A DNA stretch of 64,000 nucleotides, taken from an uncultured Selenomonadaceae bacterium. Lineage in GTDB: Bacteria > Bacillota > Negativicutes > Selenomonadales > Selenomonadaceae. The stretch is from assembly GCA_905235685.1 (NCBI GenBank), contig CAJOMO010000009.1:1-64000 (forward strand), written 5' to 3'. Below are positions 1-64,000 of this stretch, piece by piece. The notes beneath the pieces were generated by a model. It saw only the letters and a program-made list of their open reading frames with translations, was not told where the DNA came from and made no database searches. The position numbers were made by a program, and so were the translations under genes. How positions within the stretch are numbered: position 1 is the first letter of the stretch; each line of letters begins with the position of its first letter.

Positions 1-58
1 TTTTCTTTTGGCAAAATAATCGTGTGCATACCTTCACGATACGCCGCCAAAACTTTTT
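1..58 (-). repeat. Partial second copy of an internal lon segment
   Basis: Bases 1-58 match bases 218-275 inside lon with a single mismatch. The copied segment encodes the lon region around catalytic Lys722. It lies beyond the lon terminator and continues past the left edge of the window, so its full length is unknown. It could be the end of a truncated second lon fragment. Confidence 0.85.
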
Positions 59-65
59 TGGCAAA

Positions 66-89
66 TAAAAAAAGCGGCGATTAACCGCT
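66..89 (-). terminator. Rho-independent terminator after lon
   Basis: Read on the minus strand, a 5-bp stem AGCGG/CCGCT with a 7-nt loop is followed by a run of T. It lies about 25 bases after the lon stop and ends the tig-clpP-clpX-lon transcript. Confidence 0.75.
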
Positions 90-114
90 CAGTAAAATTT
101 ACGGAAAAAAATTT

Positions 115-2436
115 TCAAGACAACAACGCCGTTTTCAAAACTTCGTCCATATGTTCGACGGGGACAAATTCAAGCTTTTCGCGCACGGTTTCGGGCAAAT
201 CCTCGATATCGCGCGCGTTTTCTTTTGGCAAAATAATCGTGTGCATACCTTCACGATACGCCGCTAAAACTTTTTCCTTCAAGCCGCCAATTGGCAAAAC
301 ATTTCCGCGCAAAGTAATTTCGCCCGTCATAGCCACGTCCGAACGAACTTTCCGCTTAGTCAGCGCGCTAATCATCGCCGTTGCCATCGTGATACCGGCG
401 CTCGGTCCGTCTTTGGGAACTGCGCCTTCGGGAACGTGCACGTGAATATCGTTTTTTTCGTAAAAATCCTCGTCGAGCTGCATTAAATCACTGCGGCTGC
501 GAATGTACGTCAAGCCGGCTTGAGCGCTCTCTTGCATAACGTCGCCCAAATGCCCCGTGAGCAAAAGTTTGCCCTTGCCTTTCAAAACGATAGCCTCAGT
601 CGGTAAAATATCGCCGCCAACTTCAGTCCACGCCATGCCGGTTGAAACGCCGATTTGCGGCTGCTTTTCCGCCTTAGTCTGCAAATATTTCGGACGCCCG
701 AGAAAGTCGCGCAGATTTTTTGTCGTCACGTAAACCGTACCTTCAGCGCCTTCAACGATTTTTCGCGCCGCCTTTCGACAGGCACGCCCGATAATCCGCT
801 CCAACTCACGAACGCCGGCTTCGCGCGTGTATTCCGCAATAATCGCCTGCAACACACCCTTAGCAAAAACCACGTCGCCCGACTTCAAACCGTTGGCTTC
901 CTTTTGTTTTTTAGTCAAGTACCGCCGCGCTATTTCAAGCTTTTCCTGTTCAGTGTAACTCGACAGCGTGATTATTTCCATTCTGTCGCGCAGGGGTTTA
1001 GGTATTGTGCTTAAATCATTCGCCGTAACAATCCACAAAATTTTTGACAAATCAAAAGCCGTGTCAAGGTAATGGTCGGTGAAAGAATTATTCTGTTCGG
1101 GGTCAAGCACTTCAAGCAAAGCCGAAGAAGGATCGCCGCTGTAACCGTCGCGCCCGATTTTATCAACTTCATCAAGCAGAAATACCGGATTATTTGAGCC
1201 GGCTTTTTTCAACCCTTGAATAATGCGCCCGGGCAACGCGCCAACATAAGTCCGCCTGTGCCCGCGAATTTCCGCCTCGTCGCGAATGCCGCCCAAACTC
1301 GCACGAATAAATTTCCGCCCCATTGACTTAGCAACAGAAGACGCCAATGAAGTTTTGCCAACGCCAGGCGGCCCTACCAGACACAATATCGGCGCGGGCT
1401 TATCCTTAGTCAAAACCTTCACCGCAAGAAAATCTAAAATGCGCTCCTTGACTTTTTCAAGCCCGTAATGATCTTCGTCCAAAATATTTTTCGCATTGGC
1501 AATGTCAGTCGAATCTTCGGTTGAAATTCGCCACGGCAAATCAAAGAGCCAATCAAGATATGTGCGAATAACGCTTGCCTCCTGCGCCATTGACGGCAGC
1601 CGCTCCATTCGCGTCAATTCTTTTTCAATGATAGTCTTAACTTCGTCCGGATAATCGCCGGCGGCTAAGCGCTTGCGATATTCCGACGCATTTTCGGCAA
1701 CATCTTCGTCTTCGCCGAGTTCCTTGTGAATCGCTCGCAGCTGCTCGCGCAGGTAACTATCCTTTTGCAGTTTCTCAATTTGCCCGCGCACCCGCTGATT
1801 TATCTGAGCTTCCATTTGCAAAACTTCAAGTTCCCGCGCCAAAATCGTATACAATTTTTCAAGCCGCTGTTCCACGTCAAGCGCCTCAAGCAACTCTTGT
1901 TTTTGGTCAAGTTTCAAATTCAAATGGCTGGTTATCAAATCCGCCAGCCGCCCGATATCTTCAAGAATCGTCACCGCTACAAATGTTTCTGAAGGTATGC
2001 GCTTGCTGAGTTTAACCCACTCTTCAAATTCGTGGACAACGCCGCGAACCATCGCCTCAAGCTGAAGTGAATCCTGCCAAATATCCTCGTGAACTTCAAC
2101 GTCAACTTCAGTGTAGCCCTCAAAGTCGCGATAGCCCGTCATAACGCCGCGGTGCACGCCTTCAACCAAAACCCGCACATTCCCGTCCGGAATCTTGATA
2201 ATCTGCCGCACGTCCGCCACAGTTCCAACGTCGTACAAATCCTCGCGTTTCGGCGAATCAAAATCAATATCTTTCTGCGCGACTAAAAAAATTCTGCGGT
2301 CGGCAACCATTGCCGCCTCCAACGCATTTATCGAATTCGGGCGTCCAACGTCCAAATGCATTATCATATTCGGAAAAACCGTCACGCCCCTAAGCGGCAC
2401 AAGCGGCAACGTCACATTTTCTATTACGTTTGTCAA
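115..2436 (-). CDS. lon: ATP-dependent protease Lon
   Basis: Cytosolic AAA+ serine protease that degrades misfolded and regulatory proteins. 773 residues, normal for LonA. In order: N-terminal substrate domain (about 10-200), coiled coil (about 200-250), AAA+ module with Walker A GPPGVGKT at 355-362 and Walker B FLLDEVDK near 419-426, then the protease domain with Ser679 in KDGPSAG and Lys722 in GLKEKV. The start is TTG with a GAGGTGA ribosome binding site 7 bases upstream. It is the last gene of tig-clpP-clpX-lon, 34 bases after clpX, and is followed by a terminator. A 58-bp piece of its 3' part is repeated beyond that terminator. Confidence 0.98.
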
Positions 2437-2470
2437 TTTTTGTCACCTCTCAATCAAAAAGAAGTGGAAT

Positions 2471-3715
2471 TTAATTTTTGCTAAGCAATTTTTTAGCATC
2501 GCTCCGCAAAATCGGGCTTCGATTGTACCTAACATCTTCTTTGGTTATCGTCAAAGCGGTATTGCCTTCAATTGACGGCGCATTGAACATACTGTCGCGC
2601 ATAACCCGCTCCAGAATCGAACGCAAACCGCGCGCGCCGGTGTTTCGCTGAATCGCTTCATTGGCAATCGCCCTAAGCGCGTCTTCCTCAAATTCCAAAC
2701 GCGTTCCGTCCATGTCCAAAAGTTTCTTATACTGTTTAATCAGCGCATTTTTCGGCTCAGTCAAGATTTTAACAAGTGTATTTTCGTCGAGCGCGTCAAG
2801 CGTGGCGATTATCGGCAAACGCCCGACAAATTCCGGAATCATCCCAAATTGCAATAAATCATCGGGCATAACTTCCTTCAAAATTTTGCCGACGTCCTTA
2901 TCGTTTTTGGAAGTGATATTCGCGCCGAATCCCAATTTACTGCCCTTGGTGCGCGTCTCGATAACTTTTTCGAGCCCGTTAAACGCGCCGCCGCAAATGA
3001 ACAGAATATTTTTCGTATCGATTGAAATCATTTCCTGCATTTGTTGGTGAACGCTGCTCGGTATCGGCACATTAACGCTTGTACCTTCCAAAACCTTCAG
3101 CAGCGCCTGTTGAACGCCTTCACCGGAAATATCGCGCGTCGAGCCGGCTTTGCGGGCGATTTTATCAATTTCGTCAATGTAAATAATTCCGCGCTCAGCC
3201 TTGCCAACGTCACCATTCGCCGAATTTATCAGCGCCAATAGAATATCTTCAACATTTTCGCCAACATAACCGGCTTCAGTCAAAGCATTCGCGTCGACAA
3301 TCGCCAGCGGCACATTCAAAATCTTAGACAAAATCTGCGCGAATAAAGTTTTGCCGCTGCCCGTCGGTCCAATCATCAAAATATTTGACTTCTGCAATTC
3401 AACCTCGTTATCAGCTTTTCGTTTCTGCCCAATGCGCTTGTAATGATTGTAAACCGCCACCGACAAAGTTTTTTTCGCGTCTTCCTGCCCGATAATGTAT
3501 TGGTCCAGAAATGAATAAATTTTTTTCGGCTTAGGCAGGTTGGTGGCAGTGGTAGTTTCCTCCTTGACTTCGTTTTCCAAAATTTCATTGCAAAGCCGGA
3601 CGCACCCGTCACAAATGTACACGCCTGGACCTTGAATCAGCCGGTTAACCTGTCTGTCCAATTTCCCGCAAAATGAACATTTATAAACTTTGCTACTTGT
3701 TTCATATTTAGGCAA
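2471..3715 (-). CDS. clpX: ATP-dependent Clp protease ATP-binding subunit ClpX
   Basis: AAA+ unfoldase that feeds substrates to ClpP. From the TTG at 3715 the protein has 414 residues and begins MPKYE. A C4 zinc finger (Cys13, 16, 35, 38) is followed by Walker A GPTGSGKT and Walker B YIDEIDK. The frame is open upstream to an ATG at 3769, which would add 18 residues including SGGGG encoded by a run of ten G. I prefer the TTG because the family usually starts just before the zinc finger and because the G-run then sits at ribosome-binding-site distance; the ATG has only a weak site. The gene lies between clpP and lon, a classic Firmicutes arrangement. Confidence 0.95.
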
Positions 3716-3723
3716 ATTTTTTA

Positions 3724-3733
3724 CCCCCCCCCC
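3724..3733 (-). repeat. Ten-base G homopolymer at the clpX start
   Basis: The plus strand shows ten consecutive C (ten G on the coding strand), 9 to 18 bases upstream of the preferred TTG start of clpX. It may act as an unusual Shine-Dalgarno sequence by G:C and G:U pairing, and it could slip during replication. Confidence 0.7.
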
Positions 3734-3780
3734 GCCAGATTTTTGTTTTAGAGTAAAATTATTGAGCATTTTCTTCAGTT

Positions 3781-4377
3781 TCAGTTTTCATTGGAATTGG
3801 GCGAACTAACGTCGTCAATCAAGCCGTAAGCTTTAGCGTCTTCCGCCGTCATAAAATTATCGCGCTCGGTATCAGCCATAATTTTTTCGCGCGGCTGTCC
3901 AGTATGTTTGCAAAGAATATCGTTGCCGACTTCGCGCAGGCGTAAAATTTCGCGCGCTTGAATTTGAATATCAGTGGACTGCCCGCTTGCGCCGCCCAAC
4001 GGCTGATGAATCATAATTCGCGCTAACGGAAGGGCGAAACGTTTGCCTTTCGCGCCGGCTGTTAAAAGCAGTGAACCCATTGACGCCGCTTGTCCAATAC
4101 AAATCGTTGAAACGTCCGGTTTGATATACTGCATTGTGTCATAAATCGCCAAGCCCGCCGTAACGACGCCGCCAGGGCTGTTTATGTACAGGTGAATATC
4201 CTTGTCGGGGTCTTCGGATTCAAGGAACAAAAGCTGCGCCACAACCGAATTTGCAACGTCGTCATTAATCGGTCCGCCCAGAAAAACAATTCTGTCTTTC
4301 AAAAGCCGCGAATATATATCGTAAGCGCGCTCGCCAAATCCCGTCTTTTCAATAACCATCGGCACATAGTATGCCAT
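3781..4377 (-). CDS. clpP: ATP-dependent Clp protease proteolytic subunit ClpP
   Basis: Serine peptidase that forms the tetradecameric chamber used with ClpX. 198 residues, normal length. The catalytic triad is visible: Ser99 in GQAASMGS, His124 in MIHQPLGG and Asp173 in DTERDNFM. The ATG is preceded by GAGGTGA. The gene follows tig after about 100 bases containing a hairpin and precedes clpX by a dozen bases. Co-transcription with trigger factor and Lon couples folding and degradation. Confidence 0.98.
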
Positions 4378-4406
4378 AAAAAATCACCTCTGAAATATAA
4401 GAATAT

Positions 4407-4443
4407 GCGATTGAGAAATAGGCAACGCCCAAATCTCAACCGC
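4407..4443 (-). promoter_or_regulatory. Hairpin between tig and clpP
   Basis: A 10-bp inverted repeat, GCGATTGAGA against TCTCAACCGC with one G:T pair, encloses a 17-base loop. There is no T-run on the minus strand, so it is more likely a processing or attenuation structure than a full terminator. Its function is inferred only. Confidence 0.4.
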
Positions 4444-4474
4444 CTTTCAAGAAAAATTTTTATTCAGTTAGAAT

Positions 4475-5887
4475 TTATTTGCTTTTTTTAGTTTTATCGG
4501 AATTTTCGCCGTCGACTTTAGCCGGTTCTGCGTCAATTTTTTCAGCGTCAAGGGTTTCAGCCGCGGCAACAGTTTCTTCGGAATCAGCGCCTTCAGCCTG
4601 CGCCATATTGTCAACAATGAACTTCATAACTTTGCGCCTGCGGACATTCGCCACGACATTTGAGATTTGCCGATTTTCATTGAGGACTTTGACGATTTGC
4701 TTAGGCGTGGTGCGGTACAGGCTGGCGAGGTAAGCGATTTCGTAATTGACTTCCTGATTGTCAGCCTTAATATCTTCGCGGCGGGCGACTTCGTCAAGCA
4801 GAATTTCGGTAAGCACGTCGCGTTTGGCGGCTTCGCGGTAAGTTTCGCGCATTGCGTCCATATCCATACCGGAAACCGACATGTACTGTTCGAGTTTCAT
4901 GCCCTGGCTTTGAAGTCTGACGTCGAGTTCGTCAATGAGCTGATCGATTCGCTCTTCAATCATAACCGGCGGAACGTCGACAGTCATATTATCGACAGCC
5001 TTTTGAACAACGTATTCCTGCTGTTTTTCGATGGCGCGGCGTTTAGCATTAGCCTCCATATTTTTGCGAATATCAGCTTTGAAGTCTTCGAGCGTTTCAA
5101 ATTTGCTGACTTTCTTAACAAATTCTGCGTCGAGTTCGGGAAGTTCCTTATGTTTGATGCTGTCAATTTTGCAATGAAAAACTGCGGGCTTATCGGCAAG
5201 TTCCTTAACGTGATAATCTTCGGGGAAAGTGACCTTAACGTCTTTTTCGTCGCCAATTTTCAAGCCAATCAGTTGCTCTTCGAAATCGCCGATAAATCTG
5301 TGAGAGCCAATTTCCAGCGGATAATCCTTGCCTTCGCCGCCTTCGAATTTTTCGCCGTCAACAGTGCCGACAAAATCCAGCGTGATAAAATCGCCGTTCG
5401 CAACTTTTGCACCTTCGGGGGCGTCAACCATATTTGCGTGGTGGTTTCTAAGTGCTTCAATTTGCTCGTCAATATTTTCGTCGGTTACGGGCTCAACAAC
5501 CTGTTCGACTTCGAGCCCTTTGTAATCGCCGAGTTTAACTTCAGGATAAGGCGTGAACGTCAGCGTGAATTTAAATTCTTTGCCGTCTTCAATGCTGATA
5601 ACATTGGGTTTCATTTCGGTCACGGGGACGATTTTAAGGTCGTTGATAACGTCATTTGCTGCCTGGCGGATAAGAATATCCTGCGCCTCGTCAAGGACAA
5701 CGCCTTTGCCCAAATGTTGTTCGAGAATTAAAATCGGCGGAACTTTGCCTTTGCGGAAACCTGGAATGCTGGCGTGCTCGGCAAGCTGTTTGCAGGCGCG
5801 CTGTTTTGCCTTCTCAAGTTCGGCTGCGTCGTATTCTACAGTTACTTCATTTTCGTAATCGCCTATTTTCCTTGTGCTAGTTTTCAT
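4475..5887 (-). CDS. tig: Trigger factor, ribosome-associated chaperone and peptidyl-prolyl isomerase
   Basis: Ribosome-bound chaperone for nascent chains. About 470 residues: an N-terminal ribosome-binding domain with the GFRKGKVP signature, an FKBP-type isomerase domain (roughly 150-240) and a long helical C-terminal domain ending in an acidic and lysine-rich tail. The open frame runs upstream to 5977, but a promoter lies there, so the start is the ATG at 5887 or the in-frame TTG at 5893. The TTG has better spacing (7 bases) to the strong AGGAGG site. First gene of the tig-clpP-clpX-lon unit. Confidence 0.96.
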   Translation of the reverse strand: MKTSTRKIGDYENEVTVEYDAAELEKAKQRACKQLAEHASIPGFRKGKVPPILILEQHLGKGVVLDEAQDILIRQAANDVINDLKIVPVTEMKPNVISIEDGKEFKFTLTFTPYPEVKLGDYKGLEVEQVVEPVTDENIDEQIEALRNHHANMVDAPEGAKVANGDFITLDFVGTVDGEKFEGGEGKDYPLEIGSHRFIGDFEEQLIGLKIGDEKDVKVTFPEDYHVKELADKPAVFHCKIDSIKHKELPELDAEFVKKVSKFETLEDFKADIRKNMEANAKRRAIEKQQEYVVQKAVDNMTVDVPPVMIEERIDQLIDELDVRLQSQGMKLEQYMSVSGMDMDAMRETYREAAKRDVLTEILLDEVARREDIKADNQEVNYEIAYLASLYRTTPKQIVKVLNENRQISNVVANVRRRKVMKFIVDNMAQAEGADSEETVAAAETLDAEKIDAEPAKVDGENSDKTKKSK

Positions 5888-5934
5888 TGTCAAAATATGA
5901 CCTCCTGTAATATCCATTGTGCAATACAACACGA

Positions 5935-5963
5935 ATTTTAACACGACGGGCAAAAAAAAACAA
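5935..5963 (-). promoter_or_regulatory. Promoter of tig-clpP-clpX-lon
   Basis: TTGTTT and TAAAAT are separated by 17 bases on the minus strand, about 40 bases upstream of the tig ribosome binding site. It overlaps the end of the upstream unknown gene's intergenic space. Confidence 0.6.
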
Positions 5964-5977
5964 GACTCACAAAGCAA

Positions 5978-6331
5978 TTACTCAGCTTGCAAATCCGCCT
6001 TGACCATTTCGACGAAGATTTTTCCGTTGGCGCGCATACCGGATTCGTCAACGATTTTTTTCATAGCCTGGGTAGTTGCGTCCAGGTTGAAACAAATATT
6101 ACCAATTGCGGGCGCGGTAACTATTGACATTTTCGCGGTATAAATATTGCTGTTGTAAACGGTTTTGCAAAATTCCTCCTGCACGGCGAGGAACATTCTT
6201 TGTATTTTTTCAAGATCAAAATCTTTGTTGCCGAGATATTTCAAAATACCGGAAGGAAAATATTCACCGGCGACTTTGTTGCAGGCGGATTTGGCGACCA
6301 TTGCCTTCAAGACAGCGGGAACGTTTTTCAT
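5978..6331 (-). CDS. Unknown protein, 117 residues
   Basis: I do not recognise this protein. It looks soluble and mixed alpha/beta, with no signal peptide or membrane segment, and is rich in Lys, Ala and Met. The ATG has a GAGGT site at good spacing. It follows the 186-residue unknown gene by 9 bases, so the two form a small operon upstream of tig. A conserved partner role is possible, but nothing in the sequence gives a function. Confidence 0.6.
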   Translation of the reverse strand: MKNVPAVLKAMVAKSACNKVAGEYFPSGILKYLGNKDFDLEKIQRMFLAVQEEFCKTVYNSNIYTAKMSIVTAPAIGNICFNLDATTQAMKKIVDESGMRANGKIFVEMVKADLQAE

Positions 6332-6340
6332 GGCGATACC

Positions 6341-6901
6341 TCATTCAAATTTATGTACGAAAAAATTATCCGCTTCTTCGGTCGTGAAGGTTAAATTTTT
6401 AATATCGTCCAATTTCCCGCCGCTGACAATCAGATTTACAACTTTGCACCAATCGCGCAGAATATTTTCGTCGAAGTCGAAACAGTAAGCCAAATCGACA
6501 ATTCCGGAAAGTTCGGCGCTGTAAATGTCGTCGTTAATCGCCGCGCTGAACAGCAGCCAAAAAATTAATCTGTAATAGACGTGGTAATTTTTTTCAGTGC
6601 CGCCCTTGTATTTCATATCAAGGTAAGTTTGAACCAAATCTTGATCGCTCAAAACTTCCAGCATACTCGATCTGTTCGGGTTGAAAATATTTTCCATGGC
6701 GGCGATAAGCGGGTCGGAATTGTAGCGCTTGAAAATCGGTACGGAATACGATTTGAATTTGGAGCGCATATTTCCAAAAACAAATACGCCATTAGCCCGC
6801 CCCGCCAAATAACGGTCGGTATTTTGGACTATCGTTCGGAATTTCAGCAACTTCATATACTCCGCATCGGAACTTAGGGCATCATAATTCACAAGCACCA
6901 C
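6341..6901 (-). CDS. Unknown protein, about 186 residues
   Basis: Not recognised. A soluble, aromatic- and Asp-rich protein without a signal peptide. A hydrophobic stretch near residues 108-122 (RLIFWLLFSAAIN) could be a buried helix. The start is uncertain: tandem GTG codons lie at 6901 and 6898, with another at 6889 closer to an AGGCGGTGG site. It is followed after 9 bases by another unknown gene. Upstream lies a copy of the three-hairpin repeat. Confidence 0.6.
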   Translation of the reverse strand: MVLVNYDALSSDAEYMKLLKFRTIVQNTDRYLAGRANGVFVFGNMRSKFKSYSVPIFKRYNSDPLIAAMENIFNPNRSSMLEVLSDQDLVQTYLDMKYKGGTEKNYHVYYRLIFWLLFSAAINDDIYSAELSGIVDLAYCFDFDENILRDWCKVVNLIVSGGKLDDIKNLTFTTEEADNFFVHKFE

Positions 6902-6962
6902 CGCCTATTGATTTTTTTCTGCGCCTATTTTAGCAATTTGGTTTAACTTATTCAAGTAAATA

Positions 6963-7064
6963 TATCAACTTTCTTTTATAGTAAAAGAAAGTTGCAAAGA
7001 AAAGCGCGGCGCGGATTGTCACATCACGTGACAAGCGCGCCGCATTGCCGCCCGTCCTTGGGTT
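6963..7064 (+). repeat. Three-hairpin intergenic repeat, copy 1
   Basis: Arm A is an inverted repeat CAACTTTCTTTT/AAAAGAAAGTTG. Arm B is a GC-rich stem around TTGTCACATCACGTGACAA (7-bp stem, 5-base loop) closed by GGCGCG/CGCGCC. Arm C is a shortened GCCGCCC...GGG element. The first 85 bases are almost identical to copies 2 and 3. It lies between two minus-strand genes, in the opposite orientation to both. Confidence 0.85.
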
Positions 7065-7081
7065 TGGTTGTTGTAATTGTT

Positions 7082-8053
7082 TTAGCGGTTTCGATTAATT
7101 ACAAAGTCGGCTGCTTTTTTCAAAGTTAAATTTATTTTGGCGTCAATCGCCGCGGGTAAATTGTTTTTGGCGGCGGCTATGTGATTCTCCGCGCACGTCC
7201 GGCAATATTCAACTGCATCGGTTTCGCGAATTATTTCAACCGCCAATTTGACATCGGCACAAGAAATTTTCTCCTGCGCGATTATCTTTGTCAAAATATC
7301 GGCGCGCGGACTAACTTCCAGCGCCCGAATTATCGGCAAAGTTATCACGCCACTTTTCAAATCGCCGCCTATCGCTTTGCCCGTCACATTTTCCTCACCA
7401 AAAAAATCCAGCAAGTCATCAATTATCTGAAACGCCAAACCTAAATTGCTGCCATATTCGGCAAGATTTTCAATTTCCGCACGCTCAAGTTTCGCCACAA
7501 TTCCGCCCAATCGGCAGCACGTTGACAAAAAAAATGCTGTTTTCAAATTTATTCGCGTGTAATATTCCTCCAGCGTCGGCACTACAAAAAATGACCGGTC
7601 TTGAATTATTTCGCCGAGGCACAAATTTTTTACCAGCTTTGACAAAATCACGCCAACTTCCGCGCCGTAGTCATTTTCCGCCACCAGCTGAAACGCCTTC
7701 GCGAAAAGATAATCGCCAACCAAAACCGCTATCTGCGCGCCGTGCATTGCGTTTATCGTTTCAACGCCGCGCCGCTTTTTCGCGTTGTCCAATATATCGT
7801 CGTGTACCAGGCTTGCCGTGTGAATCAATTCCAGCGCCGCCGCTAACGGTATTTCTTTCGTCGGTGAAAAATTTCTATTCGCGCAGGTGCAGGTTAAAAA
7901 TAACAGCGGGCGCAGTCTTTTTCCGCCGCCGATTAATGGCGCGCAAATTTCCTGTATGAATTTATCTTCGACGACCGCCTGTCCTATGCAATTTTCCAAT
8001 TCCTGCAAATTTATTTTCGTCTCCAACGCAGATATGAAATTCAAAAATCTCAC
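7082..8053 (-). CDS. Polyprenyl diphosphate synthase (heptaprenyl/octaprenyl type)
   Basis: Trans-isoprenyl diphosphate synthase that builds the side chain of quinones or a similar long-chain lipid from IPP. 323 residues. The two Asp-rich motifs are present: the first as HDDILD in LIHTASLVHDDILDNAKKRRG, the second as DDLLD in FQIIDDLLDFFGE, followed by GKAIGGDLKSG. It is the last gene of the long proB-to-here operon, 17 bases after the lytic transglycosylase. Product chain length cannot be read from the sequence. Confidence 0.92.
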   Translation of the reverse strand: MRFLNFISALETKINLQELENCIGQAVVEDKFIQEICAPLIGGGKRLRPLLFLTCTCANRNFSPTKEIPLAAALELIHTASLVHDDILDNAKKRRGVETINAMHGAQIAVLVGDYLFAKAFQLVAENDYGAEVGVILSKLVKNLCLGEIIQDRSFFVVPTLEEYYTRINLKTAFFLSTCCRLGGIVAKLERAEIENLAEYGSNLGLAFQIIDDLLDFFGEENVTGKAIGGDLKSGVITLPIIRALEVSPRADILTKIIAQEKISCADVKLAVEIIRETDAVEYCRTCAENHIAAAKNNLPAAIDAKINLTLKKAADFVINRNR

Positions 8054-8070
8054 CTATTTCAAAAATTTTT

Positions 8071-8685
8071 TCAGTAAACGAACTTCAAACTGGCAAAGCG
8101 CAATTCGCCCAACTCCACCAACTTATAAAAATTTGACCAGCTGTAAAGTTCATTGTACTTTTCGCGGCACTGCAAAACTCGCTTGACATAATTTCGGGTT
8201 TCAGTATAAGGAATGGCGTCAACATCAGAAAAATTTTCCTGCCAACCGTTTTTTTCAATCCAATGGCGAACGTTGCCGCGCCCCGCATTATACGCCGCCA
8301 GCGCCAATATGTCATTTCCAAAAAATTCGTCCTCAAGCTCCGCCAAATACCAAATCCCGTACCGAATGTTCGTGCCGCTGTCACTCAATTTATTCAAAGT
8401 CGGCGGCTCTTCGTCAAGGCAGGACGCTATCCACGCCGCGGTTTCCGGCATTATTTGCATCAAGCCCACCGCGCCGCTTTTCGAACGCGCATTTTCCGTA
8501 AAGTTGCTCTCGACTTTCATTACTGATATTGCCAAAAATCTGTCGACTTGATAACGCGCCGATAAATCCTCCACGGTTTGCCGGTACGGGAACGGGTACA
8601 AAATTTTTTTCTGCGCCGCGGGCAAATTTATCACAAAATAGGCGATTAAGCAGACGGCGAATATTACTGCGAAAAATTTTTTCAA
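8071..8685 (-). CDS. Membrane-anchored lytic transglycosylase (SLT domain)
   Basis: Cleaves peptidoglycan glycan strands with formation of anhydro-muramic ends. 204 residues: an N-terminal signal anchor (about 3-20), then an SLT domain with the catalytic Glu in SVMKVESNF, the GLMQIMPETA motif and the AAYNAG motif. It acts outside the membrane. It is co-oriented with coaE and polyprenyl synthase with gaps of 12 to 17 bases. Confidence 0.93.
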   Translation of the reverse strand: MKKFFAVIFAVCLIAYFVINLPAAQKKILYPFPYRQTVEDLSARYQVDRFLAISVMKVESNFTENARSKSGAVGLMQIMPETAAWIASCLDEEPPTLNKLSDSGTNIRYGIWYLAELEDEFFGNDILALAAYNAGRGNVRHWIEKNGWQENFSDVDAIPYTETRNYVKRVLQCREKYNELYSWSNFYKLVELGELRFASLKFVY

Positions 8686-8697
8686 ACCGAACCCACC

Positions 8698-9300
8698 TTA
8701 ACTGAAATTCAAACGACCATTCAACGCTCTGGTGACTTGTTTATAAATATTGGAGCGATTTTTTTTGTTATTGTTAATGACGACGTCGGCGCGGGCGCAA
8801 ATTTCTTCGACGGACATTTGAGCGTTGACGCGGGCAATTGCCTGCTGATTTGTCAAATTATCGCGTTGACGTAGCCGCCAAATTTGCAAAGCGCGCGGAA
8901 TATGAACCGCCCATATTTCGTCAAATAAAAATTCCCAGCCAGCCTCAAATAGAAGCGGAACTTCGACAACTGCCAATTTCTTGCCGCGATTCGCGCAGTC
9001 CACAAGAAAATCTCTGGTGTAATTTAACAAAATCGGATGCGCCACGGAATTTATCCATTGCCGCTCGTCCGCGTGATTGAAAATAATTTCGCCGATAATT
9101 CGCTTGTTGAGCTGCCCGTCCGCGCCAATAACATATCTTCCGAAATGTTGAACGTAAATTTCAAAAAGCGTACCTTCGGGCAACAAAAGTTTGTGCGTTA
9201 TTTCGTCAATGTCCAAAATCCACGCACCGAATTTCCTAAGCACGAATGAAACCGCAGATTTCCCGCAGGCAATGCCGCCGGTCAGTCCGATGATTAGCAA
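8698..9300 (-). CDS. coaE: Dephospho-CoA kinase
   Basis: Last step of coenzyme A synthesis: ATP-dependent phosphorylation of the 3'-hydroxyl of dephospho-CoA. 200 residues, normal length. P-loop GGIACGKS is at 9-16, with DIDEITHKL and the VVEVPLLFEAGWE segment also present. The start is TTG, preceded by AGGGGG. It lies 12 bases after cvfB in the long operon. Confidence 0.96.
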   Translation of the reverse strand: MLIIGLTGGIACGKSAVSFVLRKFGAWILDIDEITHKLLLPEGTLFEIYVQHFGRYVIGADGQLNKRIIGEIIFNHADERQWINSVAHPILLNYTRDFLVDCANRGKKLAVVEVPLLFEAGWEFLFDEIWAVHIPRALQIWRLRQRDNLTNQQAIARVNAQMSVEEICARADVVINNNKKNRSNIYKQVTRALNGRLNFS

Positions 9301-9312
9301 AAAAATTTCCCC

Positions 9313-10167
9313 CTAAGTCAGCTTGAAGCCGCCGTCAGTTTTCTCAATGAGCCGCTCTTTCAGCAAATGTCCAATCGCACGCTTGAACGCCGCCTTGCTG
9401 ATTTTAAAAACCGCGTAAATTTTTTCCGGCGCGCTCTTGTCGCTAAGATTAATTTTGCCGCCGTTTTCGCGAATAAATTTCAAAATCTTTTCGGCGTCGC
9501 TGTTAATCGCCAGCTCCTTAGATTCTTTGAGCGAGCCGTTGAGCCTGCCGTCTTCGCGAATAAAAGTCACCCGCACGTCAACCACTTCACCGCATTTCAG
9601 CGCCCGCGGAATTTCCTTCTGCGCGATAAACGCAATGTACCGCTCATTCGTAAAGACAAATGCTCCGTCAGCCGTGATATTGAAAATAGCGCCGGTAACT
9701 TTGTCGCCAATCTTAACATTTTCCGCGGGTTTAGAGGCGCGCCGAATTTCATCAGAAACTTTCATTGAAGTTGCAAGCCTGCCGGATTTGTCAATGTACA
9801 ATTTCGCCCAAACCACGTCGCCAATTTTCGGCTTGCCAATCATTTCGGCGAACGGCATAAAAATTCCACGTTCCGCGCCGACTTCCAAAAAAGCGCCGTC
9901 GTCCGTCGTGTTGATAACTTTCAGCCGCGCAATTTGCCCGATTTGCATTTTCGGCACGCGCATTGAAGCGGTTAATCTTTTTTTCGGGTCAAGGTACAAA
10001 AAAACTTCGACAACTTCACCGATATTCACGGGCGCGGTTTGCTGCGTTTTGTGCAAAAGAATATCATCATTGGAATTGCCCGTTCCCGCGTCGAGAAATG
10101 CGCCGAAGTCGCTTTGACGCACGACTTTTAATTTGGCAACCGTCATAGGTTTCAATTCAATCTTCAT
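9313..10167 (-). CDS. cvfB: CvfB-like S1 RNA-binding protein
   Basis: RNA-binding protein of the CvfB/YitL family, with several S1-like domains (each with a 'DFGAFLDAG' or 'DDGAFLEVG' type strand) followed by a C-terminal winged helix. 284 residues from the ATG at 10167. The frame is open further upstream, but that part is the shadow of rsfS. The start overlaps the 3' end of rsfS by 11 bases, which suggests translational coupling. Confidence 0.88.
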   Translation of the reverse strand: MKIELKPMTVAKLKVVRQSDFGAFLDAGTGNSNDDILLHKTQQTAPVNIGEVVEVFLYLDPKKRLTASMRVPKMQIGQIARLKVINTTDDGAFLEVGAERGIFMPFAEMIGKPKIGDVVWAKLYIDKSGRLATSMKVSDEIRRASKPAENVKIGDKVTGAIFNITADGAFVFTNERYIAFIAQKEIPRALKCGEVVDVRVTFIREDGRLNGSLKESKELAINSDAEKILKFIRENGGKINLSDKSAPEKIYAVFKISKAAFKRAIGHLLKERLIEKTDGGFKLT

Positions 10168-10501
10168 AGCGTTTAATCTCGGCGTCGCCCCAAAGTTTTT
10201 CCAGCGCGTAATATTCGCGGTTTTCGTCTTTGAAAATGTGCACAACCACATCGCCATAATCCAGCAAAACCCATTCGCCCTCCTGGTAGCCTTCCTTGTG
10301 GTTGAAATGAACGCCCGCCTCGGCAAGTTTTTCTTCAACGTTATCAGCAATGGCTTTAACCTGCGTAGCCGTCGGCGCGTTGCAGATAACAAAATAATCG
10401 GTGGCGAACATAAGGCCGTGCATATCCATCGTCACGATATTTCCGGCTTTTTTGTCGCTCGCCGCCTTACAAATTTTTTGAATAAGTTCCGTCGTTTCCA
10501 T
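10157..10501 (-). CDS. rsfS: Ribosomal silencing factor RsfS
   Basis: Binds ribosomal protein uL14 and blocks joining of the subunits under starvation. 114 residues from the ATG at 10501, preceded by GGAGTGA at 7 bases. Family features include DMHGLMFATDYFVICNAPT and GEWVLLDYGDVVVHIF. An alternative GTG at 10510 has worse spacing. It lies in the usual order nadD-yqeK-LCP-rsfS. Confidence 0.96.
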   Translation of the reverse strand: METTELIQKICKAASDKKAGNIVTMDMHGLMFATDYFVICNAPTATQVKAIADNVEEKLAEAGVHFNHKEGYQEGEWVLLDYGDVVVHIFKDENREYYALEKLWGDAEIKRYED

Positions 10502-10506
10502 AAAAA

Positions 10507-11514
10507 TCACTCCTCGTCTTCAATAACCGGCTCGTCCGCTATATCGTGTACAGGGAAAAGTTCCTGGATTTTCGCGTCAATTCCTTGAATATCCGGTATC
10601 CAAATTCCCTGTTCGTTTTCGCTGCCTGGCAACATTACGGTTGTCGGCGGGGCGCTGCTCATACTGTGCAAAACGGTTGCCAAATGCGCCGAGTCAAATA
10701 TTTCTGCGCTGGTTTCGATTTGGTTTCTAAAAATATCGGCAATGGCGGGCAATTTCGGTATCGTCTCAAGCTGCAGAACTTTCGCGTAAAACGCTTTGAT
10801 AAATTTTTGTTGACGCTGAACTCTGCCCACGTCGCCTAATTTTTCACTGCGAAATCTCAAATATTTCTGCGCCTCGTCGCCGTTCAAATGTTGATAACCT
10901 TGCCCCAAATGAATCTCTAAGCCGGATTCGGGATCTTCGTAGTCCATATCTTCCTCGACGTAAATATCAATTCCGCCGAAAACGTCAATCAATTCCGCGA
11001 AAGTCGCCATATTAATCACAACGTACTGATGAATCGAAATTCCCAACAAACCCGCCACGTGCCGCACAATCAGACTGGCGCCGCCCCAACTGTACAGCGT
11101 GCCAATCCTGCCCGCCGAAGAATCCGCAGATACCCAAGTATCCCGCGGTATCGAAATTAGCCGCGTCTTGCCTGTGTCATTTGAAAAACTCAGCACCAAA
11201 ATTGTATCGGCTTCCGGTCCGCCGTCGTAGCCGTCGTCAATTCCCAGTATCAAAATATTTGTGTAGCCGTCGAATTTCGGATCTATCTCGCCGGTTCGCG
11301 CAGCGCGCCGCTCGGTGTAGCCCGAATACATTTCCCTAAATTCGTTGTAAATGTGGCTGATTCCGTTGTAAACTCCTAAGCCGATAAATAAAATTGCAGA
11401 GCCGATTAACGCCGTCAATACGCACATAAAAATTCCGCGAAAAAATCTTGTCCTTCGCCGTTTCTTCAAAAATTTGCGTTTCTTTTCAATATTGTCTTGA
11501 GTTGTATTTGCCAT
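10507..11514 (-). CDS. LytR-CpsA-Psr (LCP) family cell-wall ligase
   Basis: Membrane-anchored phosphotransferase that attaches anionic polymers or glycans to the cell wall from a polyprenyl-linked precursor. 335 residues: a short basic cytoplasmic tail with KKRRRTRFF, one membrane segment (about 28-50), and an extracellular LCP domain with NILILGID, EADTILVLSF and LISIPRDTWV. It ends in an acidic tail and lies immediately before rsfS. Confidence 0.93.
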   Translation of the reverse strand: MANTTQDNIEKKRKFLKKRRRTRFFRGIFMCVLTALIGSAILFIGLGVYNGISHIYNEFREMYSGYTERRAARTGEIDPKFDGYTNILILGIDDGYDGGPEADTILVLSFSNDTGKTRLISIPRDTWVSADSSAGRIGTLYSWGGASLIVRHVAGLLGISIHQYVVINMATFAELIDVFGGIDIYVEEDMDYEDPESGLEIHLGQGYQHLNGDEAQKYLRFRSEKLGDVGRVQRQQKFIKAFYAKVLQLETIPKLPAIADIFRNQIETSAEIFDSAHLATVLHSMSSAPPTTVMLPGSENEQGIWIPDIQGIDAKIQELFPVHDIADEPVIEDEE

Positions 11515-11526
11515 TTCAGCAACAGC

Positions 11527-12096
11527 TCACTTTTGCAGTAGTAAAAAATTTCGGGCGGCAATCGTGTCGGGGTGGAGCAAAGTTTTTTTCTGCACAATAA
11601 ATATAATCGATTCGTCAAGCGCCGTCAAAATAATTTCGTCCAGATTCGAAGATTTTTCCGCCAAATCGCGCAGCTTGTCAACGCCTGGATAATTCCTGTT
11701 CGGCTCAATCATATCCGCGAAATAAATAATTTTGTCAAGCGGCGTCATATCGCGCGCGCCGACCGTATGCCGATAAATCGCCTGCGCAATTTCTGTATCT
11801 TCAACGCCGTAAATTTCGCCAATCATTTTCGCGCCGATATAAGCGTGCAACAAAAGCGGCATAGAATTTTCGACTTCGCCAATTTCGATACCGCGCTTAA
11901 TTGCCTCGGCGGGCAAATCTTCATTTTCAAATTCGCGGGCGCAATCGTGCAGCAGTCCGGCGATGTAAGCTTTGTTTTCGTCAACGCCAAATTTTTTCGC
12001 CAACTTGACGGCGGTATTCGCCACGCCGATTGAATGAGCGAATCGACTTGTTTTGAGCCGCCGCTGAAGGGTGCGCCGCATTTCGTCAATCGTCAT
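11527..12096 (-). CDS. yqeK: YqeK-type HD-domain diadenosine tetraphosphatase
   Basis: Predicted symmetrical Ap4A hydrolase of the HD superfamily. 189 residues. Metal-binding residues are visible: His in RFAHSIGVA, His-Asp in LLHDCAREF, and a later HAYIGA motif. Its ATG overlaps the nadD stop by four bases (ATGA), and this pairing with nadD is typical of Firmicutes. Confidence 0.93.
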   Translation of the reverse strand: MTIDEMRRTLQRRLKTSRFAHSIGVANTAVKLAKKFGVDENKAYIAGLLHDCAREFENEDLPAEAIKRGIEIGEVENSMPLLLHAYIGAKMIGEIYGVEDTEIAQAIYRHTVGARDMTPLDKIIYFADMIEPNRNYPGVDKLRDLAEKSSNLDEIILTALDESIIFIVQKKTLLHPDTIAARNFLLLQK

Positions 12097-12692
12097 TTGT
12101 ACAGCCGCTCCTTTGCAATGTATTCTTCAACGACTTCAGGAACTAAATATTTTATCGACCTGCCGGATTTAATTCTTTCGCGAATATCGGTTGAGGAAAT
12201 TTCCAATCCTGGCGTCGAAACCGGATGAATATGTGTCATTGCCGATTCGCCGAAAAAATTTTTGATTGCCGCTAAATCCACTTCGACATTTGGGCGGTTC
12301 GTGGCTATGAAATGCACTTTGCTTACCAGTTCGCGCGCTTTGTGCCATTTGAATAAATCTGCCATTGAATCCGCGCCGATTATGAAAAATAATTCCGAGC
12401 CCGCGCCGTATTTTTTAAACAGCGCCTCCATTGTGTCAAGCGTGTAAGAAAGTCCGTCGCGCAGAAATTCCATCGGCGATACTTGAAAATTTTCGTTAGA
12501 TTTTACCGCCAAAAATGTCATCATTAAGCGGTGAACTTCCGGCGTGATTTGCCTTTCGACTTTGTGCGGCGGGCGCGCTGACGGTATGAATAAAATTTCG
12601 TCCAGCTTGAAAATTTCGCGTACCGATTCCGCCGTTGCCAAATGCCCAAAATGTATCGGGTCGAACGTGCCGCCCATTATTCCGATTTTCAT
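12093..12692 (-). CDS. nadD: Nicotinate-nucleotide adenylyltransferase
   Basis: Adenylates nicotinate mononucleotide in NAD synthesis. 199 residues. The nucleotidyltransferase signature GGTFDPIHFGHL lies at the N-terminus, and a ISSTDIRERIKSG motif near the C-terminus fits the ISSTxIR motif of the family. The ATG follows an AGGTGA site that overlaps the stop of the 47-residue membrane peptide. Confidence 0.97.
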   Translation of the reverse strand: MKIGIMGGTFDPIHFGHLATAESVREIFKLDEILFIPSARPPHKVERQITPEVHRLMMTFLAVKSNENFQVSPMEFLRDGLSYTLDTMEALFKKYGAGSELFFIIGADSMADLFKWHKARELVSKVHFIATNRPNVEVDLAAIKNFFGESAMTHIHPVSTPGLEISSTDIRERIKSGRSIKYLVPEVVEEYIAKERLYK

Positions 12693-12698
12693 TAAAAA

Positions 12699-12842
12699 TC
12701 ACCTCAACCCGAAAATTAATCCGATTGTTAACGCCGTCGCCAAAATTATTATTCCTGCGCGAATGTAATCAAAAAAATCGTGCCGCCCCTTAGGCGTCCG
12801 CAAATAGTTTTTTAACGTTATTGTGTACCTAAAAATTTTCAT
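12699..12842 (-). CDS. Small single-pass membrane peptide, 47 residues
   Basis: Begins MKIFRYTITLKNYLRTP, then a charged stretch and a hydrophobic segment IRAGIIILATALTIGLIFGL near the C-terminus. Its stop contributes to the nadD ribosome binding site and lies 6 bases upstream of nadD. I see no strong site before its ATG; an AGGAG lies about 30 bases upstream. It sits between proA and nadD in the operon. The gene is plausible because the reading frame fits the gap exactly, but its function is unknown. Confidence 0.55.
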   Translation of the reverse strand: MKIFRYTITLKNYLRTPKGRHDFFDYIRAGIIILATALTIGLIFGLR

Positions 12843-12890
12843 TGGCTTGTTTTTATAACCACTAATCCCTATCTCCTGATTCCTGACCCC

Positions 12891-14144
12891 TTATCTAACT
12901 TGCCCGTTGCCTTCGATTAAATATTTCATCGTGGTCATAGCCTCAAGCCCCATAGGTCCGCGTGCGTGCAATTTCTGCGTGCTAATTCCAATTTCCGCGC
13001 CAAATCCAAATTCGAAACCGTCAGTGAAACGCGTAGACGCATTGACATAAACGCAGGCAGAATCAACGAGCGTCTCAAATTTTTTGGCGGCGTCGGCGTC
13101 CTGCGTGATAATCGCGTCGGAGTGCAGCGTGTTATATTTGTTAATGTGAGCAATCGCCGCGTCGACATCGTCAACAATTTTCACGCTCAAAATCAAATCA
13201 CTGTATTCGGTGCTCCAATCTTCCTCGGTTGCCGCCTTCATATCGGGCAAAATTTCACGGCAAAGTTCGTCGCCGCGAAGTTCGACTTTATTTTCCACCA
13301 TCAATTTGGCAATGTCCGGCAAAAATTCTTTGGCAATATATTTGTGAATCAAAAGCGTTTCCATTGCGTTGCAAACGGACGGACGAGAAATCTTCGCGCT
13401 CAAAACAACCTTCAGCGCCATTTCCAAATTCGCCGCCTTGTCAACGTAAATGTGACAAACGCCCGTGCCGGTTTCGATAACCGGAACTGTGCTGTGCTCC
13501 ACCACTCGCGCAATTAAACCGGCGCCGCCGCGGGGAATTATAACGTCAATCAATTTGCGCAGACGACACATCGCAATAACGGCGTCGCGGTCGGTGATTT
13601 TCAAAAATTCAATCGCGTGTTCGGGAATGCCGCAGGAAATTTCCGCGTCAATCAAAATATCCGTCAACTTTTTATTCGTACGAATCGCCTCGGAGCCGCC
13701 GCGCAAAACACAAGCATTGCCGGATTTCAAGCAAAGCGCCGCCGCGTCAACCGTAACATTCGGGCGCGCCTCATAAATAATCCCAACCACGCCGAAAGGA
13801 ACACGCACACGGCGAATTTTCAAACCGTTGGGACGCACAACTTCAAAATCCTGGTGACCAATCGGATCGGGCAACAGCGCCGTTTGACGCAAACCTTCAG
13901 CCATATCAGCGATACGTTTTTCATTTAAAATCAGCCTGTCAATCATATTCGAGCGCGTGCCTTTTTCCTTAGCCGTCGTCACGTCTTCCACGTTCGCCGC
14001 GATAATTTCAGCCTGGCGTTTCTCCAATGCGTCCGCCATTGCGAAGAGCGCCGAATTTTTTTGGTCGGTCGTCAAGCCCGCCATCTTCAACGCCGCCTGT
14101 TTCGCCAATTTCGCCTGCTCCATTACAACTTCTTTCATCAACAT
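12891..14144 (-). CDS. proA: Gamma-glutamyl phosphate reductase
   Basis: Second step of proline synthesis: NADPH-dependent reduction of glutamyl 5-phosphate. About 417 residues. Family features include EARPNVTVDAAALCLKSGN, LRGGSEA and the C-terminal STQKLHARGPMGL. The ATG at 14144 has GGAGTG at 7 bases. Five bases separate it from proB, with which it is co-transcribed. Confidence 0.98.
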   Translation of the reverse strand: MLMKEVVMEQAKLAKQAALKMAGLTTDQKNSALFAMADALEKRQAEIIAANVEDVTTAKEKGTRSNMIDRLILNEKRIADMAEGLRQTALLPDPIGHQDFEVVRPNGLKIRRVRVPFGVVGIIYEARPNVTVDAAALCLKSGNACVLRGGSEAIRTNKKLTDILIDAEISCGIPEHAIEFLKITDRDAVIAMCRLRKLIDVIIPRGGAGLIARVVEHSTVPVIETGTGVCHIYVDKAANLEMALKVVLSAKISRPSVCNAMETLLIHKYIAKEFLPDIAKLMVENKVELRGDELCREILPDMKAATEEDWSTEYSDLILSVKIVDDVDAAIAHINKYNTLHSDAIITQDADAAKKFETLVDSACVYVNASTRFTDGFEFGFGAEIGISTQKLHARGPMGLEAMTTMKYLIEGNGQVR

Positions 14145-14149
14145 CAAAA

Positions 14150-14947
14150 TCACTCCTTGTAAAATATAGTGCCAATTTCCTCGCCATTTAACGCGCGCCG
14201 CAAATTCCCAATTTCTTTGCCGCTGATAATCAGCATTGGAATATTTTTTTCGGCGGCAAGTTTCGCGGCTTGAATTTTGGTGAACATGCCGCCCGTACCC
14301 AATTTCGTACCGGCGCCGCCCGCCATTCGCTCAATCTCGGAATTTATTTCGGGAACTTCGCTAATCAGCCGCGCATTTTTATCAGTTTTCGGGTTGCCAT
14401 TGTACAGCCCGTCAATATCCGTCAAAATAATCAGCGCGTCGGCGTCGCTCATACCGGCAACCAGCGCCGAAAGATTGTCGTTATCGCCAATCTTAATTTC
14501 GTCGGTGGAAACGGCGTCGTTCTCATTGATAACCGGAATTACGCCCATTTTTAAAATCGAAGTCAGCGAATTGTGGAAATTTTCGCGGGCGTGTTCGTCG
14601 GTGGCGGTGTTTTTCGTAAGTAAAAGCTGCGCCATCGTCTGCCCGTATTCGCCGAAAAATTTTTCGTAAATGTGCATAAGGACGCCTTGACCAATCGCGG
14701 CGAGCGCTTGATTTTCCGGAATGGTATCCGGTTTCTGTTTCAAGCCCATCTTGCCAATACCGGCGGCGATTGCGCCCGAAGTCACGAAAATAATTTCTCT
14801 GCCGGAATTTCGCAAATCCGCAATTTCGCGAATCAAATGATCAATCCGATACAAATTCATTTTGCCCGCACCGTACGACAAAGTACTCGTGCCGACCTTG
14901 ACAACAATTCTTCGCGCAGATTTCAACTTTTGCCTTGCCGCGCTCAT
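14150..14947 (-). CDS. proB: Glutamate 5-kinase (short form without PUA domain)
   Basis: First committed step of proline synthesis. From the ATG at 14947 the protein has 265 residues: the amino-acid kinase domain only (VVKVGTSTL, VTSGAIAAG, VINENDAVST, GTGGMFTK). It lacks the C-terminal PUA domain present in many ProB proteins. Open frame extends to 15052, but a good promoter covers 14970-14998, so the upstream ATG at 14971 is unlikely to be used. Confidence 0.95.
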   Translation of the reverse strand: MSAARQKLKSARRIVVKVGTSTLSYGAGKMNLYRIDHLIREIADLRNSGREIIFVTSGAIAAGIGKMGLKQKPDTIPENQALAAIGQGVLMHIYEKFFGEYGQTMAQLLLTKNTATDEHARENFHNSLTSILKMGVIPVINENDAVSTDEIKIGDNDNLSALVAGMSDADALIILTDIDGLYNGNPKTDKNARLISEVPEINSEIERMAGGAGTKLGTGGMFTKIQAAKLAAEKNIPMLIISGKEIGNLRRALNGEEIGTIFYKE

Positions 14948-14969
14948 ATCACACCACGTCCTTTGTTTC

Positions 14970-14998
14970 ATTATAAATTCATTTTGATTATTACGCAA
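14970..14998 (-). promoter_or_regulatory. Promoter of the proB operon
   Basis: TTGCGT and TATAAT are separated by 17 bases on the minus strand, about 23 bases before the proB ATG. It probably drives proB-proA through the polyprenyl synthase gene, since gaps in this run are mostly under 50 bases. Confidence 0.65.
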
Positions 14999-15067
14999 GG
15001 TTAGCAAAAAAAAATTCCCGCCTAAAAAATTTTCAGCAGGATTAGTTGACATTGTGATAAAAAATTT

Positions 15068-16216
15068 TTAGTAGCCGAAAGTTTTAGCCGCCAATTTCAT
15101 ATTTTCGCGAATTTTGACGCCGAACGGGCAGCGCTTTTCGCAAGCGCCGCATTGAATACATTCGCCCGCATGGTGTTTCAAAGCCGCGTAATGTTCGCGC
15201 ACGGTTTCCGGAACGGTTTTCTGCGCGAGTGTCAAGTTCAAAAATTTGGTGACGTAAGCGATATCAATTTTCTTGACGCACGGCAAACAATGACTGCAGT
15301 ACATACAATGCCCCGTCCAATTGATTTTTGGGAAAGTGGCAAACGCCGCCGCATAATCTTTTTCGGCGTCGGTGGCGGTTTCGTAAGCTAAACTCTGCTT
15401 GAACTGCGCGACCGAATGAGCGCCGGAAAGTACAACGGCAACCGCCGGACGTGTCAAAGCGTAATGGATGCACTGATTGACAGTCAACGCCACGCCCGCA
15501 GGCGAAAGTTCAGCATTGAGCAAATCGCCGCCGCCAAAACATTTCATAACCGTAATACCGACGCCCAAACGTTGGCAAGTTTCGTACAAATTCTGTCTGT
15601 CGGCGTCCATATTCGTTAAAGTATTTTCGTAATTCGCCGGATTCCAAAGTTGTTCGACGTCTTCAGAGGCGGGCTGTAAATCGTAGCAAGGATTGACGCT
15701 GAACATCAAAACTTCGATAGCGCCGCTTGTAACCGCCTTCAATGCAACCAGCGGATTGTGGCTGCTTAAACCGATATGGCGAATTTTGCCGGATTTTTTG
15801 AGTTCGCGTGCAAAATCCAAAACGCCGCCGTTGACAATGTTGTCCCAATCGTCCGCCGCGTCGCAGTAATGAATCATGCCCACGTCGATATAATCAGTCT
15901 GCAAAAGTTTCAAAAGCTCGTCAAAGCCCGCCGCAACTTCCTTGACATTGCGCGTGCGTTTGTACTGCCCATTTTGCCAAACAGAACAGATATGCGCCTG
16001 CGCGACGAATTTTTCACGGCGTCCGTGCATAGCCGCGCCGACAGCTTTTCTCAAATCCGGATTGGAAGCGTAAAGGTCGAAGTAATTAACGCCTTCCATT
16101 TCCGCCATGTCAAAAATTTTTTTCGCCATGGTAAAATTTTCTTCGCTCAAGCCTTCGCAGCCTATGCCGATTTCGCTAACCTTGATGCCGGTATTGCCGA
16201 GCATTCTGTAGTTCAT
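15068..16216 (-). CDS. Aldo/keto reductase with C-terminal 4Fe-4S ferredoxin domain
   Basis: 382 residues. The N-terminal two thirds is an aldo/keto reductase barrel (MNYRMLGNTGIKVSEIGIGCEG, FDLYASNPDLR). The C-terminal part has MYCSHCLPC and a full 4Fe-4S motif CIQCGACEKRCPFGV. Such ferredoxin-linked reductases are common in strict anaerobes; the substrate is not known. The ribosome binding site is AGGAGAG. It lies downstream of PFOR and the FkbM gene on the same strand. Confidence 0.9.
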   Translation of the reverse strand: MNYRMLGNTGIKVSEIGIGCEGLSEENFTMAKKIFDMAEMEGVNYFDLYASNPDLRKAVGAAMHGRREKFVAQAHICSVWQNGQYKRTRNVKEVAAGFDELLKLLQTDYIDVGMIHYCDAADDWDNIVNGGVLDFARELKKSGKIRHIGLSSHNPLVALKAVTSGAIEVLMFSVNPCYDLQPASEDVEQLWNPANYENTLTNMDADRQNLYETCQRLGVGITVMKCFGGGDLLNAELSPAGVALTVNQCIHYALTRPAVAVVLSGAHSVAQFKQSLAYETATDAEKDYAAAFATFPKINWTGHCMYCSHCLPCVKKIDIAYVTKFLNLTLAQKTVPETVREHYAALKHHAGECIQCGACEKRCPFGVKIRENMKLAAKTFGY

Positions 16217-16236
16217 GTTAAACTCTCCTAAAATTT

Positions 16237-16948
16237 TTATTCCCGAATGAAAATCAGATTTTCGCCGCGCAGCTCAAAGTGCCAGTCGTATTTTGAAATT
16301 GCGTTGAAAAAATTTTTTGAACAGCCGCGTTTCATTCGGTCGTGGAGCTCAATCATAATCACCTTGACTTTAGAAAGCCACGCGCCGACGTCGGGCGCGC
16401 CAAAAATTTCCTTCTCGGCGCCCTCAATGTCGATTTTCAGCAAGTCAATTTCGTCGAAGCCAGATTCTGCCAGGATTTTCGAAATGGTGACGGTTTTAAT
16501 CGCCGCTGGGTCGTCCGCCGCCGTCTCAAAAGTCATCCAGCCCAAATCGCCAAAGCCTTTGTCCTCGACGCGAATAAAAGTTTCCTTGTCCCAAAGCGCC
16601 GCCGGTATCACGTGAATTTGCTCGTAGAGAATCGTGTTGAATCGCAAAAGCGTGACGTGATTTTTTTCCGGCTCAATCGAATAAATCTGCGCGCCAGGAA
16701 ATTTATTGGCGAAATAAACCGCACTGCAACCGATATTCGCGCCGCAGTCCAGAATAAGTTTCGGCTGAAAATTTTCTAGCGGAAAATTATATTCCTGGTG
16801 AATCAGAATTGAATTTATTATCGCGGCGTCTGCAATCAAATTTGGGCGAAACGCAAACGGTGTCGGCACGCCAGCAAGATTGATTATGTTGAAGCCGAAC
16901 GGAAGATTAAACTGAATCGGGGGGGGTAGGATTCATATTTTCTGCCAT
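16237..16948 (-). pseudogene. FkbM-family methyltransferase with frame broken at a G/C run
   Basis: SAM-dependent methyltransferase of the FkbM family, which often modifies glycans. The body (16237-16869, readable from a GTG) has the SAM motif ILDCGANIGCSAVYFA and the DIEGAEKEIF motif. The natural start appears to be the ATG at 16948, preceded by AGGAAAGG and beginning MAENMNPTPP. A run of eight C on the coding strand after codon 9 shifts the frame. With seven C the protein would continue IQFNLPFGFN into the body. It could be phase-variable, truly disrupted, or a homopolymer sequencing error. It is located 3 bases after PFOR. Confidence 0.75.
16919..16926 (-). repeat. Eight-base G/C homopolymer inside the FkbM gene
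   Basis: Eight consecutive G on the plus strand (C on the coding strand). Loss of one base restores a single frame from the ATG at 16948 to the stop at 16237. Confidence 0.8.
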
Positions 16949-16951
16949 AGA

Positions 16952-19900
16952 TTAAGCCTTTCCTGCGAGAATTTTGTAGCCGTTGATTCTTTCCTCGGCG
17001 TCGCGTTGAGTTTTAGCAAAAAGTTCTTCAGCCTGTTCGGGGAAATTGCGTTTCAGTGAAGAAAATCTAACTTCACCCTGCAAAAATTCCTGGAACTTAG
17101 AAAAATCGGGCTCTTTAGAATCCAGGATAAACGGATTTTTGCCGCTGCCGATAAGCTGAGGATTGTAACGCCAATTCGCCCAATAACCGCACGCCACAGC
17201 TAATTTGCCCTCAAGCTGACTGTTGCCCATGCCCTTGCGGATACCGTGATTAATGCACGGCGCATAAGCGATTATCAGCGAAGGCCCGTCATACGCCTCA
17301 GCCTCGGTAATGGCTTTGAGCAACTGATTTTGATCCGCGCCCATTGAAACCTGCGCGACGTAGACGTAGCCGTAACTCATAGCCATTTTGCCGAGATCTT
17401 TTTTCTTAGTTCTCTTGCCGGTAGCCGCGAATTGAGCGATAGCCGCCGCCGGTGTAGCCTTGCTAGCCTGCCCGCCGGTATTCGAATAAACTTCGGTATC
17501 GAACACGAAAATATTTACATTTTCGCCGCTCGCCAAAACGTGGTCGACGCCGCCATAACCAATATCATAAGCCCAGCCGTCACCGCCGAATATCCATTGC
17601 GAACGTTTGACAAAATAATCGCGGTTGCTGTAAATTTTGTTCAACAAAGCGTCGTCGCCTTTTTCCGCAGCAAGAATTTCCGTCAATTTATCGGCGCGCT
17701 CACGAGTATTTTCGCTGACGTTAAGATTTTCCTTCCAATCGGCAAGCGCCGCCCTCAATTCGTGACTGCCCTTGTTTTCTTCAATCGCCTGTGCAACGAG
17801 ATTTGATAATTCTTTGCGAATAGCCTTGACGCCGAGGAACATTCCAAGCCCATATTCAGCATTATCTTCAAAAAGCGAATTGCCCCAAGCCGGACCGTGT
17901 CCCTTGTGGTTAACCGTATAAGGCATAGCCGGAGCAGACGCGCCCCAAATCGAACTGCAACCCGTAGCATTGGCAATCATCATTCTGTCGCCGAAAAGTT
18001 GTGTCAAAAGTTTAGCGTACGGCGTTTCACCGCAGCCCGCGCACGCCCCGCTAAATTCGAACAGCGGCTTTTCAAACTGACTGCCAATAACCGTATTTTT
18101 CTTAGTAGGATTGTCTTTCGGCGAAACTTTCACGCCGTAGTCAAAATATTTCTGGCGCGATTTAGCCGCGTCGTCGAACTTAACCATAGTCAAAGCCTGT
18201 TTCGGGCAAACCTGCGCGCAGTTGCCGCAACCGAGGCAGTCATAAGTCGAAACGGCGATTGTCAAATTATAAGCGCCGCGTGAAATTTTTGAAGGAATTG
18301 ACTCCATGCCTTCCGGCGCGTTCTTCAATTCTTCGGGCGTAGTCAAAATCGGACGAATAGCGGCGTGCGGGCAAACAAATGAACACTGGTTGCAGCCAAT
18401 GCATTTGGATTTATCCCACGCGGGAACTTGAATAGCCGTGCCGCGTTTTTCGTAAGCCGTGCCGCCAACAGGGAAAGTTCCGTCGGCAAATTGTTCGAGT
18501 TTGCTGACAGGTAAAATTTCGCCTTCCTGCCGATTCATAACGTTTTGAATTTCGCTGATAAATTCGGGCAAATCCGCCGCCTGTTTGCCTTCGCGCTCGC
18601 CCTTGGCGTTAATATCCCAGCCGCTAATGTCAACTTTGTGCAACGCGGCAATTCCCTGGTCAATCGCGCCGCAGTTCATTTCAACAATCTGCGGACCTTT
18701 CTTGCCGTAAGATTTTTCAACAGCGTCTTTCAAATATTTAACAGCCTCTTCAATCGGAATGATATTCGCCAGTTTGAAAAACGCCGCCTGCATAACCATA
18801 TTGAAACGCCCGCCCAAACCGAGCTCACCGGCGATTTTAACAGCGTTGACGGTGTAAACATTGATATCATTTTCGGCGATATATTTTTTCATATAGGACG
18901 GCAATTTGCGCCCGAGTTTTTCGTCGCTCCAATCGGTATTGAGCAGGAACGTGCCGCCCTTCTTCAAACCGGCGATAAGATTGTAATGGTGAACGTAACT
19001 TTTTTGTGAGCAAGAAACAAAATCGGGGCGCGTGATAAGATACGGCGAAGTTATCGGCAATTTGCCAAAACGAAGATGGCTCATAGTAATTCCGCCGGAT
19101 TTTTTAGAATCATAGGCGAAATAAGCCTGCGCGTACAAATCTGTATTGTCGCCGATAATTTTAATGGCAGATTTATTCGCGCCAACCGTGCCGTCCGAGC
19201 CCAAGCCCCAGAATTTACAAGCCGTCGTACCTTCGGGCGTCAAATCAAAATCGTGGTGGTCGGTAACCAAAGATTTATTTGAAACGTCGTCGTTAATTCC
19301 GATTGTAAAGCTGTTTATAGGATTGTCTTTCGTCAATTCGTGGAAGACAGCAAGCATTTGGTCGGGCGTGGTATCTTTGCCGCCCAAACCGAAACGTCCG
19401 CCGATAATCACCGGCGAAATATCTGCGTCATAGAAAGCTGTGCGAACGTCAAGGTACAAAGGCTCACCGGTTGCGCCGGATTCTTTCGTGCGGTCGAGCA
19501 CAGCGATTTTCTTAACAGTTTTGGGAATGGCGCTAAGAAAATGTTTGACGCTGAACGGGCGATACAAATGCACGCTGACAACGCCGACTTTTTCGCCATT
19601 TTTGTTAAGATAATCAGCCGCCTCAAGCGCCGTTTGACAGCCCGAGCCAATCGCAATGATAATTCTGTCGGCGTCGGGCGCGCCGTAATAATCGAAAATG
19701 TGATGTTCGCGTCCGGTGATTTTTGAAACGTCAGCCATTGCCGCCTCAACAATCTCCGGCAATTCGTCATAATTTTTGTTAATGGTTTCGCGAATTTGGA
19801 AATAAACGTCGGGATTGGTAGCCGTGCCGCGAATGACCGGATGATCCGGATTCAGCGCTTGACGGCGGAATTTGTCAATGGCGTCATAGTCAACGATTTT

Positions 19901-20476
19901 TGCCAAATCTGCATAGTCAATCGTTGCGATTTTTTGAATTTCGTGGGAAGTTCTGAAACCGTCGAAGAAATTTACAAACGGGATTCTGCTTTTAATCGCC
20001 GCCAAATGAGCGACAGCCGACAAATCCATAACTTCTTGAACGCTGGCTTCAGCCAACATTGCAACGCCGGTTTGACGCGCCGCCATAACGTCCTGGTGGT
20101 CGCCAAAAATATTCAGCGTGGAAGTTGCCAACGCGCGCGCCGATACGTGAAAAACGCCAGGCAACAATTCACCGGCGATTTTGTACAAATTTGGAATCAT
20201 AAGCAAAAAGCCCTGCGACGCCGTGTAAGTTGTCGTCAAAGCGCCCGCCTGCAATGAGCCGTGAACTGCGCCAGCCGCGCCGCCTTCGGATTGCAATTCA
20301 ATCAAACGTACCTTTTGCCCAAAAATATTCTTAGCGCCTTTCGCCGCCATTTCGTCAACACTTTCAGCCATTGGGGACGACGGCGTTATAGGGTAAATCG
20401 CCGCGACCTCCGTGAATGCGTAAGACACGTATGCTGCCGCCGCGTTGCCGTCCATCGTCTTCATCTTTTTAGCCAT
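16952..20476 (-). CDS. nifJ: Pyruvate:ferredoxin (flavodoxin) oxidoreductase
   Basis: Oxidatively decarboxylates pyruvate to acetyl-CoA and CO2 and reduces ferredoxin; the central anaerobic pyruvate enzyme. 1174 residues, the full single-chain form. In order: N-terminal pyruvate-binding domain with AAYVSYAFTEVAAIYPITPSS, a transketolase C-like domain, two 4Fe-4S clusters (CIGCNQCSFVCPHAA and CLGCGNCAQVCP), and the TPP-binding domain with ACAGCGETPY and GGDGWAYDIGYGG. It has its own strong promoter with an inverted repeat around the -10. Confidence 0.98.
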   Translation of the reverse strand: MAKKMKTMDGNAAAAYVSYAFTEVAAIYPITPSSPMAESVDEMAAKGAKNIFGQKVRLIELQSEGGAAGAVHGSLQAGALTTTYTASQGFLLMIPNLYKIAGELLPGVFHVSARALATSTLNIFGDHQDVMAARQTGVAMLAEASVQEVMDLSAVAHLAAIKSRIPFVNFFDGFRTSHEIQKIATIDYADLAKIVDYDAIDKFRRQALNPDHPVIRGTATNPDVYFQIRETINKNYDELPEIVEAAMADVSKITGREHHIFDYYGAPDADRIIIAIGSGCQTALEAADYLNKNGEKVGVVSVHLYRPFSVKHFLSAIPKTVKKIAVLDRTKESGATGEPLYLDVRTAFYDADISPVIIGGRFGLGGKDTTPDQMLAVFHELTKDNPINSFTIGINDDVSNKSLVTDHHDFDLTPEGTTACKFWGLGSDGTVGANKSAIKIIGDNTDLYAQAYFAYDSKKSGGITMSHLRFGKLPITSPYLITRPDFVSCSQKSYVHHYNLIAGLKKGGTFLLNTDWSDEKLGRKLPSYMKKYIAENDINVYTVNAVKIAGELGLGGRFNMVMQAAFFKLANIIPIEEAVKYLKDAVEKSYGKKGPQIVEMNCGAIDQGIAALHKVDISGWDINAKGEREGKQAADLPEFISEIQNVMNRQEGEILPVSKLEQFADGTFPVGGTAYEKRGTAIQVPAWDKSKCIGCNQCSFVCPHAAIRPILTTPEELKNAPEGMESIPSKISRGAYNLTIAVSTYDCLGCGNCAQVCPKQALTMVKFDDAAKSRQKYFDYGVKVSPKDNPTKKNTVIGSQFEKPLFEFSGACAGCGETPYAKLLTQLFGDRMMIANATGCSSIWGASAPAMPYTVNHKGHGPAWGNSLFEDNAEYGLGMFLGVKAIRKELSNLVAQAIEENKGSHELRAALADWKENLNVSENTRERADKLTEILAAEKGDDALLNKIYSNRDYFVKRSQWIFGGDGWAYDIGYGGVDHVLASGENVNIFVFDTEVYSNTGGQASKATPAAAIAQFAATGKRTKKKDLGKMAMSYGYVYVAQVSMGADQNQLLKAITEAEAYDGPSLIIAYAPCINHGIRKGMGNSQLEGKLAVACGYWANWRYNPQLIGSGKNPFILDSKEPDFSKFQEFLQGEVRFSSLKRNFPEQAEELFAKTQRDAEERINGYKILAGKA

Positions 20477-20507
20477 AAGCTTTCAAAATTCTCCTCTCAA
20501 ATAAAAA

Positions 20508-20533
20508 TACCGCGTCGATTATAACACGCGGTA
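20508..20533. promoter_or_regulatory. Inverted repeat around the PFOR -10 (possible operator)
   Basis: TACCGCG and CGCGGTA form a perfect 7-bp inverted repeat with a 12-base spacer. The -10 hexamer lies inside the spacer. A repressor bound here would block transcription. It could also form a hairpin at the start of the transcript. The regulator is unknown. Confidence 0.5.
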
Positions 20534-20546
20534 CAAAAAATGTAAA
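20518..20546 (-). promoter_or_regulatory. Promoter of PFOR
   Basis: TTTACA and TATAAT are 17 bases apart, with TG one base before the -10 (extended -10). It lies about 45 bases upstream of the PFOR start. Confidence 0.7.
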
Positions 20547-20574
20547 ACAAATCAGTCATATAAAATTTTTTAAA

Positions 20575-23500
20575 CTATTTGGCGGGATTTTTCTCCGCAA
20601 CAATTTTTTCGGCGGCAAAATTATCGTCCTGCGCGAAAGTTTCATAGTTGATAAATTCTGTCACAGAATAATTTTCCGCGGTAATATCAGACAATCGCGC
20701 AGTGCCGGAAATGAAATTATCTTCCGCGAACAAATCAGCGCTGCTTGCCATTTGAGAATATTTTTGCGTCGAAGTTTGCCCGCTCGAATCCGTCACGGTG
20801 ATATTTTTGTTCTTGCCGTTGCGAATGGTTATCGAGCCGTTATTCGTATTCAACACGAGATTTTTGGAGTCGAAGGAAAAATCGGTAATTGAATCGTCGC
20901 CGAGGTCAATCGTATCAGTCGCGCTGTAATCGGTGATTGTGTCATTGCCGCCGCCGTAAACAAACAAATCTGCGCCGCCGCCGCCCGTCAAGGTATTGTC
21001 GCCCGTGCCGCTGACAAGAGTATCAGCGCCGCCGCCGCCCCTAAGCCAATCGCCGGAATTTCCGCCAACAATATAATCGTCACCGCCGCCGCCGTTCAAA
21101 GTATTTTTGCCCGTGCCGCCGTAAATCGTATTCGCCTTCGAATTGCCAATCAAATAAATTTCCGAAGTGCGCGCCGAAGCGTCAATCGTTTCAACTTTCG
21201 AAGTGGCAGAAACTTTCGCGCCGTTTTTGTCGTTGACGGAAAGATAACTGCCGTAAAAAGCGCTGTTGCCGGAACTGTCGACAACTTCAATTTTTTTGCT
21301 CGCGCCGCCTTTAACCACAACTTTTTGGTCGCCGGATTGGAACACGAAATTTGACGCAACAACTTTGGCGCTGCTCAAATCGTCATTGAACAAAATGATA
21401 TCTTCGTCCGTATTGTAATTCCGAATCGTGGCGTTAACCGCGTCCGCGCCGTTTGAGAAAGTATCATTACCCGCGCCGCCAATCATAACAGTTTTATCGC
21501 CGCGGTTAATCAGATAATCGCCGCCGTCGCCGCTGCTCAATGTAACTTTGCTGCCTTCGCTGACAAGAATATTTTTTTCTTCAGCGCCCGCAAGAGATTT
21601 TCTGTTTTCGGCGGTATAAGCCACGCCGTAAGTTTCGCCGTCCGCGCCGGTAACAGTGGTTGTACCGGTGCCGCTGAAATTCACCGAGCCGTCCAAAATT
21701 GCCTCAACAGGATCTTCATATATGTTGGGATTATCGGTACTTTCAATGACGCCGGAAAAATTCACCAGTCCGGTTACAGCGCCGTCTTCGTCAAATTCAA
21801 AGCCGAAGTCACTGTCGCCGCTCAAAATGTAATTCGTAGAACCGAGTTGCAAACTGCCGCTGCCGCCGTCCGTTTTGAAATTCAAACTGTCGCCAATATT
21901 TTCGCCGGTGGTAATTTCAAAATTGTATCCGTCAATCAAGCCGCTAATTTCCGCGATAAATCCGTCGACAACACTAACGCCCGCGCCGCGGTTGCTGTTA
22001 TCCACGCTGACAGTTTCAAAGCATTCAGCAATTCGCGCAGGAGAATAATTCGACGCGCCGGCAATTCTATATCCGCCGTCTTGAATATGAATATCGGCGG
22101 TATCGTCCGTAACAATCGCCTCATTCGTATAACCGTTGGCGTCAATGCTCGCGCCGCTGCTTATGCTCATGAAGGCTTTGCTGCCGCCGTCATAAGGATC
22201 TGAGGTAAAATGAATATCGTAATTGTCGTCGCCGCTTACGCCCGCACTTTCGCCGTTAATCGTAACTTCACCGCTCAATCCAAAAATCGCGTCGCGAATC
22301 ATCGAGCCGACGGAACGAATAATCGGAACGCTGACGTTATCGGGCGCGCCGTCATTATCTTCGTCGGTTAAATCCGCGCCGCTGATTGTGAAGTCCGTGG
22401 TTTTCGTAATGTCATTTTGCACAAAGGCGTGAAATTCAAAGCCGCCGCCTTCCAAAGTGTTCCACGTTCCGGTTTCGTCAACCGTGCCTGTGCCGTCAAA
22501 ATTGCTGAAACCAACTACGCTGTTATTTTCGCCGAAGATAATGTTAAAATCAGTATCGCCGCTCAGAGTGAAACTTTGCGATTCGAATTGGTCGGCGCTC
22601 AAAGAATATTTGCCGGTGTCTGCTGTCGACAAAACAACGATTGTGCCGGAGCCTTCGGTTTTGAAATTAACTTCGTCGCCGATATTCACGCCGCCGGCAA
22701 TTGTCACTGAATAGCCGTCTTTCAAATTGCTAATCGTGGTGAACAAGTCATTCGTCGAATAAATATCCATACCGTAATTGTCATTGCTAATCCAAAATTC
22801 GCTGTAGCTGCGCGTTGAAAAAGTTGCCTCTGTGTAGCCGCAATAAACGCCGTCCATAAACCTAACCGTGGCGTCGTTGTCAAGGCTGTACCAGTCAACA
22901 TAATCTTCAAGGCGCTGGCTGACAGTTGCGCCGTCGCTAATCCCGCGCATTGCCGTTGTGTGCGGCTCGGTGATATAAACGCCTGGCAAAGTTTCAGATA
23001 CATCTATTGGCGAAACAGCCTCAATGTTGTAGCTTGTGTCGCCTTCCACGCCCAAATAATCGCCGTTGTAAACAACATTGCCGCTTAAGTTTCTAACATT
23101 CGTATGAACGCCGGACGCCGGAACATAAATTACCGCGCCGGTCGCAAGATTATCGGGCTTTTCGTCATTATCCTCGTCAACGAGGTTTCCACCACTAAGC
23201 GTGAAGTCCGCGTATTTATCCGGACGCAAGCCGCCGGTGTATGAAGTAGAGCCCGCGGTAAATCTGAATCCGCCGCCGTCAATCGTACTCCAGCGTTGAC
23301 CGTACATAACTTGACTTACCGAATCATTGTAGCTTAAATTTAAAACTCTGCCCGCCGCGTCTTCAACAGTCACAGTGTCATTTTCGGTAATGAGTATGAC
23401 GTCTGAGCCGTCCACTGTCGCACTTGTCAATGAGCCGTTCAAAACAATGGTAGAATTTTCGTCGTAACTACTCAAAACATCTTCGCCTCCGCCCGCGTTA

Positions 23501-25767
23501 ATCGTAACATTTTCGCCTGTAGAATTAATTGTATCGTTATTTTCGCCCGTTGCGATATAAACATTGTTGCCGGTGTTATTCACAAAAACATCGCCTTCAG
23601 CGGCAACTGCGGAATTTGAAGGCAAAGTAACATTGCTGTTCGCGCTGTAAAAAATCAAATCGGTATCGCCGCTAATCGCCGTGCCGTTGATTGTAACATA
23701 ATCCGTTGAAGGCGCGGCAACACTGACGCCGTTATGAGCCGCAACGTAAGCCTTATCGCCGTCGTTTTGGTTAATGCTGATAGTTTTGGTGTTGGCAACG
23801 TTGCTGAAAGTGGTTTCTGTGAAAAGGATATTGTCAATGGCAAGACCGGACGCCGAATTTGCATAAACCGTAGCATTTTCGCCAATGGTGATGTTGCCAA
23901 GAGATTTGGCTTGATCGTCTGTGGTTGCACCGAGCGCCGCCGAATGATAATCCGTCGAAGTGGTTGACAAGTCAAGATAAATTGTGATATCGCCGTTGTC
24001 GCAGAAAGTACTTGAGCCAATCGCGGCGGCGTGTGGACCGGTGGAGGCGGTAATTGTTGCGTCGCCGTCAACCGTGATATCGCCCACAGTTCCGCGATAA
24101 GCACTGCCGATAGCCGCGGCATAACCCATTGGCGTATTTGCAGTAATATTTGCCGTGCCGGTAATTGTGATATCGCCCAGCTTTGAGCCGTTGCCCGCGC
24201 CGCCAATTGCACTTGCGCCGCTCCTTGCCTTCAAGTTGAAAGTGCCGTCGTTTATCGTGATATTTGAGCCGGAAAGATCTTGTTCGCCGTTAACTCCAAT
24301 GCAAGCGCCGCTAAGAGTAACGACGTCCAAAGAGCCACTGCCGCCAATTTCCACGCCGCCGCCGATATTTATTGCGGCTTTGTTGCCTTTGTTGACGGTA
24401 AAACTGTTCGAGCCGGTAAGCGTGAGTTTATTTCCGCTGCCGCTGCCAAATTGAATCACTGAAGTATTTAAATTCGTTACGTTAAGATTTCGAATGGTAA
24501 GGTTGGCAGAATCAGAATTTGTTATGATTTGGATATTGCTAAGGCTGGCGTTGTTGCCGTTAATTGTTACGGCGTCGGTGGTTTCGATTAAAATTTTTCC
24601 AACAGAATCAGAGGCAAGGGTATAAGTTCCGCCGGAAGTAATTTCAAGCAAAGTTGAATTTATCACGGAATCGTCCGCGCTTGAGCCGCCTTCGTAAGTC
24701 AGCGTTCCATTTGAATAAGTTATCGTTGCGGCGGTAAATTCTTCGCCGTTGATTGTCGTTGCTGTGAAAATATCGCCGCTTGAGCCGTTGAAAGTGGCGT
24801 TTTCGCTGATTGTGATGGTTGCGTCGTCATTGGCAACGGAATGTTCGTCGGGATCTGGTTTGGTGAAGTCCAGACTTTCACGTATCCATTCGATGTTATC
24901 AATGGCAAGACCGAGATTTGAACTGGCGGTAACATTTGCGTTGCCGCTGATAACAATATCGCCGACAGTTTGAGCCTGCGCGCCGTAACCAGAGCCAATA
25001 GCGGCGGAATCGTCGACTTCAGAAATATTTGTAGCGGTGACATTGGCGTTGCCGGTAATTGTGATAGTTCCGTTTTCGGTGTAAGGAGCAGCACCAATTG
25101 CGGCGGCGTGTTGTCCGGTCGTGGCGTTTACAATCGCGTTGCCGTCGATTAAAATATTTCCCATAGAGCCACGATAACAACTGCCGATGGCCGCGCCGTA
25201 ACCATTTGGAGTACTGGCGGTAACATTCGCCGTGCCGGTAATGGTAATGTCGCCGATAGCGTTGCCAAGCGCGCCCGCGCCGCCGATACCGCATGAGCCA
25301 CTGCGCGCCGTCAAATCGAAAGTGCCGCTTTCAACAGTGATGTTTGAAGTAGGTCTTGATTCGCTGCCGTTAACGCCGATACACGCGCCGCTAAGAGTTG
25401 TGGCTTTAAGTGAGCCCGTACCGTTGACAGTCAAGCCGCCGCCTACATTTACAGCCGCCGCCATTCCTGCAACAACTTCAAAAACATTCGTGCCGGCAAC
25501 ATTCAGTTGATTATCCGTGCCTTCGCCAAATTGGACAACTGAGCCGGTTTGATTGGTAATACTAAGATCTTCAATGGTAAGGTTGCCGGTATCCGCGCTG
25601 ACGACGATTTGAACAGCCGTAAGCTCGGAATTATCGCCCTTCAGGGTAACAGCCGCGGTGGTGTTGATTGTAATTGTCGAACTTGAATAACTGCTATCAA
25701 TGTTGTAAGTGCCGCCGCGCGTGATATTTAAATCCGCGAACCTTTGCAAATCGAAAATAAAACTCAC
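20575..25767 (-). CDS. Giant modular RTX-like calcium-binding protein with FDLQRFA N-terminus
   Basis: 1730 residues, GTG start with AGGAGAG. It begins MSFIFDLQRFA and has no classical signal peptide. Two tandem modules of about 275 residues (about 14-296 and 376-650) share many blocks such as LSGACIGVNG and DITITGTAN; they look like beta-helix repeats. A second pair of modules (from about 826 and 1100) carries WSTIDGGGF/WNTLEGGGF and an acidic EDNDxxPDN loop like thrombospondin type 3 calcium sites. At about 1540-1630 are hemolysin-type nonapeptides (GGGGDDYIVGG, GGGGADLFVYGGGND). The RTX region and lack of signal peptide suggest type I secretion, but no transporter is nearby. It is probably a surface or extracellular protein. 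Confidence 0.8.
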   Translation of the reverse strand: MSFIFDLQRFADLNITRGGTYNIDSSYSSSTITINTTAAVTLKGDNSELTAVQIVVSADTGNLTIEDLSITNQTGSVVQFGEGTDNQLNVAGTNVFEVVAGMAAAVNVGGGLTVNGTGSLKATTLSGACIGVNGSESRPTSNITVESGTFDLTARSGSCGIGGAGALGNAIGDITITGTANVTASTPNGYGAAIGSCYRGSMGNILIDGNAIVNATTGQHAAAIGAAPYTENGTITITGNANVTATNISEVDDSAAIGSGYGAQAQTVGDIVISGNANVTASSNLGLAIDNIEWIRESLDFTKPDPDEHSVANDDATITISENATFNGSSGDIFTATTINGEEFTAATITYSNGTLTYEGGSSADDSVINSTLLEITSGGTYTLASDSVGKILIETTDAVTINGNNASLSNIQIITNSDSANLTIRNLNVTNLNTSVIQFGSGSGNKLTLTGSNSFTVNKGNKAAINIGGGVEIGGSGSLDVVTLSGACIGVNGEQDLSGSNITINDGTFNLKARSGASAIGGAGNGSKLGDITITGTANITANTPMGYAAAIGSAYRGTVGDITVDGDATITASTGPHAAAIGSSTFCDNGDITIYLDLSTTSTDYHSAALGATTDDQAKSLGNITIGENATVYANSASGLAIDNILFTETTFSNVANTKTISINQNDGDKAYVAAHNGVSVAAPSTDYVTINGTAISGDTDLIFYSANSNVTLPSNSAVAAEGDVFVNNTGNNVYIATGENNDTINSTGENVTINAGGGEDVLSSYDENSTIVLNGSLTSATVDGSDVILITENDTVTVEDAAGRVLNLSYNDSVSQVMYGQRWSTIDGGGFRFTAGSTSYTGGLRPDKYADFTLSGGNLVDEDNDEKPDNLATGAVIYVPASGVHTNVRNLSGNVVYNGDYLGVEGDTSYNIEAVSPIDVSETLPGVYITEPHTTAMRGISDGATVSQRLEDYVDWYSLDNDATVRFMDGVYCGYTEATFSTRSYSEFWISNDNYGMDIYSTNDLFTTISNLKDGYSVTIAGGVNIGDEVNFKTEGSGTIVVLSTADTGKYSLSADQFESQSFTLSGDTDFNIIFGENNSVVGFSNFDGTGTVDETGTWNTLEGGGFEFHAFVQNDITKTTDFTISGADLTDEDNDGAPDNVSVPIIRSVGSMIRDAIFGLSGEVTINGESAGVSGDDNYDIHFTSDPYDGGSKAFMSISSGASIDANGYTNEAIVTDDTADIHIQDGGYRIAGASNYSPARIAECFETVSVDNSNRGAGVSVVDGFIAEISGLIDGYNFEITTGENIGDSLNFKTDGGSGSLQLGSTNYILSGDSDFGFEFDEDGAVTGLVNFSGVIESTDNPNIYEDPVEAILDGSVNFSGTGTTTVTGADGETYGVAYTAENRKSLAGAEEKNILVSEGSKVTLSSGDGGDYLINRGDKTVMIGGAGNDTFSNGADAVNATIRNYNTDEDIILFNDDLSSAKVVASNFVFQSGDQKVVVKGGASKKIEVVDSSGNSAFYGSYLSVNDKNGAKVSATSKVETIDASARTSEIYLIGNSKANTIYGGTGKNTLNGGGGDDYIVGGNSGDWLRGGGGADTLVSGTGDNTLTGGGGADLFVYGGGNDTITDYSATDTIDLGDDSITDFSFDSKNLVLNTNNGSITIRNGKNKNITVTDSSGQTSTQKYSQMASSADLFAEDNFISGTARLSDITAENYSVTEFINYETFAQDDNFAAEKIVAEKNPAK

Positions 25768-25936
25768 AACAATTCTCTCCTATCCACAAAAAAATCTCAA
25801 ACTCTATGATTTATCAAGTTTAGCAAAATTATTTTTCGCGGAAGGTAAAGTTTTGTAAATATTTTTAAGCAGGAAAATCTTCAAGCTGCCCGAATTAACA
25901 AATATTCAGCGATAATTATTTTCAGCAGGTGGATTT

Positions 25937-26762
25937 ATGCAACGATTAGGAATTTTAGGGCCGCGCGGAACTCATTCAGAGGCGGCGGCGCTCAAACTTA
26001 ACGAATTTTTATCGAAGAAATTTGAGCCGGTGATTTATCCGGAGATTTTCGAAATATTAAGGCGGCAAATTGGACGCAGGCTTTGTTCCGGTGGAAAATT
26101 CGCTTGAAGGCTCGATAAATATCACGCTCGACACGCTTGCCCGTTCGGAAAATCTAATCGTCACGCGCGAATTGGTTTATCCCGTGCATAATTATTTGAT
26201 GGCGAAAGGCGGCGTTAAACTTTCGGACGTGAAAAAAATTTATTCGCACAGTCAGCCGATTTCACAGTGCCGAAAATTCCTGCGCGAAAATTTTTCAAAC
26301 GCAGAAATAATTTCTACGCCGAGCACTGCGCGCGCCGCTGAAATTGTCGCTGAAACTTTCGACAGCGCCGCCATTTGCACCAAACGCGCCGGTAAATTGA
26401 ACGGCTTAGTAACTCTTGCCACGGAAATTCAAGACAATATGTCGAACAGCACGCGATTTTTTGAAGTCCGTCGTCGCGCAGGAGAAATTAATTCGGACGG
26501 CGATAAGTGCTTGATAATCTGCCAAATCGACGGCTCAAGGGCGGGGGCTTTGTGCGGCGTGCTTGAAGAATTTGCATGGCGGCGCGTGAATATGACGCGC
26601 ATTGAATCACGCCCTGCGCGAACGGAATTAGGCGCGTACATTTTCTTTTTCGATTTGGAAGTTCCGCCGATGAAACATTTGCTGTATGATTCGATTGAAG
26701 ACGTGCGGCGAAAAAGCATTTGGCTTAAGAACTTGGGTATATTTCCCGTAATTCACGCTTAA
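25937..26762 (+). pseudogene. pheA: Prephenate dehydratase, frameshifted near the N-terminus
   Basis: Converts prephenate to phenylpyruvate in phenylalanine synthesis. The ATG at 25937 (site AGCAGGTGG) reads MQRLGILGPRGTHSEAA and continues to about 26059. The rest of the protein is in another frame from 26061: GGKLDAGFVPVENSLEGS, the catalytic-domain signature, then an ACT domain with a variant of the ESRP motif (IESRPA). One extra base or two missing bases between 26057 and 26066 explains it. As written, the first frame stops after 56 residues. It may be decay, sequencing error, or expression of the larger fragment only. Its 3' end is duplicated before aroF. Confidence 0.85.
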
Positions 26763-26785
26763 ATTGGAAGGAGCAAAATTTTTAT
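26701..26785 (+). repeat. pheA 3'-end segment, first copy of an 85-bp direct repeat
   Basis: It covers the last 62 bases of pheA plus the following ribosome binding site. It matches 26833-26917 with one mismatch and an offset of 132 bases. Confidence 0.92.
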
Positions 26786-26832
26786 TCTGCACGAAAGAAA
26801 AGTTTTTTAAAAAAGATTTTTTGAAATTGACA

Positions 26833-26917
26833 ACGTGCGGCGAAAAAGCATTTGGCTTAAGAACTTGGGTATATTCCCCGTAATTCACGCTTAAATTGGA
26901 AGGAGCAAAATTTTTAT
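26833..26917 (+). repeat. pheA 3'-end segment, second copy, running into the aroF start
   Basis: A non-coding repeat of the end of pheA. It carries the GGAAGGAG ribosome binding site and reaches the first two bases of the aroF ATG. The 47 bases between the copies are A/T-rich and otherwise unremarkable. Confidence 0.92.
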
Positions 26918-27950
26918 GGTTATCATTATGCGCCCCGAGGCGACGCTTGAAAACATTGCTGAAGTTAAAAAAGTTATTGAATCCGCCGGACTTGAAGCGA
27001 AAATTATGGAGGGCGCGCAGCAGAAAATCGTTGGCGTTATCGGCGATAAGACTAAGCTTGTGTCGGTGGCGATTGACGCGTTGCCTGGCGTTGAAAGTAG
27101 CGTTGCCATTTCAAAAAGTTACAAATTGGCTAGCCGCGAATTTCACCCGCAGAATACGGTTATTGACGTGGGCGGCGTTAAAATCGGCGGTGGCGTTCCG
27201 GTTGTAATGGCTGGACCTTGCGCCGTTGAATCTCGCGAGCAACTTTTTGAGGCGGCTGATATTGTTAAAGCGGGCGGCGCTCAATTTTTGCGTGGCGGCG
27301 CTTATAAACCGAGAACTTCCCCGTACAGTTTTCAAGGTTTAGAAATTGAAGGGCTGAAATATTTAGCCGAGGCGCGCGAACGTACCGGCTTAAAAATTAT
27401 TACTGAAGTGACGACTGTTGAGGGAATTGCTCCGGTTGCTGAGTACTCCGATATTTTACAAATTGGCGCGCGCAATATGCAGAATTTTGGTTTGCTCAAA
27501 GAGGTTGGCAAATGCGGCAAGCCGGTAATGTTGAAACGCGGTTTAGCGGCGACGATTGACGAATGGCTCAATGCTGCCGAATACATTATGAACGCGGGAA
27601 TGCCGGACGTGATTTTGTGCGAGCGCGGTATTCGCACGTACGAAACTTACACGCGAAATACTTTGGATATGAGCGCGGTTGCGGCTGTCAAACATTTATC
27701 ACATTTGCCAATAATCGTCGACCCTTCGCACGGCACGGGCAAATGGCGAATGATTAAACCGATGGCGTTTGCGGCAATTGCGGCGGGCGCTGACGGCTTG
27801 ATGATGGAAGTTCACCCGAATCCGGCGAAGGCTCTTTCGGACGGCTCACAATCTTTGACGAAGGAGCATTACCTTGATTTGATGAACGGCGTTAAAAAAT
27901 TGGCTGAATTTATGCGCGCGGAAAATTTGAATCCGATTGTACTTGATTAG
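26916..27950 (+). CDS. aroF: 3-deoxy-7-phosphoheptulonate synthase (DAHP synthase)
   Basis: First step of the shikimate pathway: condensation of phosphoenolpyruvate with erythrose 4-phosphate. 344 residues of the Firmicutes/Thermotoga type: an N-terminal ferredoxin-like regulatory domain (1-70, MVIIMRPEATLENI) then the barrel with AGPCAVES, FLRGGAYKPRTSPYSFQG, KRGLAATIDEW and DPSHGTGK. It follows pheA, so prephenate and DAHP steps are co-transcribed. Its ribosome binding site lies in the duplicated pheA segment. Confidence 0.97.
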   Translation: MVIIMRPEATLENIAEVKKVIESAGLEAKIMEGAQQKIVGVIGDKTKLVSVAIDALPGVESSVAISKSYKLASREFHPQNTVIDVGGVKIGGGVPVVMAGPCAVESREQLFEAADIVKAGGAQFLRGGAYKPRTSPYSFQGLEIEGLKYLAEARERTGLKIITEVTTVEGIAPVAEYSDILQIGARNMQNFGLLKEVGKCGKPVMLKRGLAATIDEWLNAAEYIMNAGMPDVILCERGIRTYETYTRNTLDMSAVAAVKHLSHLPIIVDPSHGTGKWRMIKPMAFAAIAAGADGLMMEVHPNPAKALSDGSQSLTKEHYLDLMNGVKKLAEFMRAENLNPIVLD

Positions 27951-27962
27951 GAGTGAAATATT

Positions 27963-28607
27963 TTGCGCTTGAGGAAAAAGCCTCATACTTTTGAAAAACT
28001 TGAAAATTTCGCTGACTTCGTGATGGTTGAAAAAATCGGCTCGGAGCGCGCCGGTAATTGGCGGAAAATTTTTGGCAACGATAATCAGCGGCTTTACGTC
28101 GAACTCGGCACGGGCAAGGGCGATTTTATTTCCCAAATGGCTGAACAGAATCCGCAGATTAATTTTATCGGGCTGGAAGTCGAGGCGGCTGTAGTTTTGG
28201 CGGCGGCGCGCAAAATCGCCGATAAAAAATTGTCCAACGTCCGCCTTGCCGTTTTTGACATTAACAATATCGCCGAAATTTTTTCCGATAATGAAATTGA
28301 CCGGCTCTATATAAATTTTTGCGACCCCTGGCCGAAAAATCGCCACGCCAAACGCCGCTTGACTTTCATTAAATTTCTTGACATGTACAAAAAAATTCTC
28401 GCGCAGGACGGCGAAATTCATTTTAAAACCGATAACCGCGGCTTGTTCGACTTTTCGCTTGAACAATTCGCACTTGCCGATTTAAAAATTTCCGACGTTA
28501 CAAATGATTTGCACGCCAATGAGCCGCCCGATAATATTCGCACCGAATACGAAAACAGATTCAGCGCGGAGGGCGTCCCGATTAATCGCTGCGTCGTGAG
28601 GCGTTGA
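27963..28607 (+). CDS. trmB: tRNA (guanine-N7)-methyltransferase
   Basis: Methylates G46 of tRNA. 214 residues. The SAM-binding motif is YVELGTGKGDFI, followed by FIGLEVEAAVV and the family signature FCDPWPKNRHAKRR. TTG start after AGGAGTG. It lies 12 bases after aroF and 3 bases before the FtsW/RodA gene. Confidence 0.96.
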   Translation: MRLRKKPHTFEKLENFADFVMVEKIGSERAGNWRKIFGNDNQRLYVELGTGKGDFISQMAEQNPQINFIGLEVEAAVVLAAARKIADKKLSNVRLAVFDINNIAEIFSDNEIDRLYINFCDPWPKNRHAKRRLTFIKFLDMYKKILAQDGEIHFKTDNRGLFDFSLEQFALADLKISDVTNDLHANEPPDNIRTEYENRFSAEGVPINRCVVRR

Positions 28608-28610
28608 CTT

Positions 28611-29753
28611 ATGGCTGATAGAAATTCCGGCGAAGAAATTTCCCGCGCCGAGCGTAAAAAATTTTGGAACAACGATATGGAAGCCGTTATCGGCATTATG
28701 TTTGTGCTGCTGATTCTCGGCACAATCAACGTTTTCAGTTCAAGTTTTGTCCTTGCTGAAACGACTTATGATGACCCGTACCATTTTCTTGAGCGCCACT
28801 TAATTAACATCGCCGTCGGTTTCGTGGCGTTCGGGATTTGCTTTTATTTCGATTATCACATTTGGCGTCGGTACTTCCCAGCAATACTTTTGGCAACGAT
28901 AGTAGCGCTGGTTTTGGTTTTGCTAATCGGACCTGTTATAAACGGCGCGCGGCGTTGGTTGCCTTTGGGGGTGACGCAATTTCAACCGGCGGAATGTGCA
29001 AAATTGTTGTCGATAATGTTGACGGCGATGTACATATCGTTTCGACTGCGGCGGCGCAAACAAATAAATTTGATATCGCCGCAGGGCGGGCTTGTGCTGA
29101 TTTTGGCGGCGCTAACCGAATTGGAGCCGGATATGGGCACGGCAAGCATAATCGCCGGAATACCGCTGATAATGTTAATCGTGGCGGGGTTGCCGAAAAA
29201 GCAAATCTGGATTTTGAGCGCCGTGGTAATTGTTGCGGTGGCGGGGCTGATTTACCTGCAGCCATATCGATTGGAGCGGCTGAAAGTTGCGTACGATCCA
29301 TGGTCAGACGCACAGAAATTCGGTTATCAGACGGTGCAAAGTTTATCGGCGATAGGCTCGGGCGAGTTAACCGGAATGGGTTTAGGCGTGGGCGTGTCGA
29401 AGTATGATTATTTGCCGGAAGCTCACACGGATTTTGCCTTCGCGATTTTTTGTCAAGAAAATGGATTTTTGGGCGCGCTTTTTGTGTTTATGTTGTTCGC
29501 GGCATTCACGGTATACGCGGCGCGAATCGCCAGCAAAGCCAAAGACGAATACGGGCAGGCTCTATCAATGGGAATAATGATTTTGGTTGTCGGACAAGCG
29601 ATAGGAAATTTATTTATGGTGGGCGGAATGTTCCCCGTGGTAGGAATACCACTGCCTTTCATAAGTTACGGCGGCACGAGTTTAATCGTGACAATGGCGG
29701 CGATAGGAATTTTGGTGAACATCGGGAAAGTTGGCGCGGCTAAAGACGGGTGA
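28611..29753 (+). CDS. SEDS-family peptidoglycan polymerase (FtsW/RodA type)
   Basis: Multi-pass membrane glycosyltransferase that polymerises lipid II. 380 residues with about ten membrane segments. The conserved extracellular Asp is in ELEPDMGTA, and the C-terminal signature PFISYGGTSLIV is present. Resembles FtsW or RodA; the sequence alone does not settle whether it serves division or elongation. It is not near other division genes here. Its end overlaps the GTG alternative start of copA. Confidence 0.93.
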   Translation: MADRNSGEEISRAERKKFWNNDMEAVIGIMFVLLILGTINVFSSSFVLAETTYDDPYHFLERHLINIAVGFVAFGICFYFDYHIWRRYFPAILLATIVALVLVLLIGPVINGARRWLPLGVTQFQPAECAKLLSIMLTAMYISFRLRRRKQINLISPQGGLVLILAALTELEPDMGTASIIAGIPLIMLIVAGLPKKQIWILSAVVIVAVAGLIYLQPYRLERLKVAYDPWSDAQKFGYQTVQSLSAIGSGELTGMGLGVGVSKYDYLPEAHTDFAFAIFCQENGFLGALFVFMLFAAFTVYAARIASKAKDEYGQALSMGIMILVVGQAIGNLFMVGGMFPVVGIPLPFISYGGTSLIVTMAAIGILVNIGKVGAAKDG

Positions 29754-29758
29754 TTTTT

Positions 29759-32305
29759 TTGATAAAGGAAAATTACGATATAACCGGCATGAGTTGTTCG
29801 GCGTGTTCTGCGCGAGTTGAGAAAGCGGTTGCGGCGGTTGTCGGCGCGGAAAATGTCAGCGTCAATCTTTTAACAAATTCAATGCAAGTCAAGCGCGAAG
29901 AAAATATTTCCGCTGCAAAAATTATCGACGCGGTGATAAATGCGGGGTATGGCGCGGCGATTAAAGGGGCTAGAGCCCAGGTAAAAGTGGCTAGTGAAAA
30001 TAGGCGAACAATCGACATTGAAATTTCCGAAATGAAAAATCGGCTGATATGGTCGATTATTTTTTTAGTACCGACGGTTTTCATTTCAATGCACGCGATG
30101 TTTGGAATACCGCTTGAGATTTTCGACGGGCGCGAAAACGCCGTAACCTTTGCCTTCGCGCAGTTTTTGTTAATCCTGCCGATAATGTATCTGAACCGGA
30201 AATATTATGTGAACGGCTTTAAAAATTTATTCCGCGGCGCGCCGAATATGGACAGCTTAGTCGGGCTCGGCTCGATGGCGGCGGCGATTTTCGGGGCGTT
30301 TGCGCTTTTCCGGATTGGCTACGGCTTAGGGCACGGCGATATGAATTTGGTTGACGAATACAGCCGCAATTTGTATTTCGAATCGGCGGGCATGATTGTC
30401 ACGCTGATAACTGTTGGGAAATATTTTGAGGCGCGGGCTAAGGGCAGTACGACGCGCGCTGTCGAGGCTCTGATGAACCTTGCGCCGAAAACTGCAAATG
30501 TCCTGCGCGACGGCGTCGAAGTAAATATTTCCGTGGATGAATTGAAAATCGGCGACGAAATTTTGACGCGCCCTGGTGAAAGTTTCGCGGCTGACGGCGT
30601 TGTTGTCGAAGGCGAAACGACCGTTGACGAATCGGCGATAACCGGCGAATCTTTGCCCGTGAATAAAAATTTGGGCGACAAAATCACGAGCGGCACGATT
30701 AACCGCGGCGGCTTTATAAAATTTCGCGCAGAAAAAGTTGGCGGCGACACCACCATTCAAAAAATAATCGCGCTGGTGGAAGAGGCGAGCGCCAGCAAAG
30801 CGCCCATTGCCAAAACTGCCGATAAAATCGCCGGAATTTTCGTCCCCGCGGTTATTTGCATTGCGATTGTTGCCGGAGCGATTTGGTTATGGAACGGCGC
30901 GACTGTGGAATTTGCATTTTCCATTGCGGTTTCAATTTTGGTTATCAGCTGTCCGTGCGCGTTGGGTTTGGCTACGCCGGTTGCAATTATGGTTGGTACG
31001 GGCAAGGGCGCGGAAAACGGAATCTTGATAAAATCCGGCGAGGCGCTGGAAACTGCCCACGCGATTGATACGGTCGTTGTTGACAAAACAGGCACGTTGA
31101 CTGAAGGCAAGCCTTTCGTGACGGACGTTGTGACTTTCGACGTTGACGCCGAGGAATTTTTGAAAATCGCCGCCGGTCTTGAATTGAAAAGCGAACATCC
31201 GCTTGCCGAGGCTGTTACAAAATTTGCCGCGGAAAAAAATATTCAGCCGCGCGAAGTGTCGAACTTTCAAGCGATTTTTGGCAAAGGCGTTCAGGCGCAA
31301 ATTGGCGGCGAAAAATACTTTGCGGGTAATAAAAAATTTCTGGCTGAATTGGGCTTTAATCTGGACGCTGTTAACAAAAAAATTTCCAAACTGGCAAGCG
31401 CGGGCAAGACGCCGATTATTTTTGCCGACGAAAAAAAATTGCTGGGCATAATCGCCGCCGCCGACGTTGAGAAAAAAACTTCCGCCGAAGCTGTCGCCGC
31501 TTTTCAAAATTTGGGTATTGACGTGGTAATGTTGACGGGCGATAATAATCAGACCGCCGAAAATATTTCTGCGCGAATCGGCATTAAAAATTTCGTGGCT
31601 GAAGTTCTGCCCGAAGATAAAGCCGCCGAAATTTCCAAATTGCAGGGCGCGGGCAAGAAAGTTGCGATGATTGGCGACGGAATTAACGACGCTCCGGCGC
31701 TTGCGAAGGCTGATTTGGGAATGGCGATAGGCGCGGGTACGGACGTTGCGATTGAGAGCGCGGACGCGGTTTTGGTGCGAAATGATTTGCTCGACGCCGT
31801 CAGCGCCATTAAATTATCTCGCGCAGTGCTGAAAAATATCCAGGAAAATTTATTTTGGGCGTTTTTTTACAACGTGGTTTGCATACCGTTGGCGGCGGGC
31901 GTTTTTTATCCGGCGTTCGGAATCAAACTTTCGCCGATGATTGGCGCGGCGGCTATGAGTATGTCCAGCGTCTGCGTCGTTTTAAATGCGCTGCGGCTCA
32001 AATTTTTCAAAGTCAAACATTCCGCAAATTCCGCAACCGAAAAATCTTTCGCGCAGGTCAATTTCGAAAATCTGAAAATCAATCAGCAGGAGGCAAATAA
32101 TATGACAACCGAATTGAAAATCGAAGGCATGATGTGCAAGCATTGCGTCAAACACGTGCACGACGCGCTGGCGAAAATGGACGGCGTGACGAACGTTGAA
32201 GTCAGCTTAGAAAAAAATAACGCCGTTGTTACTTCGGCGCAGGAAATTTCCACCGACGATTTTAAAAAAGTTATCGAAGACGCCGGTTACGAACTCGTTG
32301 GATAA
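29759..32305 (+). CDS. copA: Copper-translocating P1B-type ATPase with C-terminal CopZ-like domain
   Basis: Exports Cu(I) at the cost of ATP. About 848 residues from the TTG at 29759 (GGGTGA upstream); a GTG at 29750 is the alternative. In order: an N-terminal metal-binding domain with GMSCSAC, membrane helices, phosphatase TITGES-like motif AITGESLP, metal-binding CPC in ISCPCALGLATP, phosphorylation site DKTGTLTEG, GDGINDAPALA, then a hydrophilic linker and a second metal-binding domain GMMCKHC at the very C-terminus. A terminal metal-binding domain after the last membrane helix is unusual. An internal start can release it as a separate chaperone. No CsoR or CopY regulator is visible. Confidence 0.95.
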   Translation: MIKENYDITGMSCSACSARVEKAVAAVVGAENVSVNLLTNSMQVKREENISAAKIIDAVINAGYGAAIKGARAQVKVASENRRTIDIEISEMKNRLIWSIIFLVPTVFISMHAMFGIPLEIFDGRENAVTFAFAQFLLILPIMYLNRKYYVNGFKNLFRGAPNMDSLVGLGSMAAAIFGAFALFRIGYGLGHGDMNLVDEYSRNLYFESAGMIVTLITVGKYFEARAKGSTTRAVEALMNLAPKTANVLRDGVEVNISVDELKIGDEILTRPGESFAADGVVVEGETTVDESAITGESLPVNKNLGDKITSGTINRGGFIKFRAEKVGGDTTIQKIIALVEEASASKAPIAKTADKIAGIFVPAVICIAIVAGAIWLWNGATVEFAFSIAVSILVISCPCALGLATPVAIMVGTGKGAENGILIKSGEALETAHAIDTVVVDKTGTLTEGKPFVTDVVTFDVDAEEFLKIAAGLELKSEHPLAEAVTKFAAEKNIQPREVSNFQAIFGKGVQAQIGGEKYFAGNKKFLAELGFNLDAVNKKISKLASAGKTPIIFADEKKLLGIIAAADVEKKTSAEAVAAFQNLGIDVVMLTGDNNQTAENISARIGIKNFVAEVLPEDKAAEISKLQGAGKKVAMIGDGINDAPALAKADLGMAIGAGTDVAIESADAVLVRNDLLDAVSAIKLSRAVLKNIQENLFWAFFYNVVCIPLAAGVFYPAFGIKLSPMIGAAAMSMSSVCVVLNALRLKFFKVKHSANSATEKSFAQVNFENLKINQQEANNMTTELKIEGMMCKHCVKHVHDALAKMDGVTNVEVSLEKNNAVVTSAQEISTDDFKKVIEDAGYELVG
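32088..32305 (+). CDS. copZ: Internal start: possible free copper chaperone CopZ
   Basis: Inside copA, in frame, AGGAGG at 32088-32093 precedes an ATG at 32102 by 8 bases. Initiation there would give a 67-residue protein MTTELKIEGMMCKHC... with the full ferredoxin-like heavy-metal domain of CopZ. This is the size of free CopZ. So the locus may be copA and copZ genes joined by loss of a stop codon, with CopZ still made on its own. The ribosome binding site and frame are seen; use of the start is inferred. Confidence 0.6.
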
Positions 32306-32325
32306 CATTTTTTCTGCAAGTTAAA

Positions 32326-32362
32326 AGCGGTCGCCCGCCATTGGGCAGCCGCTAATTTTTTT
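32326..32362 (+). terminator. Terminator after copA
   Basis: AGCGG...CCGCT stem with an inner GCCC/GGGC pairing, followed by a T-run. It ends the pheA-aroF-trmB-SEDS-copA transcript. Confidence 0.7.
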
Positions 32363-32378
32363 GCCCGAAATTCGCCGC

Positions 32379-33560
32379 TCAATTAAATTTCAAGCCGTAC
32401 TTTTGCATAAGCGCCGGACGCTGATTCAGCAAATTCAAAACTTCCGGCATAACTTTCGCGTAATATTGCTGAATTAAGGGCGTGGTAGGAATTGCGCTCA
32501 TTATCGAAAAGCGCGTGTATTCGCAAAACTTTTCAAGGTCCTCTTCGCTGTAAATTTCTTCCGAATCGTCGCCGAAATAATTTCTTAGTTGCCTGCTAAC
32601 CACGTAAAAAAATAAACCGTTGTGGCTGGGCGCGAAGGCTGACAGCGTCGAATCAATGTAAAAAACGTTGTAATTTCTGATTTGCTCAAGCGCCTGCTGA
32701 TACATATTCAGATTGTTCATGGCATAGCGCGGGATTAAAATAATTTCGGTGTTTTCGCGCATAAACATAACGTTATGGGAAATTGAGCCGAGCGACGAGG
32801 CGAAACTTTCAGCGTTGGTCAAAATATTCAGCTGAGCCTCCAGCGGTAAAGTTTCGGGGCGAATTGTCGTGAAACCTTTGCTCTCAAAATATTGGGCGAG
32901 GCGCGCCTCGTTCATTTCCTTTTGCCCGTGGTAGAAATAAAATTTTTTCTGTTCGAGCGGCTGATAAATTTTCTGCGCGAAATTCCTAACCCGTTCAACG
33001 GTTTCAACGTATTCATTCGTGAAAGTCACAACGCCGGCTTGATTTATGAACCAGGATTCGTCCGGCAAAATTATCGTTTGACATTGTATCGGGTGATTAA
33101 CCATCATCATTTTTGAAGTGTCGACTTCCAAAATTTGAAGTAGCTTTGTGAAGTTCGGCAAAATTCCGCCCCACATTGGATTGAAAACCAGCGGGCAATG
33201 GCGAAAATATTTTTGATAAACTTCACTGCGCAAAAACCATAGCCGACTCAAGCCGTCCGTCAGCGAGTGTCCCCAAATGTGCACGAACATCCCGATATAA
33301 ACGACAGTCAGCGGGCTTTGTTGCACGGGCTCATTTGGCGTATACGCGCCGCAAGTTCCGCGGTGTACGGCGCTGCCTTCGATGAAGTTGCCCTTCTCGT
33401 CGACAATTCCGCCGAAACCATTTGTGTTGTCAAGGGCGCGGTGCGGCAAAATCGTCGCGCGCTCCAATATCCGGAAATGAATTTTCTTGTCCGAAAAATG
33501 ATTCTGCACCAAATTTGCGCCGAAAATATTTTTATCGTACAAGCCGTCGTAGTTGTTCAT
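32379..33560 (-). CDS. Glycosyltransferase family 61-like protein
   Basis: 393 residues from the ATG at 33560, with GGAGG 5 bases upstream (the longer frame starting at 33572 contains that site). It has no signal peptide. The segment FVHIWGHSLTDGLSRLWFL and the later ASSLGSISHNVMFMRENTEIILI fit the DUF563/GT61 glycosyltransferases, which use GxxH and a C-terminal 'GAxLxN' type loop. Probably transfers a sugar during surface glycan or glycoprotein synthesis; donor and acceptor are unknown. It stands alone between a convergent copA and a terminator of the gene upstream. Confidence 0.7.
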   Translation of the reverse strand: MNNYDGLYDKNIFGANLVQNHFSDKKIHFRILERATILPHRALDNTNGFGGIVDEKGNFIEGSAVHRGTCGAYTPNEPVQQSPLTVVYIGMFVHIWGHSLTDGLSRLWFLRSEVYQKYFRHCPLVFNPMWGGILPNFTKLLQILEVDTSKMMMVNHPIQCQTIILPDESWFINQAGVVTFTNEYVETVERVRNFAQKIYQPLEQKKFYFYHGQKEMNEARLAQYFESKGFTTIRPETLPLEAQLNILTNAESFASSLGSISHNVMFMRENTEIILIPRYAMNNLNMYQQALEQIRNYNVFYIDSTLSAFAPSHNGLFFYVVSRQLRNYFGDDSEEIYSEEDLEKFCEYTRFSIMSAIPTTPLIQQYYAKVMPEVLNLLNQRPALMQKYGLKFN

Positions 33561-33573
33561 AAAATCCTCCATT

Positions 33574-33599
33574 AAAAAAAGGGAAGGCGCTTCCTTCCC
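33574..33599 (-). terminator. Terminator of the mutarotase-like gene
   Basis: Perfect 7-bp stem GGGAAGG/CCTTCCC with a 5-base loop, and a T-run on the minus strand. It lies between the mutarotase-like gene and the glycosyltransferase gene. Confidence 0.85.
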
Positions 33600-33621
33600 T
33601 CAACAAAATTAAATTCGCGGT

Positions 33622-34389
33622 TTACTTGCGATTTTTGAGAATGTAAACGGTTTGAGAAGTAATTTCGCCGTCCGCAGATTTTGTACCGCTGGTTTTAATT
33701 GCAAAGCCGCCGTCGACTTCCTCAACGTGCAAATTATTTTGCGTAGCGTAAACCTGCAACAGAATATTCGCCGCGTCCGAAAGAATATCCGCCGCGTTTT
33801 TCAAACCGGTTTCGTAATAATCAATCGGGCAGCCGATATCGTAACCGAACATGCCTTCGACAAATTCAACTTCGGCGGGCTTGTCGAGAATGCTGTAAAC
33901 ATTTTTGCCGGAAATTTTGCCGGTGGTTGCCGCTTCGTCAAAAACTTTGATATTTGTATCGGGCAGAGCGTCGGCGCTGAAAACAAGCTGCGTCGAAATG
34001 TCAGCCGCGCCCTTCGCCTTGTACTTGATGCTGATTTCGTTGTCATTTGAAACGCTGTACAGAATTTCGGCGCTCTTGCCGTTAATTTCGGCGGTGAATT
34101 TGACGCCTTCAAGGGTTTGTTCGCTCTTCCAAATAATTTTGCTGAAATCGGTTGCGCCGTCCACGTAGACGATACCGGCGGCGTCGTCTTTTTCGTAGCC
34201 GGAAACGTCAGGATAATTTTTCAGCACGAAACGATTGGTAAAACTTTTGTCGCGGAAACGCATTGAAACGATACGCGCGCCGTAATCGGTAACTTTAAGT
34301 TCGTTGCCTTTGGTATTGCGCAGGGTGTAGACGCTTGCCTCTTGCCCGTCAGAAAGCTTACCGAAGGATTCTTTTTTGATTGTCGGCAT
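33622..34389 (-). CDS. Aldose 1-epimerase-like protein (short, probably degenerate)
   Basis: 255 residues. The N-terminal 70 residues look like galactose mutarotase (FGKLSDGQEASVYTLRNTKGNELKVTDYGARIVSM). After this the usual catalytic His motifs are not evident, and the protein is about 80 residues shorter than GalM enzymes. It may be a binding protein with a mutarotase fold. It has its own promoter, a GGAGGA site and a terminator, so it is a single-gene unit. Confidence 0.6.
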   Translation of the reverse strand: MPTIKKESFGKLSDGQEASVYTLRNTKGNELKVTDYGARIVSMRFRDKSFTNRFVLKNYPDVSGYEKDDAAGIVYVDGATDFSKIIWKSEQTLEGVKFTAEINGKSAEILYSVSNDNEISIKYKAKGAADISTQLVFSADALPDTNIKVFDEAATTGKISGKNVYSILDKPAEVEFVEGMFGYDIGCPIDYYETGLKNAADILSDAANILLQVYATQNNLHVEEVDGGFAIKTSGTKSADGEITSQTVYILKNRK

Positions 34390-34419
34390 AAATTTATCCT
34401 CCTCGAAATATTTTTGAAT

Positions 34420-34448
34420 ATTATAGCGTTAATCGCCGCGGTTTTGAA
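34420..34448 (-). promoter_or_regulatory. Promoter of the mutarotase-like gene
   Basis: TTCAAA and TATAAT are 17 bases apart on the minus strand, about 30 bases before the start codon. Confidence 0.6.
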
Positions 34449-34466
34449 GTACTGCGCGAAAATTTT

Positions 34467-35243
34467 TTATTTGCTAAAGCCTAGATAAGTTTTGAAGCCC
34501 AACATATACAGCGCCAGCTCAAAAGAATTTGCGGACGCTTGACGGCTAAGTTCCGAAAAAACGATATCTTTGGGAACGGTTAAATTTTCAAAATCGCTGA
34601 TAACTTCGGCAATAATTTTTGGCAAAATCATACAAAGCTGATAAAATGCAGTTTCTTCACCGGTCACAAGTTTATAAAATTCGTCAATGCTTACTCGCCG
34701 AATGCGCCGGTGTTTTTGGCGTTGCCCATCCAGGGAAACAGTCCACGGTACATTTTGAGATTTTTGAGCAATGACTTCAACGAGCATACAAGCGCAATCG
34801 TCGTCGCGCAGAAGTTGTCCTTGCATTTTCATATAAGTTTTGGCGCTAGCCGCGGAGTTCATTGTGTTGTGCTTATTCTTCATTTCAACGTAAACCGTGC
34901 TGACTGCGCCGCAATCTTCAAATTCAATACCGCCGGATTTTTTGAAAATGACGTCCCAGCCGGATTTGGGAACAGTGCAACCTTCGATATACTGAAAAAT
35001 TTTTTGGTGAAAGTACCCAATGCTGTTGTTATTGGATTTATCGCGCTGCCGAAAAATCTCGCTCTTGATAATTTCTTCCCAGCTTGAGCCGTAAACATTT
35101 TTATCGAATAAAAGTTTAATCGGGTCAACAATGTTGCTGTTAAATTTTTTAATGTCGTAAGGCTGAAGGCGCTCGCCGTATTGTTCAATCGTCTCGGCGA
35201 TATGTTTTTTGAGATTTTCATTTGAGATAAAATTTAATTGCAT
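34467..35243 (-). CDS. Type II restriction endonuclease, Eco47II family
   Basis: 258 residues from the ATG at 35243; the frame is open to 35348 but that part overlaps the methyltransferase. It contains the Eco47II-family blocks PIKLLFDKNVYG, SEIFRQRDKS and VEMKNKHNTMNS. The likely PD-(D/E)xK residues are Asp97 (GWDVIF), Glu120 and Lys122 (VEMKNK). Members of this family cut GGNCC; that specificity is inferred. The gene overlaps the cytosine methyltransferase end by 10 bases, so the pair is translationally coupled. Confidence 0.88.
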   Translation of the reverse strand: MQLNFISNENLKKHIAETIEQYGERLQPYDIKKFNSNIVDPIKLLFDKNVYGSSWEEIIKSEIFRQRDKSNNNSIGYFHQKIFQYIEGCTVPKSGWDVIFKKSGGIEFEDCGAVSTVYVEMKNKHNTMNSAASAKTYMKMQGQLLRDDDCACMLVEVIAQKSQNVPWTVSLDGQRQKHRRIRRVSIDEFYKLVTGEETAFYQLCMILPKIIAEVISDFENLTVPKDIVFSELSRQASANSFELALYMLGFKTYLGFSK

Positions 35244-36235
35244 AACAAGCCCTTTCGTATTTCCGCGGCGATATCGAATGCAAGATTCACCGGCACAGCG
35301 TTTCCAACTTGCCGATATTGACTGTACATTGAGCCGCAAAATTGCCACTCGTCCGGAAAAGATTGGATTCTGGCGTTTTCCCTAATGGTAAATGGTCTGG
35401 CTTCAAGCGGGTGGCAGCGCTCAGTTTGTTTTTGTGTCGGTGAAGTTAAAACTGCCAGCGACGGCTCGTCTAAACTCATTCGCCGCAAAATTCCGGTTCG
35501 TCCGCCGCCCATATCCCAACAGCTTTTCATATAATCTTTGGCTAAATCTTTCGGCAAATTGCGCCAATAGCCTCCCTGCGGAATCATTTCAAACAAGGAT
35601 TTTTTCTGCGCTGAATATTCTGCTCCGACGCTCGCCGGAACATTTTTTAGAACATCGCGCAGGACGGGCTTATAATCGTGCGGTCTAGGAAATTGAATAT
35701 TAATTTTATCGGTTAAATCTTTTCGAACGCCAATTGTTATCAAGCGCTCGCGTTTTTGCGCGTTGCCATAATCCCAAGCGTTTAACACAGCTTTTTGAAT
35801 GACGTAGTCACATTCGCCGAAAATATCAAGCATTGTCTGATAAGTTCGCCCGCCGTTGTGGCTTATCAAACCGCGGACATTTTCAAACAGAAAAATTTTT
35901 GGGTGCAACTTCTCAAGAAAAATCGCGTAATGGTAAAAAAGCGTGCCGCGCGCATCTTCCAGCCCCAAACGTTTGCCAGCATAAGAAAAAGCTTGACAGG
36001 GCGCGCCGCCGGAAAGCAAATCCAATTCGCCGCGTCCAATCTCAAAATAATCTTCAAGATTCAGCGGCGAAATTTTTGCAATGTCTTCGTTAATCACGCG
36101 CCAATTTGGACGATTCAATTTCAAAGTATCGGTGGCGTCTTTATCAATTTCGATAAGCGCGATATGCTCAAAGCCCGCGCGCTCAAGTCCAAGTGCAAGC
36201 CCGCCCGCTCCGGCAAATAATTCAATGGACGTCAT
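35234..36235 (-). CDS. DNA (cytosine-5) methyltransferase of the restriction pair
   Basis: 333 residues. Motif I IELFAGAGGLALG is at 4-16, catalytic Cys80 in GAPCQAFS (motif IV), ENV at 118-120 (motif VI), and later IQSFPDEWQFCGS and the QVGNAVP motif (X). Protects the host sites against the neighbouring nuclease. Its ATG overlaps the ubiX stop (ATGA), so the pair is embedded in a metabolic operon rather than driven by its own promoter. That is unusual for restriction systems. Confidence 0.95.
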   Translation of the reverse strand: MTSIELFAGAGGLALGLERAGFEHIALIEIDKDATDTLKLNRPNWRVINEDIAKISPLNLEDYFEIGRGELDLLSGGAPCQAFSYAGKRLGLEDARGTLFYHYAIFLEKLHPKIFLFENVRGLISHNGGRTYQTMLDIFGECDYVIQKAVLNAWDYGNAQKRERLITIGVRKDLTDKINIQFPRPHDYKPVLRDVLKNVPASVGAEYSAQKKSLFEMIPQGGYWRNLPKDLAKDYMKSCWDMGGGRTGILRRMSLDEPSLAVLTSPTQKQTERCHPLEARPFTIRENARIQSFPDEWQFCGSMYSQYRQVGNAVPVNLAFDIAAEIRKGLLCN

Positions 36236-36795
36236 TTTTTGCCGCCGTTCCATTCGATAATTTCAGAGGGCAATTTCAGCTGGAATAGAATTTTATTCAC
36301 GACGTGGTTAATGTGGCTCTGCAGCGTCATATCGGTATTGTAAAAAGTCATAACCGGCGGCATAACCACCACGCCCAAATCGGCAAGTTCTTTCATATTG
36401 CGAAGGTGAATCCTGCTGAAGGGCATTTCGCGCGGAACGATTATCAAAGTCCGGCGCTCTTTAATGCAAACATCGCCCGCCCGCAAAAGTAAATTGTCAC
36501 TGTAGCCGCTCGCCAAACCCGCAATAGTTTTCATCGTGCAGGGAACAATCACCATTCCGTCGGTCTGAAAACTGCCGCTGGCTATCGACGCGTCCATTTC
36601 GTGAACATTGTAAACAAAATCCGCCAGCCGATTAATCGAATAAATATCAAAATTAGTTTCGTCGCGAATCGTAAGCGCGCCGCCGTCCGTTATTATCAAG
36701 TGCGTTTCAACTTCCTCAATCTGCTTGAGCCGCTGCAAAAGTTCAACCGCTATCACAATTCCGCTCGCGCCCGTTATCCCCACGATTATTCGCAT
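36232..36795 (-). CDS. ubiX: Flavin prenyltransferase UbiX
   Basis: Makes prenylated FMN, the cofactor of UbiD-type decarboxylases. 187 residues. Family features: GITGASGIVIA at the N-terminus, TMKTIAGLASGYSDNLLLRAGDV, and IVPREMPFSRIHLRNM. No ubiD lies in the window. It is 21 bases after the CBS-ACT gene and overlaps the methyltransferase start by four bases. Confidence 0.94.
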   Translation of the reverse strand: MRIIVGITGASGIVIAVELLQRLKQIEEVETHLIITDGGALTIRDETNFDIYSINRLADFVYNVHEMDASIASGSFQTDGMVIVPCTMKTIAGLASGYSDNLLLRAGDVCIKERRTLIIVPREMPFSRIHLRNMKELADLGVVVMPPVMTFYNTDMTLQSHINHVVNKILFQLKLPSEIIEWNGGKK

Positions 36796-36816
36796 AAAAT
36801 CACCTCCGCAATTTTT

Positions 36817-37470
36817 TCAGCCAATCTTGACAACGTGAATAACCTTGTAGCCGCGATTTTCCAACAAATTTTTAATATCGTCAAAACCTTCTGCGCGATT
36901 GTCCAATCGAACAACAACTTCGCTTTTGTGCGCGTCGGTGTGGCAAATGATTATGCTGTCAATGTTAATTCCGTTCTGCGCGAGAATTTTGGTAATGTCA
37001 GCCATAACGCCGATTTTGTTTTCAACTTCCAAAGTCAACCGCGTTTTGCCACCCGAAGGCAAGCCCATAACTTCAATAAAAGTTTTCAAAATATCCGTAG
37101 CCGTGATAATCCCGACAACCGCGCCAACTTCAGAAATTACCGGCAAACCGCCAACTTTATTCTGGTACATAATCAGCGCCGCTTCCTCAATCGTTGCGTC
37201 TTCGTTAACCGTCACAACTTTTGTCTGCATAATGTCTTTTACGCTCAATTTGTCAAGCAGACTGCGAATTTCATATTTTGAAAGTGAAGTTGCGGGCGAA
37301 GGAGCAACGCGCATAACGTCGCGGTCGCTCAAATAGCCCACCAATTTGCCGTCGTCAACAATTATCATTCGGTGAAATTTATATTTTTTCATGGCGCGGT
37401 CAACTTCGCCAATCGTCGCGTTCGATGTCATTGTCACGGGGTGTTTCGTCATTCTTTCAGCCACAAACAT
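36817..37470 (-). CDS. CBS-pair and ACT domain protein (AcuB-like)
   Basis: 217 residues: two CBS motifs (VAERMTKHPVTM and VKDIMQTKVVTV, each followed by VGYLSDRDVM or VGIITATDIL) and a C-terminal ACT domain (LTLEVENKIGVMADITKIL). A ligand-sensing protein that may respond to adenine nucleotides and an amino acid. The target is unknown. It is 4 bases after the hydrolase gene and is co-transcribed with ubiX. Confidence 0.85.
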   Translation of the reverse strand: MFVAERMTKHPVTMTSNATIGEVDRAMKKYKFHRMIIVDDGKLVGYLSDRDVMRVAPSPATSLSKYEIRSLLDKLSVKDIMQTKVVTVNEDATIEEAALIMYQNKVGGLPVISEVGAVVGIITATDILKTFIEVMGLPSGGKTRLTLEVENKIGVMADITKILAQNGINIDSIIICHTDAHKSEVVVRLDNRAEGFDDIKNLLENRGYKVIHVVKIG

Positions 37471-37474
37471 AAAA

Positions 37475-38371
37475 TCACTTCCTGTACCGATTAAAATATT
37501 CCGTGATAAGATTCAAAACTTCGTCCTGCACCCAATAATCGTCGGAATGCTCGGCGTTGGGAATGAGCCAGCGCTCGGCTTCGACGCCCGCATTTTTCAG
37601 CGCCTGGAAAAGTATATCGGATTGCGAAGGCGAAACGATACTGTCAGCCGTGCCGTGCATTAAAAGCATTGGCGCAGAATTTTTCGTAATGTAATTGAGC
37701 GGATTAGCCTTTGCAACTTTTTCGGGATAAGCGGAAATTCCGCCGCCCGTGCCGGTAAAATTCGGGACGCCGTTAATAAACATCGCCTCAACCGCGCCAG
37801 GCATATTATTCAGCGCCTTTGCCTCTTCGGACAAATCGTCGGAAATTCGCGCAGGATCTGAAACGCCGTACAAATCCACCGCCGCGACAATTTTGCTGGA
37901 CCGGTCAAGATTTTCTCCGACATTGAAAATTTCATCGCCGTTGGTAACCGCCGCAAACGCCGTTAAATATCCGCCCGCACTGTCACCGATTAAAAAAATC
38001 TGTTCGGCGTCGACGCTGAACTTTTGCGCATTTGCCTTTAAAAACCTAATCGCCGATTTGACGTCTTCGATTGGCGCGGGGAAAATATTATTCGGCGTCG
38101 TACGATAATTTATGCTCGCCACGACAAAATTATTTTCCGCCAAATGCAGTCGAAGTTGCGGGCAGCGCGCCCTGTTCGAGCAAATGAAACCGCCGCCCGT
38201 TATGAAAATTACCGCCGCCATTTTTTTGCCGGTTTCCGGAATTAACAAATCCATCTGCAAAAGTTGATTTGGTTTTTCGAAAGTCGGCGCTTGTTTATAA
38301 ACTACGTCCGGCACGTAATGGATTTTTGCGCGTCGAAGTTTCACGTTCAAGATTTTGCTCTCGTAATGCAA
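37475..38371 (-). CDS. Alpha/beta hydrolase (esterase/lipase, HSL-like)
   Basis: 298 residues. The oxyanion-hole GGGF motif (FITGGGFICSN), the nucleophile elbow GDSAGG, a late LLMHGTADSIVSPSQS (Asp) and NAEHSDD (His) complete a Ser-Asp-His triad. It has no signal peptide. The start is TTG at 38371 with GGAGGG 6 bases upstream; the upstream TTG at 38386 contains that site. First gene of hydrolase-CBS-ubiX-restriction pair. Substrate unknown. Confidence 0.85.
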   Translation of the reverse strand: MHYESKILNVKLRRAKIHYVPDVVYKQAPTFEKPNQLLQMDLLIPETGKKMAAVIFITGGGFICSNRARCPQLRLHLAENNFVVASINYRTTPNNIFPAPIEDVKSAIRFLKANAQKFSVDAEQIFLIGDSAGGYLTAFAAVTNGDEIFNVGENLDRSSKIVAAVDLYGVSDPARISDDLSEEAKALNNMPGAVEAMFINGVPNFTGTGGGISAYPEKVAKANPLNYITKNSAPMLLMHGTADSIVSPSQSDILFQALKNAGVEAERWLIPNAEHSDDYWVQDEVLNLITEYFNRYRK

Positions 38372-38387
38372 TTTAAATCCCTCCAAT

Positions 38388-38424
38388 AAAAAAATCTCTC
38401 CAAATTTGCTAGAGAGATTTTAAA
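38388..38424 (-). terminator. Terminator after the DUF262-HNH gene
   Basis: 8-bp stem AATCTCTC/GAGAGATT with an 11-base loop, and a T-run on the minus strand. Confidence 0.8.
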
Positions 38425-38455
38425 CTTTTATCAAGATATTGTCACGAATTATTTT

Positions 38456-39550
38456 TCAAAGGTCGCTCTTAATGCGGTTGCAATTTTCGCAAAGCACTTG
38501 ACAATTATCAATGACAGTGTGCCCGCCTTTGCTCCACGGCGTGATATGATCTGCGTGCATTTTTTCAAGCGGAAAATGTTTAGCGCATTTTGGACAAACT
38601 TTGCCTTGTTTTTCGTAAACGGCGCGCTTAATTTTGTCGCTGAATTTTCTTATGCTCAAGTGGCGCTCTTGCCTGTCGAAAAGATATTCGTAAATGCCGC
38701 GCGAACTGGTAACATCTTCGTCTTCGAGCATTGAAACAATTTCCGCCTCAAATTTTTTCTTGTCGTAAGTTTTGCTGGAAAATTTATTGAACAAATTGCC
38801 CCAGGAAACTTTTTTCATAATCGCGCGGTATTCCGGAAAAAGCGCCTTGACCCATTCCATAACGCCCTGAAAATACAGCCAGAGTTCCGTACAATTCGGC
38901 TCGTGCTGATTTTTCGCCATATAATCTTCAATGTCAATTTTGTTTCGCGCAGAAATCCACCTAAGCGCCGTTTCAAGATAATCTTGCCGAATTGCCGAGC
39001 CGTCCAGATATTTATTGTAGCCGTGGACGATAACCGGACAATTATTTTTGCTGAAATGTTTTTTCGCGTCTTCAAGCCACGTGCCGGTGTAAATTGCGTT
39101 GCGTAATTCCTGCGCGTTCAATTCCGTGCCTGGCGTATTCAAAACTTTAAACCATTCGAGCGTTTCTTTGTCGGTGCCCTCGCAAATGCAAACCCACAGA
39201 TTATAATTCAGCAGTTGATTTTTATCGGCGTCCGTCCAATTTTTAAAGCCGCGGTGGTCGATTGAAAATTGATTGTGGACGAACTGACAAATGGAAATTG
39301 TACGCTGTTGCCCGTCGAGCAGTTCAAAATTGCCGTCAGATTTTTTTATCCAGTACATTAAACCAATCGGCAGATTTTTTTGCACGCTGTCAATTACCGC
39401 CTCGCGCTTTTTGCCAGTGTAAATGTATTCGCGCTGATACGCCGGACGGATATTCAATTTCCCGCCGTAACCATAACAGCCCTCGTCGCCCTTGTCCGCG
39501 TAATCTTCCACGATTTTATTAATCGGGATTTGCGTTAATTCAGATGTCAT
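38456..39550 (-). CDS. DUF262 and HNH endonuclease protein
   Basis: 364 residues from the ATG at 39550. The N-terminal DUF262 (ParB-like) domain has the LLDGQQRTIS motif (DGQQR at 79-83), with RPAYQREYIY before it. The C-terminal HNH domain has CPKC, HADHITPWSKGG, N and LCENCN. This domain pair is known from GmrSD-like nucleases that attack modified phage DNA. The neighbouring restriction pair and orphan methyltransferase support a defence role, which is inferred. It is separated by its own terminator. Confidence 0.85.
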   Translation of the reverse strand: MTSELTQIPINKIVEDYADKGDEGCYGYGGKLNIRPAYQREYIYTGKKREAVIDSVQKNLPIGLMYWIKKSDGNFELLDGQQRTISICQFVHNQFSIDHRGFKNWTDADKNQLLNYNLWVCICEGTDKETLEWFKVLNTPGTELNAQELRNAIYTGTWLEDAKKHFSKNNCPVIVHGYNKYLDGSAIRQDYLETALRWISARNKIDIEDYMAKNQHEPNCTELWLYFQGVMEWVKALFPEYRAIMKKVSWGNLFNKFSSKTYDKKKFEAEIVSMLEDEDVTSSRGIYEYLFDRQERHLSIRKFSDKIKRAVYEKQGKVCPKCAKHFPLEKMHADHITPWSKGGHTVIDNCQVLCENCNRIKSDL

Positions 39551-39566
39551 CGTTCCAATCTCCAAT

Positions 39567-39595
39567 TTGTAAATCAAAAAACGTTGTGGTATAAT
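39567..39595 (+). promoter_or_regulatory. Promoter of the small hydrophobic peptide
   Basis: TTGTAA and TATAAT are 17 bases apart, with TG one base before the -10. About 57 bases separate the -10 from the TTG start. Confidence 0.75.
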
Positions 39596-39651
39596 TCAAA
39601 CCGCCGCTACTTCCTGAGTCGGCGAAATGCAGACGAAGGGAGGTGTTAATT

Positions 39652-39744
39652 TTGGATACCATAATCACTTTCTTAATCGGCGTAGCTTCGAGCGTCGTTG
39701 CCAACTACGTTTACGGTAAACTCCAAAGGCTTTTCAAAAAGTAG
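39652..39744 (+). CDS. Probable type I toxin: 30-residue hydrophobic peptide
   Basis: TTG start with GGGAGG 8 bases upstream. The peptide MDTIITFLIGVASSVVANY continues with a basic end (KLQRLFKK), so it is one membrane segment plus a positive tail, the layout of type I toxins such as TxpA or Fst. It has its own promoter and a terminator about 60 bases after the stop. A convergent promoter lies just beyond the terminator, so an antisense RNA could pair with the 3' part of the message. The family is not certain; a small unknown membrane peptide is the alternative. Confidence 0.6.
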   Translation: MDTIITFLIGVASSVVANYVYGKLQRLFKK

Positions 39745-39795
39745 CGGTGAATCGGTTTCCCATCCTCTAACCGAAAGTCTCACACGGTTATGGTA

Positions 39796-39883
39796 AAACG
39801 TAAGCCCCTAAGTGAGGTCTCACTCTCACGGACGGGGCTTTTCGTTTGGTGTTATTTGAATACCACAGATTAATCACTTTCTC
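39796..39883 (-). ncRNA. Possible antisense RNA to the toxin message
   Basis: Expected to start at about 39883, from the promoter at 39890-39918, and to end at or beyond the bidirectional hairpin. It is complementary to the 3' end of the toxin mRNA. The exact ends are estimated from the promoter and hairpin positions. Confidence 0.4.
39802..39846 (+). terminator. Terminator of the toxin message
   Basis: AAGCCCC/GGGGCTT stem extended by GTGAG/CTCAC, followed by TTTCGTTT. T-rich sequence also flanks it on the other strand, so it may stop transcription in both directions. Confidence 0.75.
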
Positions 39884-39889
39884 GAATGG

Positions 39890-39918
39890 ATATTAGCACA
39901 GCCGCCGCCTTATTGCAA
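39890..39918 (-). promoter_or_regulatory. Convergent promoter for the antisense RNA
   Basis: TTGCAA and TAATAT are 17 bases apart on the minus strand, facing the toxin gene. Confidence 0.55.
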
Positions 39919-39949
39919 GAAAAATTTTGTGTTGTATTCGATATTGTTA

Positions 39950-41004
39950 TCAACTTTCTTTCCGCCGCCAACGAATTGCCAATCGCTTGTAAACATTTTT
40001 GCCGCCAATAACCGGATTGCCTAAATTGTATTCGTCAATTTTGCCGCTGTCGATTTTGCCGAGTATTTCAAATTGTTTTGGGTTGTATTTGTCCAGAAAT
40101 GTTATCGGCACGCCCATTACCCCGTCATAATCTACGGGTATTCGCGCAGTCTTGCTAACTTCGATGGCGTCGTAATTGTCATATTTCGGATAAAGCTCCG
40201 GCGAATATTCACAAGTCAACAGCAATTCTTCTTCAAATTTTTTCAGCGGAATATTTGTAAACCAGGTCATATTGCCAAAACTGCGCCATTTTTGCCCGTG
40301 TTCGTCAATCCAAAATCGAGTTTCGCGTTCTTCATAATACGGCGGAACTTTGAAAACGGGGTCGCCACCGCGGAAACCGTAACCGATACGAATTTTATCA
40401 TTTTTAATCAACGGAAAAATTTCTTTGTAAGTGATGGAATTTAACGGTGCAAGTATCACGAAAAATTTATTGTAATGCATGAGCTGCGCGACGTATTCGC
40501 GAAACAAACTGAACGGCGGATTGGTAACGACGACGTCAGCCTGCTTTAAAAGTTCGATGCATTCAGCGGAACGAAAATCGCCGTTGCCTTTCAGCGGTAC
40601 GACAAATTCGGGATGCTTTTTCAAAAAATATTTGATATCGTCAACGCCTTCAGCGCCGTCGCCGTCATAATCTTTCAGCTCGGAAATTTCGACTTTGTAA
40701 TTTTGTTTCGGGGCGCGGTATAAAAATTTTCAAAGCCTGGAAGTGGAATTTCGACGCCGGAAATTGGACTGCCCGCGTAACACGTCACAATTAATTTTTT
40801 TAGCCCGAGGAAATTAAAATTCATCGCGAAGTACTTAAAAAATTCGCTCTCGTATGGGTCGTCGCAGTTGCAGAAAATTACTTTGCCGCGGAAAAATTTT
40901 CGATAATCTTCGTGGTTGAGTTCGCGCTCAATATCTTCAAGCTGTGTATAAAATTCGTCCTTTTTAGCGCGAGCGGCGGCCGTCAAATTTTGATTTTTGC
41001 CCAT
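39950..41004 (-). pseudogene. EcoRI-family adenine-specific DNA methyltransferase, frameshifted
   Basis: N-terminal part (41004 to about 40717) has MGKNQNLTAAARAKKDEFYTQ and the conserved FFRGKVIFCNCDDPYESEF. The C-terminal part (from about 40715 to 39950) is in another frame and holds the catalytic NPPF in VVVTNPPFSLF. A single-base change near 40715-40725, in the codons around ENFYTAP, would rejoin them through KQNYKVEISELKDYDGDG. It starts 3 bases after livF and uses a site that overlaps the livF stop. No partner nuclease is next to it, so it is an orphan or solitary enzyme; whether it is active depends on the frameshift being real. Confidence 0.85.
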
Positions 41005-41007
41005 AAA

Positions 41008-41718
41008 TTAACCTCCGAGATAAGCCTTGCGAATATCCTCACTGGCGGCAAGTTTTTTGGCGTCGCCGGAAATTGTGATTCTGCCGGTTTCCAAAACGTA
41101 AGCGCGGTTGGCAATCGACAGCGCCATATTCGCGTTTTGCTCAACCAATAAAACCGTCGTGCCGGTCTGGTTAATGTCGACGATTATATTAAAAATTTCC
41201 TTGATTAAGAGCGGCGCAAGCCCCATTGACGGCTCGTCGAGCAATAAAAGTTTTGGGCGACTCATAAGCGCGCGCCCCATTGCTAACATTTGCTGTTCGC
41301 CGCCGGATAAAGTTCCCGCCATTTGCAATTTGCGTTCTTCGAGCCGCGGGAATCTGCCGAAAACCATTTTCAAATCCTGCGCGATACCGTCTTTGTCTTC
41401 GCGGATAAACGCACCGAGTTCCAGATTTTCCATAACAGTCATTTCGGCAAAAATCTTGCGCCCTTCGGGAACTTGCGAAATTCCTTCGCGCACAATCTTA
41501 TTCGCGGGCATACCGGCAATATCCTTGTCGAGAAATTTAATCGTGCCGGTTTTCGGTTTGAGCAAGCCGCTAATCGTGCGGAGCGTGGTAGATTTTCCCG
41601 CGCCGTTCGCGCCAATCAGCGTCACAATTTCGCCTTCGTTGACGTTCAAGCTGACGCCCTTAATCGCGTGAATCGCGCCGTAGTAAACATTTATATCGTT
41701 AATTTCAAGCATGGACAT
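41008..41718 (-). CDS. livF: Branched-chain amino acid ABC transporter, ATP-binding protein LivF
   Basis: 236 residues. Walker A GANGAGKST, signature LSGGEQQMLAMGRAL, Walker B LLLLDEPSMGLAP. Powers uptake of leucine, isoleucine and valine with LivH, LivM and LivG. It is separated from livG by bioB and a three-hairpin repeat, so the normal livHMGF run is interrupted. It is 12 bases after bioB. Confidence 0.95.
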   Translation of the reverse strand: MSMLEINDINVYYGAIHAIKGVSLNVNEGEIVTLIGANGAGKSTTLRTISGLLKPKTGTIKFLDKDIAGMPANKIVREGISQVPEGRKIFAEMTVMENLELGAFIREDKDGIAQDLKMVFGRFPRLEERKLQMAGTLSGGEQQMLAMGRALMSRPKLLLLDEPSMGLAPLLIKEIFNIIVDINQTGTTVLLVEQNANMALSIANRAYVLETGRITISGDAKKLAASEDIRKAYLGG

Positions 41719-41730
41719 AGCAAAACCCCT

Positions 41731-42699
41731 TCATTTGTTGGTCAAGCCAAGTTTTTTCAAAAGTTCCAAATCGCCGCGAATGGTGGTGCCGCTCGTGGTG
41801 AGCATATCGCCGGTAATGGAGGCAGACGCGCCATTTAGCAAAGCGCTCGCACCAAAATCCGGCAAAAGTTTTCGCCCCGCGGCAAGCCGAATATTCGCCG
41901 TTGGATTTATAAATCTGAAAATGGCAACCGTGCGCAAAATTTCTTCGGGCTCAAGCGGCGGGCGATTTTCAAGTGGCGTACCACGAACAGCCATCAGCGC
42001 GTTAACGGGAATTGATTGGATATTCAAATTTGAAAGTTCGAGCGCCATATCGATTCGGTCTTGCCAATTTTCGCCCATGCCGATAATTCCGCCCGAACAA
42101 ACGCAGAAACCCGCCGCCTGCGCGAGCCGAATTGTGTTAATTCTGTCGTCGTAAGTGTGACTGGTACAAATTTGCGGGAAAAATCTGCGCGAAGTTTCAA
42201 TGTTGTGGTGGTAACTGGTGACGCCGGTTGCGCGCAGCCTTTTAAATTGTTCGGCAGTCAAAATTCCGTGCGACGCGCATAAATCGATTTTGAGATTTTC
42301 GCGCAGGAGTTTATAAGCGTCGATCGCCTTGTCAAAATCTTCACCGGTTAGGGCGCGCCCGCTGGTAACGATAGAAAATCTGTTAACGCCGGCTTTTTCG
42401 TTGGCGCGCGCGGCGGCAAGAATAGTTTCCGCGGGCAGAAATTTATATTCAAGAATGCCGGTGTGGTGAGCGGCGGACTGCGCGCAGTATTTGCAATTTT
42501 CGCCGCAATGTCCGCTCTTGCCGTTAATGATAGTGCAGAGGTCAATGTGGTTGCCGCAAAATTTTTTCTGGATAAGGTGAGCGCCGTGCTGAATTTGTTC
42601 GAGCGGCTCATTTAACAGAAAATCGAAATTATCAGCGGCGGTTAACCTTTCGCCGGCGATAATTTTTTTTGCGACTTCGAGTGCATTTTTCGTATCCAT
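41731..42699 (-). CDS. bioB: Biotin synthase
   Basis: Radical SAM enzyme that inserts sulfur into dethiobiotin. 322 residues. The 4Fe-4S motif CKYCAQSAAH is preceded by GHCGEN, and the protein has IGMGENWQDR. AGGAGA precedes the ATG. No other biotin genes are near. It sits between livG and livF on the same strand, which is odd. Confidence 0.93.
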   Translation of the reverse strand: MDTKNALEVAKKIIAGERLTAADNFDFLLNEPLEQIQHGAHLIQKKFCGNHIDLCTIINGKSGHCGENCKYCAQSAAHHTGILEYKFLPAETILAAARANEKAGVNRFSIVTSGRALTGEDFDKAIDAYKLLRENLKIDLCASHGILTAEQFKRLRATGVTSYHHNIETSRRFFPQICTSHTYDDRINTIRLAQAAGFCVCSGGIIGMGENWQDRIDMALELSNLNIQSIPVNALMAVRGTPLENRPPLEPEEILRTVAIFRFINPTANIRLAAGRKLLPDFGASALLNGASASITGDMLTTSGTTIRGDLELLKKLGLTNK

Positions 42700-42719
42700 A
42701 GTTAAGTCTCCTAACTACA

Positions 42720-42834
42720 ACAAAGACGCCGACAGGATGTCGGCGCGAACCCGCCGCGCGCTAATGAGCTGGAAGCGAATTAATGCGCGGCTGTTTTCTT
42801 TGCAACTTTCTTTTGCGCCAAAAGAAAGTTGATA
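42720..42834 (-). repeat. Three-hairpin intergenic repeat, copy 6
   Basis: Read on the minus strand from directly after the livG stop: arm A CAACTTTCTTTT/AAAAGAAAGTTG, spacer GCAAAGAAAA, a different middle arm (type B2, with GCTCATTAGCGCGC and ATTAATTCGC), and arm C with GCCGACATCCTGTCGGC. It shares B2 only with copy 7. Confidence 0.8.
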
Positions 42835-43617
42835 TCAATTCATGGATTCAGTGCCGAGATACGCGCGAATAACTTCGGGGTTGTTTTGAATTTCGGCGGG
42901 CGTACCCTCGGCGATAATCATTCCATATTCGAGAACATAAATTCTTTCACAAATGCCCATAACCAGGCTCATATCGTGTTCGATAAGCAAAACCGTTAAG
43001 CCGAACTGTTTTCTAATCCAACGGATCATTTCCATAAGCTCATGAGTTTCTTGCGGATTCATACCCGCCGCCGGTTCGTCCAGCAATAAAAGTTTCGGTT
43101 TCGCCGCCAACGCCCGCGCTATTTCCAATCGCCTCTGCGCGCCGTAGGGTAAATTTTTTGCAACTTCATAGGCGTGTTCGTCCAATTTAAAAATCTTCAG
43201 CAGTTTCAAACTTTCCGCCGTGATTTCATTTTCCTCAGTAAAATATCTGCCCATTCGCAAAACCGTTTCAATCAAACCATATTTCACGTGGCAATGATAC
43301 GCAATTTTAACATTATCCAAAACGCTAAGCTCACTGAACAGCCGGATATTTTGGAAAGTTCGAGCAATGCCGCGCTGCGTAATTTCGTACGGTTTCTGTC
43401 CAACAATCGATTCGCCGTCCAATTGAATATCGCCGGTTGTCGGTACATACACGCCGGTTATCAAATTAAAAATCGTAGTCTTGCCCGCGCCGTTCGGTCC
43501 GATTAACCCGATAAGCTCGCCCTTGTTGATGTAAAAATTAAAATCAGCAACAGCCTTCAAGCCGCCGAATACTTCAGAAACATCTTCCGCCTTCAGTAAC
43601 GGTTTATTTTCCGCCAT
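42835..43617 (-). CDS. livG: Branched-chain amino acid ABC transporter, ATP-binding protein LivG
   Basis: 260 residues from the ATG at 43617, with AGGAGG upstream. Walker A GPNGAGKTT, the LivG-specific LPYGAQRRLEIARAL, Walker B LLLLDEPAAGMNP. It overlaps or nearly touches livM. Copy 6 of the repeat starts immediately after its stop. Confidence 0.95.
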   Translation of the reverse strand: MAENKPLLKAEDVSEVFGGLKAVADFNFYINKGELIGLIGPNGAGKTTIFNLITGVYVPTTGDIQLDGESIVGQKPYEITQRGIARTFQNIRLFSELSVLDNVKIAYHCHVKYGLIETVLRMGRYFTEENEITAESLKLLKIFKLDEHAYEVAKNLPYGAQRRLEIARALAAKPKLLLLDEPAAGMNPQETHELMEMIRWIRKQFGLTVLLIEHDMSLVMGICERIYVLEYGMIIAEGTPAEIQNNPEVIRAYLGTESMN

Positions 43618-43619
43618 AA

Positions 43620-44576
43620 TCACGCCTCCTTGCCGGAAATTTTATCCAAAACTTTTTTTATCGGCGTAAAGTTTGTAATTTCCATGTAGCCGAATAAACC
43701 TTGCGGGCGATAAAACATAAGCAAGATTAAAGCCAACGCGTAAATTATCATTCGCACTTCGGGAAATGACGCCAGCGCCGCCGAGATAAACGTTACGACG
43801 AACGCGCCCGCGATTGAGCCGGTGATTGAGCCCATGCCGCCCAGTACAACCATGATCAGATAATTGAACGACGCAAGAAATGTAAACGAGTTCGGGCTGA
43901 TTAAATAAAATTGGTGAGCGAATAATCCGCCCGCAATTCCCGCAAACGCCGCGCCGATTGTAAACGCCATAACTTTATACTTCGTCGTGTTGACGCCCAT
44001 AGCCTCCGCCGCAATTTCATTTTCACGAATGGCAATGCACGCGCGCCCGTGCGAACTGTTCACAAAATTTTTTATGAAGAACAAAGTTATCAACATCGCG
44101 CCGTAAACCCACGCAAAATTTGTCAAGTGCGGAATGCCCTTAAAGCCCGCCGCGCCGCCTACGTATTCAATGTTCATAATCACGATTCTGATAATTTCGC
44201 CTAAGCCCAAAGTCGCAATGGCAAGATAATCGCCGCGCAACCTTAAAGTCGGCAAGCCAATCAAAAATCCTAAAATTCCCGCGCAAATCGCGCCCAAAAT
44301 TAACGCCACGATAAACGGCAAATGAAAATTCGTCGTCGCCACAACTCCAACGTACGAGCCGACCGCCATAAAACCCGCGTGCCCGATTGAAAATTGCCCC
44401 GTGTAGCCGTTGATTAAATTCAAACTCACTGCCATTATCACGTTTACGCAAATCAAAATTATGTTCAACTGCCAAAACGCGCCGATCATTCCGCCGGAAA
44501 TCATTCCTTGTATCACGCCGAAAATTATCAGCCCGATTATCAGCATCGTTAAATCTCTTCGTCTAACTGAGTTCAT
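43620..44576 (-). CDS. livM: Branched-chain amino acid ABC transporter, permease LivM
   Basis: 318 residues, about nine membrane segments, with the family pattern NLINGYTGQFSIGHAGFMAVG and RLRGDYLAIATLGLGEIIRI. It follows livH by 3 bases. Confidence 0.94.
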   Translation of the reverse strand: MNSVRRRDLTMLIIGLIIFGVIQGMISGGMIGAFWQLNIILICVNVIMAVSLNLINGYTGQFSIGHAGFMAVGSYVGVVATTNFHLPFIVALILGAICAGILGFLIGLPTLRLRGDYLAIATLGLGEIIRIVIMNIEYVGGAAGFKGIPHLTNFAWVYGAMLITLFFIKNFVNSSHGRACIAIRENEIAAEAMGVNTTKYKVMAFTIGAAFAGIAGGLFAHQFYLISPNSFTFLASFNYLIMVVLGGMGSITGSIAGAFVVTFISAALASFPEVRMIIYALALILLMFYRPQGLFGYMEITNFTPIKKVLDKISGKEA

Positions 44577-44579
44577 ACA

Positions 44580-45467
44580 TTACACCTTTTCATGAGTATT
44601 TTTGCCGAAAAGTCCGGTCGGCTTGATTAACAAAACCAAAATCAGAATTGCGAACGCCGCCGCGTCTCTGAAAGTCGAAGATAAAAAGCCCGCAACGAGC
44701 GCCTCAATCACGCCCAAAATTATTCCGCCGACAACCGCGCCCGGCAAAATTCCTATTCCGCCCAATACCGCCGCCACGAACGCCTTCAAGCCTGGCATTA
44801 TTCCCATAAGCGGATCGATTGTGTTGTAGTAGACGCCGACCAGGACGCCCGCCGCTGCCGCCAAACTTGAGCCGATAAAAAATGTCATCGAAATTACTCT
44901 GTCCGCGTCAATTCCCATGAGCTGCGCTGTCTCCGTGTCGAAACTTGCCGCGCGCATTGCTTTGCCCAATTTTGTTTTCTGCACAATGTACGTTAAAAGC
45001 GCCATCAAAATTATTGTTATCGCGAAAATCAAAACTTGTTGCCCGTTGATTATGAATCCGCCCGCGTTGAAAGAAATATTTCCAATGACGTCGGGGAAAG
45101 TCCGCGGCGTCGGTGTCACGAAGTACATTCCGGTATATTCAAGGAAAAATGACACGCCAATTGCCGTGATTAAAATCGAAATTCGCGGCGCGTGCCGGAG
45201 CGGTTTGTACGCCAATTTCTCAACGACCATTCCCAATAAGCCCGTGACGAACATTGAAATTAAAAGCGCGGGCAAAATCGGTAAGCCCGCCGCCGTCACG
45301 CCGAAAAATCCCAAATACGCGCCAACCATATAAATGTCGCCGTGCGCAAAATTTATCAGCTTGATAATTCCGTAAATCATTGTGTAGCCCAGCGCGATTA
45401 GTGCGTAAATACTGCCCAGACTTACGCCGTTTATCAGCTGCTGAATCAGTTGGTGAACAAAATCCAT
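44580..45467 (-). CDS. livH: Branched-chain amino acid ABC transporter, permease LivH
   Basis: 295 residues, about eight membrane segments, with YALIALGYTMIYGIIKLINFAHGD and GLKAFVAAVLGGIG. First gene of livHMG. No LivK binding protein lies beside it; the divergent gene encodes a polar amino acid binding protein of another family. GGAGG precedes the ATG. Confidence 0.94.
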   Translation of the reverse strand: MDFVHQLIQQLINGVSLGSIYALIALGYTMIYGIIKLINFAHGDIYMVGAYLGFFGVTAAGLPILPALLISMFVTGLLGMVVEKLAYKPLRHAPRISILITAIGVSFFLEYTGMYFVTPTPRTFPDVIGNISFNAGGFIINGQQVLIFAITIILMALLTYIVQKTKLGKAMRAASFDTETAQLMGIDADRVISMTFFIGSSLAAAAGVLVGVYYNTIDPLMGIMPGLKAFVAAVLGGIGILPGAVVGGIILGVIEALVAGFLSSTFRDAAAFAILILVLLIKPTGLFGKNTHEKV

Positions 45468-45497
45468 ACGATGACCTCCAAAAAATTTCTCGCGCAG

Positions 45498-45526
45498 ATT
45501 TTAACTTTTTATTTATGCAATGTCAC
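45498..45526 (-). promoter_or_regulatory. Promoter of livHMG
   Basis: GTGACA and TAAAAT are 17 bases apart on the minus strand, about 30 bases upstream of livH. Confidence 0.6.
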
Positions 45527-45620
45527 GCTTTATTTTTTGCAGGAATAACGAATCGAATTGCCGAATATTACCGCAACGAATTTACAACTAATTTTCATAA
45601 ACGGAAGGATGTTTACCAAA

Positions 45621-46418
45621 ATGAAGAGATTTTTTCTGATGGCGTTGCTACTTTTGTCAATGGTTTTAACGGGTTGCGGTGGCGGCGGCGATTCGGGCGG
45701 CTCTGCTGACAGCAAGAAAATTGTTATCGGGCTTGACGACGAATATCCGCCGATGGGTTTCAAAGACGAAAACAATCAAATTACGGGCTTTGACGTGGAT
45801 TTGGCGAAAGAAGCGGCAAAACGCCTCGGCAGCGAAGTTGAATTTAAAGCTATCGATTGGAGCAGCAAAGAGGCCGAATTGAAGTCCGGCAGAATCGATA
45901 TTCTTTGGAACGGTTTGGACATTACGCCCGAACGTCAAGAAAATATGTTGTTCAGCGCGCCGTACATGGACAATCGCCAGGTGATTTTCGTACGCGTGGG
46001 CGACGACCAGGGAATTACTTCAGAGGCTGATTTGGCGGGCAAAGCTGTTGGTACTCAATCCGGCTCAACCGCTGAAGCTTACATTACCGGCAACGAAAAT
46101 TTGTTGAATACTTTTGCCGAATTTAAAACCTACGGCGATTATATCAGCGCGTTTATGGATTTGGAAAATGGCAGACTTGACGCGCTCGTTTGCGACGAAA
46201 TTGTCGGGCTTTACAATATGTCGAAACAGCCCGGCAAATTTGAAGTGCTGAATATCACGGTTGGTCCTGTCAGCGAATTTGGAATTGCCTTTGCCAAAGA
46301 AAATACGGCTCTGCGCGATAAAGTTCAAAAAGTTTTCGACGAAATGGTTGCAGACGGCACGGCGGCGAAAATTTCTGAGCAATGGTTTGGTACAAATTTA
46401 ATCAAAGCTAAGAATTAA
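45621..46418 (+). CDS. Polar amino acid ABC transporter, substrate-binding lipoprotein
   Basis: 265 residues from the ATG at 45621: MKRFFLMALLLLSMVLTGC is a lipoprotein signal peptide, with Cys19 as the lipid anchor. The mature part is a family 3 solute-binding protein (EYPPMGFKDENNQITGFDVDLAKEAAKRLG, GTQSGSTAE). Likely binds glutamine, cystine or a similar amino acid. Start codons upstream in the same frame at 45609 and 45558 lack a well-spaced site. Four bases separate it from the permease; the ATPase subunit is missing here. Confidence 0.93.
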   Translation: MKRFFLMALLLLSMVLTGCGGGGDSGGSADSKKIVIGLDDEYPPMGFKDENNQITGFDVDLAKEAAKRLGSEVEFKAIDWSSKEAELKSGRIDILWNGLDITPERQENMLFSAPYMDNRQVIFVRVGDDQGITSEADLAGKAVGTQSGSTAEAYITGNENLLNTFAEFKTYGDYISAFMDLENGRLDALVCDEIVGLYNMSKQPGKFEVLNITVGPVSEFGIAFAKENTALRDKVQKVFDEMVADGTAAKISEQWFGTNLIKAKN

Positions 46419-46422
46419 TTCA

Positions 46423-47067
46423 ATGGAAAAATTTTTAAACATGACGCTCCTGATTTTGCAGGGCGCAGAAGTTACTTTGACAATTTTTTTGGTAACATTG
46501 GCGTTGAGCGTGCCAATCGGCGGGTTGGCGGCTTTGGGGCGAATTTCAACCTTCGCGCCGCTAAGATACGCGATGGAATTTTACGTTTGGATAATGCGCG
46601 GAACGCCGCTTATGTTGCAGTTGCTGTTCGTGTATTTCGCGTTGCCGATGGTTGGAATAAGACTGCCGGATTTTGCGGCGGCGCTTTTAGCCTTCACGAT
46701 GAACTACGCGGCGTATTTCGCAGAAATCTTTCGCGCAGGAATACAGGCGATACCCAAAGGGCAATATGAGGCGGCAAAGGCTTTGGGCTTAAAACATTGG
46801 CAAATGATGCGCTACGTAATTTTCCCGCAAGTTTTACGCGTGGTACTGCCGCCAATTTCCAACGAAACAATAAATTTGGTCAAAGACACTTCGCTGATTT
46901 ACATTTTGGCGATGAATGATTTGTTGCGCGTGGCGCGAACAATTGTGCAGCGCGAATTTGATATGACGCCGTTTGTGATAGCCGCGGCATTTTACTTGAT
47001 AATGACGGCGCTATTGACGTGGATTTTCAAAAAACTTGAGCAGCGTTATGGTTCATATGAAACTTAA
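46423..47067 (+). CDS. Polar amino acid ABC transporter, permease
   Basis: 214 residues, about five membrane segments, with the permease signature EAAKALGLKHWQMMRYVIFPQVLR and FRAGIQAIPKGQYEAA. Works with the binding protein upstream. The matching ATP-binding subunit, which usually follows, is absent; an amidase gene follows instead, so a shared or distant ATPase is needed. Confidence 0.93.
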   Translation: MEKFLNMTLLILQGAEVTLTIFLVTLALSVPIGGLAALGRISTFAPLRYAMEFYVWIMRGTPLMLQLLFVYFALPMVGIRLPDFAAALLAFTMNYAAYFAEIFRAGIQAIPKGQYEAAKALGLKHWQMMRYVIFPQVLRVVLPPISNETINLVKDTSLIYILAMNDLLRVARTIVQREFDMTPFVIAAAFYLIMTALLTWIFKKLEQRYGSYET

Positions 47068-47086
47068 TTTGATGAGGAGGCTTTGT

Positions 47087-48370
47087 GTGGTTAAGAAAAT
47101 ATTGGCGGGTCTCCTCATTTTTATTTTAATGAGTTCGACAGGTGAGGCGGCGGCGAATTTGACAAACAAAACTGAAGTTAAAAATTTACGCTACAGCGTT
47201 GAGCCAGGCAAAGTTAGAATCGTTTTGGATATGAGCAGGCAAGTCGAGTACACGGAATCTTATCTGGAATATCCTTCGCGGCTGATTGTTTCTTTCAAAA
47301 ATACCTGGATTAACGTCAAAAAGATGAAGAAAGACATTGAGATAAATTCTTCGGCGGCAAGCAGAATCAAAGTCGCGCAGTACGACCCCTCGACAGTTCG
47401 TGTGGTTATCGAAACAATTTCCGCCACAAAACTTTTTTGGCTAAGCGGCGGACCCAGCGGGCAAAGATTTGTCATTGATTTAACAGATCCAAATTTTGTA
47501 CCAGAGCCCGAGCCTGAGCCCGAAATTGAAATTGACAATCCGCCGGAAATTGAAAATCCAGACGAAGGCGAAATTGACGAGCCTTTTGTTGGCACGACCG
47601 AAAGTTCAACCGAAACTGAAGATGAAAATGAAACTCCCGCTAAACAGGACGACAAAAAATCCGACAAAAAATCCGGCAAGAAAACTGACAAAAAAACTGA
47701 CAAAAAAACTGATAAGCCGGATGAAAAAAATCCTGCCAGCGGAGATCCTTCGTTGACAGAACTTGATCAAGATTTGGAAGATATTATGCATTTGAAGGGC
47801 AAAATCATTTGCATAGACGCAGGACACGGCGGCGGCGATTCGGGCGCTATTGGACCAACCGGCGTTACCGAAAAATCCGTAACCTTGCGGGTAGCTCTGG
47901 AACTTGAGAAACTTTTGAAGGCTGAAGGCGCAAAAGTCATAATGACGCGGCACGCAGACAAGCAAGTTTCAGCCAAAGGCGATAGAGCCTCGGCGATTGA
48001 GGAACTTCAAGCGCGTTGCGACGTGGCAAATAAATCTAACGCAGTGATTTTCATTTCAATTCACGCCGACAGTTTCACCAACCCCGCGGCGCGCGGCACA
48101 ACCGGATATTATTTCGCGCAGAGCACCGGCAACAAATCTTACAAATTGGCAGACGCGATTAGACGGGCGATTTGCGAACAACTTAGGACGCCGAGCCGCG
48201 GCACTAAATCTTGCAACTTTTACGTCGTGCGCCATACCGATATGCCCGCCACGCTGATTGAACTTGCTTTTATTTCAAATGCCGACGAAGAAAAACTGTT
48301 AGACTCCGACGAAGGAATTAAGCAGGCGGCGCAAGGAATTTTAGACGGCATTGAAGATTATTTTGGATAA
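47087..48370 (+). CDS. N-acetylmuramoyl-L-alanine amidase with AMIN domain
   Basis: Cleaves the amide bond between MurNAc and the stem peptide. 427 residues from the GTG at 47087, with GGAGG 6 bases upstream (an ATG at 47072 contains the site). Signal peptide (MVKKILAGLLIFILM...), an AMIN domain (about 30-150), a linker of Pro-Glu and then Lys-Asp repeats (DKKSDKKSGKKTDKKTDKK), and the amidase_3 domain with zinc ligands in IDAGHGG, Glu in VTEKSVTLRVALEL and SIHADSF. Exported, cell-wall bound. Confidence 0.93.
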   Translation: MVKKILAGLLIFILMSSTGEAAANLTNKTEVKNLRYSVEPGKVRIVLDMSRQVEYTESYLEYPSRLIVSFKNTWINVKKMKKDIEINSSAASRIKVAQYDPSTVRVVIETISATKLFWLSGGPSGQRFVIDLTDPNFVPEPEPEPEIEIDNPPEIENPDEGEIDEPFVGTTESSTETEDENETPAKQDDKKSDKKSGKKTDKKTDKKTDKPDEKNPASGDPSLTELDQDLEDIMHLKGKIICIDAGHGGGDSGAIGPTGVTEKSVTLRVALELEKLLKAEGAKVIMTRHADKQVSAKGDRASAIEELQARCDVANKSNAVIFISIHADSFTNPAARGTTGYYFAQSTGNKSYKLADAIRRAICEQLRTPSRGTKSCNFYVVRHTDMPATLIELAFISNADEEKLLDSDEGIKQAAQGILDGIEDYFG

Positions 48371-49405
<1,035 letters not shown>

Positions 49406-49424
49406 AAAATTATCCACCAAACAA

Positions 49425-49545
49425 AAAGAGGCGCTCAAGGATGAGCGCCCCCGCGTCGCGCTTGTCACGTGATGCGTGATGTGACAACCCGCGCCGCCCT
49501 TTTCTTTGCTAGGCGTTTCTTTTCAAGAAAAGAAATGCCGAACTG
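49425..49545 (-). repeat. Three-hairpin intergenic repeat, copy 5
   Basis: On the minus strand it begins right after the rpsT stop: arm A CATTTCTTTTC/GAAAAGAAA, the GCAAAGAAAA spacer, a B1 middle arm with an extra 7 bases in its loop (GTCACATCACGCATCACGTGAC), and arm C GGCGCTC/GAGCGCC followed by TCTTTTTG. So it doubles as the rpsT terminator. Confidence 0.85.
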
Positions 49546-49546
49546 A

Positions 49547-49813
49547 TTATGCAGAAATGGCATTAACTTTCAAAGTAAGTCTAGATTTTTTACGAGCTGC
49601 CGCATTTTTATGAATTGTATTATTTGCCGCCGCTTGGTCAATCGCTTTTTGGGCAGCCGGAAGAAGTTTTTTAGCTTCAGCGGCGTCATTTTTGGCGATA
49701 GCAGCCATAACGAGTTTTTGAGCCTTTTTCATACGAACTTTTTCGGCGACGTTACGTTCATGGCGTTTAGCATCGAGCTGCACGCTTTTTTTTGAGGATT
49801 TGATATTTGGCAA
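49547..49813 (-). CDS. rpsT: 30S ribosomal protein S20
   Basis: 88 residues from the TTG at 49813: MPNIKSSKKSVQL, then a Lys/Ala-rich helical protein with TIHKNAAARKKSRL. GGAG precedes it by 8 bases. E. coli rpsT also starts with UUG and is autoregulated, so the rare start may matter here too (inference). The open frame extends to 49882 but without a site. Confidence 0.96.
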   Translation of the reverse strand: MPNIKSSKKSVQLDAKRHERNVAEKVRMKKAQKLVMAAIAKNDAAEAKKLLPAAQKAIDQAAANNTIHKNAAARKKSRLTLKVNAISA

Positions 49814-49853
49814 ATCGGACACTCCTTTCACCCAATTTAATTCAACGCAAGGA

Positions 49854-49882
49854 AGTTTAGCACAGTGGCGAACAAATTGCAA
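49854..49882 (-). promoter_or_regulatory. Promoter of rpsT
   Basis: TTGCAA and TAAACT are 17 bases apart on the minus strand, about 40 bases before the TTG. Confidence 0.55.
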
Positions 49883-50088
49883 GAAAAATTTAAGTTGAAA
49901 AAAGCAAACTTCGATATAATATTCGTAAGTGCAGAACGAATCTTACAAATAAAACTGATAAAAATTTCAAGGTCAGACGTAAAAATTCGTCGAATGGAGT
50001 TCGCAGCAGTGACATGGAGCGTCATAGAAAATCTGACCCCGCGGCGATTCAAATTTCGTCGAATAACAGCAAAGAAAGGTGATTTATT

Positions 50089-52383
50089 ATGATGCGTTCC
50101 CTGTTTTCCGGTGTATCCGGTTTGAAATCTCACCAGACGCGAATGGACGTTATCGGCAACAACATTGCAAACATTAACACAGTTGGTTTCAAATCCAGCC
50201 GCGTAACTTTTTCGGATATGCTTTCGCAAACTTCGTCCGGCGCGTCTTCTCCGAGCGATAATTTGGGCGGTATCAACCCCAAACAGATTGGTCTTGGTTC
50301 CAATGTTGCCAGCGTGGATATGATTTTCACGGACGGCTCGGCGCAGGCTACCGGTAAAAATACAGACGTTACAATTAACGGCAACGGGCTTTTCGTTTTG
50401 ATGAACGGCGACAATTACTATTATTCCCGCGACGGCGCGTTTGAATTTGACACCAACGGCAATTACGTTTTACCAGGCAGCGGTCTTTATGTTCAAGGTT
50501 GGAACGCCACCGAGGGCTTGCTCAATACAAATGCTGTTCCCGAAAATATCGTTGTCAAAGCGGGGCAAACCATGGGCGGCACTCAAACCACGACAGTTGA
50601 TTATTCCGGCAACGTCAATTCTGCTTCGCCAATTATCACGGCAATTTCTTACACCAGCGGCGGCGGCACGGCTGACCCTACGGCGGTTTTGGAATTTCGC
50701 ACTGTTTCCGAAATCAGAGTTCTCGACGCGCTGTATATGACTTACGATTCGCGCGTTATGACAACCACAATCACGGCAAAAGCTGAAGGCAGCACTGAAA
50801 CCGTTACACTTGGCGATATCACCGACGAATCGACTTCGGCGGCTTGGACGCCCACACACGGCACCAGATACGCCACAAGCGGCTCTAACGCCACGGTTAC
50901 TATCAACGATACCAATTACACTATCCAGCGCATTGACTATACCGTTGACCAAACCGTTACCACGCTTACAGACGATACTTACGTAACGTTTACTTTGTCG
51001 AACGGCAGCACGGTTACAGTTACGGCGGCGGCTACTGAAAATGGTTTTACCGCCGGTACTGCTTTTGAACTCGGCAGCGCCTTTTCCGATATTGCAACTG
51101 GCGATTCAGCTTTGCTTACCGGCGTTACTGAAGGCAATTTGACAACCAGCAACCTTGAGGCAACCATTACCAAAATTGAAGTCCGCGACAGTTTAAACCA
51201 ATCGCACACTTACCCCAGTTCAATCAGCTACAACGCCGGTAATACCGTTAAAGTTCAATATACCAACGGCGACCTAGAAACAATCACCTCCGGCACGTAC
51301 AGCGTCAATGAAACGATTTTTGACTCGGTTAATGTTGACGGCGTGAATGTCATTGCGGCAACTTTGACACTTAGCGACGGCTCAACTCAAAAAGTTACCA
51401 GCGGCTTTTATCAAAGAAACCACAGCGTCCCTATTACTACCATTGCAACGATTTATGACTCTGAAGGTAATTCGCACGCAGTCCCCGTTCTCATTGACAA
51501 AGACGCTTCAAGCTATGACGAAAATATTACTTCGGACGCGCTCACTCTTGCAAGGGTCGTTGACGAAGAAGGCAATAATATTAACTACACCACTTTGGAA
51601 GTTGAAACCGACGACGACGGCAATTTGACAAACTACGTAGTAACATTGAGCGATGGCACTTCGCAAAGCGTTGACGCCGACCAGGTTTCCTGGGATAATC
51701 GCTGGCGTGTATATATGTCGCCGACTGAAGGGCAGGCTGGTCCTACTTATAAATTCTCGTTCACTGAAGATGACGGTTCGACAATCAGCGGCTATTTGAA
51801 TGTTGTTATGGACGAATCCAGCGGCAACCCTGCTGACGGTGCGCCCACTTATGTTTATTACAATGAGGACGGTACTTACAACGCCTCGGCTACCCAGGGT
51901 TCGTCGCTGTATACCGTTTATTCGAATGGCAATGGTGCGTCCCCAACAACTTCTTCGTTTACTTTTGACGATACCACGCAGTACGCCGGAAATACCACCG
52001 TTTACGCCACCTCTGACGGCAATGCTTACGGTATCTTGACAAGCATTGAAATTGACGGCTCGGGCATCATTACCGGCTCATATTCAAACGGTATCCTTCG
52101 TACGGAAGCGCAAATCGCAGTCGCGCAGTTCGTCAATTCCGCCGGTTTAACTAAGGTTGGTACAAGTCTTTATCAAGCGTCAAATAACTCCGGTACTGCG
52201 AATATTAAAACTGTTGACGCGCTCGGTCTCTCATTAACGCCGTCTGCCCTTGAAATGTCCAACGTCGAACTTGCCTCTGAACTCGCTGATATGATCGTTA
52301 CACAGCGCGGTTTCCAATCCAATTCCAAAATTATGACTGTCGCTGACGAAATGCTTGAAACTATTATCAATACCAAGAGATAA
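50089..52383 (+). CDS. flgE: Flagellar hook protein FlgE (long form)
   Basis: Builds the flagellar hook. 764 residues. The N-terminal D0/D1 region SLFSGVSGLKSHQTRMDVIGNNIANINTVGFK and C-terminal VELASELADMIVTQRGFQSNSKIM are the conserved coiled-coil ends. Between them is a long beta-rich, Thr/Ser/Asp-rich insert (about 140-690), making the protein nearly twice the E. coli length. No other flagellar gene is in the window. AAAGGTG at 7 bases before the first ATG; a second ATG follows at once. A TATAAT lies at 49915-49920 in a leader of about 160 bases, without a good -35. Confidence 0.95.
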   Translation: MMRSLFSGVSGLKSHQTRMDVIGNNIANINTVGFKSSRVTFSDMLSQTSSGASSPSDNLGGINPKQIGLGSNVASVDMIFTDGSAQATGKNTDVTINGNGLFVLMNGDNYYYSRDGAFEFDTNGNYVLPGSGLYVQGWNATEGLLNTNAVPENIVVKAGQTMGGTQTTTVDYSGNVNSASPIITAISYTSGGGTADPTAVLEFRTVSEIRVLDALYMTYDSRVMTTTITAKAEGSTETVTLGDITDESTSAAWTPTHGTRYATSGSNATVTINDTNYTIQRIDYTVDQTVTTLTDDTYVTFTLSNGSTVTVTAAATENGFTAGTAFELGSAFSDIATGDSALLTGVTEGNLTTSNLEATITKIEVRDSLNQSHTYPSSISYNAGNTVKVQYTNGDLETITSGTYSVNETIFDSVNVDGVNVIAATLTLSDGSTQKVTSGFYQRNHSVPITTIATIYDSEGNSHAVPVLIDKDASSYDENITSDALTLARVVDEEGNNINYTTLEVETDDDGNLTNYVVTLSDGTSQSVDADQVSWDNRWRVYMSPTEGQAGPTYKFSFTEDDGSTISGYLNVVMDESSGNPADGAPTYVYYNEDGTYNASATQGSSLYTVYSNGNGASPTTSSFTFDDTTQYAGNTTVYATSDGNAYGILTSIEIDGSGIITGSYSNGILRTEAQIAVAQFVNSAGLTKVGTSLYQASNNSGTANIKTVDALGLSLTPSALEMSNVELASELADMIVTQRGFQSNSKIMTVADEMLETIINTKR

Positions 52384-52389
52384 ATTTAA

Positions 52390-52530
52390 TATCAACTTTC
52401 TTTTATCGTAAAAGAAAGTTGCAAAGAAAACCGCGGCGCGGATTGTCACATCACGTGACAAGCGCGCCACAGAGCCGCCCGTCCTGCGTGGTTTGCGTAA
52501 GCAAAGCATGCTCCTGGCGGCTTTTTATTT
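52390..52530 (+). repeat. Three-hairpin intergenic repeat, copy 2
   Basis: It starts 7 bases after the flgE stop. Arms A and B are nearly identical to copies 1 and 3. Arm C, GAGCCGCC...GGCGGCTTTTT, holds a nested 26-base insert with a small hairpin TTTGC/GCAAA; the T-run after it makes it a terminator. Nearly the same insert, inverted, sits in arm A of copy 4. Confidence 0.85.
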
Positions 52531-52534
52531 TCGG

Positions 52535-53341
52535 TTATGGGGTTATTACGCCGATTTTTACCAAATAATTGTATATGCCGCTGTCTTCGTTTGAATCTGT
52601 AACCGCCGCGGCTATCTCCTGTATTCGCGCAGGTGCATTTCTCATAGCCACACTCCGCGGTATGTACTGCAACATTTCAATGTCGTTGTAATTATCGCCA
52701 AACGCCACCGCCTCGTCCACCGTCAAGCCGTAATGTTTCAAAAGTACGTCAATTCCCGTTGCCTTCGATACGCTCTTGTCCATTATCTCCAGTAAATGCG
52801 GCGCTGACCTTACCACATTCAATTTTTCAAATGTCTGCAATTCACGCTCCATTTCCTCGCAAACCGGCGGCTCGCACATTACCAAAATCTTGTTCGGCAA
52901 AATCCCTGCGCGAATCAATTCGGAAAAATCGGCTATTTCCGCCCGCGCCGAAGTTATGTCAATTTCGCGCTGTACCCGCTTGTCTATCGCCCGCACGTAC
53001 CATTTACGCCCCGTGTAATAATTCACGCTGATATCCGACCACCGCGCCGCCATTTCCGCCAAAATTTTTTCTGTGTCCAAAGGCGGCATCTTTTTGTCGT
53101 ACAAAATTTCTTCGGCTTCAGTCAAAACCAGCGCCCCGCTGTAACTTATTACCGGTATTCGCGGCAAATTTATTCCGTCCGTTATCGGGTAAATCGCCTC
53201 CGGCATTCTCGCCGATACCAAAACAAATTTCAAACCCGCCGCCAAAATCTTTCGCGCCGCCCGCGACGTCAATTCAGTTACTCGCTTGTCGTCCGTCAAA
53301 AATGTTCCGTCAATGTCCGATAAAATTATTTTAATCGCCAA
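52535..53341 (-). CDS. Cof-type HAD phosphatase
   Basis: HAD superfamily hydrolase of the Cof subfamily, 268 residues. Motif I DIDGTFLTDD, motif II VSAR, motif III Lys in the KATGID region, motif IV GDNYNDIEML. Probably dephosphorylates sugar phosphates or flavin nucleotides; substrate not determinable. It is 13 bases after the metallophosphatase. Confidence 0.9.
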   Translation of the reverse strand: MAIKIILSDIDGTFLTDDKRVTELTSRAARKILAAGLKFVLVSARMPEAIYPITDGINLPRIPVISYSGALVLTEAEEILYDKKMPPLDTEKILAEMAARWSDISVNYYTGRKWYVRAIDKRVQREIDITSARAEIADFSELIRAGILPNKILVMCEPPVCEEMERELQTFEKLNVVRSAPHLLEIMDKSVSKATGIDVLLKHYGLTVDEAVAFGDNYNDIEMLQYIPRSVAMRNAPARIQEIAAAVTDSNEDSGIYNYLVKIGVITP

Positions 53342-53354
53342 AAAAATCGCCTCC

Positions 53355-54056
53355 TCAATTGTCGCTTTGCCAAATTTCGCCCGTCAAAATATTTATGCAG
53401 GAAATTCGCCCACGCGGCAAAAATGAGCCGGTGTCCATCAACGTAATTTTATTCGGCAAACGAATCGGCACATACGGATCTCTATCTTCGACGCCTTCAA
53501 TCGTACCGAAATACGGCGTCGGCGTGTGTCCGCAAACAACTTCCGCGTCGCCGTAATAATTGTTGTAAAATTCTTCGCGTATCCATAGCAGCGAATCCGG
53601 CTCTTGATTTTCCAGAGGTACGCCAGGTTTCAAGCCCGCGTGCACGAAAATATATTCTTTGCCGTCAATGAACATTTGATAATAAAACGGACGCTTTTTA
53701 ATAAATTTCAGCGCCTTTATCAGAAATTCGGGATCATTTTGAAGCCATTCGTCCATTTCCGCCTTAGTCCGGTTGCCGCCGTTTGGTATCCAAATTGCCG
53801 ATTCAAAAGTCTGCATTACGTAAAAAGTCAGCATCATCTGTTCGTGATTGCCGCGCAGCGCCACAACATTTTTCAGCTCGCTCATTTTCATAGCCCATTG
53901 CAGGCAGTGAAGATTTTCATTTCCGCGGTCGATATAATCGCCCAGCAGTATCATAAAATCTTGTTCGGGATCGAATTTAATTTTGTTAAAAACGGACGAC
54001 AGCCTGTCAAATCGCCCGTGAATATCGCCCATTGCAAAAATCCGATTGTACTTCAT
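53355..54056 (-). CDS. Metallophosphoesterase (serine/threonine phosphatase or Ap4A-hydrolase-like)
   Basis: 233 residues from the ATG at 54056, with GAGGTGA upstream. All metal sites of the calcineurin fold are visible: GDIHGRFD, GDYIDRGNEN, LRGNHEQ, and HAGLKPG and CGHTPTPYFG. The longer open frame (to 54194) runs into a tRNA gene and is not real. A TATAAT with TG before it at 54094-54099 is the likely promoter. Confidence 0.9.
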   Translation of the reverse strand: MKYNRIFAMGDIHGRFDRLSSVFNKIKFDPEQDFMILLGDYIDRGNENLHCLQWAMKMSELKNVVALRGNHEQMMLTFYVMQTFESAIWIPNGGNRTKAEMDEWLQNDPEFLIKALKFIKKRPFYYQMFIDGKEYIFVHAGLKPGVPLENQEPDSLLWIREEFYNNYYGDAEVVCGHTPTPYFGTIEGVEDRDPYVPIRLPNKITLMDTGSFLPRGRISCINILTGEIWQSDN

Positions 54057-54136
54057 AAAAAAAATCACCTCAACTTTTTTAACAGTTTCGGTGATTATAA
54101 CACATTTATTTGAGTTCGTAACGATAAATTTTTCAG

Positions 54137-54209
54137 TGCTCATTGAGGGACTCGAACCCCCGACCCCTTCCATGTGACGGAAATGCTCTACCAACTGGGC
54201 TAAATGAGC
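54137..54209 (-). tRNA. tRNA-Val (anticodon CAC)
   Basis: 73 nt. Acceptor GCTCATT/AATGAGC, discriminator A, CCA not encoded. The anticodon stem TTTCC/GGAAG encloses GTCACAT, giving anticodon CAC. The T-arm GGGGG TTCGAGT CCCTC is standard, and the D-stem GCCC/GAGC has one mismatch. It lies in tandem with a second tRNA-Val gene. Confidence 0.88.
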
Positions 54210-54217
54210 AAAAAAAT

Positions 54218-54294
54218 TGGTGGGGCTGACAGAACTCGAATCTGTGACCTCCTCGATGTCAACGAGGCACTCTAACCAACTGAGCTACAACCCC
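54218..54294 (-). tRNA. tRNA-Val (anticodon GAC)
   Basis: 77 nt with encoded CCA. Acceptor GGGGTTG/CAGCCCC, anticodon stem CCTCG/CGAGG enclosing TTGACAT (anticodon GAC), T-arm ACAGA TTCGAGT TCTGT. Eight bases upstream of the CAC gene, so both are made from one transcript. Confidence 0.93.
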
Positions 54295-54315
54295 ACGTTC
54301 CTTCGAACAAGGCGT

Positions 54316-54344
54316 ATTATAGCCGCTAATCTTCAATCTGTCAA
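54316..54344 (-). promoter_or_regulatory. Promoter of the tRNA-Val pair
   Basis: A perfect consensus: TTGACA and TATAAT with 17 bases between, on the minus strand, about 22 bases before the tRNA. It is back-to-back with the promoter of the HD-GYP gene. Confidence 0.9.
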
Positions 54345-54358
54345 GCAAAATTTTTGAA

Positions 54359-54387
54359 TTGTAATTTCTTATCATTTGAATTATACT
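54359..54387 (+). promoter_or_regulatory. Promoter of the HD-GYP gene
   Basis: TTGTAA and TATACT are 17 bases apart, about 29 bases before the TTG start. The -35 boxes of this and the divergent tRNA promoter are 14 bases apart. Confidence 0.65.
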
Positions 54388-54415
54388 GTCAAGCGTGAAG
54401 GAGGCAATTATCTTG

Positions 54416-55468
54416 AAAACAATCGAAATAGACGCGCTTAAACCAGGAATGACGCTTGCACAAACCGTCACCAATTCAGATTTCATTGTGCTGTTTCTGG
54501 CAAATACCGTTTTGAATGAAAGGCAAATTGTCTTGCTGAAAAATATGAAAATCCCGCGGGTATGCGTGAAAGACGAATTTGATATGAGCAAACTTTACCA
54601 GCAGGTTATATCGCTGCAAAGCAAAGATTCGTCGTTTAACCGCGGCTTCAACAAAATTAACAAGCTGGCGAATAAAATTTTCGCGGAGATAAAAGTTGGC
54701 GGTGATATCAAATCGCCGATGATAATGTTGGTGGCGCGGATTTTGCCGCTGGCTGACGACGCCGGTTCGATTAATTATCTGTTCAATTTGGGGCATATGG
54801 ACAACACTTTAGCGCAACATTGCGAGCGCGTGGCGATTTTTGCCGGAATTATGGCGAAATGGATGGAGCTTGATTGGGCTGAAATTCGCCAAATTGTTAC
54901 CGCCGCCTTCCTTCACGACATTGGAAAATTTAAATTTCCGCCGACTTTCCTTCACCGAACCGTCGAGGATTTTCAAGGTACGGAACTTCAGCTTTACAAA
55001 ACGCACTGCCAAATTGGGCGAAATATGCTGCGCGATTTGAATTTTGCCGAGCCGATACCGACCGCCGTTTATCAGCACCACGAATATATGAACGGCTCCG
55101 GATTTCCGAGCGGTATTCGCGGCAAGGATATTCACCCGTTCGCAAAAATTATCGCCGCGGCTGATGCTTATGACGCGCTGATTTCGGAGCGCCCCGGGCA
55201 TTTGAAAAAGACGCCGTTTGACGCGATTAATCTTTTCGCGAAAAGCCAATTTTCTCGATTGGACCCGCACGTTTGCGTTCCGTTCATTACGCGCATTAAA
55301 GATCATTTGATTGGCTCGCACGTTGTTTTGAAGGACGGGCGCAAAGGCACGGTGATTTTTTATCCGAAAGATTTTGCGTCGTTGCCGGTAATTCGGCTTG
55401 AAGACGGCACGCAGATAAATTTAAATTTGGAACACAATCTTTCAATCGTCAAGTACGAAATTACTTGA
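54416..55468 (+). CDS. HD-GYP domain protein (probable cyclic-di-GMP phosphodiesterase)
   Basis: 350 residues from the TTG at 54416, with GGAGG 8 bases upstream (the GTG at 54395 lies before that site). An N-terminal domain (about 1-110) precedes an HD-GYP domain: LHDIGKFKF and HHEYMNGSGFPSGIRG, where GSGFP replaces the classic GxGYP. The rest of the domain (AKIIAAADAYDAL) is conserved, so activity is likely. It has no membrane segment or GGDEF domain. Its 3' end overlaps the convergent ttcA gene by 27 bases. Confidence 0.88.
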   Translation, partial: KTIEIDALKPGMTLAQTVTNSDFIVLFLANTVLNERQIVLLKNMKIPRVCVKDEFDMSKLYQQVISLQSKDSSFNRGFNKINKLANKIFAEIKVGGDIKSPMIMLVARILPLADDAGSINYLFNLGHMDNTLAQHCERVAIFAGIMAKWMELDWAEIRQIVTAAFLHDIGKFKFPPTFLHRTVEDFQGTELQLYKTHCQIGRNMLRDLNFAEPIPTAVYQHHEYMNGSGFPSGIRGKDIHPFAKIIAAADAYDALISERPGHLKKTPFDAINLFAKSQFSRLDPHVCVPFITRIKDHLIGSHVVLKDGRKGTVIFYPKDFASLPVIRLEDGTQINLNLEHNLSIVKYEIT

Positions 55469-56239
55469 AACGTAGGAAAAATAAGTTTTGCGCATTTCGG
55501 CTAAAGTTTTTGGGGCGCTCCACAATTCGCCGATAGAACTTTCGCGCAGAGCGGCGGCGAGGTGCTCAAACAAATCGGGAAAATTTTTGCCGAGGTCGCG
55601 AATAAGATTTTTAATAACTTGGCGATTAGTTTTGCCGTCGACGGGGCAAGGCGATTTGACGATATCGAAGTTGCTGTTTTTGATAAAGCTGTCGATTTGG
55701 TATTCGCGCAGGTAAACGAGCGGGCGAATGACGGTTAAATTGGAGCGGCTGAGGAAAGTTTTTGGCGTGAAAACGGTTAGCTGACCGGACGACAGCAAGC
55801 TCATAAAAAAAGTTTCAACGGCGTCGTCGAGGTGGTGAGCGTAGGCAACTTTATTTGCTCCAATTTCTTTAGCGATGCGATTAATGGCGGCGCGGCGAAA
55901 ATAAGCGCAGGTGAAGCAGGGGCTTTTATCGGGGCGCGCCTGAATGACGCTGTTGATATCGACGTTGTGAATTTCGTGGGGAATATTTAAATCGGCGCAA
56001 AAATTTTTGAGCGTGTCGACTTGAAAATCTGCGTTGAACATTGGATTGATTGTAATGGCGGTGAGTTCAAATTTTTTGTGAATACGCTGTTTTAAAGTGG
56101 CGAGCGCGTAAGTTAGCAGCAGGCTGTCTTTGCCGCCGGAAAGTCCGATTAAAATTTTATCGCCGTCTTGAATCATATCAAACTCGACGACGGCGCGCAT
56201 AAGCTTACTAAAAATTATTTTCGGTAAAATTAATTGCAT
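55442..56239 (-). CDS. ttcA: TtcA-type tRNA 2-thiocytidine synthase
   Basis: ATP-dependent thiolation of C32 in tRNA. 265 residues. The PP-loop is GLSGGKDSLLL, the iron-sulfur cluster Cys pair is CFTC (with SPCPVDG later), and IRPLVYLREYQID and AYAHHLDDAVETFFM fit the family. Convergent overlap with the HD-GYP gene. An ATG with weak upstream site lies near a repeat copy. Confidence 0.92.
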   Translation of the reverse strand: MQLILPKIIFSKLMRAVVEFDMIQDGDKILIGLSGGKDSLLLTYALATLKQRIHKKFELTAITINPMFNADFQVDTLKNFCADLNIPHEIHNVDINSVIQARPDKSPCFTCAYFRRAAINRIAKEIGANKVAYAHHLDDAVETFFMSLLSSGQLTVFTPKTFLSRSNLTVIRPLVYLREYQIDSFIKNSNFDIVKSPCPVDGKTNRQVIKNLIRDLGKNFPDLFEHLAAALRESSIGELWSAPKTLAEMRKTYFSYVSSNFVLDD

Positions 56240-56262
56240 AAAAATATCCCCTAATTATCAAT

Positions 56263-56388
56263 CTGGACGCCGCCCAAGGATGGGCGGCGCGAACCCCCGC
56301 CCGCGCCCCTAATGAGCGTGACGCGAATTAATTTAGCGCGGGCGATTTTCTTTGCCAGCGTTTCTTTTCTAAAAAGAAATGCTGAATT
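56263..56388 (-). repeat. Three-hairpin intergenic repeat, copy 7
   Basis: Minus orientation, between the divergent ttcA and CorC-type genes. Arm A CATTTCTTTTT/AAAAGAAACG, the B2 middle arm (ATTAATTCGCGTCACGCTCATTAG core with GCGCGGGCG flanks), arm C GCCGCCCATCCTTGGGCGGC. Close to copy 6 in arm B. A TATAAT for the CorC-type gene lies 16 bases past its edge. Confidence 0.85.
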
Positions 56389-56443
56389 ACACTAGAAAAA
56401 ATGTTATAATGGTAGAAAAATTTTTTTTAGGAGGTCTCAATCC

Positions 56444-57760
56444 TTGGACGTCGTCCCCATAATACTTCAATTTTTATTAGTAGCATTTTTAATTGGAATG
56501 AACGGATTTTTTGTAGCGGCGGAATTTTGCTGCGTGAAAATGCGCCCGTCGCGTTTGGAAACTTTGATTCAAGAAGGCAACAAGCGGGCGGTTTACGCAA
56601 AAAAATTAACCGACGAACTCGACGAAGCTTTATCCGTAACGCAGCTGGGCATAACCTTAGCGTCATTGGGCTTAGGCTGGGTTGGCGAGCCGTTTGTGGC
56701 AGAATTAATCGCGCCGATAACTCATTCGCTGGGTTTGGGAGAAACGCTTGAACACACAATTTCTTTCGCGCTGGCATTTTCGTTAATCACTTCCGCGCAC
56801 ATAATTTTAGGCGAATTGACGCCAAAGTCAATGGCAATCGCAAGCACGGAAACGATTTTGCTGAATATCGCGCTGCCAATGTTAATTTTTTGGAAAGTCA
56901 TGTACCCGTTCGTTATAATGCTGAACGTCACGGCAACTTTCGTATCGAAACATTTGGGCTTGCACCATTCGGGCGAAGGCGAAGTTGCGCATAATCCGGA
57001 AGAAATTCGTTTACTGATGGAGGAAAGCCACAAGCAGGGCTTAGTCGACGATACCGAAGTTGATTTTGTCGATAATGTTTTCGATTTTACCGAATTGAGC
57101 GTGCGCGAAATAATGGTACCGCGAACCGATATGGTTTGCCTGTACGTCAATAAACCCTACGAAGAAAATTTGCAGACGATGCTTGACGAACAAATGACGC
57201 GTTACCCGATTTGCAACGAGGACAAAGATCATATCATTGGATTTTTGCACGTCAAAGATTTAATCACGTGGCGGCTGACGGGCAATAAGCAGCTCAAGCC
57301 GAATTTGGCGAAACTTGCGCGGAAAGTTTTTGTCGTGCCGGAAAGTATGGACGTCAGCGTTTTGCTGAAAATGATGCAAAAAAATCGTTCGCAATTGGCT
57401 ATCGTGGTTGACGAATACGGCGGAACTTCGGGCATGGTTACCATTGAAGATATTGTTGAAAAACTTGTCGGCGATATTCAAGACGAATTTGACGAAGAAC
57501 GCCCCAAATCCGAAAAGCGCGCGGAAAATTTGTATTCGATTGACGCGAAAATGTTGCTTGAAGATCTTGAAGACGAATTTGATATTGAAATTCACGACGA
57601 AGATGTTGACACTGTCGGCGGCTGGCTGAGCGATAAAATTGGCGGCGAGCCGCGCGTCGGTCAAAGCGCCTCCTATGACGGCAATACTTTCTACGTTGAG
57701 GAAGTTGACGGCTTGCGAATTACCCGCGTGCTCTTGAGATTAACTAAAAAATTTAATTAA
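56444..57760 (+). CDS. CNNM/CorC-type membrane protein (hemolysin-like)
   Basis: Inner-membrane protein of the CNNM family linked to Mg or Co efflux. 438 residues: an N-terminal DUF21 domain with four membrane segments (1-190), a CBS pair (VREIMVPRTDMVCL, HVKDLI and EYGGTSGMVTIEDIVEKL), and a C-terminal CorC/HlyC transporter-associated domain. Starts with TTG after AGGAGG. TATAAT at 56405-56410 with TG before it. Confidence 0.92.
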   Translation: MDVVPIILQFLLVAFLIGMNGFFVAAEFCCVKMRPSRLETLIQEGNKRAVYAKKLTDELDEALSVTQLGITLASLGLGWVGEPFVAELIAPITHSLGLGETLEHTISFALAFSLITSAHIILGELTPKSMAIASTETILLNIALPMLIFWKVMYPFVIMLNVTATFVSKHLGLHHSGEGEVAHNPEEIRLLMEESHKQGLVDDTEVDFVDNVFDFTELSVREIMVPRTDMVCLYVNKPYEENLQTMLDEQMTRYPICNEDKDHIIGFLHVKDLITWRLTGNKQLKPNLAKLARKVFVVPESMDVSVLLKMMQKNRSQLAIVVDEYGGTSGMVTIEDIVEKLVGDIQDEFDEERPKSEKRAENLYSIDAKMLLEDLEDEFDIEIHDEDVDTVGGWLSDKIGGEPRVGQSASYDGNTFYVEEVDGLRITRVLLRLTKKFN

Positions 57761-57761
57761 C

Positions 57762-57868
57762 TATCAACTTTCTTTTATAGTAAAAGAAAGTTGCAAAGAA
57801 AAGCGCGGCGCGGATTGTCACATCACGTGACAAGCGCGCCGCAGAGCCGCCCGTCCGTGGGCGGCTTC
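57762..57868 (+). repeat. Three-hairpin intergenic repeat, copy 3
   Basis: It begins one base after the CorC-type stop. Arm A CAACTTTCTTTT/AAAAGAAAGTTG, B1 arm with TTGTCACATCACGTGACAA, and arm C GCCGCCCGTCCGTGGGCGGC. It is the cleanest copy. Confidence 0.88.
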
Positions 57869-57900
57869 TGGTTTGTGTTTTTTTAATTAGGGGAAAATTT

Positions 57901-58938
57901 ATGGGGCTAATTAATTTTTTTCGCGATAATACCAACGAATTTGTCGGAGCGTACGGCGACGAAGATAAAATTTTTCTGGCGCGGTTGACTGATAAAATTG
58001 AAACCGCCGAAATTAATTTTGAAATCGACGCGCAAAGCAATATTTCAGCCACTGAACAATTTGCTAAGGCTATCGCCGACGCCTGCGCGAAACGCGGTTG
58101 GAAAACTGCGCGAATCGGAATTTGCCTGCGCGAAGGCGAGGCTACAACTTTTCAAATCGAATTTAACAGCGTCCCCGAAAAGGAAATTCCCGACGCAGTA
58201 AAAACCTGGGCGCTGGCGCACGTCGGCAAAACCGCCCGCTACACTTCAATGAAAATCGGTGACGATATTTGGATGGAAACTTTGCCCGCGTCTATCGTCG
58301 ACGAATATTTTTCCGCCTGTAAAAAATTTTCAATAAAACTTTGCGCCCTAACAGCTTTTCCGGAAACCAATTCAGACCGCGCCGTTACGCCCTTCAACCG
58401 CGCAATTTTCGCCGCAGAAATCATTCAAGCCCGCAAACAGCCCAATATCCTGGCGCAACAATTCAGCGCGTGGAATTTCACAAAAATCTCGTTGACGGCG
58501 GCGGCAATTTTCCTGCTGATAATCGCGGGAATTTCTGCCAAACTCAGCCACGATTATTTTTCAGCGTTCGCGCAGTTGGAATCGGCGCAGGATTTTTTGA
58601 AATCTCAAAGCGAATTTTTGTCGCTCAAAGAAAATCTCGACGCGGACGTTGCCGAAATGAAGCGCCTTAACAATCTTTGCGCAAACCAAAATGTTACCTC
58701 CGAAAATTTTAATCTGCTGTTGAAAATTAGTAAAGTCAGCAACCAAATTAATCTGCGCAAAATGAAAACGACCGGCAAATTTCTGGAACTCGAAGGTTCA
58801 GCCGAAACGCCGGACGCTGTGAAAAATTATTTGAGCCGCTTAAAAACTTCCACGCAGGAAAGCGTTAAGCTGGAAAATTCGCAGATTGACGACGACGCAA
58901 TCAGCTTTACAATTCGCGTCAATTTGCAGTCGCCATAA
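57901..58938 (+). CDS. PilM/PilN- or GspL-like membrane protein
   Basis: 345 residues. Residues 1-190 look soluble (MGLINFFRDNTNEFVGAYGD) with parts like a PilM/GspL actin-like domain. One membrane segment (about 198-216, ISLTAAAIFLLIIAGIS) precedes an outer-side part with a coiled coil (220-265) and a PilN-like ferredoxin-fold end (LRKMKTTGKFLELEGSAETPDAVKNYLSRL). That is the layout of the inner-membrane platform of type IV pili or type II secretion. No other pilus gene is nearby, so the assignment is tentative. AGGGG precedes the ATG. It overlaps the convergent gene by 20 bases. Confidence 0.6.
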   Translation: MGLINFFRDNTNEFVGAYGDEDKIFLARLTDKIETAEINFEIDAQSNISATEQFAKAIADACAKRGWKTARIGICLREGEATTFQIEFNSVPEKEIPDAVKTWALAHVGKTARYTSMKIGDDIWMETLPASIVDEYFSACKKFSIKLCALTAFPETNSDRAVTPFNRAIFAAEIIQARKQPNILAQQFSAWNFTKISLTAAAIFLLIIAGISAKLSHDYFSAFAQLESAQDFLKSQSEFLSLKENLDADVAEMKRLNNLCANQNVTSENFNLLLKISKVSNQINLRKMKTTGKFLELEGSAETPDAVKNYLSRLKTSTQESVKLENSQIDDDAISFTIRVNLQSP

Positions 58939-59824
58939 GCTTAAGAAAATCTTCAAAAATATCGTTGTCAAGTTCGACTTTGCGCGCAGCGGCGGGCGGA
59001 GTCATATTTTTTTTGGCGTCAACGCCCGCGTAATTCAGCAGAAAATGAAATTCGCTGTAGCGCCCAATCGACTCCATCAGCAATTTATCTTCGTTGGTGA
59101 CGTCGGCAGTACCGGCGGCGGCTTCGTCGAGAATATTTTTCGCGTAAGATTTGACAAGCGGCGTTAAATCAATCGCGGCGGAAACCGTTTCGTCAGTCTG
59201 CCTGTCAAAAGTCCACGTGCAAGTCAAATCAGTTGCGTTGAAGGCGGCGGTTAAGTTGTGCAAAAATTTTTTCTGCGCCAAAACTTCCGCCATAGACAGC
59301 GCCGTTGTATCCTGTTCGTCGTCGTATTCGCGCAGAGCCGCGGCAATTTTTTCGCCGCTCACCGTCACGGTGAAAATCCGTTGCGTGTTGGTTTCGCCGA
59401 TAATTTCAACGGCTTTAATATTTTTCTGCAAATCAAGCAAATCAAAATTCGGCAAAGAAAATTTCTGCCACTTCGAGCCGCGCTGAACGTACAGAATCAA
59501 ATTATCGTCGCGCTGTTCAAGGTAAAACGGCATTTTGTTAGCCGCCGCGCGGTTTGTTTCGGGGTTGATATATTCAAACGCCATATCGCCGCTCATTTTC
59601 AAATCGTCGCGCAGGACGCCCTGAGCGCTGATATCGACGTGAAAATTTGTACCGAAAAGCATAATGCTCTGATTAAAGGGGCGCTCATTTGGCGGCGTGG
59701 CAAGGTAAGTTTCTTCAAAAATTTTCTGCGCGGAAGGAATTTCTTCAGCCGTTGCATTCGCGCCGAAAATCAAAATCCCGCCCGTCAAAATCGCCGCTAA
59801 ACTTTTTTTCAATTTAAAATTCAA
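58919..59824 (-). CDS. Secreted protein of unknown function
   Basis: 301 residues. Signal peptide MNFKLKKSLAAILTGGILI... cut near ANA-TA. The mature part is a mixed alpha/beta protein with FHVDISAQGVLRDDLKMSGDMAFEY, resembling LppX/LolA-like folds that carry hydrophobic ligands; this is only a resemblance. TTG start with GGAGGG. It is 12 bases after the FtsA-like gene and could serve the envelope. The 3' end overlaps the convergent PilN-like gene. Confidence 0.65.
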   Translation of the reverse strand: MNFKLKKSLAAILTGGILIFGANATAEEIPSAQKIFEETYLATPPNERPFNQSIMLFGTNFHVDISAQGVLRDDLKMSGDMAFEYINPETNRAAANKMPFYLEQRDDNLILYVQRGSKWQKFSLPNFDLLDLQKNIKAVEIIGETNTQRIFTVTVSGEKIAAALREYDDEQDTTALSMAEVLAQKKFLHNLTAAFNATDLTCTWTFDRQTDETVSAAIDLTPLVKSYAKNILDEAAAGTADVTNEDKLLMESIGRYSEFHFLLNYAGVDAKKNMTPPAAARKVELDNDIFEDFLKLMATAN

Positions 59825-59836
59825 TCAAAGCCCTCC

Positions 59837-62212
59837 TCAATCATTGCGGATAAAATCTTGAATGGTAAGCCTGCGCCGCAATTTCGGTTCGCGGCTATTT
59901 ATCTGATTCGTCGGCATATCTGAAAGTTTCGCCGGAATTTCAATGCTGTTCGCCGTGGAAATAACCGTGCCGTCGGGCGACTTCAAAATCACTTCGAGGG
60001 TATCGCCATTTTTCATAGGCTCGGCAAAATCCGCGTGGACGCCGTTAACTTTAATTTCAAAACTCATGCGGCTGTCCGTTGGCGGCGGTTTGAAATCGAC
60101 AGCCAAAAGCGCGTCGCTAACCGTGGCAACCTGTTTTGCGGATTTGCGATAACTTATCCGCGCGCCGTCGATAATCAGCGTGCTCATATTCGCGGGGCGG
60201 TTATTCACCGTCAAATCGATATTCGACACGGTCGGCACTTCGTACTCTTCGCCGCTGTAAAAAATTTTAATCGAAGAATTGACGCCCGACAAATTCAGCA
60301 CGTCGGAAACGCGCGGGTTGTCATTGGCGATATATTCAATGTTGTCGCCGTCGTGAACCGGCAAAGAAATTTTTGCCTCGACGTCATTCATTAAAATTTT
60401 CGGCGTGCAAGTGTAGCGCAAATCGCGCCCGTTCAGCTGATAGTGCAGTTTAAAATCGGTGGGCGAATATCCGGCAATTCTCAGCACTTCGCCAATCGTA
60501 CTCGCCAGCGAAAGTTTGATATCGTCGCCGTCTTTCAAAATTTGTTCGGGCAAAGCCGCGTCGCCGTTGATAATGACTTTAGCCGTGATTTTAAAAATCT
60601 CGCCGTTGATTTTCACGGTGAAACTCGGCAATTCGGGAACTACGTCGCTGATTTTCAAAACGGGCGGCTCACCGTCAGCGCCGCGTTCGATTTTAATTTT
60701 GCATCTATCCTCAAGCGGCGTCTCAAGTTCGGCGTCTTTGCCATTCATTTTGAGCGTTGCGAAAGTTCCCATACTGCCAGGGAAAAATTTTCTTTCGCCG
60801 TCCACCGTAACCATCAGCGCTAAACCAGGTTTGCCGTTGAATTTTCTAAGCTGAATACCGGCGTTCAAAAGGGCGTCGCGAATCGTCAGCTGTTGGAAAT
60901 GGAACAGCGCGTATTCGTCGTCATTTATATAAACCGTCAAAAAGTGCAGATTATTAATCGAGGCGATTTTCAAAATACCAAGCGGCGTCACGGCGTCGGG
61001 CATACACAATTCTTTTGGAATGCTTGTGATACCGTCAACGACATCGGGCTTGCGGACGCCAACGCGCAATTCGGGCATATTTAAAGCCGCGGCAACGTAT
61101 TTCTGAAGATTGGGCGTCAATGAGCCGCCGCCAACCAACATAACCGCTTGCGGAATATCATTGCCGTTGAGTTCCAAAATCGTCTGCGCAATTTCCGCCG
61201 CCAAATGAGTTATGCTGTCATTAACCTCGCTGATAATTTCTTCGGCAGTCAATTCGTGCGTCGTACCCAAAATATCCGTGAAAGTCGAAGTTTCGCCGTT
61301 AGCCGCCCTGCGCTTAATTTCTTCGGCGATATTAAAATCCAGCAAAAATTTCTGACTGAGCGCCTCGGTAATTTCGTCGCCGGCAATTGGCACCATTCCG
61401 TAAGCAATGACAGAGCCGTTTTTGGTAATGGCGATATCGGAAGTTCCCGCGCCGATATCAACCAAAACTAAATTTAAATGGCGCATTGTGGGCGGAATTA
61501 AAACGTTGATGGCGGCGATTGGCTCTAAGGTTAACGCGCGCATTTCCAAATCGCAGGAACTTAAAGCAACCTGCATTGAATCAATGACTTGACGCGGCAG
61601 GAAAGTTGCGATAACTTTAGCCTTAGCTATTTTTCCGCGCTGACCGATTAAACTTTTCAGCTGAATGCCGTCGAGTTCGTAATTTATGACGCTGAACCCG
61701 ACGCAATAATAACTGGTTTGTTTGGGAATTGTATTTGATTCGGCAAGTTTCGCCTGCGCGAGTTGGACACCGGCGAATTCCAAATTGTTTTGAATTTCGG
61801 GCGTGATAGCGCCGTGAATTTCCATTTCGGCGTCCGCCGTCATAGTGTACAGGGCGCGACCGGCGGCGGCAACTGCTACGCTTTTCAAATCTTCGCCAAT
61901 TTCTTCAACAAGTTCGTCACGCACTTTTTCAATGACTTCAGCAACTTTCGGCACGTCGTGAATTTGACCGTCGAGCATGGCGCGGGTTTTGTGCTCTTCG
62001 CGGCGCGTGGCGATAATTTTTAAGAGACCGCTGGGTTCTTTTTCGGCAACGATACCGATAACGCTGCGCGTCCCGATATCCAGCGCGAAAATTTTTTCGG
62101 TGTCGGCTCTGTCAATTTTATTGCGCGTGGATTTATTTTGTGCGGGAGTTTTTTTAGTTTTGCCGCGTTTGGATTTATCGGCAGCGGTACTCTTAGTTTT
62201 TTTTACGGGCAT
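59837..62212 (-). CDS. FtsA-like actin-fold protein with beta-grasp-like repeat tail
   Basis: 791 residues. A basic tail (residues 1-40) is followed by an FtsA-like ATPase region (about 40-420) with DIGTRSVIGIV, LVDIGAGTSDIAI and MLVGGGSLTP (the phosphate-1, phosphate-2 and adenosine motifs). The C-terminal 370 residues hold a series of about 70-90-residue units that end in patterns like DGDDIKLSLAS, DGDNIEYI and NGDTLEVIL, separated by TIRDALLNAGI or TIGEVLRIAGY; these look like beta-grasp (ubiquitin-like) repeats. It lacks the amphipathic C-terminal helix of FtsA. Probably a scaffold near the division or elongation machinery; inferred. GAGGTGA precedes the ATG. Confidence 0.75.
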   Translation of the reverse strand: MPVKKTKSTAADKSKRGKTKKTPAQNKSTRNKIDRADTEKIFALDIGTRSVIGIVAEKEPSGLLKIIATRREEHKTRAMLDGQIHDVPKVAEVIEKVRDELVEEIGEDLKSVAVAAAGRALYTMTADAEMEIHGAITPEIQNNLEFAGVQLAQAKLAESNTIPKQTSYYCVGFSVINYELDGIQLKSLIGQRGKIAKAKVIATFLPRQVIDSMQVALSSCDLEMRALTLEPIAAINVLIPPTMRHLNLVLVDIGAGTSDIAITKNGSVIAYGMVPIAGDEITEALSQKFLLDFNIAEEIKRRAANGETSTFTDILGTTHELTAEEIISEVNDSITHLAAEIAQTILELNGNDIPQAVMLVGGGSLTPNLQKYVAAALNMPELRVGVRKPDVVDGITSIPKELCMPDAVTPLGILKIASINNLHFLTVYINDDEYALFHFQQLTIRDALLNAGIQLRKFNGKPGLALMVTVDGERKFFPGSMGTFATLKMNGKDAELETPLEDRCKIKIERGADGEPPVLKISDVVPELPSFTVKINGEIFKITAKVIINGDAALPEQILKDGDDIKLSLASTIGEVLRIAGYSPTDFKLHYQLNGRDLRYTCTPKILMNDVEAKISLPVHDGDNIEYIANDNPRVSDVLNLSGVNSSIKIFYSGEEYEVPTVSNIDLTVNNRPANMSTLIIDGARISYRKSAKQVATVSDALLAVDFKPPPTDSRMSFEIKVNGVHADFAEPMKNGDTLEVILKSPDGTVISTANSIEIPAKLSDMPTNQINSREPKLRRRLTIQDFIRND

Positions 62213-62231
62213 TAAAATTCACCTCGCTTTA

Positions 62232-62275
62232 AAAGGTTATTCAGTTTATTTCGCGAATTATTCAAAATAACCTTT
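62232..62275. promoter_or_regulatory. Concentric palindrome in the divergent intergenic region
   Basis: Outer arms AAAGGTTATT and AATAACCTTT are a perfect 10-bp inverted repeat. The 8-bp palindrome TTCGCGAA lies exactly at the same centre. It sits between the divergent FtsA-like and FakA-like genes, so it may be a shared operator. Regulator unknown. Confidence 0.55.
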
Positions 62276-62311
62276 AAAACTTTTGGCAAATTTGAGAAGG
62301 CGGTGCTAAAT

Positions 62312-63550
62312 ATGACTGGCAATAGGGAAGTCATCACCGGCGGAGATTTTAAGCGCATGGTTTCCGGTGCGTACAGCGAATTTCTGCTTGAATACGAAAA
62401 TATAAATTCACAACCTGGCGCGGGAACTTTACCAGGTACACACATTTTGCGAACGATGGGCGCAGCAGTTATGCCGCTTTCTGACGCCAAAGACGACAGC
62501 ATAGGCGGCTTGAGTCGGCGGGTTGCAACGGCGGCTGTATTTGGCGCGCGCGGAAATGCCGGCGTAGTTTTGGCGCAAATGTTTCGCGGTATCGGTACCG
62601 GTTTAATGGGAAAATATGACGCGACCGGCTCTGAATTTGGCAAGGCGTTTCAATACGGAATTTTGTACGCTCAGCGCGTTTTGCCGGACAAATCCGAAAA
62701 TCCTTTCATAACGGTTGCTAAGGCTGTTGCTAAGGGCGCTTATCGCGCAGTGCGTGGCGGTATGCCGATTGCGGAGATTTTGGGCAAAGCAATTGAATCC
62801 GGCGAGAAAATTATTTCGGAAGCCGGAACGAACAATGCAAGCGCGAGCATTATGATTAGTTTTCTTAAGGGCTGCTTGAAGGGCTTGGACGGCAATTTTG
62901 TTTCGCCGACGGTTAGTCTGTCATTGGGGCTCGGCACTCATAAAAATATGCCCGACCCGCGAAATGATTTGGTGCGCCCGTATTGCGTGCGGCTTAGAAT
63001 TAAAAGTTCGAACAGCAATGTTCCGGAGCTTGAGCGGCAAATGAAGGACATCAGCAGTTTTTCAATGGTTGAACGAATGAGCGGCGGGATTGATATTCAC
63101 CTGCACACGGATCACGTTGGCAAGGCGATTGACCAGGCGCTGGGCTGGGGGCAACTCAAAGACGTTAAAATTACGAATATGAGCGAGAGCCACGTTTTGC
63201 CGGTAAATGACGCGTTAGTGAAAGTGGCGGCGCTGGCTGTTGCCAAAGACGCTGACGAGGCGCAGAAATTGCAGGACGCAGGCGCAACAATTTTGGTTTC
63301 GGGCTCTGAAGAATCTTCGCCTTCGACCGCAGAAATTGTTGGAGCGGCGCATTCAGATTTGGCGTCAAGTTATGTTTTAGTTTCGTCGAGTCCGGATTAT
63401 AAATTGGTTTTCAAACAGGCGAAAAAACTTTTGGGCAACCGCGTAGAGTTGGTTTTGGCTGAATCCTTCGAACAAGCCATTTCCGCATTAAAAAAATTTT
63501 CCAAAGCCCTCTCAGCCGTGGAAAATGCTAATATCATGAATCAAATTTAG
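62312..63550 (+). CDS. FakA-like protein with altered nucleotide/Mg motif
   Basis: 412 residues. Resembles FakA, the ATP-binding kinase of the fatty acid kinase system: an N-terminal Dak2-like helical domain with VFGARGNAGVVLAQMFRGI, then a middle and C-terminal part that looks like the DegV-like half. FakA normally has PxxDGDTGTNM near residue 40 for Mg-ATP. Here that place reads SQPGAGTLPGTHILRTM, so the Asp residues are missing. The protein may bind but not phosphorylate. The DegV domain partner is not nearby. The GTG at 62303 is an alternative start. Confidence 0.7.
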   Translation: MTGNREVITGGDFKRMVSGAYSEFLLEYENINSQPGAGTLPGTHILRTMGAAVMPLSDAKDDSIGGLSRRVATAAVFGARGNAGVVLAQMFRGIGTGLMGKYDATGSEFGKAFQYGILYAQRVLPDKSENPFITVAKAVAKGAYRAVRGGMPIAEILGKAIESGEKIISEAGTNNASASIMISFLKGCLKGLDGNFVSPTVSLSLGLGTHKNMPDPRNDLVRPYCVRLRIKSSNSNVPELERQMKDISSFSMVERMSGGIDIHLHTDHVGKAIDQALGWGQLKDVKITNMSESHVLPVNDALVKVAALAVAKDADEAQKLQDAGATILVSGSEESSPSTAEIVGAAHSDLASSYVLVSSSPDYKLVFKQAKKLLGNRVELVLAESFEQAISALKKFSKALSAVENANIMNQI

Positions 63551-63692
63551 TATCAGCATTTCTTTTCTCGAAAAGTACTAAAGAGCACGCTTTGCTACGC
63601 AAACCGCGCAACGCTGGCAAAGAAAAGGGCGGCGCGGGTTGTCACATCACGTGACAAGCGCGCCGCGGGGGCGCTCATCCTTGAGCGCCTCT
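63551..63692 (+). repeat. Three-hairpin intergenic repeat, copy 4
   Basis: It begins at the base after the FakA-like stop. The left part of arm A is TATCAGCATTTCTTTTCTCGAAAAG; a 35-base segment is inserted between GAAAAG and AACGCTGG, with GCACGCTTTGCTACGC and a TTTGC/GCAAA hairpin, nearly identical to the (inverted) insert of copy 2. Arm B is B1, arm C is GGCGCTC/GAGCGCC. Convergent with purA. Confidence 0.85.
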
Positions 63693-63696
63693 AATT

Positions 63697-64000
63697 TTAG
63701 AAAATGTTTTTAACCACAATGGTTTGATCCCTGTTTGGACCAACCGACACAATGCCTAATTCAATGCCCGTAACTTCGGACATCCGCTCCAAATATTTCC
63801 GCGCATTCGCCGGCAATTTCTCATATTCGCGAATACCGCTAATGTCTGTCTTCCAACCGGCAAAACTTTCGTAAATCGGCTCAACCTGCGCGAAAACTTT
63901 TAAACTGGCGGGTACTTCATTTATAACTTCGCCGTTCAATTTGTAACCAACGCACATTTTAATTTCGTCAAAATCATCGAGAATGTCAAGGCGCGTCACC
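63697..64000 (-). CDS. purA: Adenylosuccinate synthetase, C-terminal part (cut by the window edge)
   Basis: The final 101 residues of PurA, which makes adenylosuccinate from IMP, aspartate and GTP. The segment VTRLDILDDFDEIKMCVGYKL is the conserved nucleoside-binding strand, and the end VGPNRDQTIVVKNIF fits GPDREQTI. The start lies beyond the right edge. Confidence 0.93.
   Translation of the reverse strand, partial: VTRLDILDDFDEIKMCVGYKLNGEVINEVPASLKVFAQVEPIYESFAGWKTDISGIREYEKLPANARKYLERMSEVTGIELGIVSVGPNRDQTIVVKNIF

What the first reader, a model, noticed from the sequence alone, without database searches (positions are those of the whole stretch)
6963..63692. Seven-copy family of modular three-hairpin intergenic repeats
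Seven 100-145 bp elements at 6963-7064, 52390-52530, 57762-57868 and 63551-63692 (plus) and 49425-49545, 42720-42834 and 56263-56388 (minus). Each is built as arm A (TTTCTTTT/AAAAGAAA), spacer GCAAAGAAAA, arm B and arm C. Arm B exists in two unrelated types: B1 around TTGTCACATCACGTGACAA (copies 1-5) and B2 around GCTCATTAG...ATTAATTCGC (copies 6 and 7). Arm C always folds. Copies 2 to 6 start within a few bases after a stop codon; copies 1 and 7 do not. About one per 9 kb suggests hundreds per genome, as with REPIN- or MITE-like elements; no RAYT or transposase gene is in the window. The combinatorial arms are the odd part.
Basis: partly seen in the sequence, partly recalled or inferred. Interest (0 to 1): 0.75.

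Follow-up and report, generated by a model that had tools for sequence, protein, structure and literature searches.

The report
Modular triplex-armed gene-end repeats
A rumen-type bacterium carries at least 117 copies of a three-part, terminator-like DNA repeat just after its genes; its first arm has the exact mirror-image sequence needed for a three-stranded helix, and related species keep the repeats at the same places while swapping the arms.

Summary
All seven window copies exist. A covariance model finds at least 117 copies in this 1.96-Mb Selenomonadaceae genome and copies in 19 of 24 sampled congeners, but none in 16 genomes of other families. The REPIN/MITE reading is not supported: no Y1 transposase or reverse transcriptase gene was found, and at 35 sites alignable to a 90%-identical species, 29 carry an element, in the same orientation wherever I could check (28). 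Those orthologues are usually different arm types (74% identity; flanks 85-89%), while paralogues in the same genome are closer in 28 of 29 cases, so arms turn over by exchange between copies.

Elements abut stop codons and fill 73% of convergent, 39% of tandem and 12% of divergent gaps. C plus T-tract, and B read backwards plus TTTTCTTT, suit a two-way terminator.

The 'spacer' is the exact mirror image of arm A's purine strand in 153 of 153 parsed copies and covaries with it across species (p=5e-4): the signature of a potential intrastrand triplex. In distant congeners and scattered other phyla the loop of A also pairs with bases after the spacer, giving an H-type pseudoknot. Function is inferred; no RNA data were available.

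The parts
6963..7062 (+). Copy 1: arm A 6966-6994, mirror spacer 6994-7003, arm B 7006-7043, truncated arm C 7047-7062
   Evidence: CM hit C9:6964-7072
52390..52531 (+). Copy 2: arm A 52393-52421, spacer 52421-52430, arm B 52435-52468, arm C 52472-52531 interrupted by the nested module in reverse orientation; between convergent genes
   Evidence: orthologous site in G069 occupied by other arm types
57762..57869 (+). Copy 3: arm A 57765-57793, spacer 57793-57802, arm B 57805-57842, arm C 57845-57869; 1-2 nt after the stop of the gene ending at 57760
   Evidence: only a short remnant in L031/G069 and L032
63551..63692 (+). Copy 4: arm A 63554-63616 interrupted by the nested module TACTAAAGAGCACGCTTTGCTACGCAAACCGCGCA, spacer 63617-63626, arm B 63629-63666, arm C 63667-63692; between convergent genes
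49423..49545 (-). Copy 5: arm A 49512-49540, spacer 49500-49509, arm B 49453-49497 (7-nt duplication CATCACG in the loop), arm C 49423-49452; between convergent genes
42718..42834 (-). Copy 6: arm A 42803-42831, spacer 42794-42803, B2-type arm B 42753-42791, arm C 42718-42747; starts right after the stop of the gene ending at 42835
56263..56388 (-). Copy 7: arm A 56356-56384, spacer 56346-56355, B2-type arm B 56298-56344, arm C 56265-56291; between divergent genes (rare context)
   Evidence: orthologous sites in L031 and L032 hold different arms

Best explanation
The copies are one genus-restricted family of about 110-nt gene-end elements, probably working as two-way transcription terminators and mRNA 3'-end structures. 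Read forward, arm C (GC hairpin plus T tract) ends the upstream gene's transcript. Read backward, arm B (GC hairpin) followed by TTTTCTTT (the complement of the spacer) ends the transcript of the gene coming from the other side. Arm A plus spacer is a potential intrastrand triplex: a pyrimidine-purine hairpin followed by the exact mirror image of its purine strand. In more distant species it is closed by a second helix between the loop and the bases after the spacer (an H-type pseudoknot). In RNA the triple-helix rules fit best on the reverse strand (U.A-U and C+.G-C, as in a telomerase-type pseudoknot). Once at a site, an element stays there in the same orientation, while its arms are replaced by copying from other elements (gene conversion or another short-patch exchange), which makes the combinations. 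Shown: anatomy, copy number, position after stop codons, mirror covariation, loop/post-spacer covariation, fixed sites with arm turnover. Inferred: termination, actual triplex folding, the conversion mechanism.
For: Copy number and range: 117 copies in own genome; 19 of 24 sampled congeners, 0 of 16 other-family genomes. Context: 84 of 117 have the upstream gene co-oriented, mostly ending 0-10 nt before the element; gaps >=60 nt holding an element: convergent 41/56, tandem 58/148, divergent 6/50 (the flanks were fetched around elements, so absolute fractions are inflated, but the contrast between classes is not explained by that). Terminator anatomy: mean 4.5 T in the 8 nt after arm C; 5-7 T in most copies in the first 8 nt after arm B read backwards. 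Mirror: 153/153 parsed copies (own genome with a dozen representative forms, plus G069) have a mirror of at least 7 nt; over 57 distinct purine-run/spacer pairs native mirror 9.09 vs 7.77 swapped (p=5e-4); mirror longer than direct copy 41:4. Asymmetric cases such as AAAGAAAAA/AAAAAGAAA and AAAAGAAAAA/AAAAAGAAAA rule out simple Watson-Crick refolding. Pseudoknot: loops of 6 nt or more have 4 bp or more with post-spacer bases in 26/34 forms vs 10.4 swapped, p=2e-4; independent viral-contig set p=2e-4. Arm turnover: elements at 29 of 35 orthologous sites, 28 same orientation and one undetermined, orthologue identity 0.74 vs best paralogue 0.93, flanks 0.89/0.85. B and C stems covary.
Against: No transcript data: termination is inferred from anatomy only. 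Wobble pairs in the pseudoknot helix show no strand preference (plus 14, minus 9 of 55), so the folding molecule could be DNA or RNA of either strand. In the window's own species, hairpin-A loops are short or uncomplementary, so the second helix is not supported there. The closest tested kind, E. coli PIT elements, showed no terminator activity (reported in PMC4666352). Six elements lie between divergent genes. The genomes are draft assemblies; short-read misjoining between copies could create some arm swaps.
Confidence: 0.5

Rival explanations
1. A selfish mobile repeat (MITE- or REPIN-like) that inserts just after stop codons, mobilised by an enzyme encoded elsewhere; structure is needed for mobility, and modules recombine as by-products.
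For: Over 100 near-identical copies; patchy presence across congeners; nested module inside arms; a composite copy at C5:~81,440; in Caballeronia the same arm sits as inverted pairs at the ends of a ~500-nt mosaic repeat.
Against: No Y1_Tnp or RVT_1 in the genome; no terminal inverted repeats or target duplications seen; 29/35 sites shared with a 90%-identical species, same orientation wherever determined; most other orthologous sites hold deletion remnants rather than clean empty sites.
Confidence: 0.25
2. A DNA-level device: triplex/cruciform-prone sequence at gene ends (like BIME or PIT elements) that absorbs supercoiling or marks ends of transcription units, with no role in RNA.
For: Mirror-repeat purine tract, inverted repeats, convergent-gap enrichment; no strand preference of wobble pairs; in tandem contexts both orientations occur (36 vs 25); purine-motif triplexes form in DNA, not RNA (stated in PMC4666352).
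Against: Arm C is more stable on the plus strand in 102/109 copies and is followed by T tracts; arm B read backwards is followed by TTTTCTTT; start within 0-10 nt of stop codons fits transcript ends.
Confidence: 0.2
3. Ordinary unrelated terminators that merely look alike.
For: Arm C alone resembles a normal intrinsic terminator.
Against: Up to 98% identity between distant copies over the whole element, shared A-spacer-B-C order, mirror covariation, 0 matches of the arm-A mirror pattern in 398 other Bacillota genomes.
Confidence: 0.02

Closest known systems
PIT / ITxF class II intrastrand triplex motifs (TM-ECO, BoxC of E. coli; PMC4666352)
   Same: Pyrimidine strand, purine strand and mirror purine strand in order on one DNA strand; repeated, intergenic, associated with local sequence variability.
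   Different: A/T-rich instead of G/C-rich, embedded in a three-arm element with B and C, tied to gene ends, mirror covarying over many sequences, and in relatives closed by a pseudoknot helix. PIT elements showed no terminator activity and no strand bias.
BOX elements of Streptococcus pneumoniae (PMC3049150)
   Same: More than 100 intergenic copies, modular A-B-C build, folded RNA predicted.
   Different: Unrelated in build: BOX varies in the number of B modules, here one B of several alternative types; BOX has terminal inverted repeats and target duplications, none seen here.
SPRITE (S. [quoted passage not shown]
   Same: Repeat family that looks like a terminator.
   Different: Single stem and U tract, AT-rich, 30 copies; no triplex arm or arm exchange described.
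Triple-helix pseudoknots such as telomerase RNA or the SAM-V riboswitch (PMC6061858 for SAM-V; telomerase from general knowledge)
   Same: H-type pseudoknot topology with a U-rich loop placed to make U.A-U and C+.G-C triples when the reverse strand is read.
   Different: No ligand or enzyme context; over 100 genomic copies; folding not tested.
REPIN/REP with RAYT
   Same: Many short palindromic intergenic copies.
   Different: No Y1 transposase in the genome; different length, motif and arrangement; stable sites with arm turnover.

Membership tests
REPIN / RAYT system | Y1 (HUH) transposase RAYT in the genome | tested here: not met
   PF01797 search of own genome, 0 matches; controls ring
MITE | Terminal inverted repeats and target-site duplications | tested here: not met
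   None seen in the copies or at sites compared with G069/L031/L032; few clean empty sites, so target duplications were only weakly testable
BOX element | boxA/boxB/boxC sequence homology | not tested
   No comparison with BOX models was run; only architecture was compared, from PMC3049150
Intrastrand triplex motif, class II (ITxF criteria: stems 6-15, loops 1-6) | Py, Pu and mirror Pu stems in order | tested here: met
   153/153 parsed copies with mirror >=7 nt; second loop is 5 nt in CAAC-type arms, 7-8 nt in GGCA-type arms, so the strict loop limit is met only by the former
Intrastrand triplex motif, class II (ITxF criteria: stems 6-15, loops 1-6) | Physical triplex formation | not testable with these tools
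   Needs CD, NMR or footprinting
Intrinsic terminator | GC-rich hairpin directly followed by a U tract | tested here: met
   Arm C: mean 4.5 T in the next 8 nt; reverse arm B: 5-7 T in most copies
Intrinsic terminator | Ends transcription in vivo | not testable with these tools
   No RNA data
H-type pseudoknot | Covarying helix between hairpin loop and downstream bases | tested here: met
   In long-loop congeners and viral contigs; not supported in the window's own species
Rfam families | Match at gathering score | tested here: not met
   Window matches only two tRNAs; loci with the outside module have no match at gathering score

The most novel reading that the evidence does not exclude
Arm A plus spacer is an undescribed, phylogenetically scattered structural module: a mirror-repeat triplex hairpin locked by a pseudoknot helix. 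It occurs in Selenomonadaceae, Fusobacteria, Burkholderiales, Pasteurellaceae and viral contigs, is built into different mosaic repeats, and in this genus forms gene-end cassettes whose sites are fixed while their arms are rewritten by exchange among over 100 copies.
Probability: 0.35. Interest if true: 0.85.

Novelty: new variant of a known kind. Interest (0 to 1): 0.7.

Why it matters
Bacterial intergenic repeats are usually read either as parasites or as leftover structure. Here position and orientation are conserved while the interior is swapped, and sequence evolution itself reports a three-stranded relation (mirror covariation), which earlier work on PIT elements lacked. That makes an open question testable: whether triplex or pseudoknot structures at gene ends work in living bacteria, and how more than 100 dispersed copies are kept in step.

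Tried and rejected
RAYT and reverse transcriptase as mobilisers: absent. Element in plasmid and phage collections by blastn: no match. First viral scan on the spacer half only: 20 hits without the pyrimidine strand, chance or coding. Alternative Watson-Crick pairing of spacer with the pyrimidine strand (RNAalifold's choice): rejected because asymmetric forms mirror rather than copy (asymmetric viral pattern mirror 11 vs direct 3, the three being symmetric; the less asymmetric pattern pair gave 43 vs 27 with much overlap). Deciding the RNA strand from G.U versus A.C: no bias; arm A alone is more stable on minus (97/109), arm C on plus (102/109). MAFFT alignment A2 of long-loop forms was out of structural register, so pair counts on it were not used. 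Two elements of G069 thought to be without a counterpart proved to have one.
Full report
Observation. The seven elements are present at the stated places. The window is contig C9:1-64000 of a 1.96-Mb, 64-contig, 99.8% complete genome. Its nearest named relatives are uncultured Selenomonadaceae from red deer. A blast with copy 3 finds 40 scored copies; an exact pattern for arm A finds 81; a covariance model built from 18 copies finds 117. This is a lower bound, because contigs C1, C4 and C46 end inside copies and a composite copy at C5:~81,440 was not listed. The model finds the family in 19 of 24 other sampled genomes of the genus and in 0 of 16 genomes of other families.

Anatomy. Every copy reads A - spacer - B - C. 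A is a pyrimidine/purine hairpin (CAACTTTCTTTT..AAAAGAAAGTTG or GGCATTTCTTTT..AAAAGAAACGCC, with longer TTTCTTTCTTTT and shorter TTTCTTTC forms). B is a GC-rich stem with an inner stem and an ATCAC, TTCAC or TTCC loop; its types intergrade, so 'two unrelated types' is too simple. C is a GC hairpin with loop CATCCTTG, CGTCCGTG or similar, usually followed by T's. Stems of B and C change on both sides while pairing is kept (13 of 28 pairs). A nested ~36-nt palindromic module (TACTAAAGAGCAYGC..GCAAGCCACGCA) occurs 16 times in the fetched stretches, always inside an element, in A, B or C.

The spacer. The spacer is the mirror image of A's purine strand: AAAAGAAACG...GCAAAGAAAA. Across genomes the purine core takes many forms, each followed by its mirror: AAAAGAAA/AAAGAAAA, AAAGAAAA/AAAAGAAA, AAAAGAAAAA/AAAAAGAAAA, AAAGAAAAA/AAAAAGAAA, AAAAGAGAAA/AAAGAGAAAA, GAAAGAAA/AAAGAAAG and longer ones. 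The patterns used to harvest these did not constrain the spacer. All 153 parsed copies labelled own genome or G069 have a mirror of at least 7 nt. Over 57 distinct pairs the native mirror is 9.09 nt against 7.77 when partners are swapped (p=5e-4), and mirror beats direct copy 41 to 4. Direct or inverted duplication does not make mirror repeats, so this points to selection for a three-stranded relation: A.A-T and G.G-C on the plus strand as DNA, or U.A-U and C+.G-C on the minus strand as RNA. PMC4666352 describes this arrangement as a class II intrastrand triplex and reports that pyrimidine-type, not purine-type, triplexes occur in RNA.

Pseudoknot. In congeners with hairpin-A loops of 6 nt or more, the loop is complementary to the bases right after the spacer: CGCCC/GGGCG, AAGCCC/GGGCTT, GCGTC/GACGC, GTACC/GGTGC, GCAG/CTGC, GCGG/CCGC. 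Helices of 4 bp or more occur in 26 of 34 forms against 10.4 when swapped (p=2e-4). This is an H-type pseudoknot, mostly with no gap between the helix and the triplex strands. The window's own species has short or uncomplementary loops and does not show it. Wobble pairs do not tell the strand.

Context. In own genome 84 of 117 elements follow a co-oriented gene, mostly 0-10 nt after its stop codon; in (-,-) contexts the C end abuts the stop of the next gene. Gaps of 60 nt or more hold an element in 41/56 convergent, 58/148 tandem and 6/50 divergent cases (flanks were chosen around elements, so only the contrast counts; genes were called by a simple codon-usage finder). Arm C is followed by 4.5 T in 8 nt on average; reverse arm B by 5-7 T in most copies. 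Together this suits a two-way terminator.

Evolution. G069 (Red_deer_4_mag_35) has flanks about 90% identical. Of 35 own sites with both flanks alignable in the 745 kb sampled, 29 hold an element; 28 of these have the same orientation and one could not be determined. Five others hold remnants and one is empty. Orthologous elements are only 74% identical over their length, against 93% for the best paralogue in own genome; a paralogue is closer in 28 of 29 cases. In a separate alignment, positions inside the element agree at 70%, against 89% and 85% in the 200-nt flanks. A and B types reassort (26:5 and 18:7 for the two common A types with two common B types), except that the long A form goes with one B type (13 of 13). 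The simplest account is replacement of arms by copying from other elements at fixed sites. Misassembly of short reads is a caveat.

Mobility. Own genome has no Y1 transposase and no RVT_1. No terminal inverted repeat or target duplication was seen. Blastn finds no copy in plasmid or phage collections.

Beyond the genus. The mirror-hairpin pattern is absent from 398 other Bacillota genomes but occurs in 43 viral-contig stretches, where the loop/post-spacer helix is again supported (p=2e-4), and in Ilyobacter, Caballeronia, Variovorax and Pasteurella replicons; where gene tables exist (Ilyobacter, Variovorax, Pasteurella) it is intergenic. In Caballeronia and Pasteurella it forms inverted pairs 370-460 nt apart; in Caballeronia these are the ends of a mosaic non-coding repeat. 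Common descent versus convergence was not resolved.

Literature. No description was found for intergenic repeats in Selenomonas or for these sequences in open papers. Closest are BOX and SPRITE (PMC3049150) and PIT/ITxF motifs (PMC4666352). Subscription papers were not searchable, so absence of a prior description is not proven.

Verdict. Real, structured, genus-restricted family; first-reader label partly right. Best reading: gene-end two-way terminator-like elements with a triplex arm and arm exchange at fixed sites.

Noticed in passing
L276, L292-L320 (Caballeronia sp. NK8 pNK81): A ~500-nt non-coding mosaic repeat bounded by inverted copies of the triplex-pseudoknot arm (TTTCTTTGCTGCTGCAAAGAAAGTAACCAAAGAAAGCAGC), with alternative internal blocks; 19 arm copies in one replicon.
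   Followed up: partly
L277 1503-1920 (Pasteurella multocida plasmid record): Two triplex-pseudoknot arms in inverted orientation 370 nt apart between DUF484 and dapF genes; one is the asymmetric mirror form.
   Followed up: partly
L275 and W01 (Ilyobacter polytropus pILYOP01): Seven copies of the same arm in a Fusobacteriota replicon; one has a different loop (CTTGAT) whose downstream bases also pair.
   Followed up: no
window 63575-63610; 52484-52520; L028, L048, L053: Nested ~36-nt palindromic module TACTAAAGAGCAYGC(C/T)TTGC..GCAAGCCACGCA inserted in arms A, B or C, both orientations; 16 in fetched stretches, all inside elements.
   Followed up: partly
L323 around 2260-2480 (own C5:~81,440): Composite copy: the start of one A arm is followed by a complete second element of another type; no CM hit was listed there.
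   Followed up: partly
window 1-58 and 218-275: 58-nt direct repeat, 98% identical, 217 nt apart, at the start of the window (D20).
   Followed up: no
window 26694-26785 and 26826-26917: 92-nt direct repeat, 97% identical, 132 nt apart, around the end of one open frame and the start of the next (D7).
   Followed up: no
own contigs C1 end, C4 start, C46 end: Contigs stop inside elements, so the repeats limit the assembly and copy number is undercounted.
   Followed up: no
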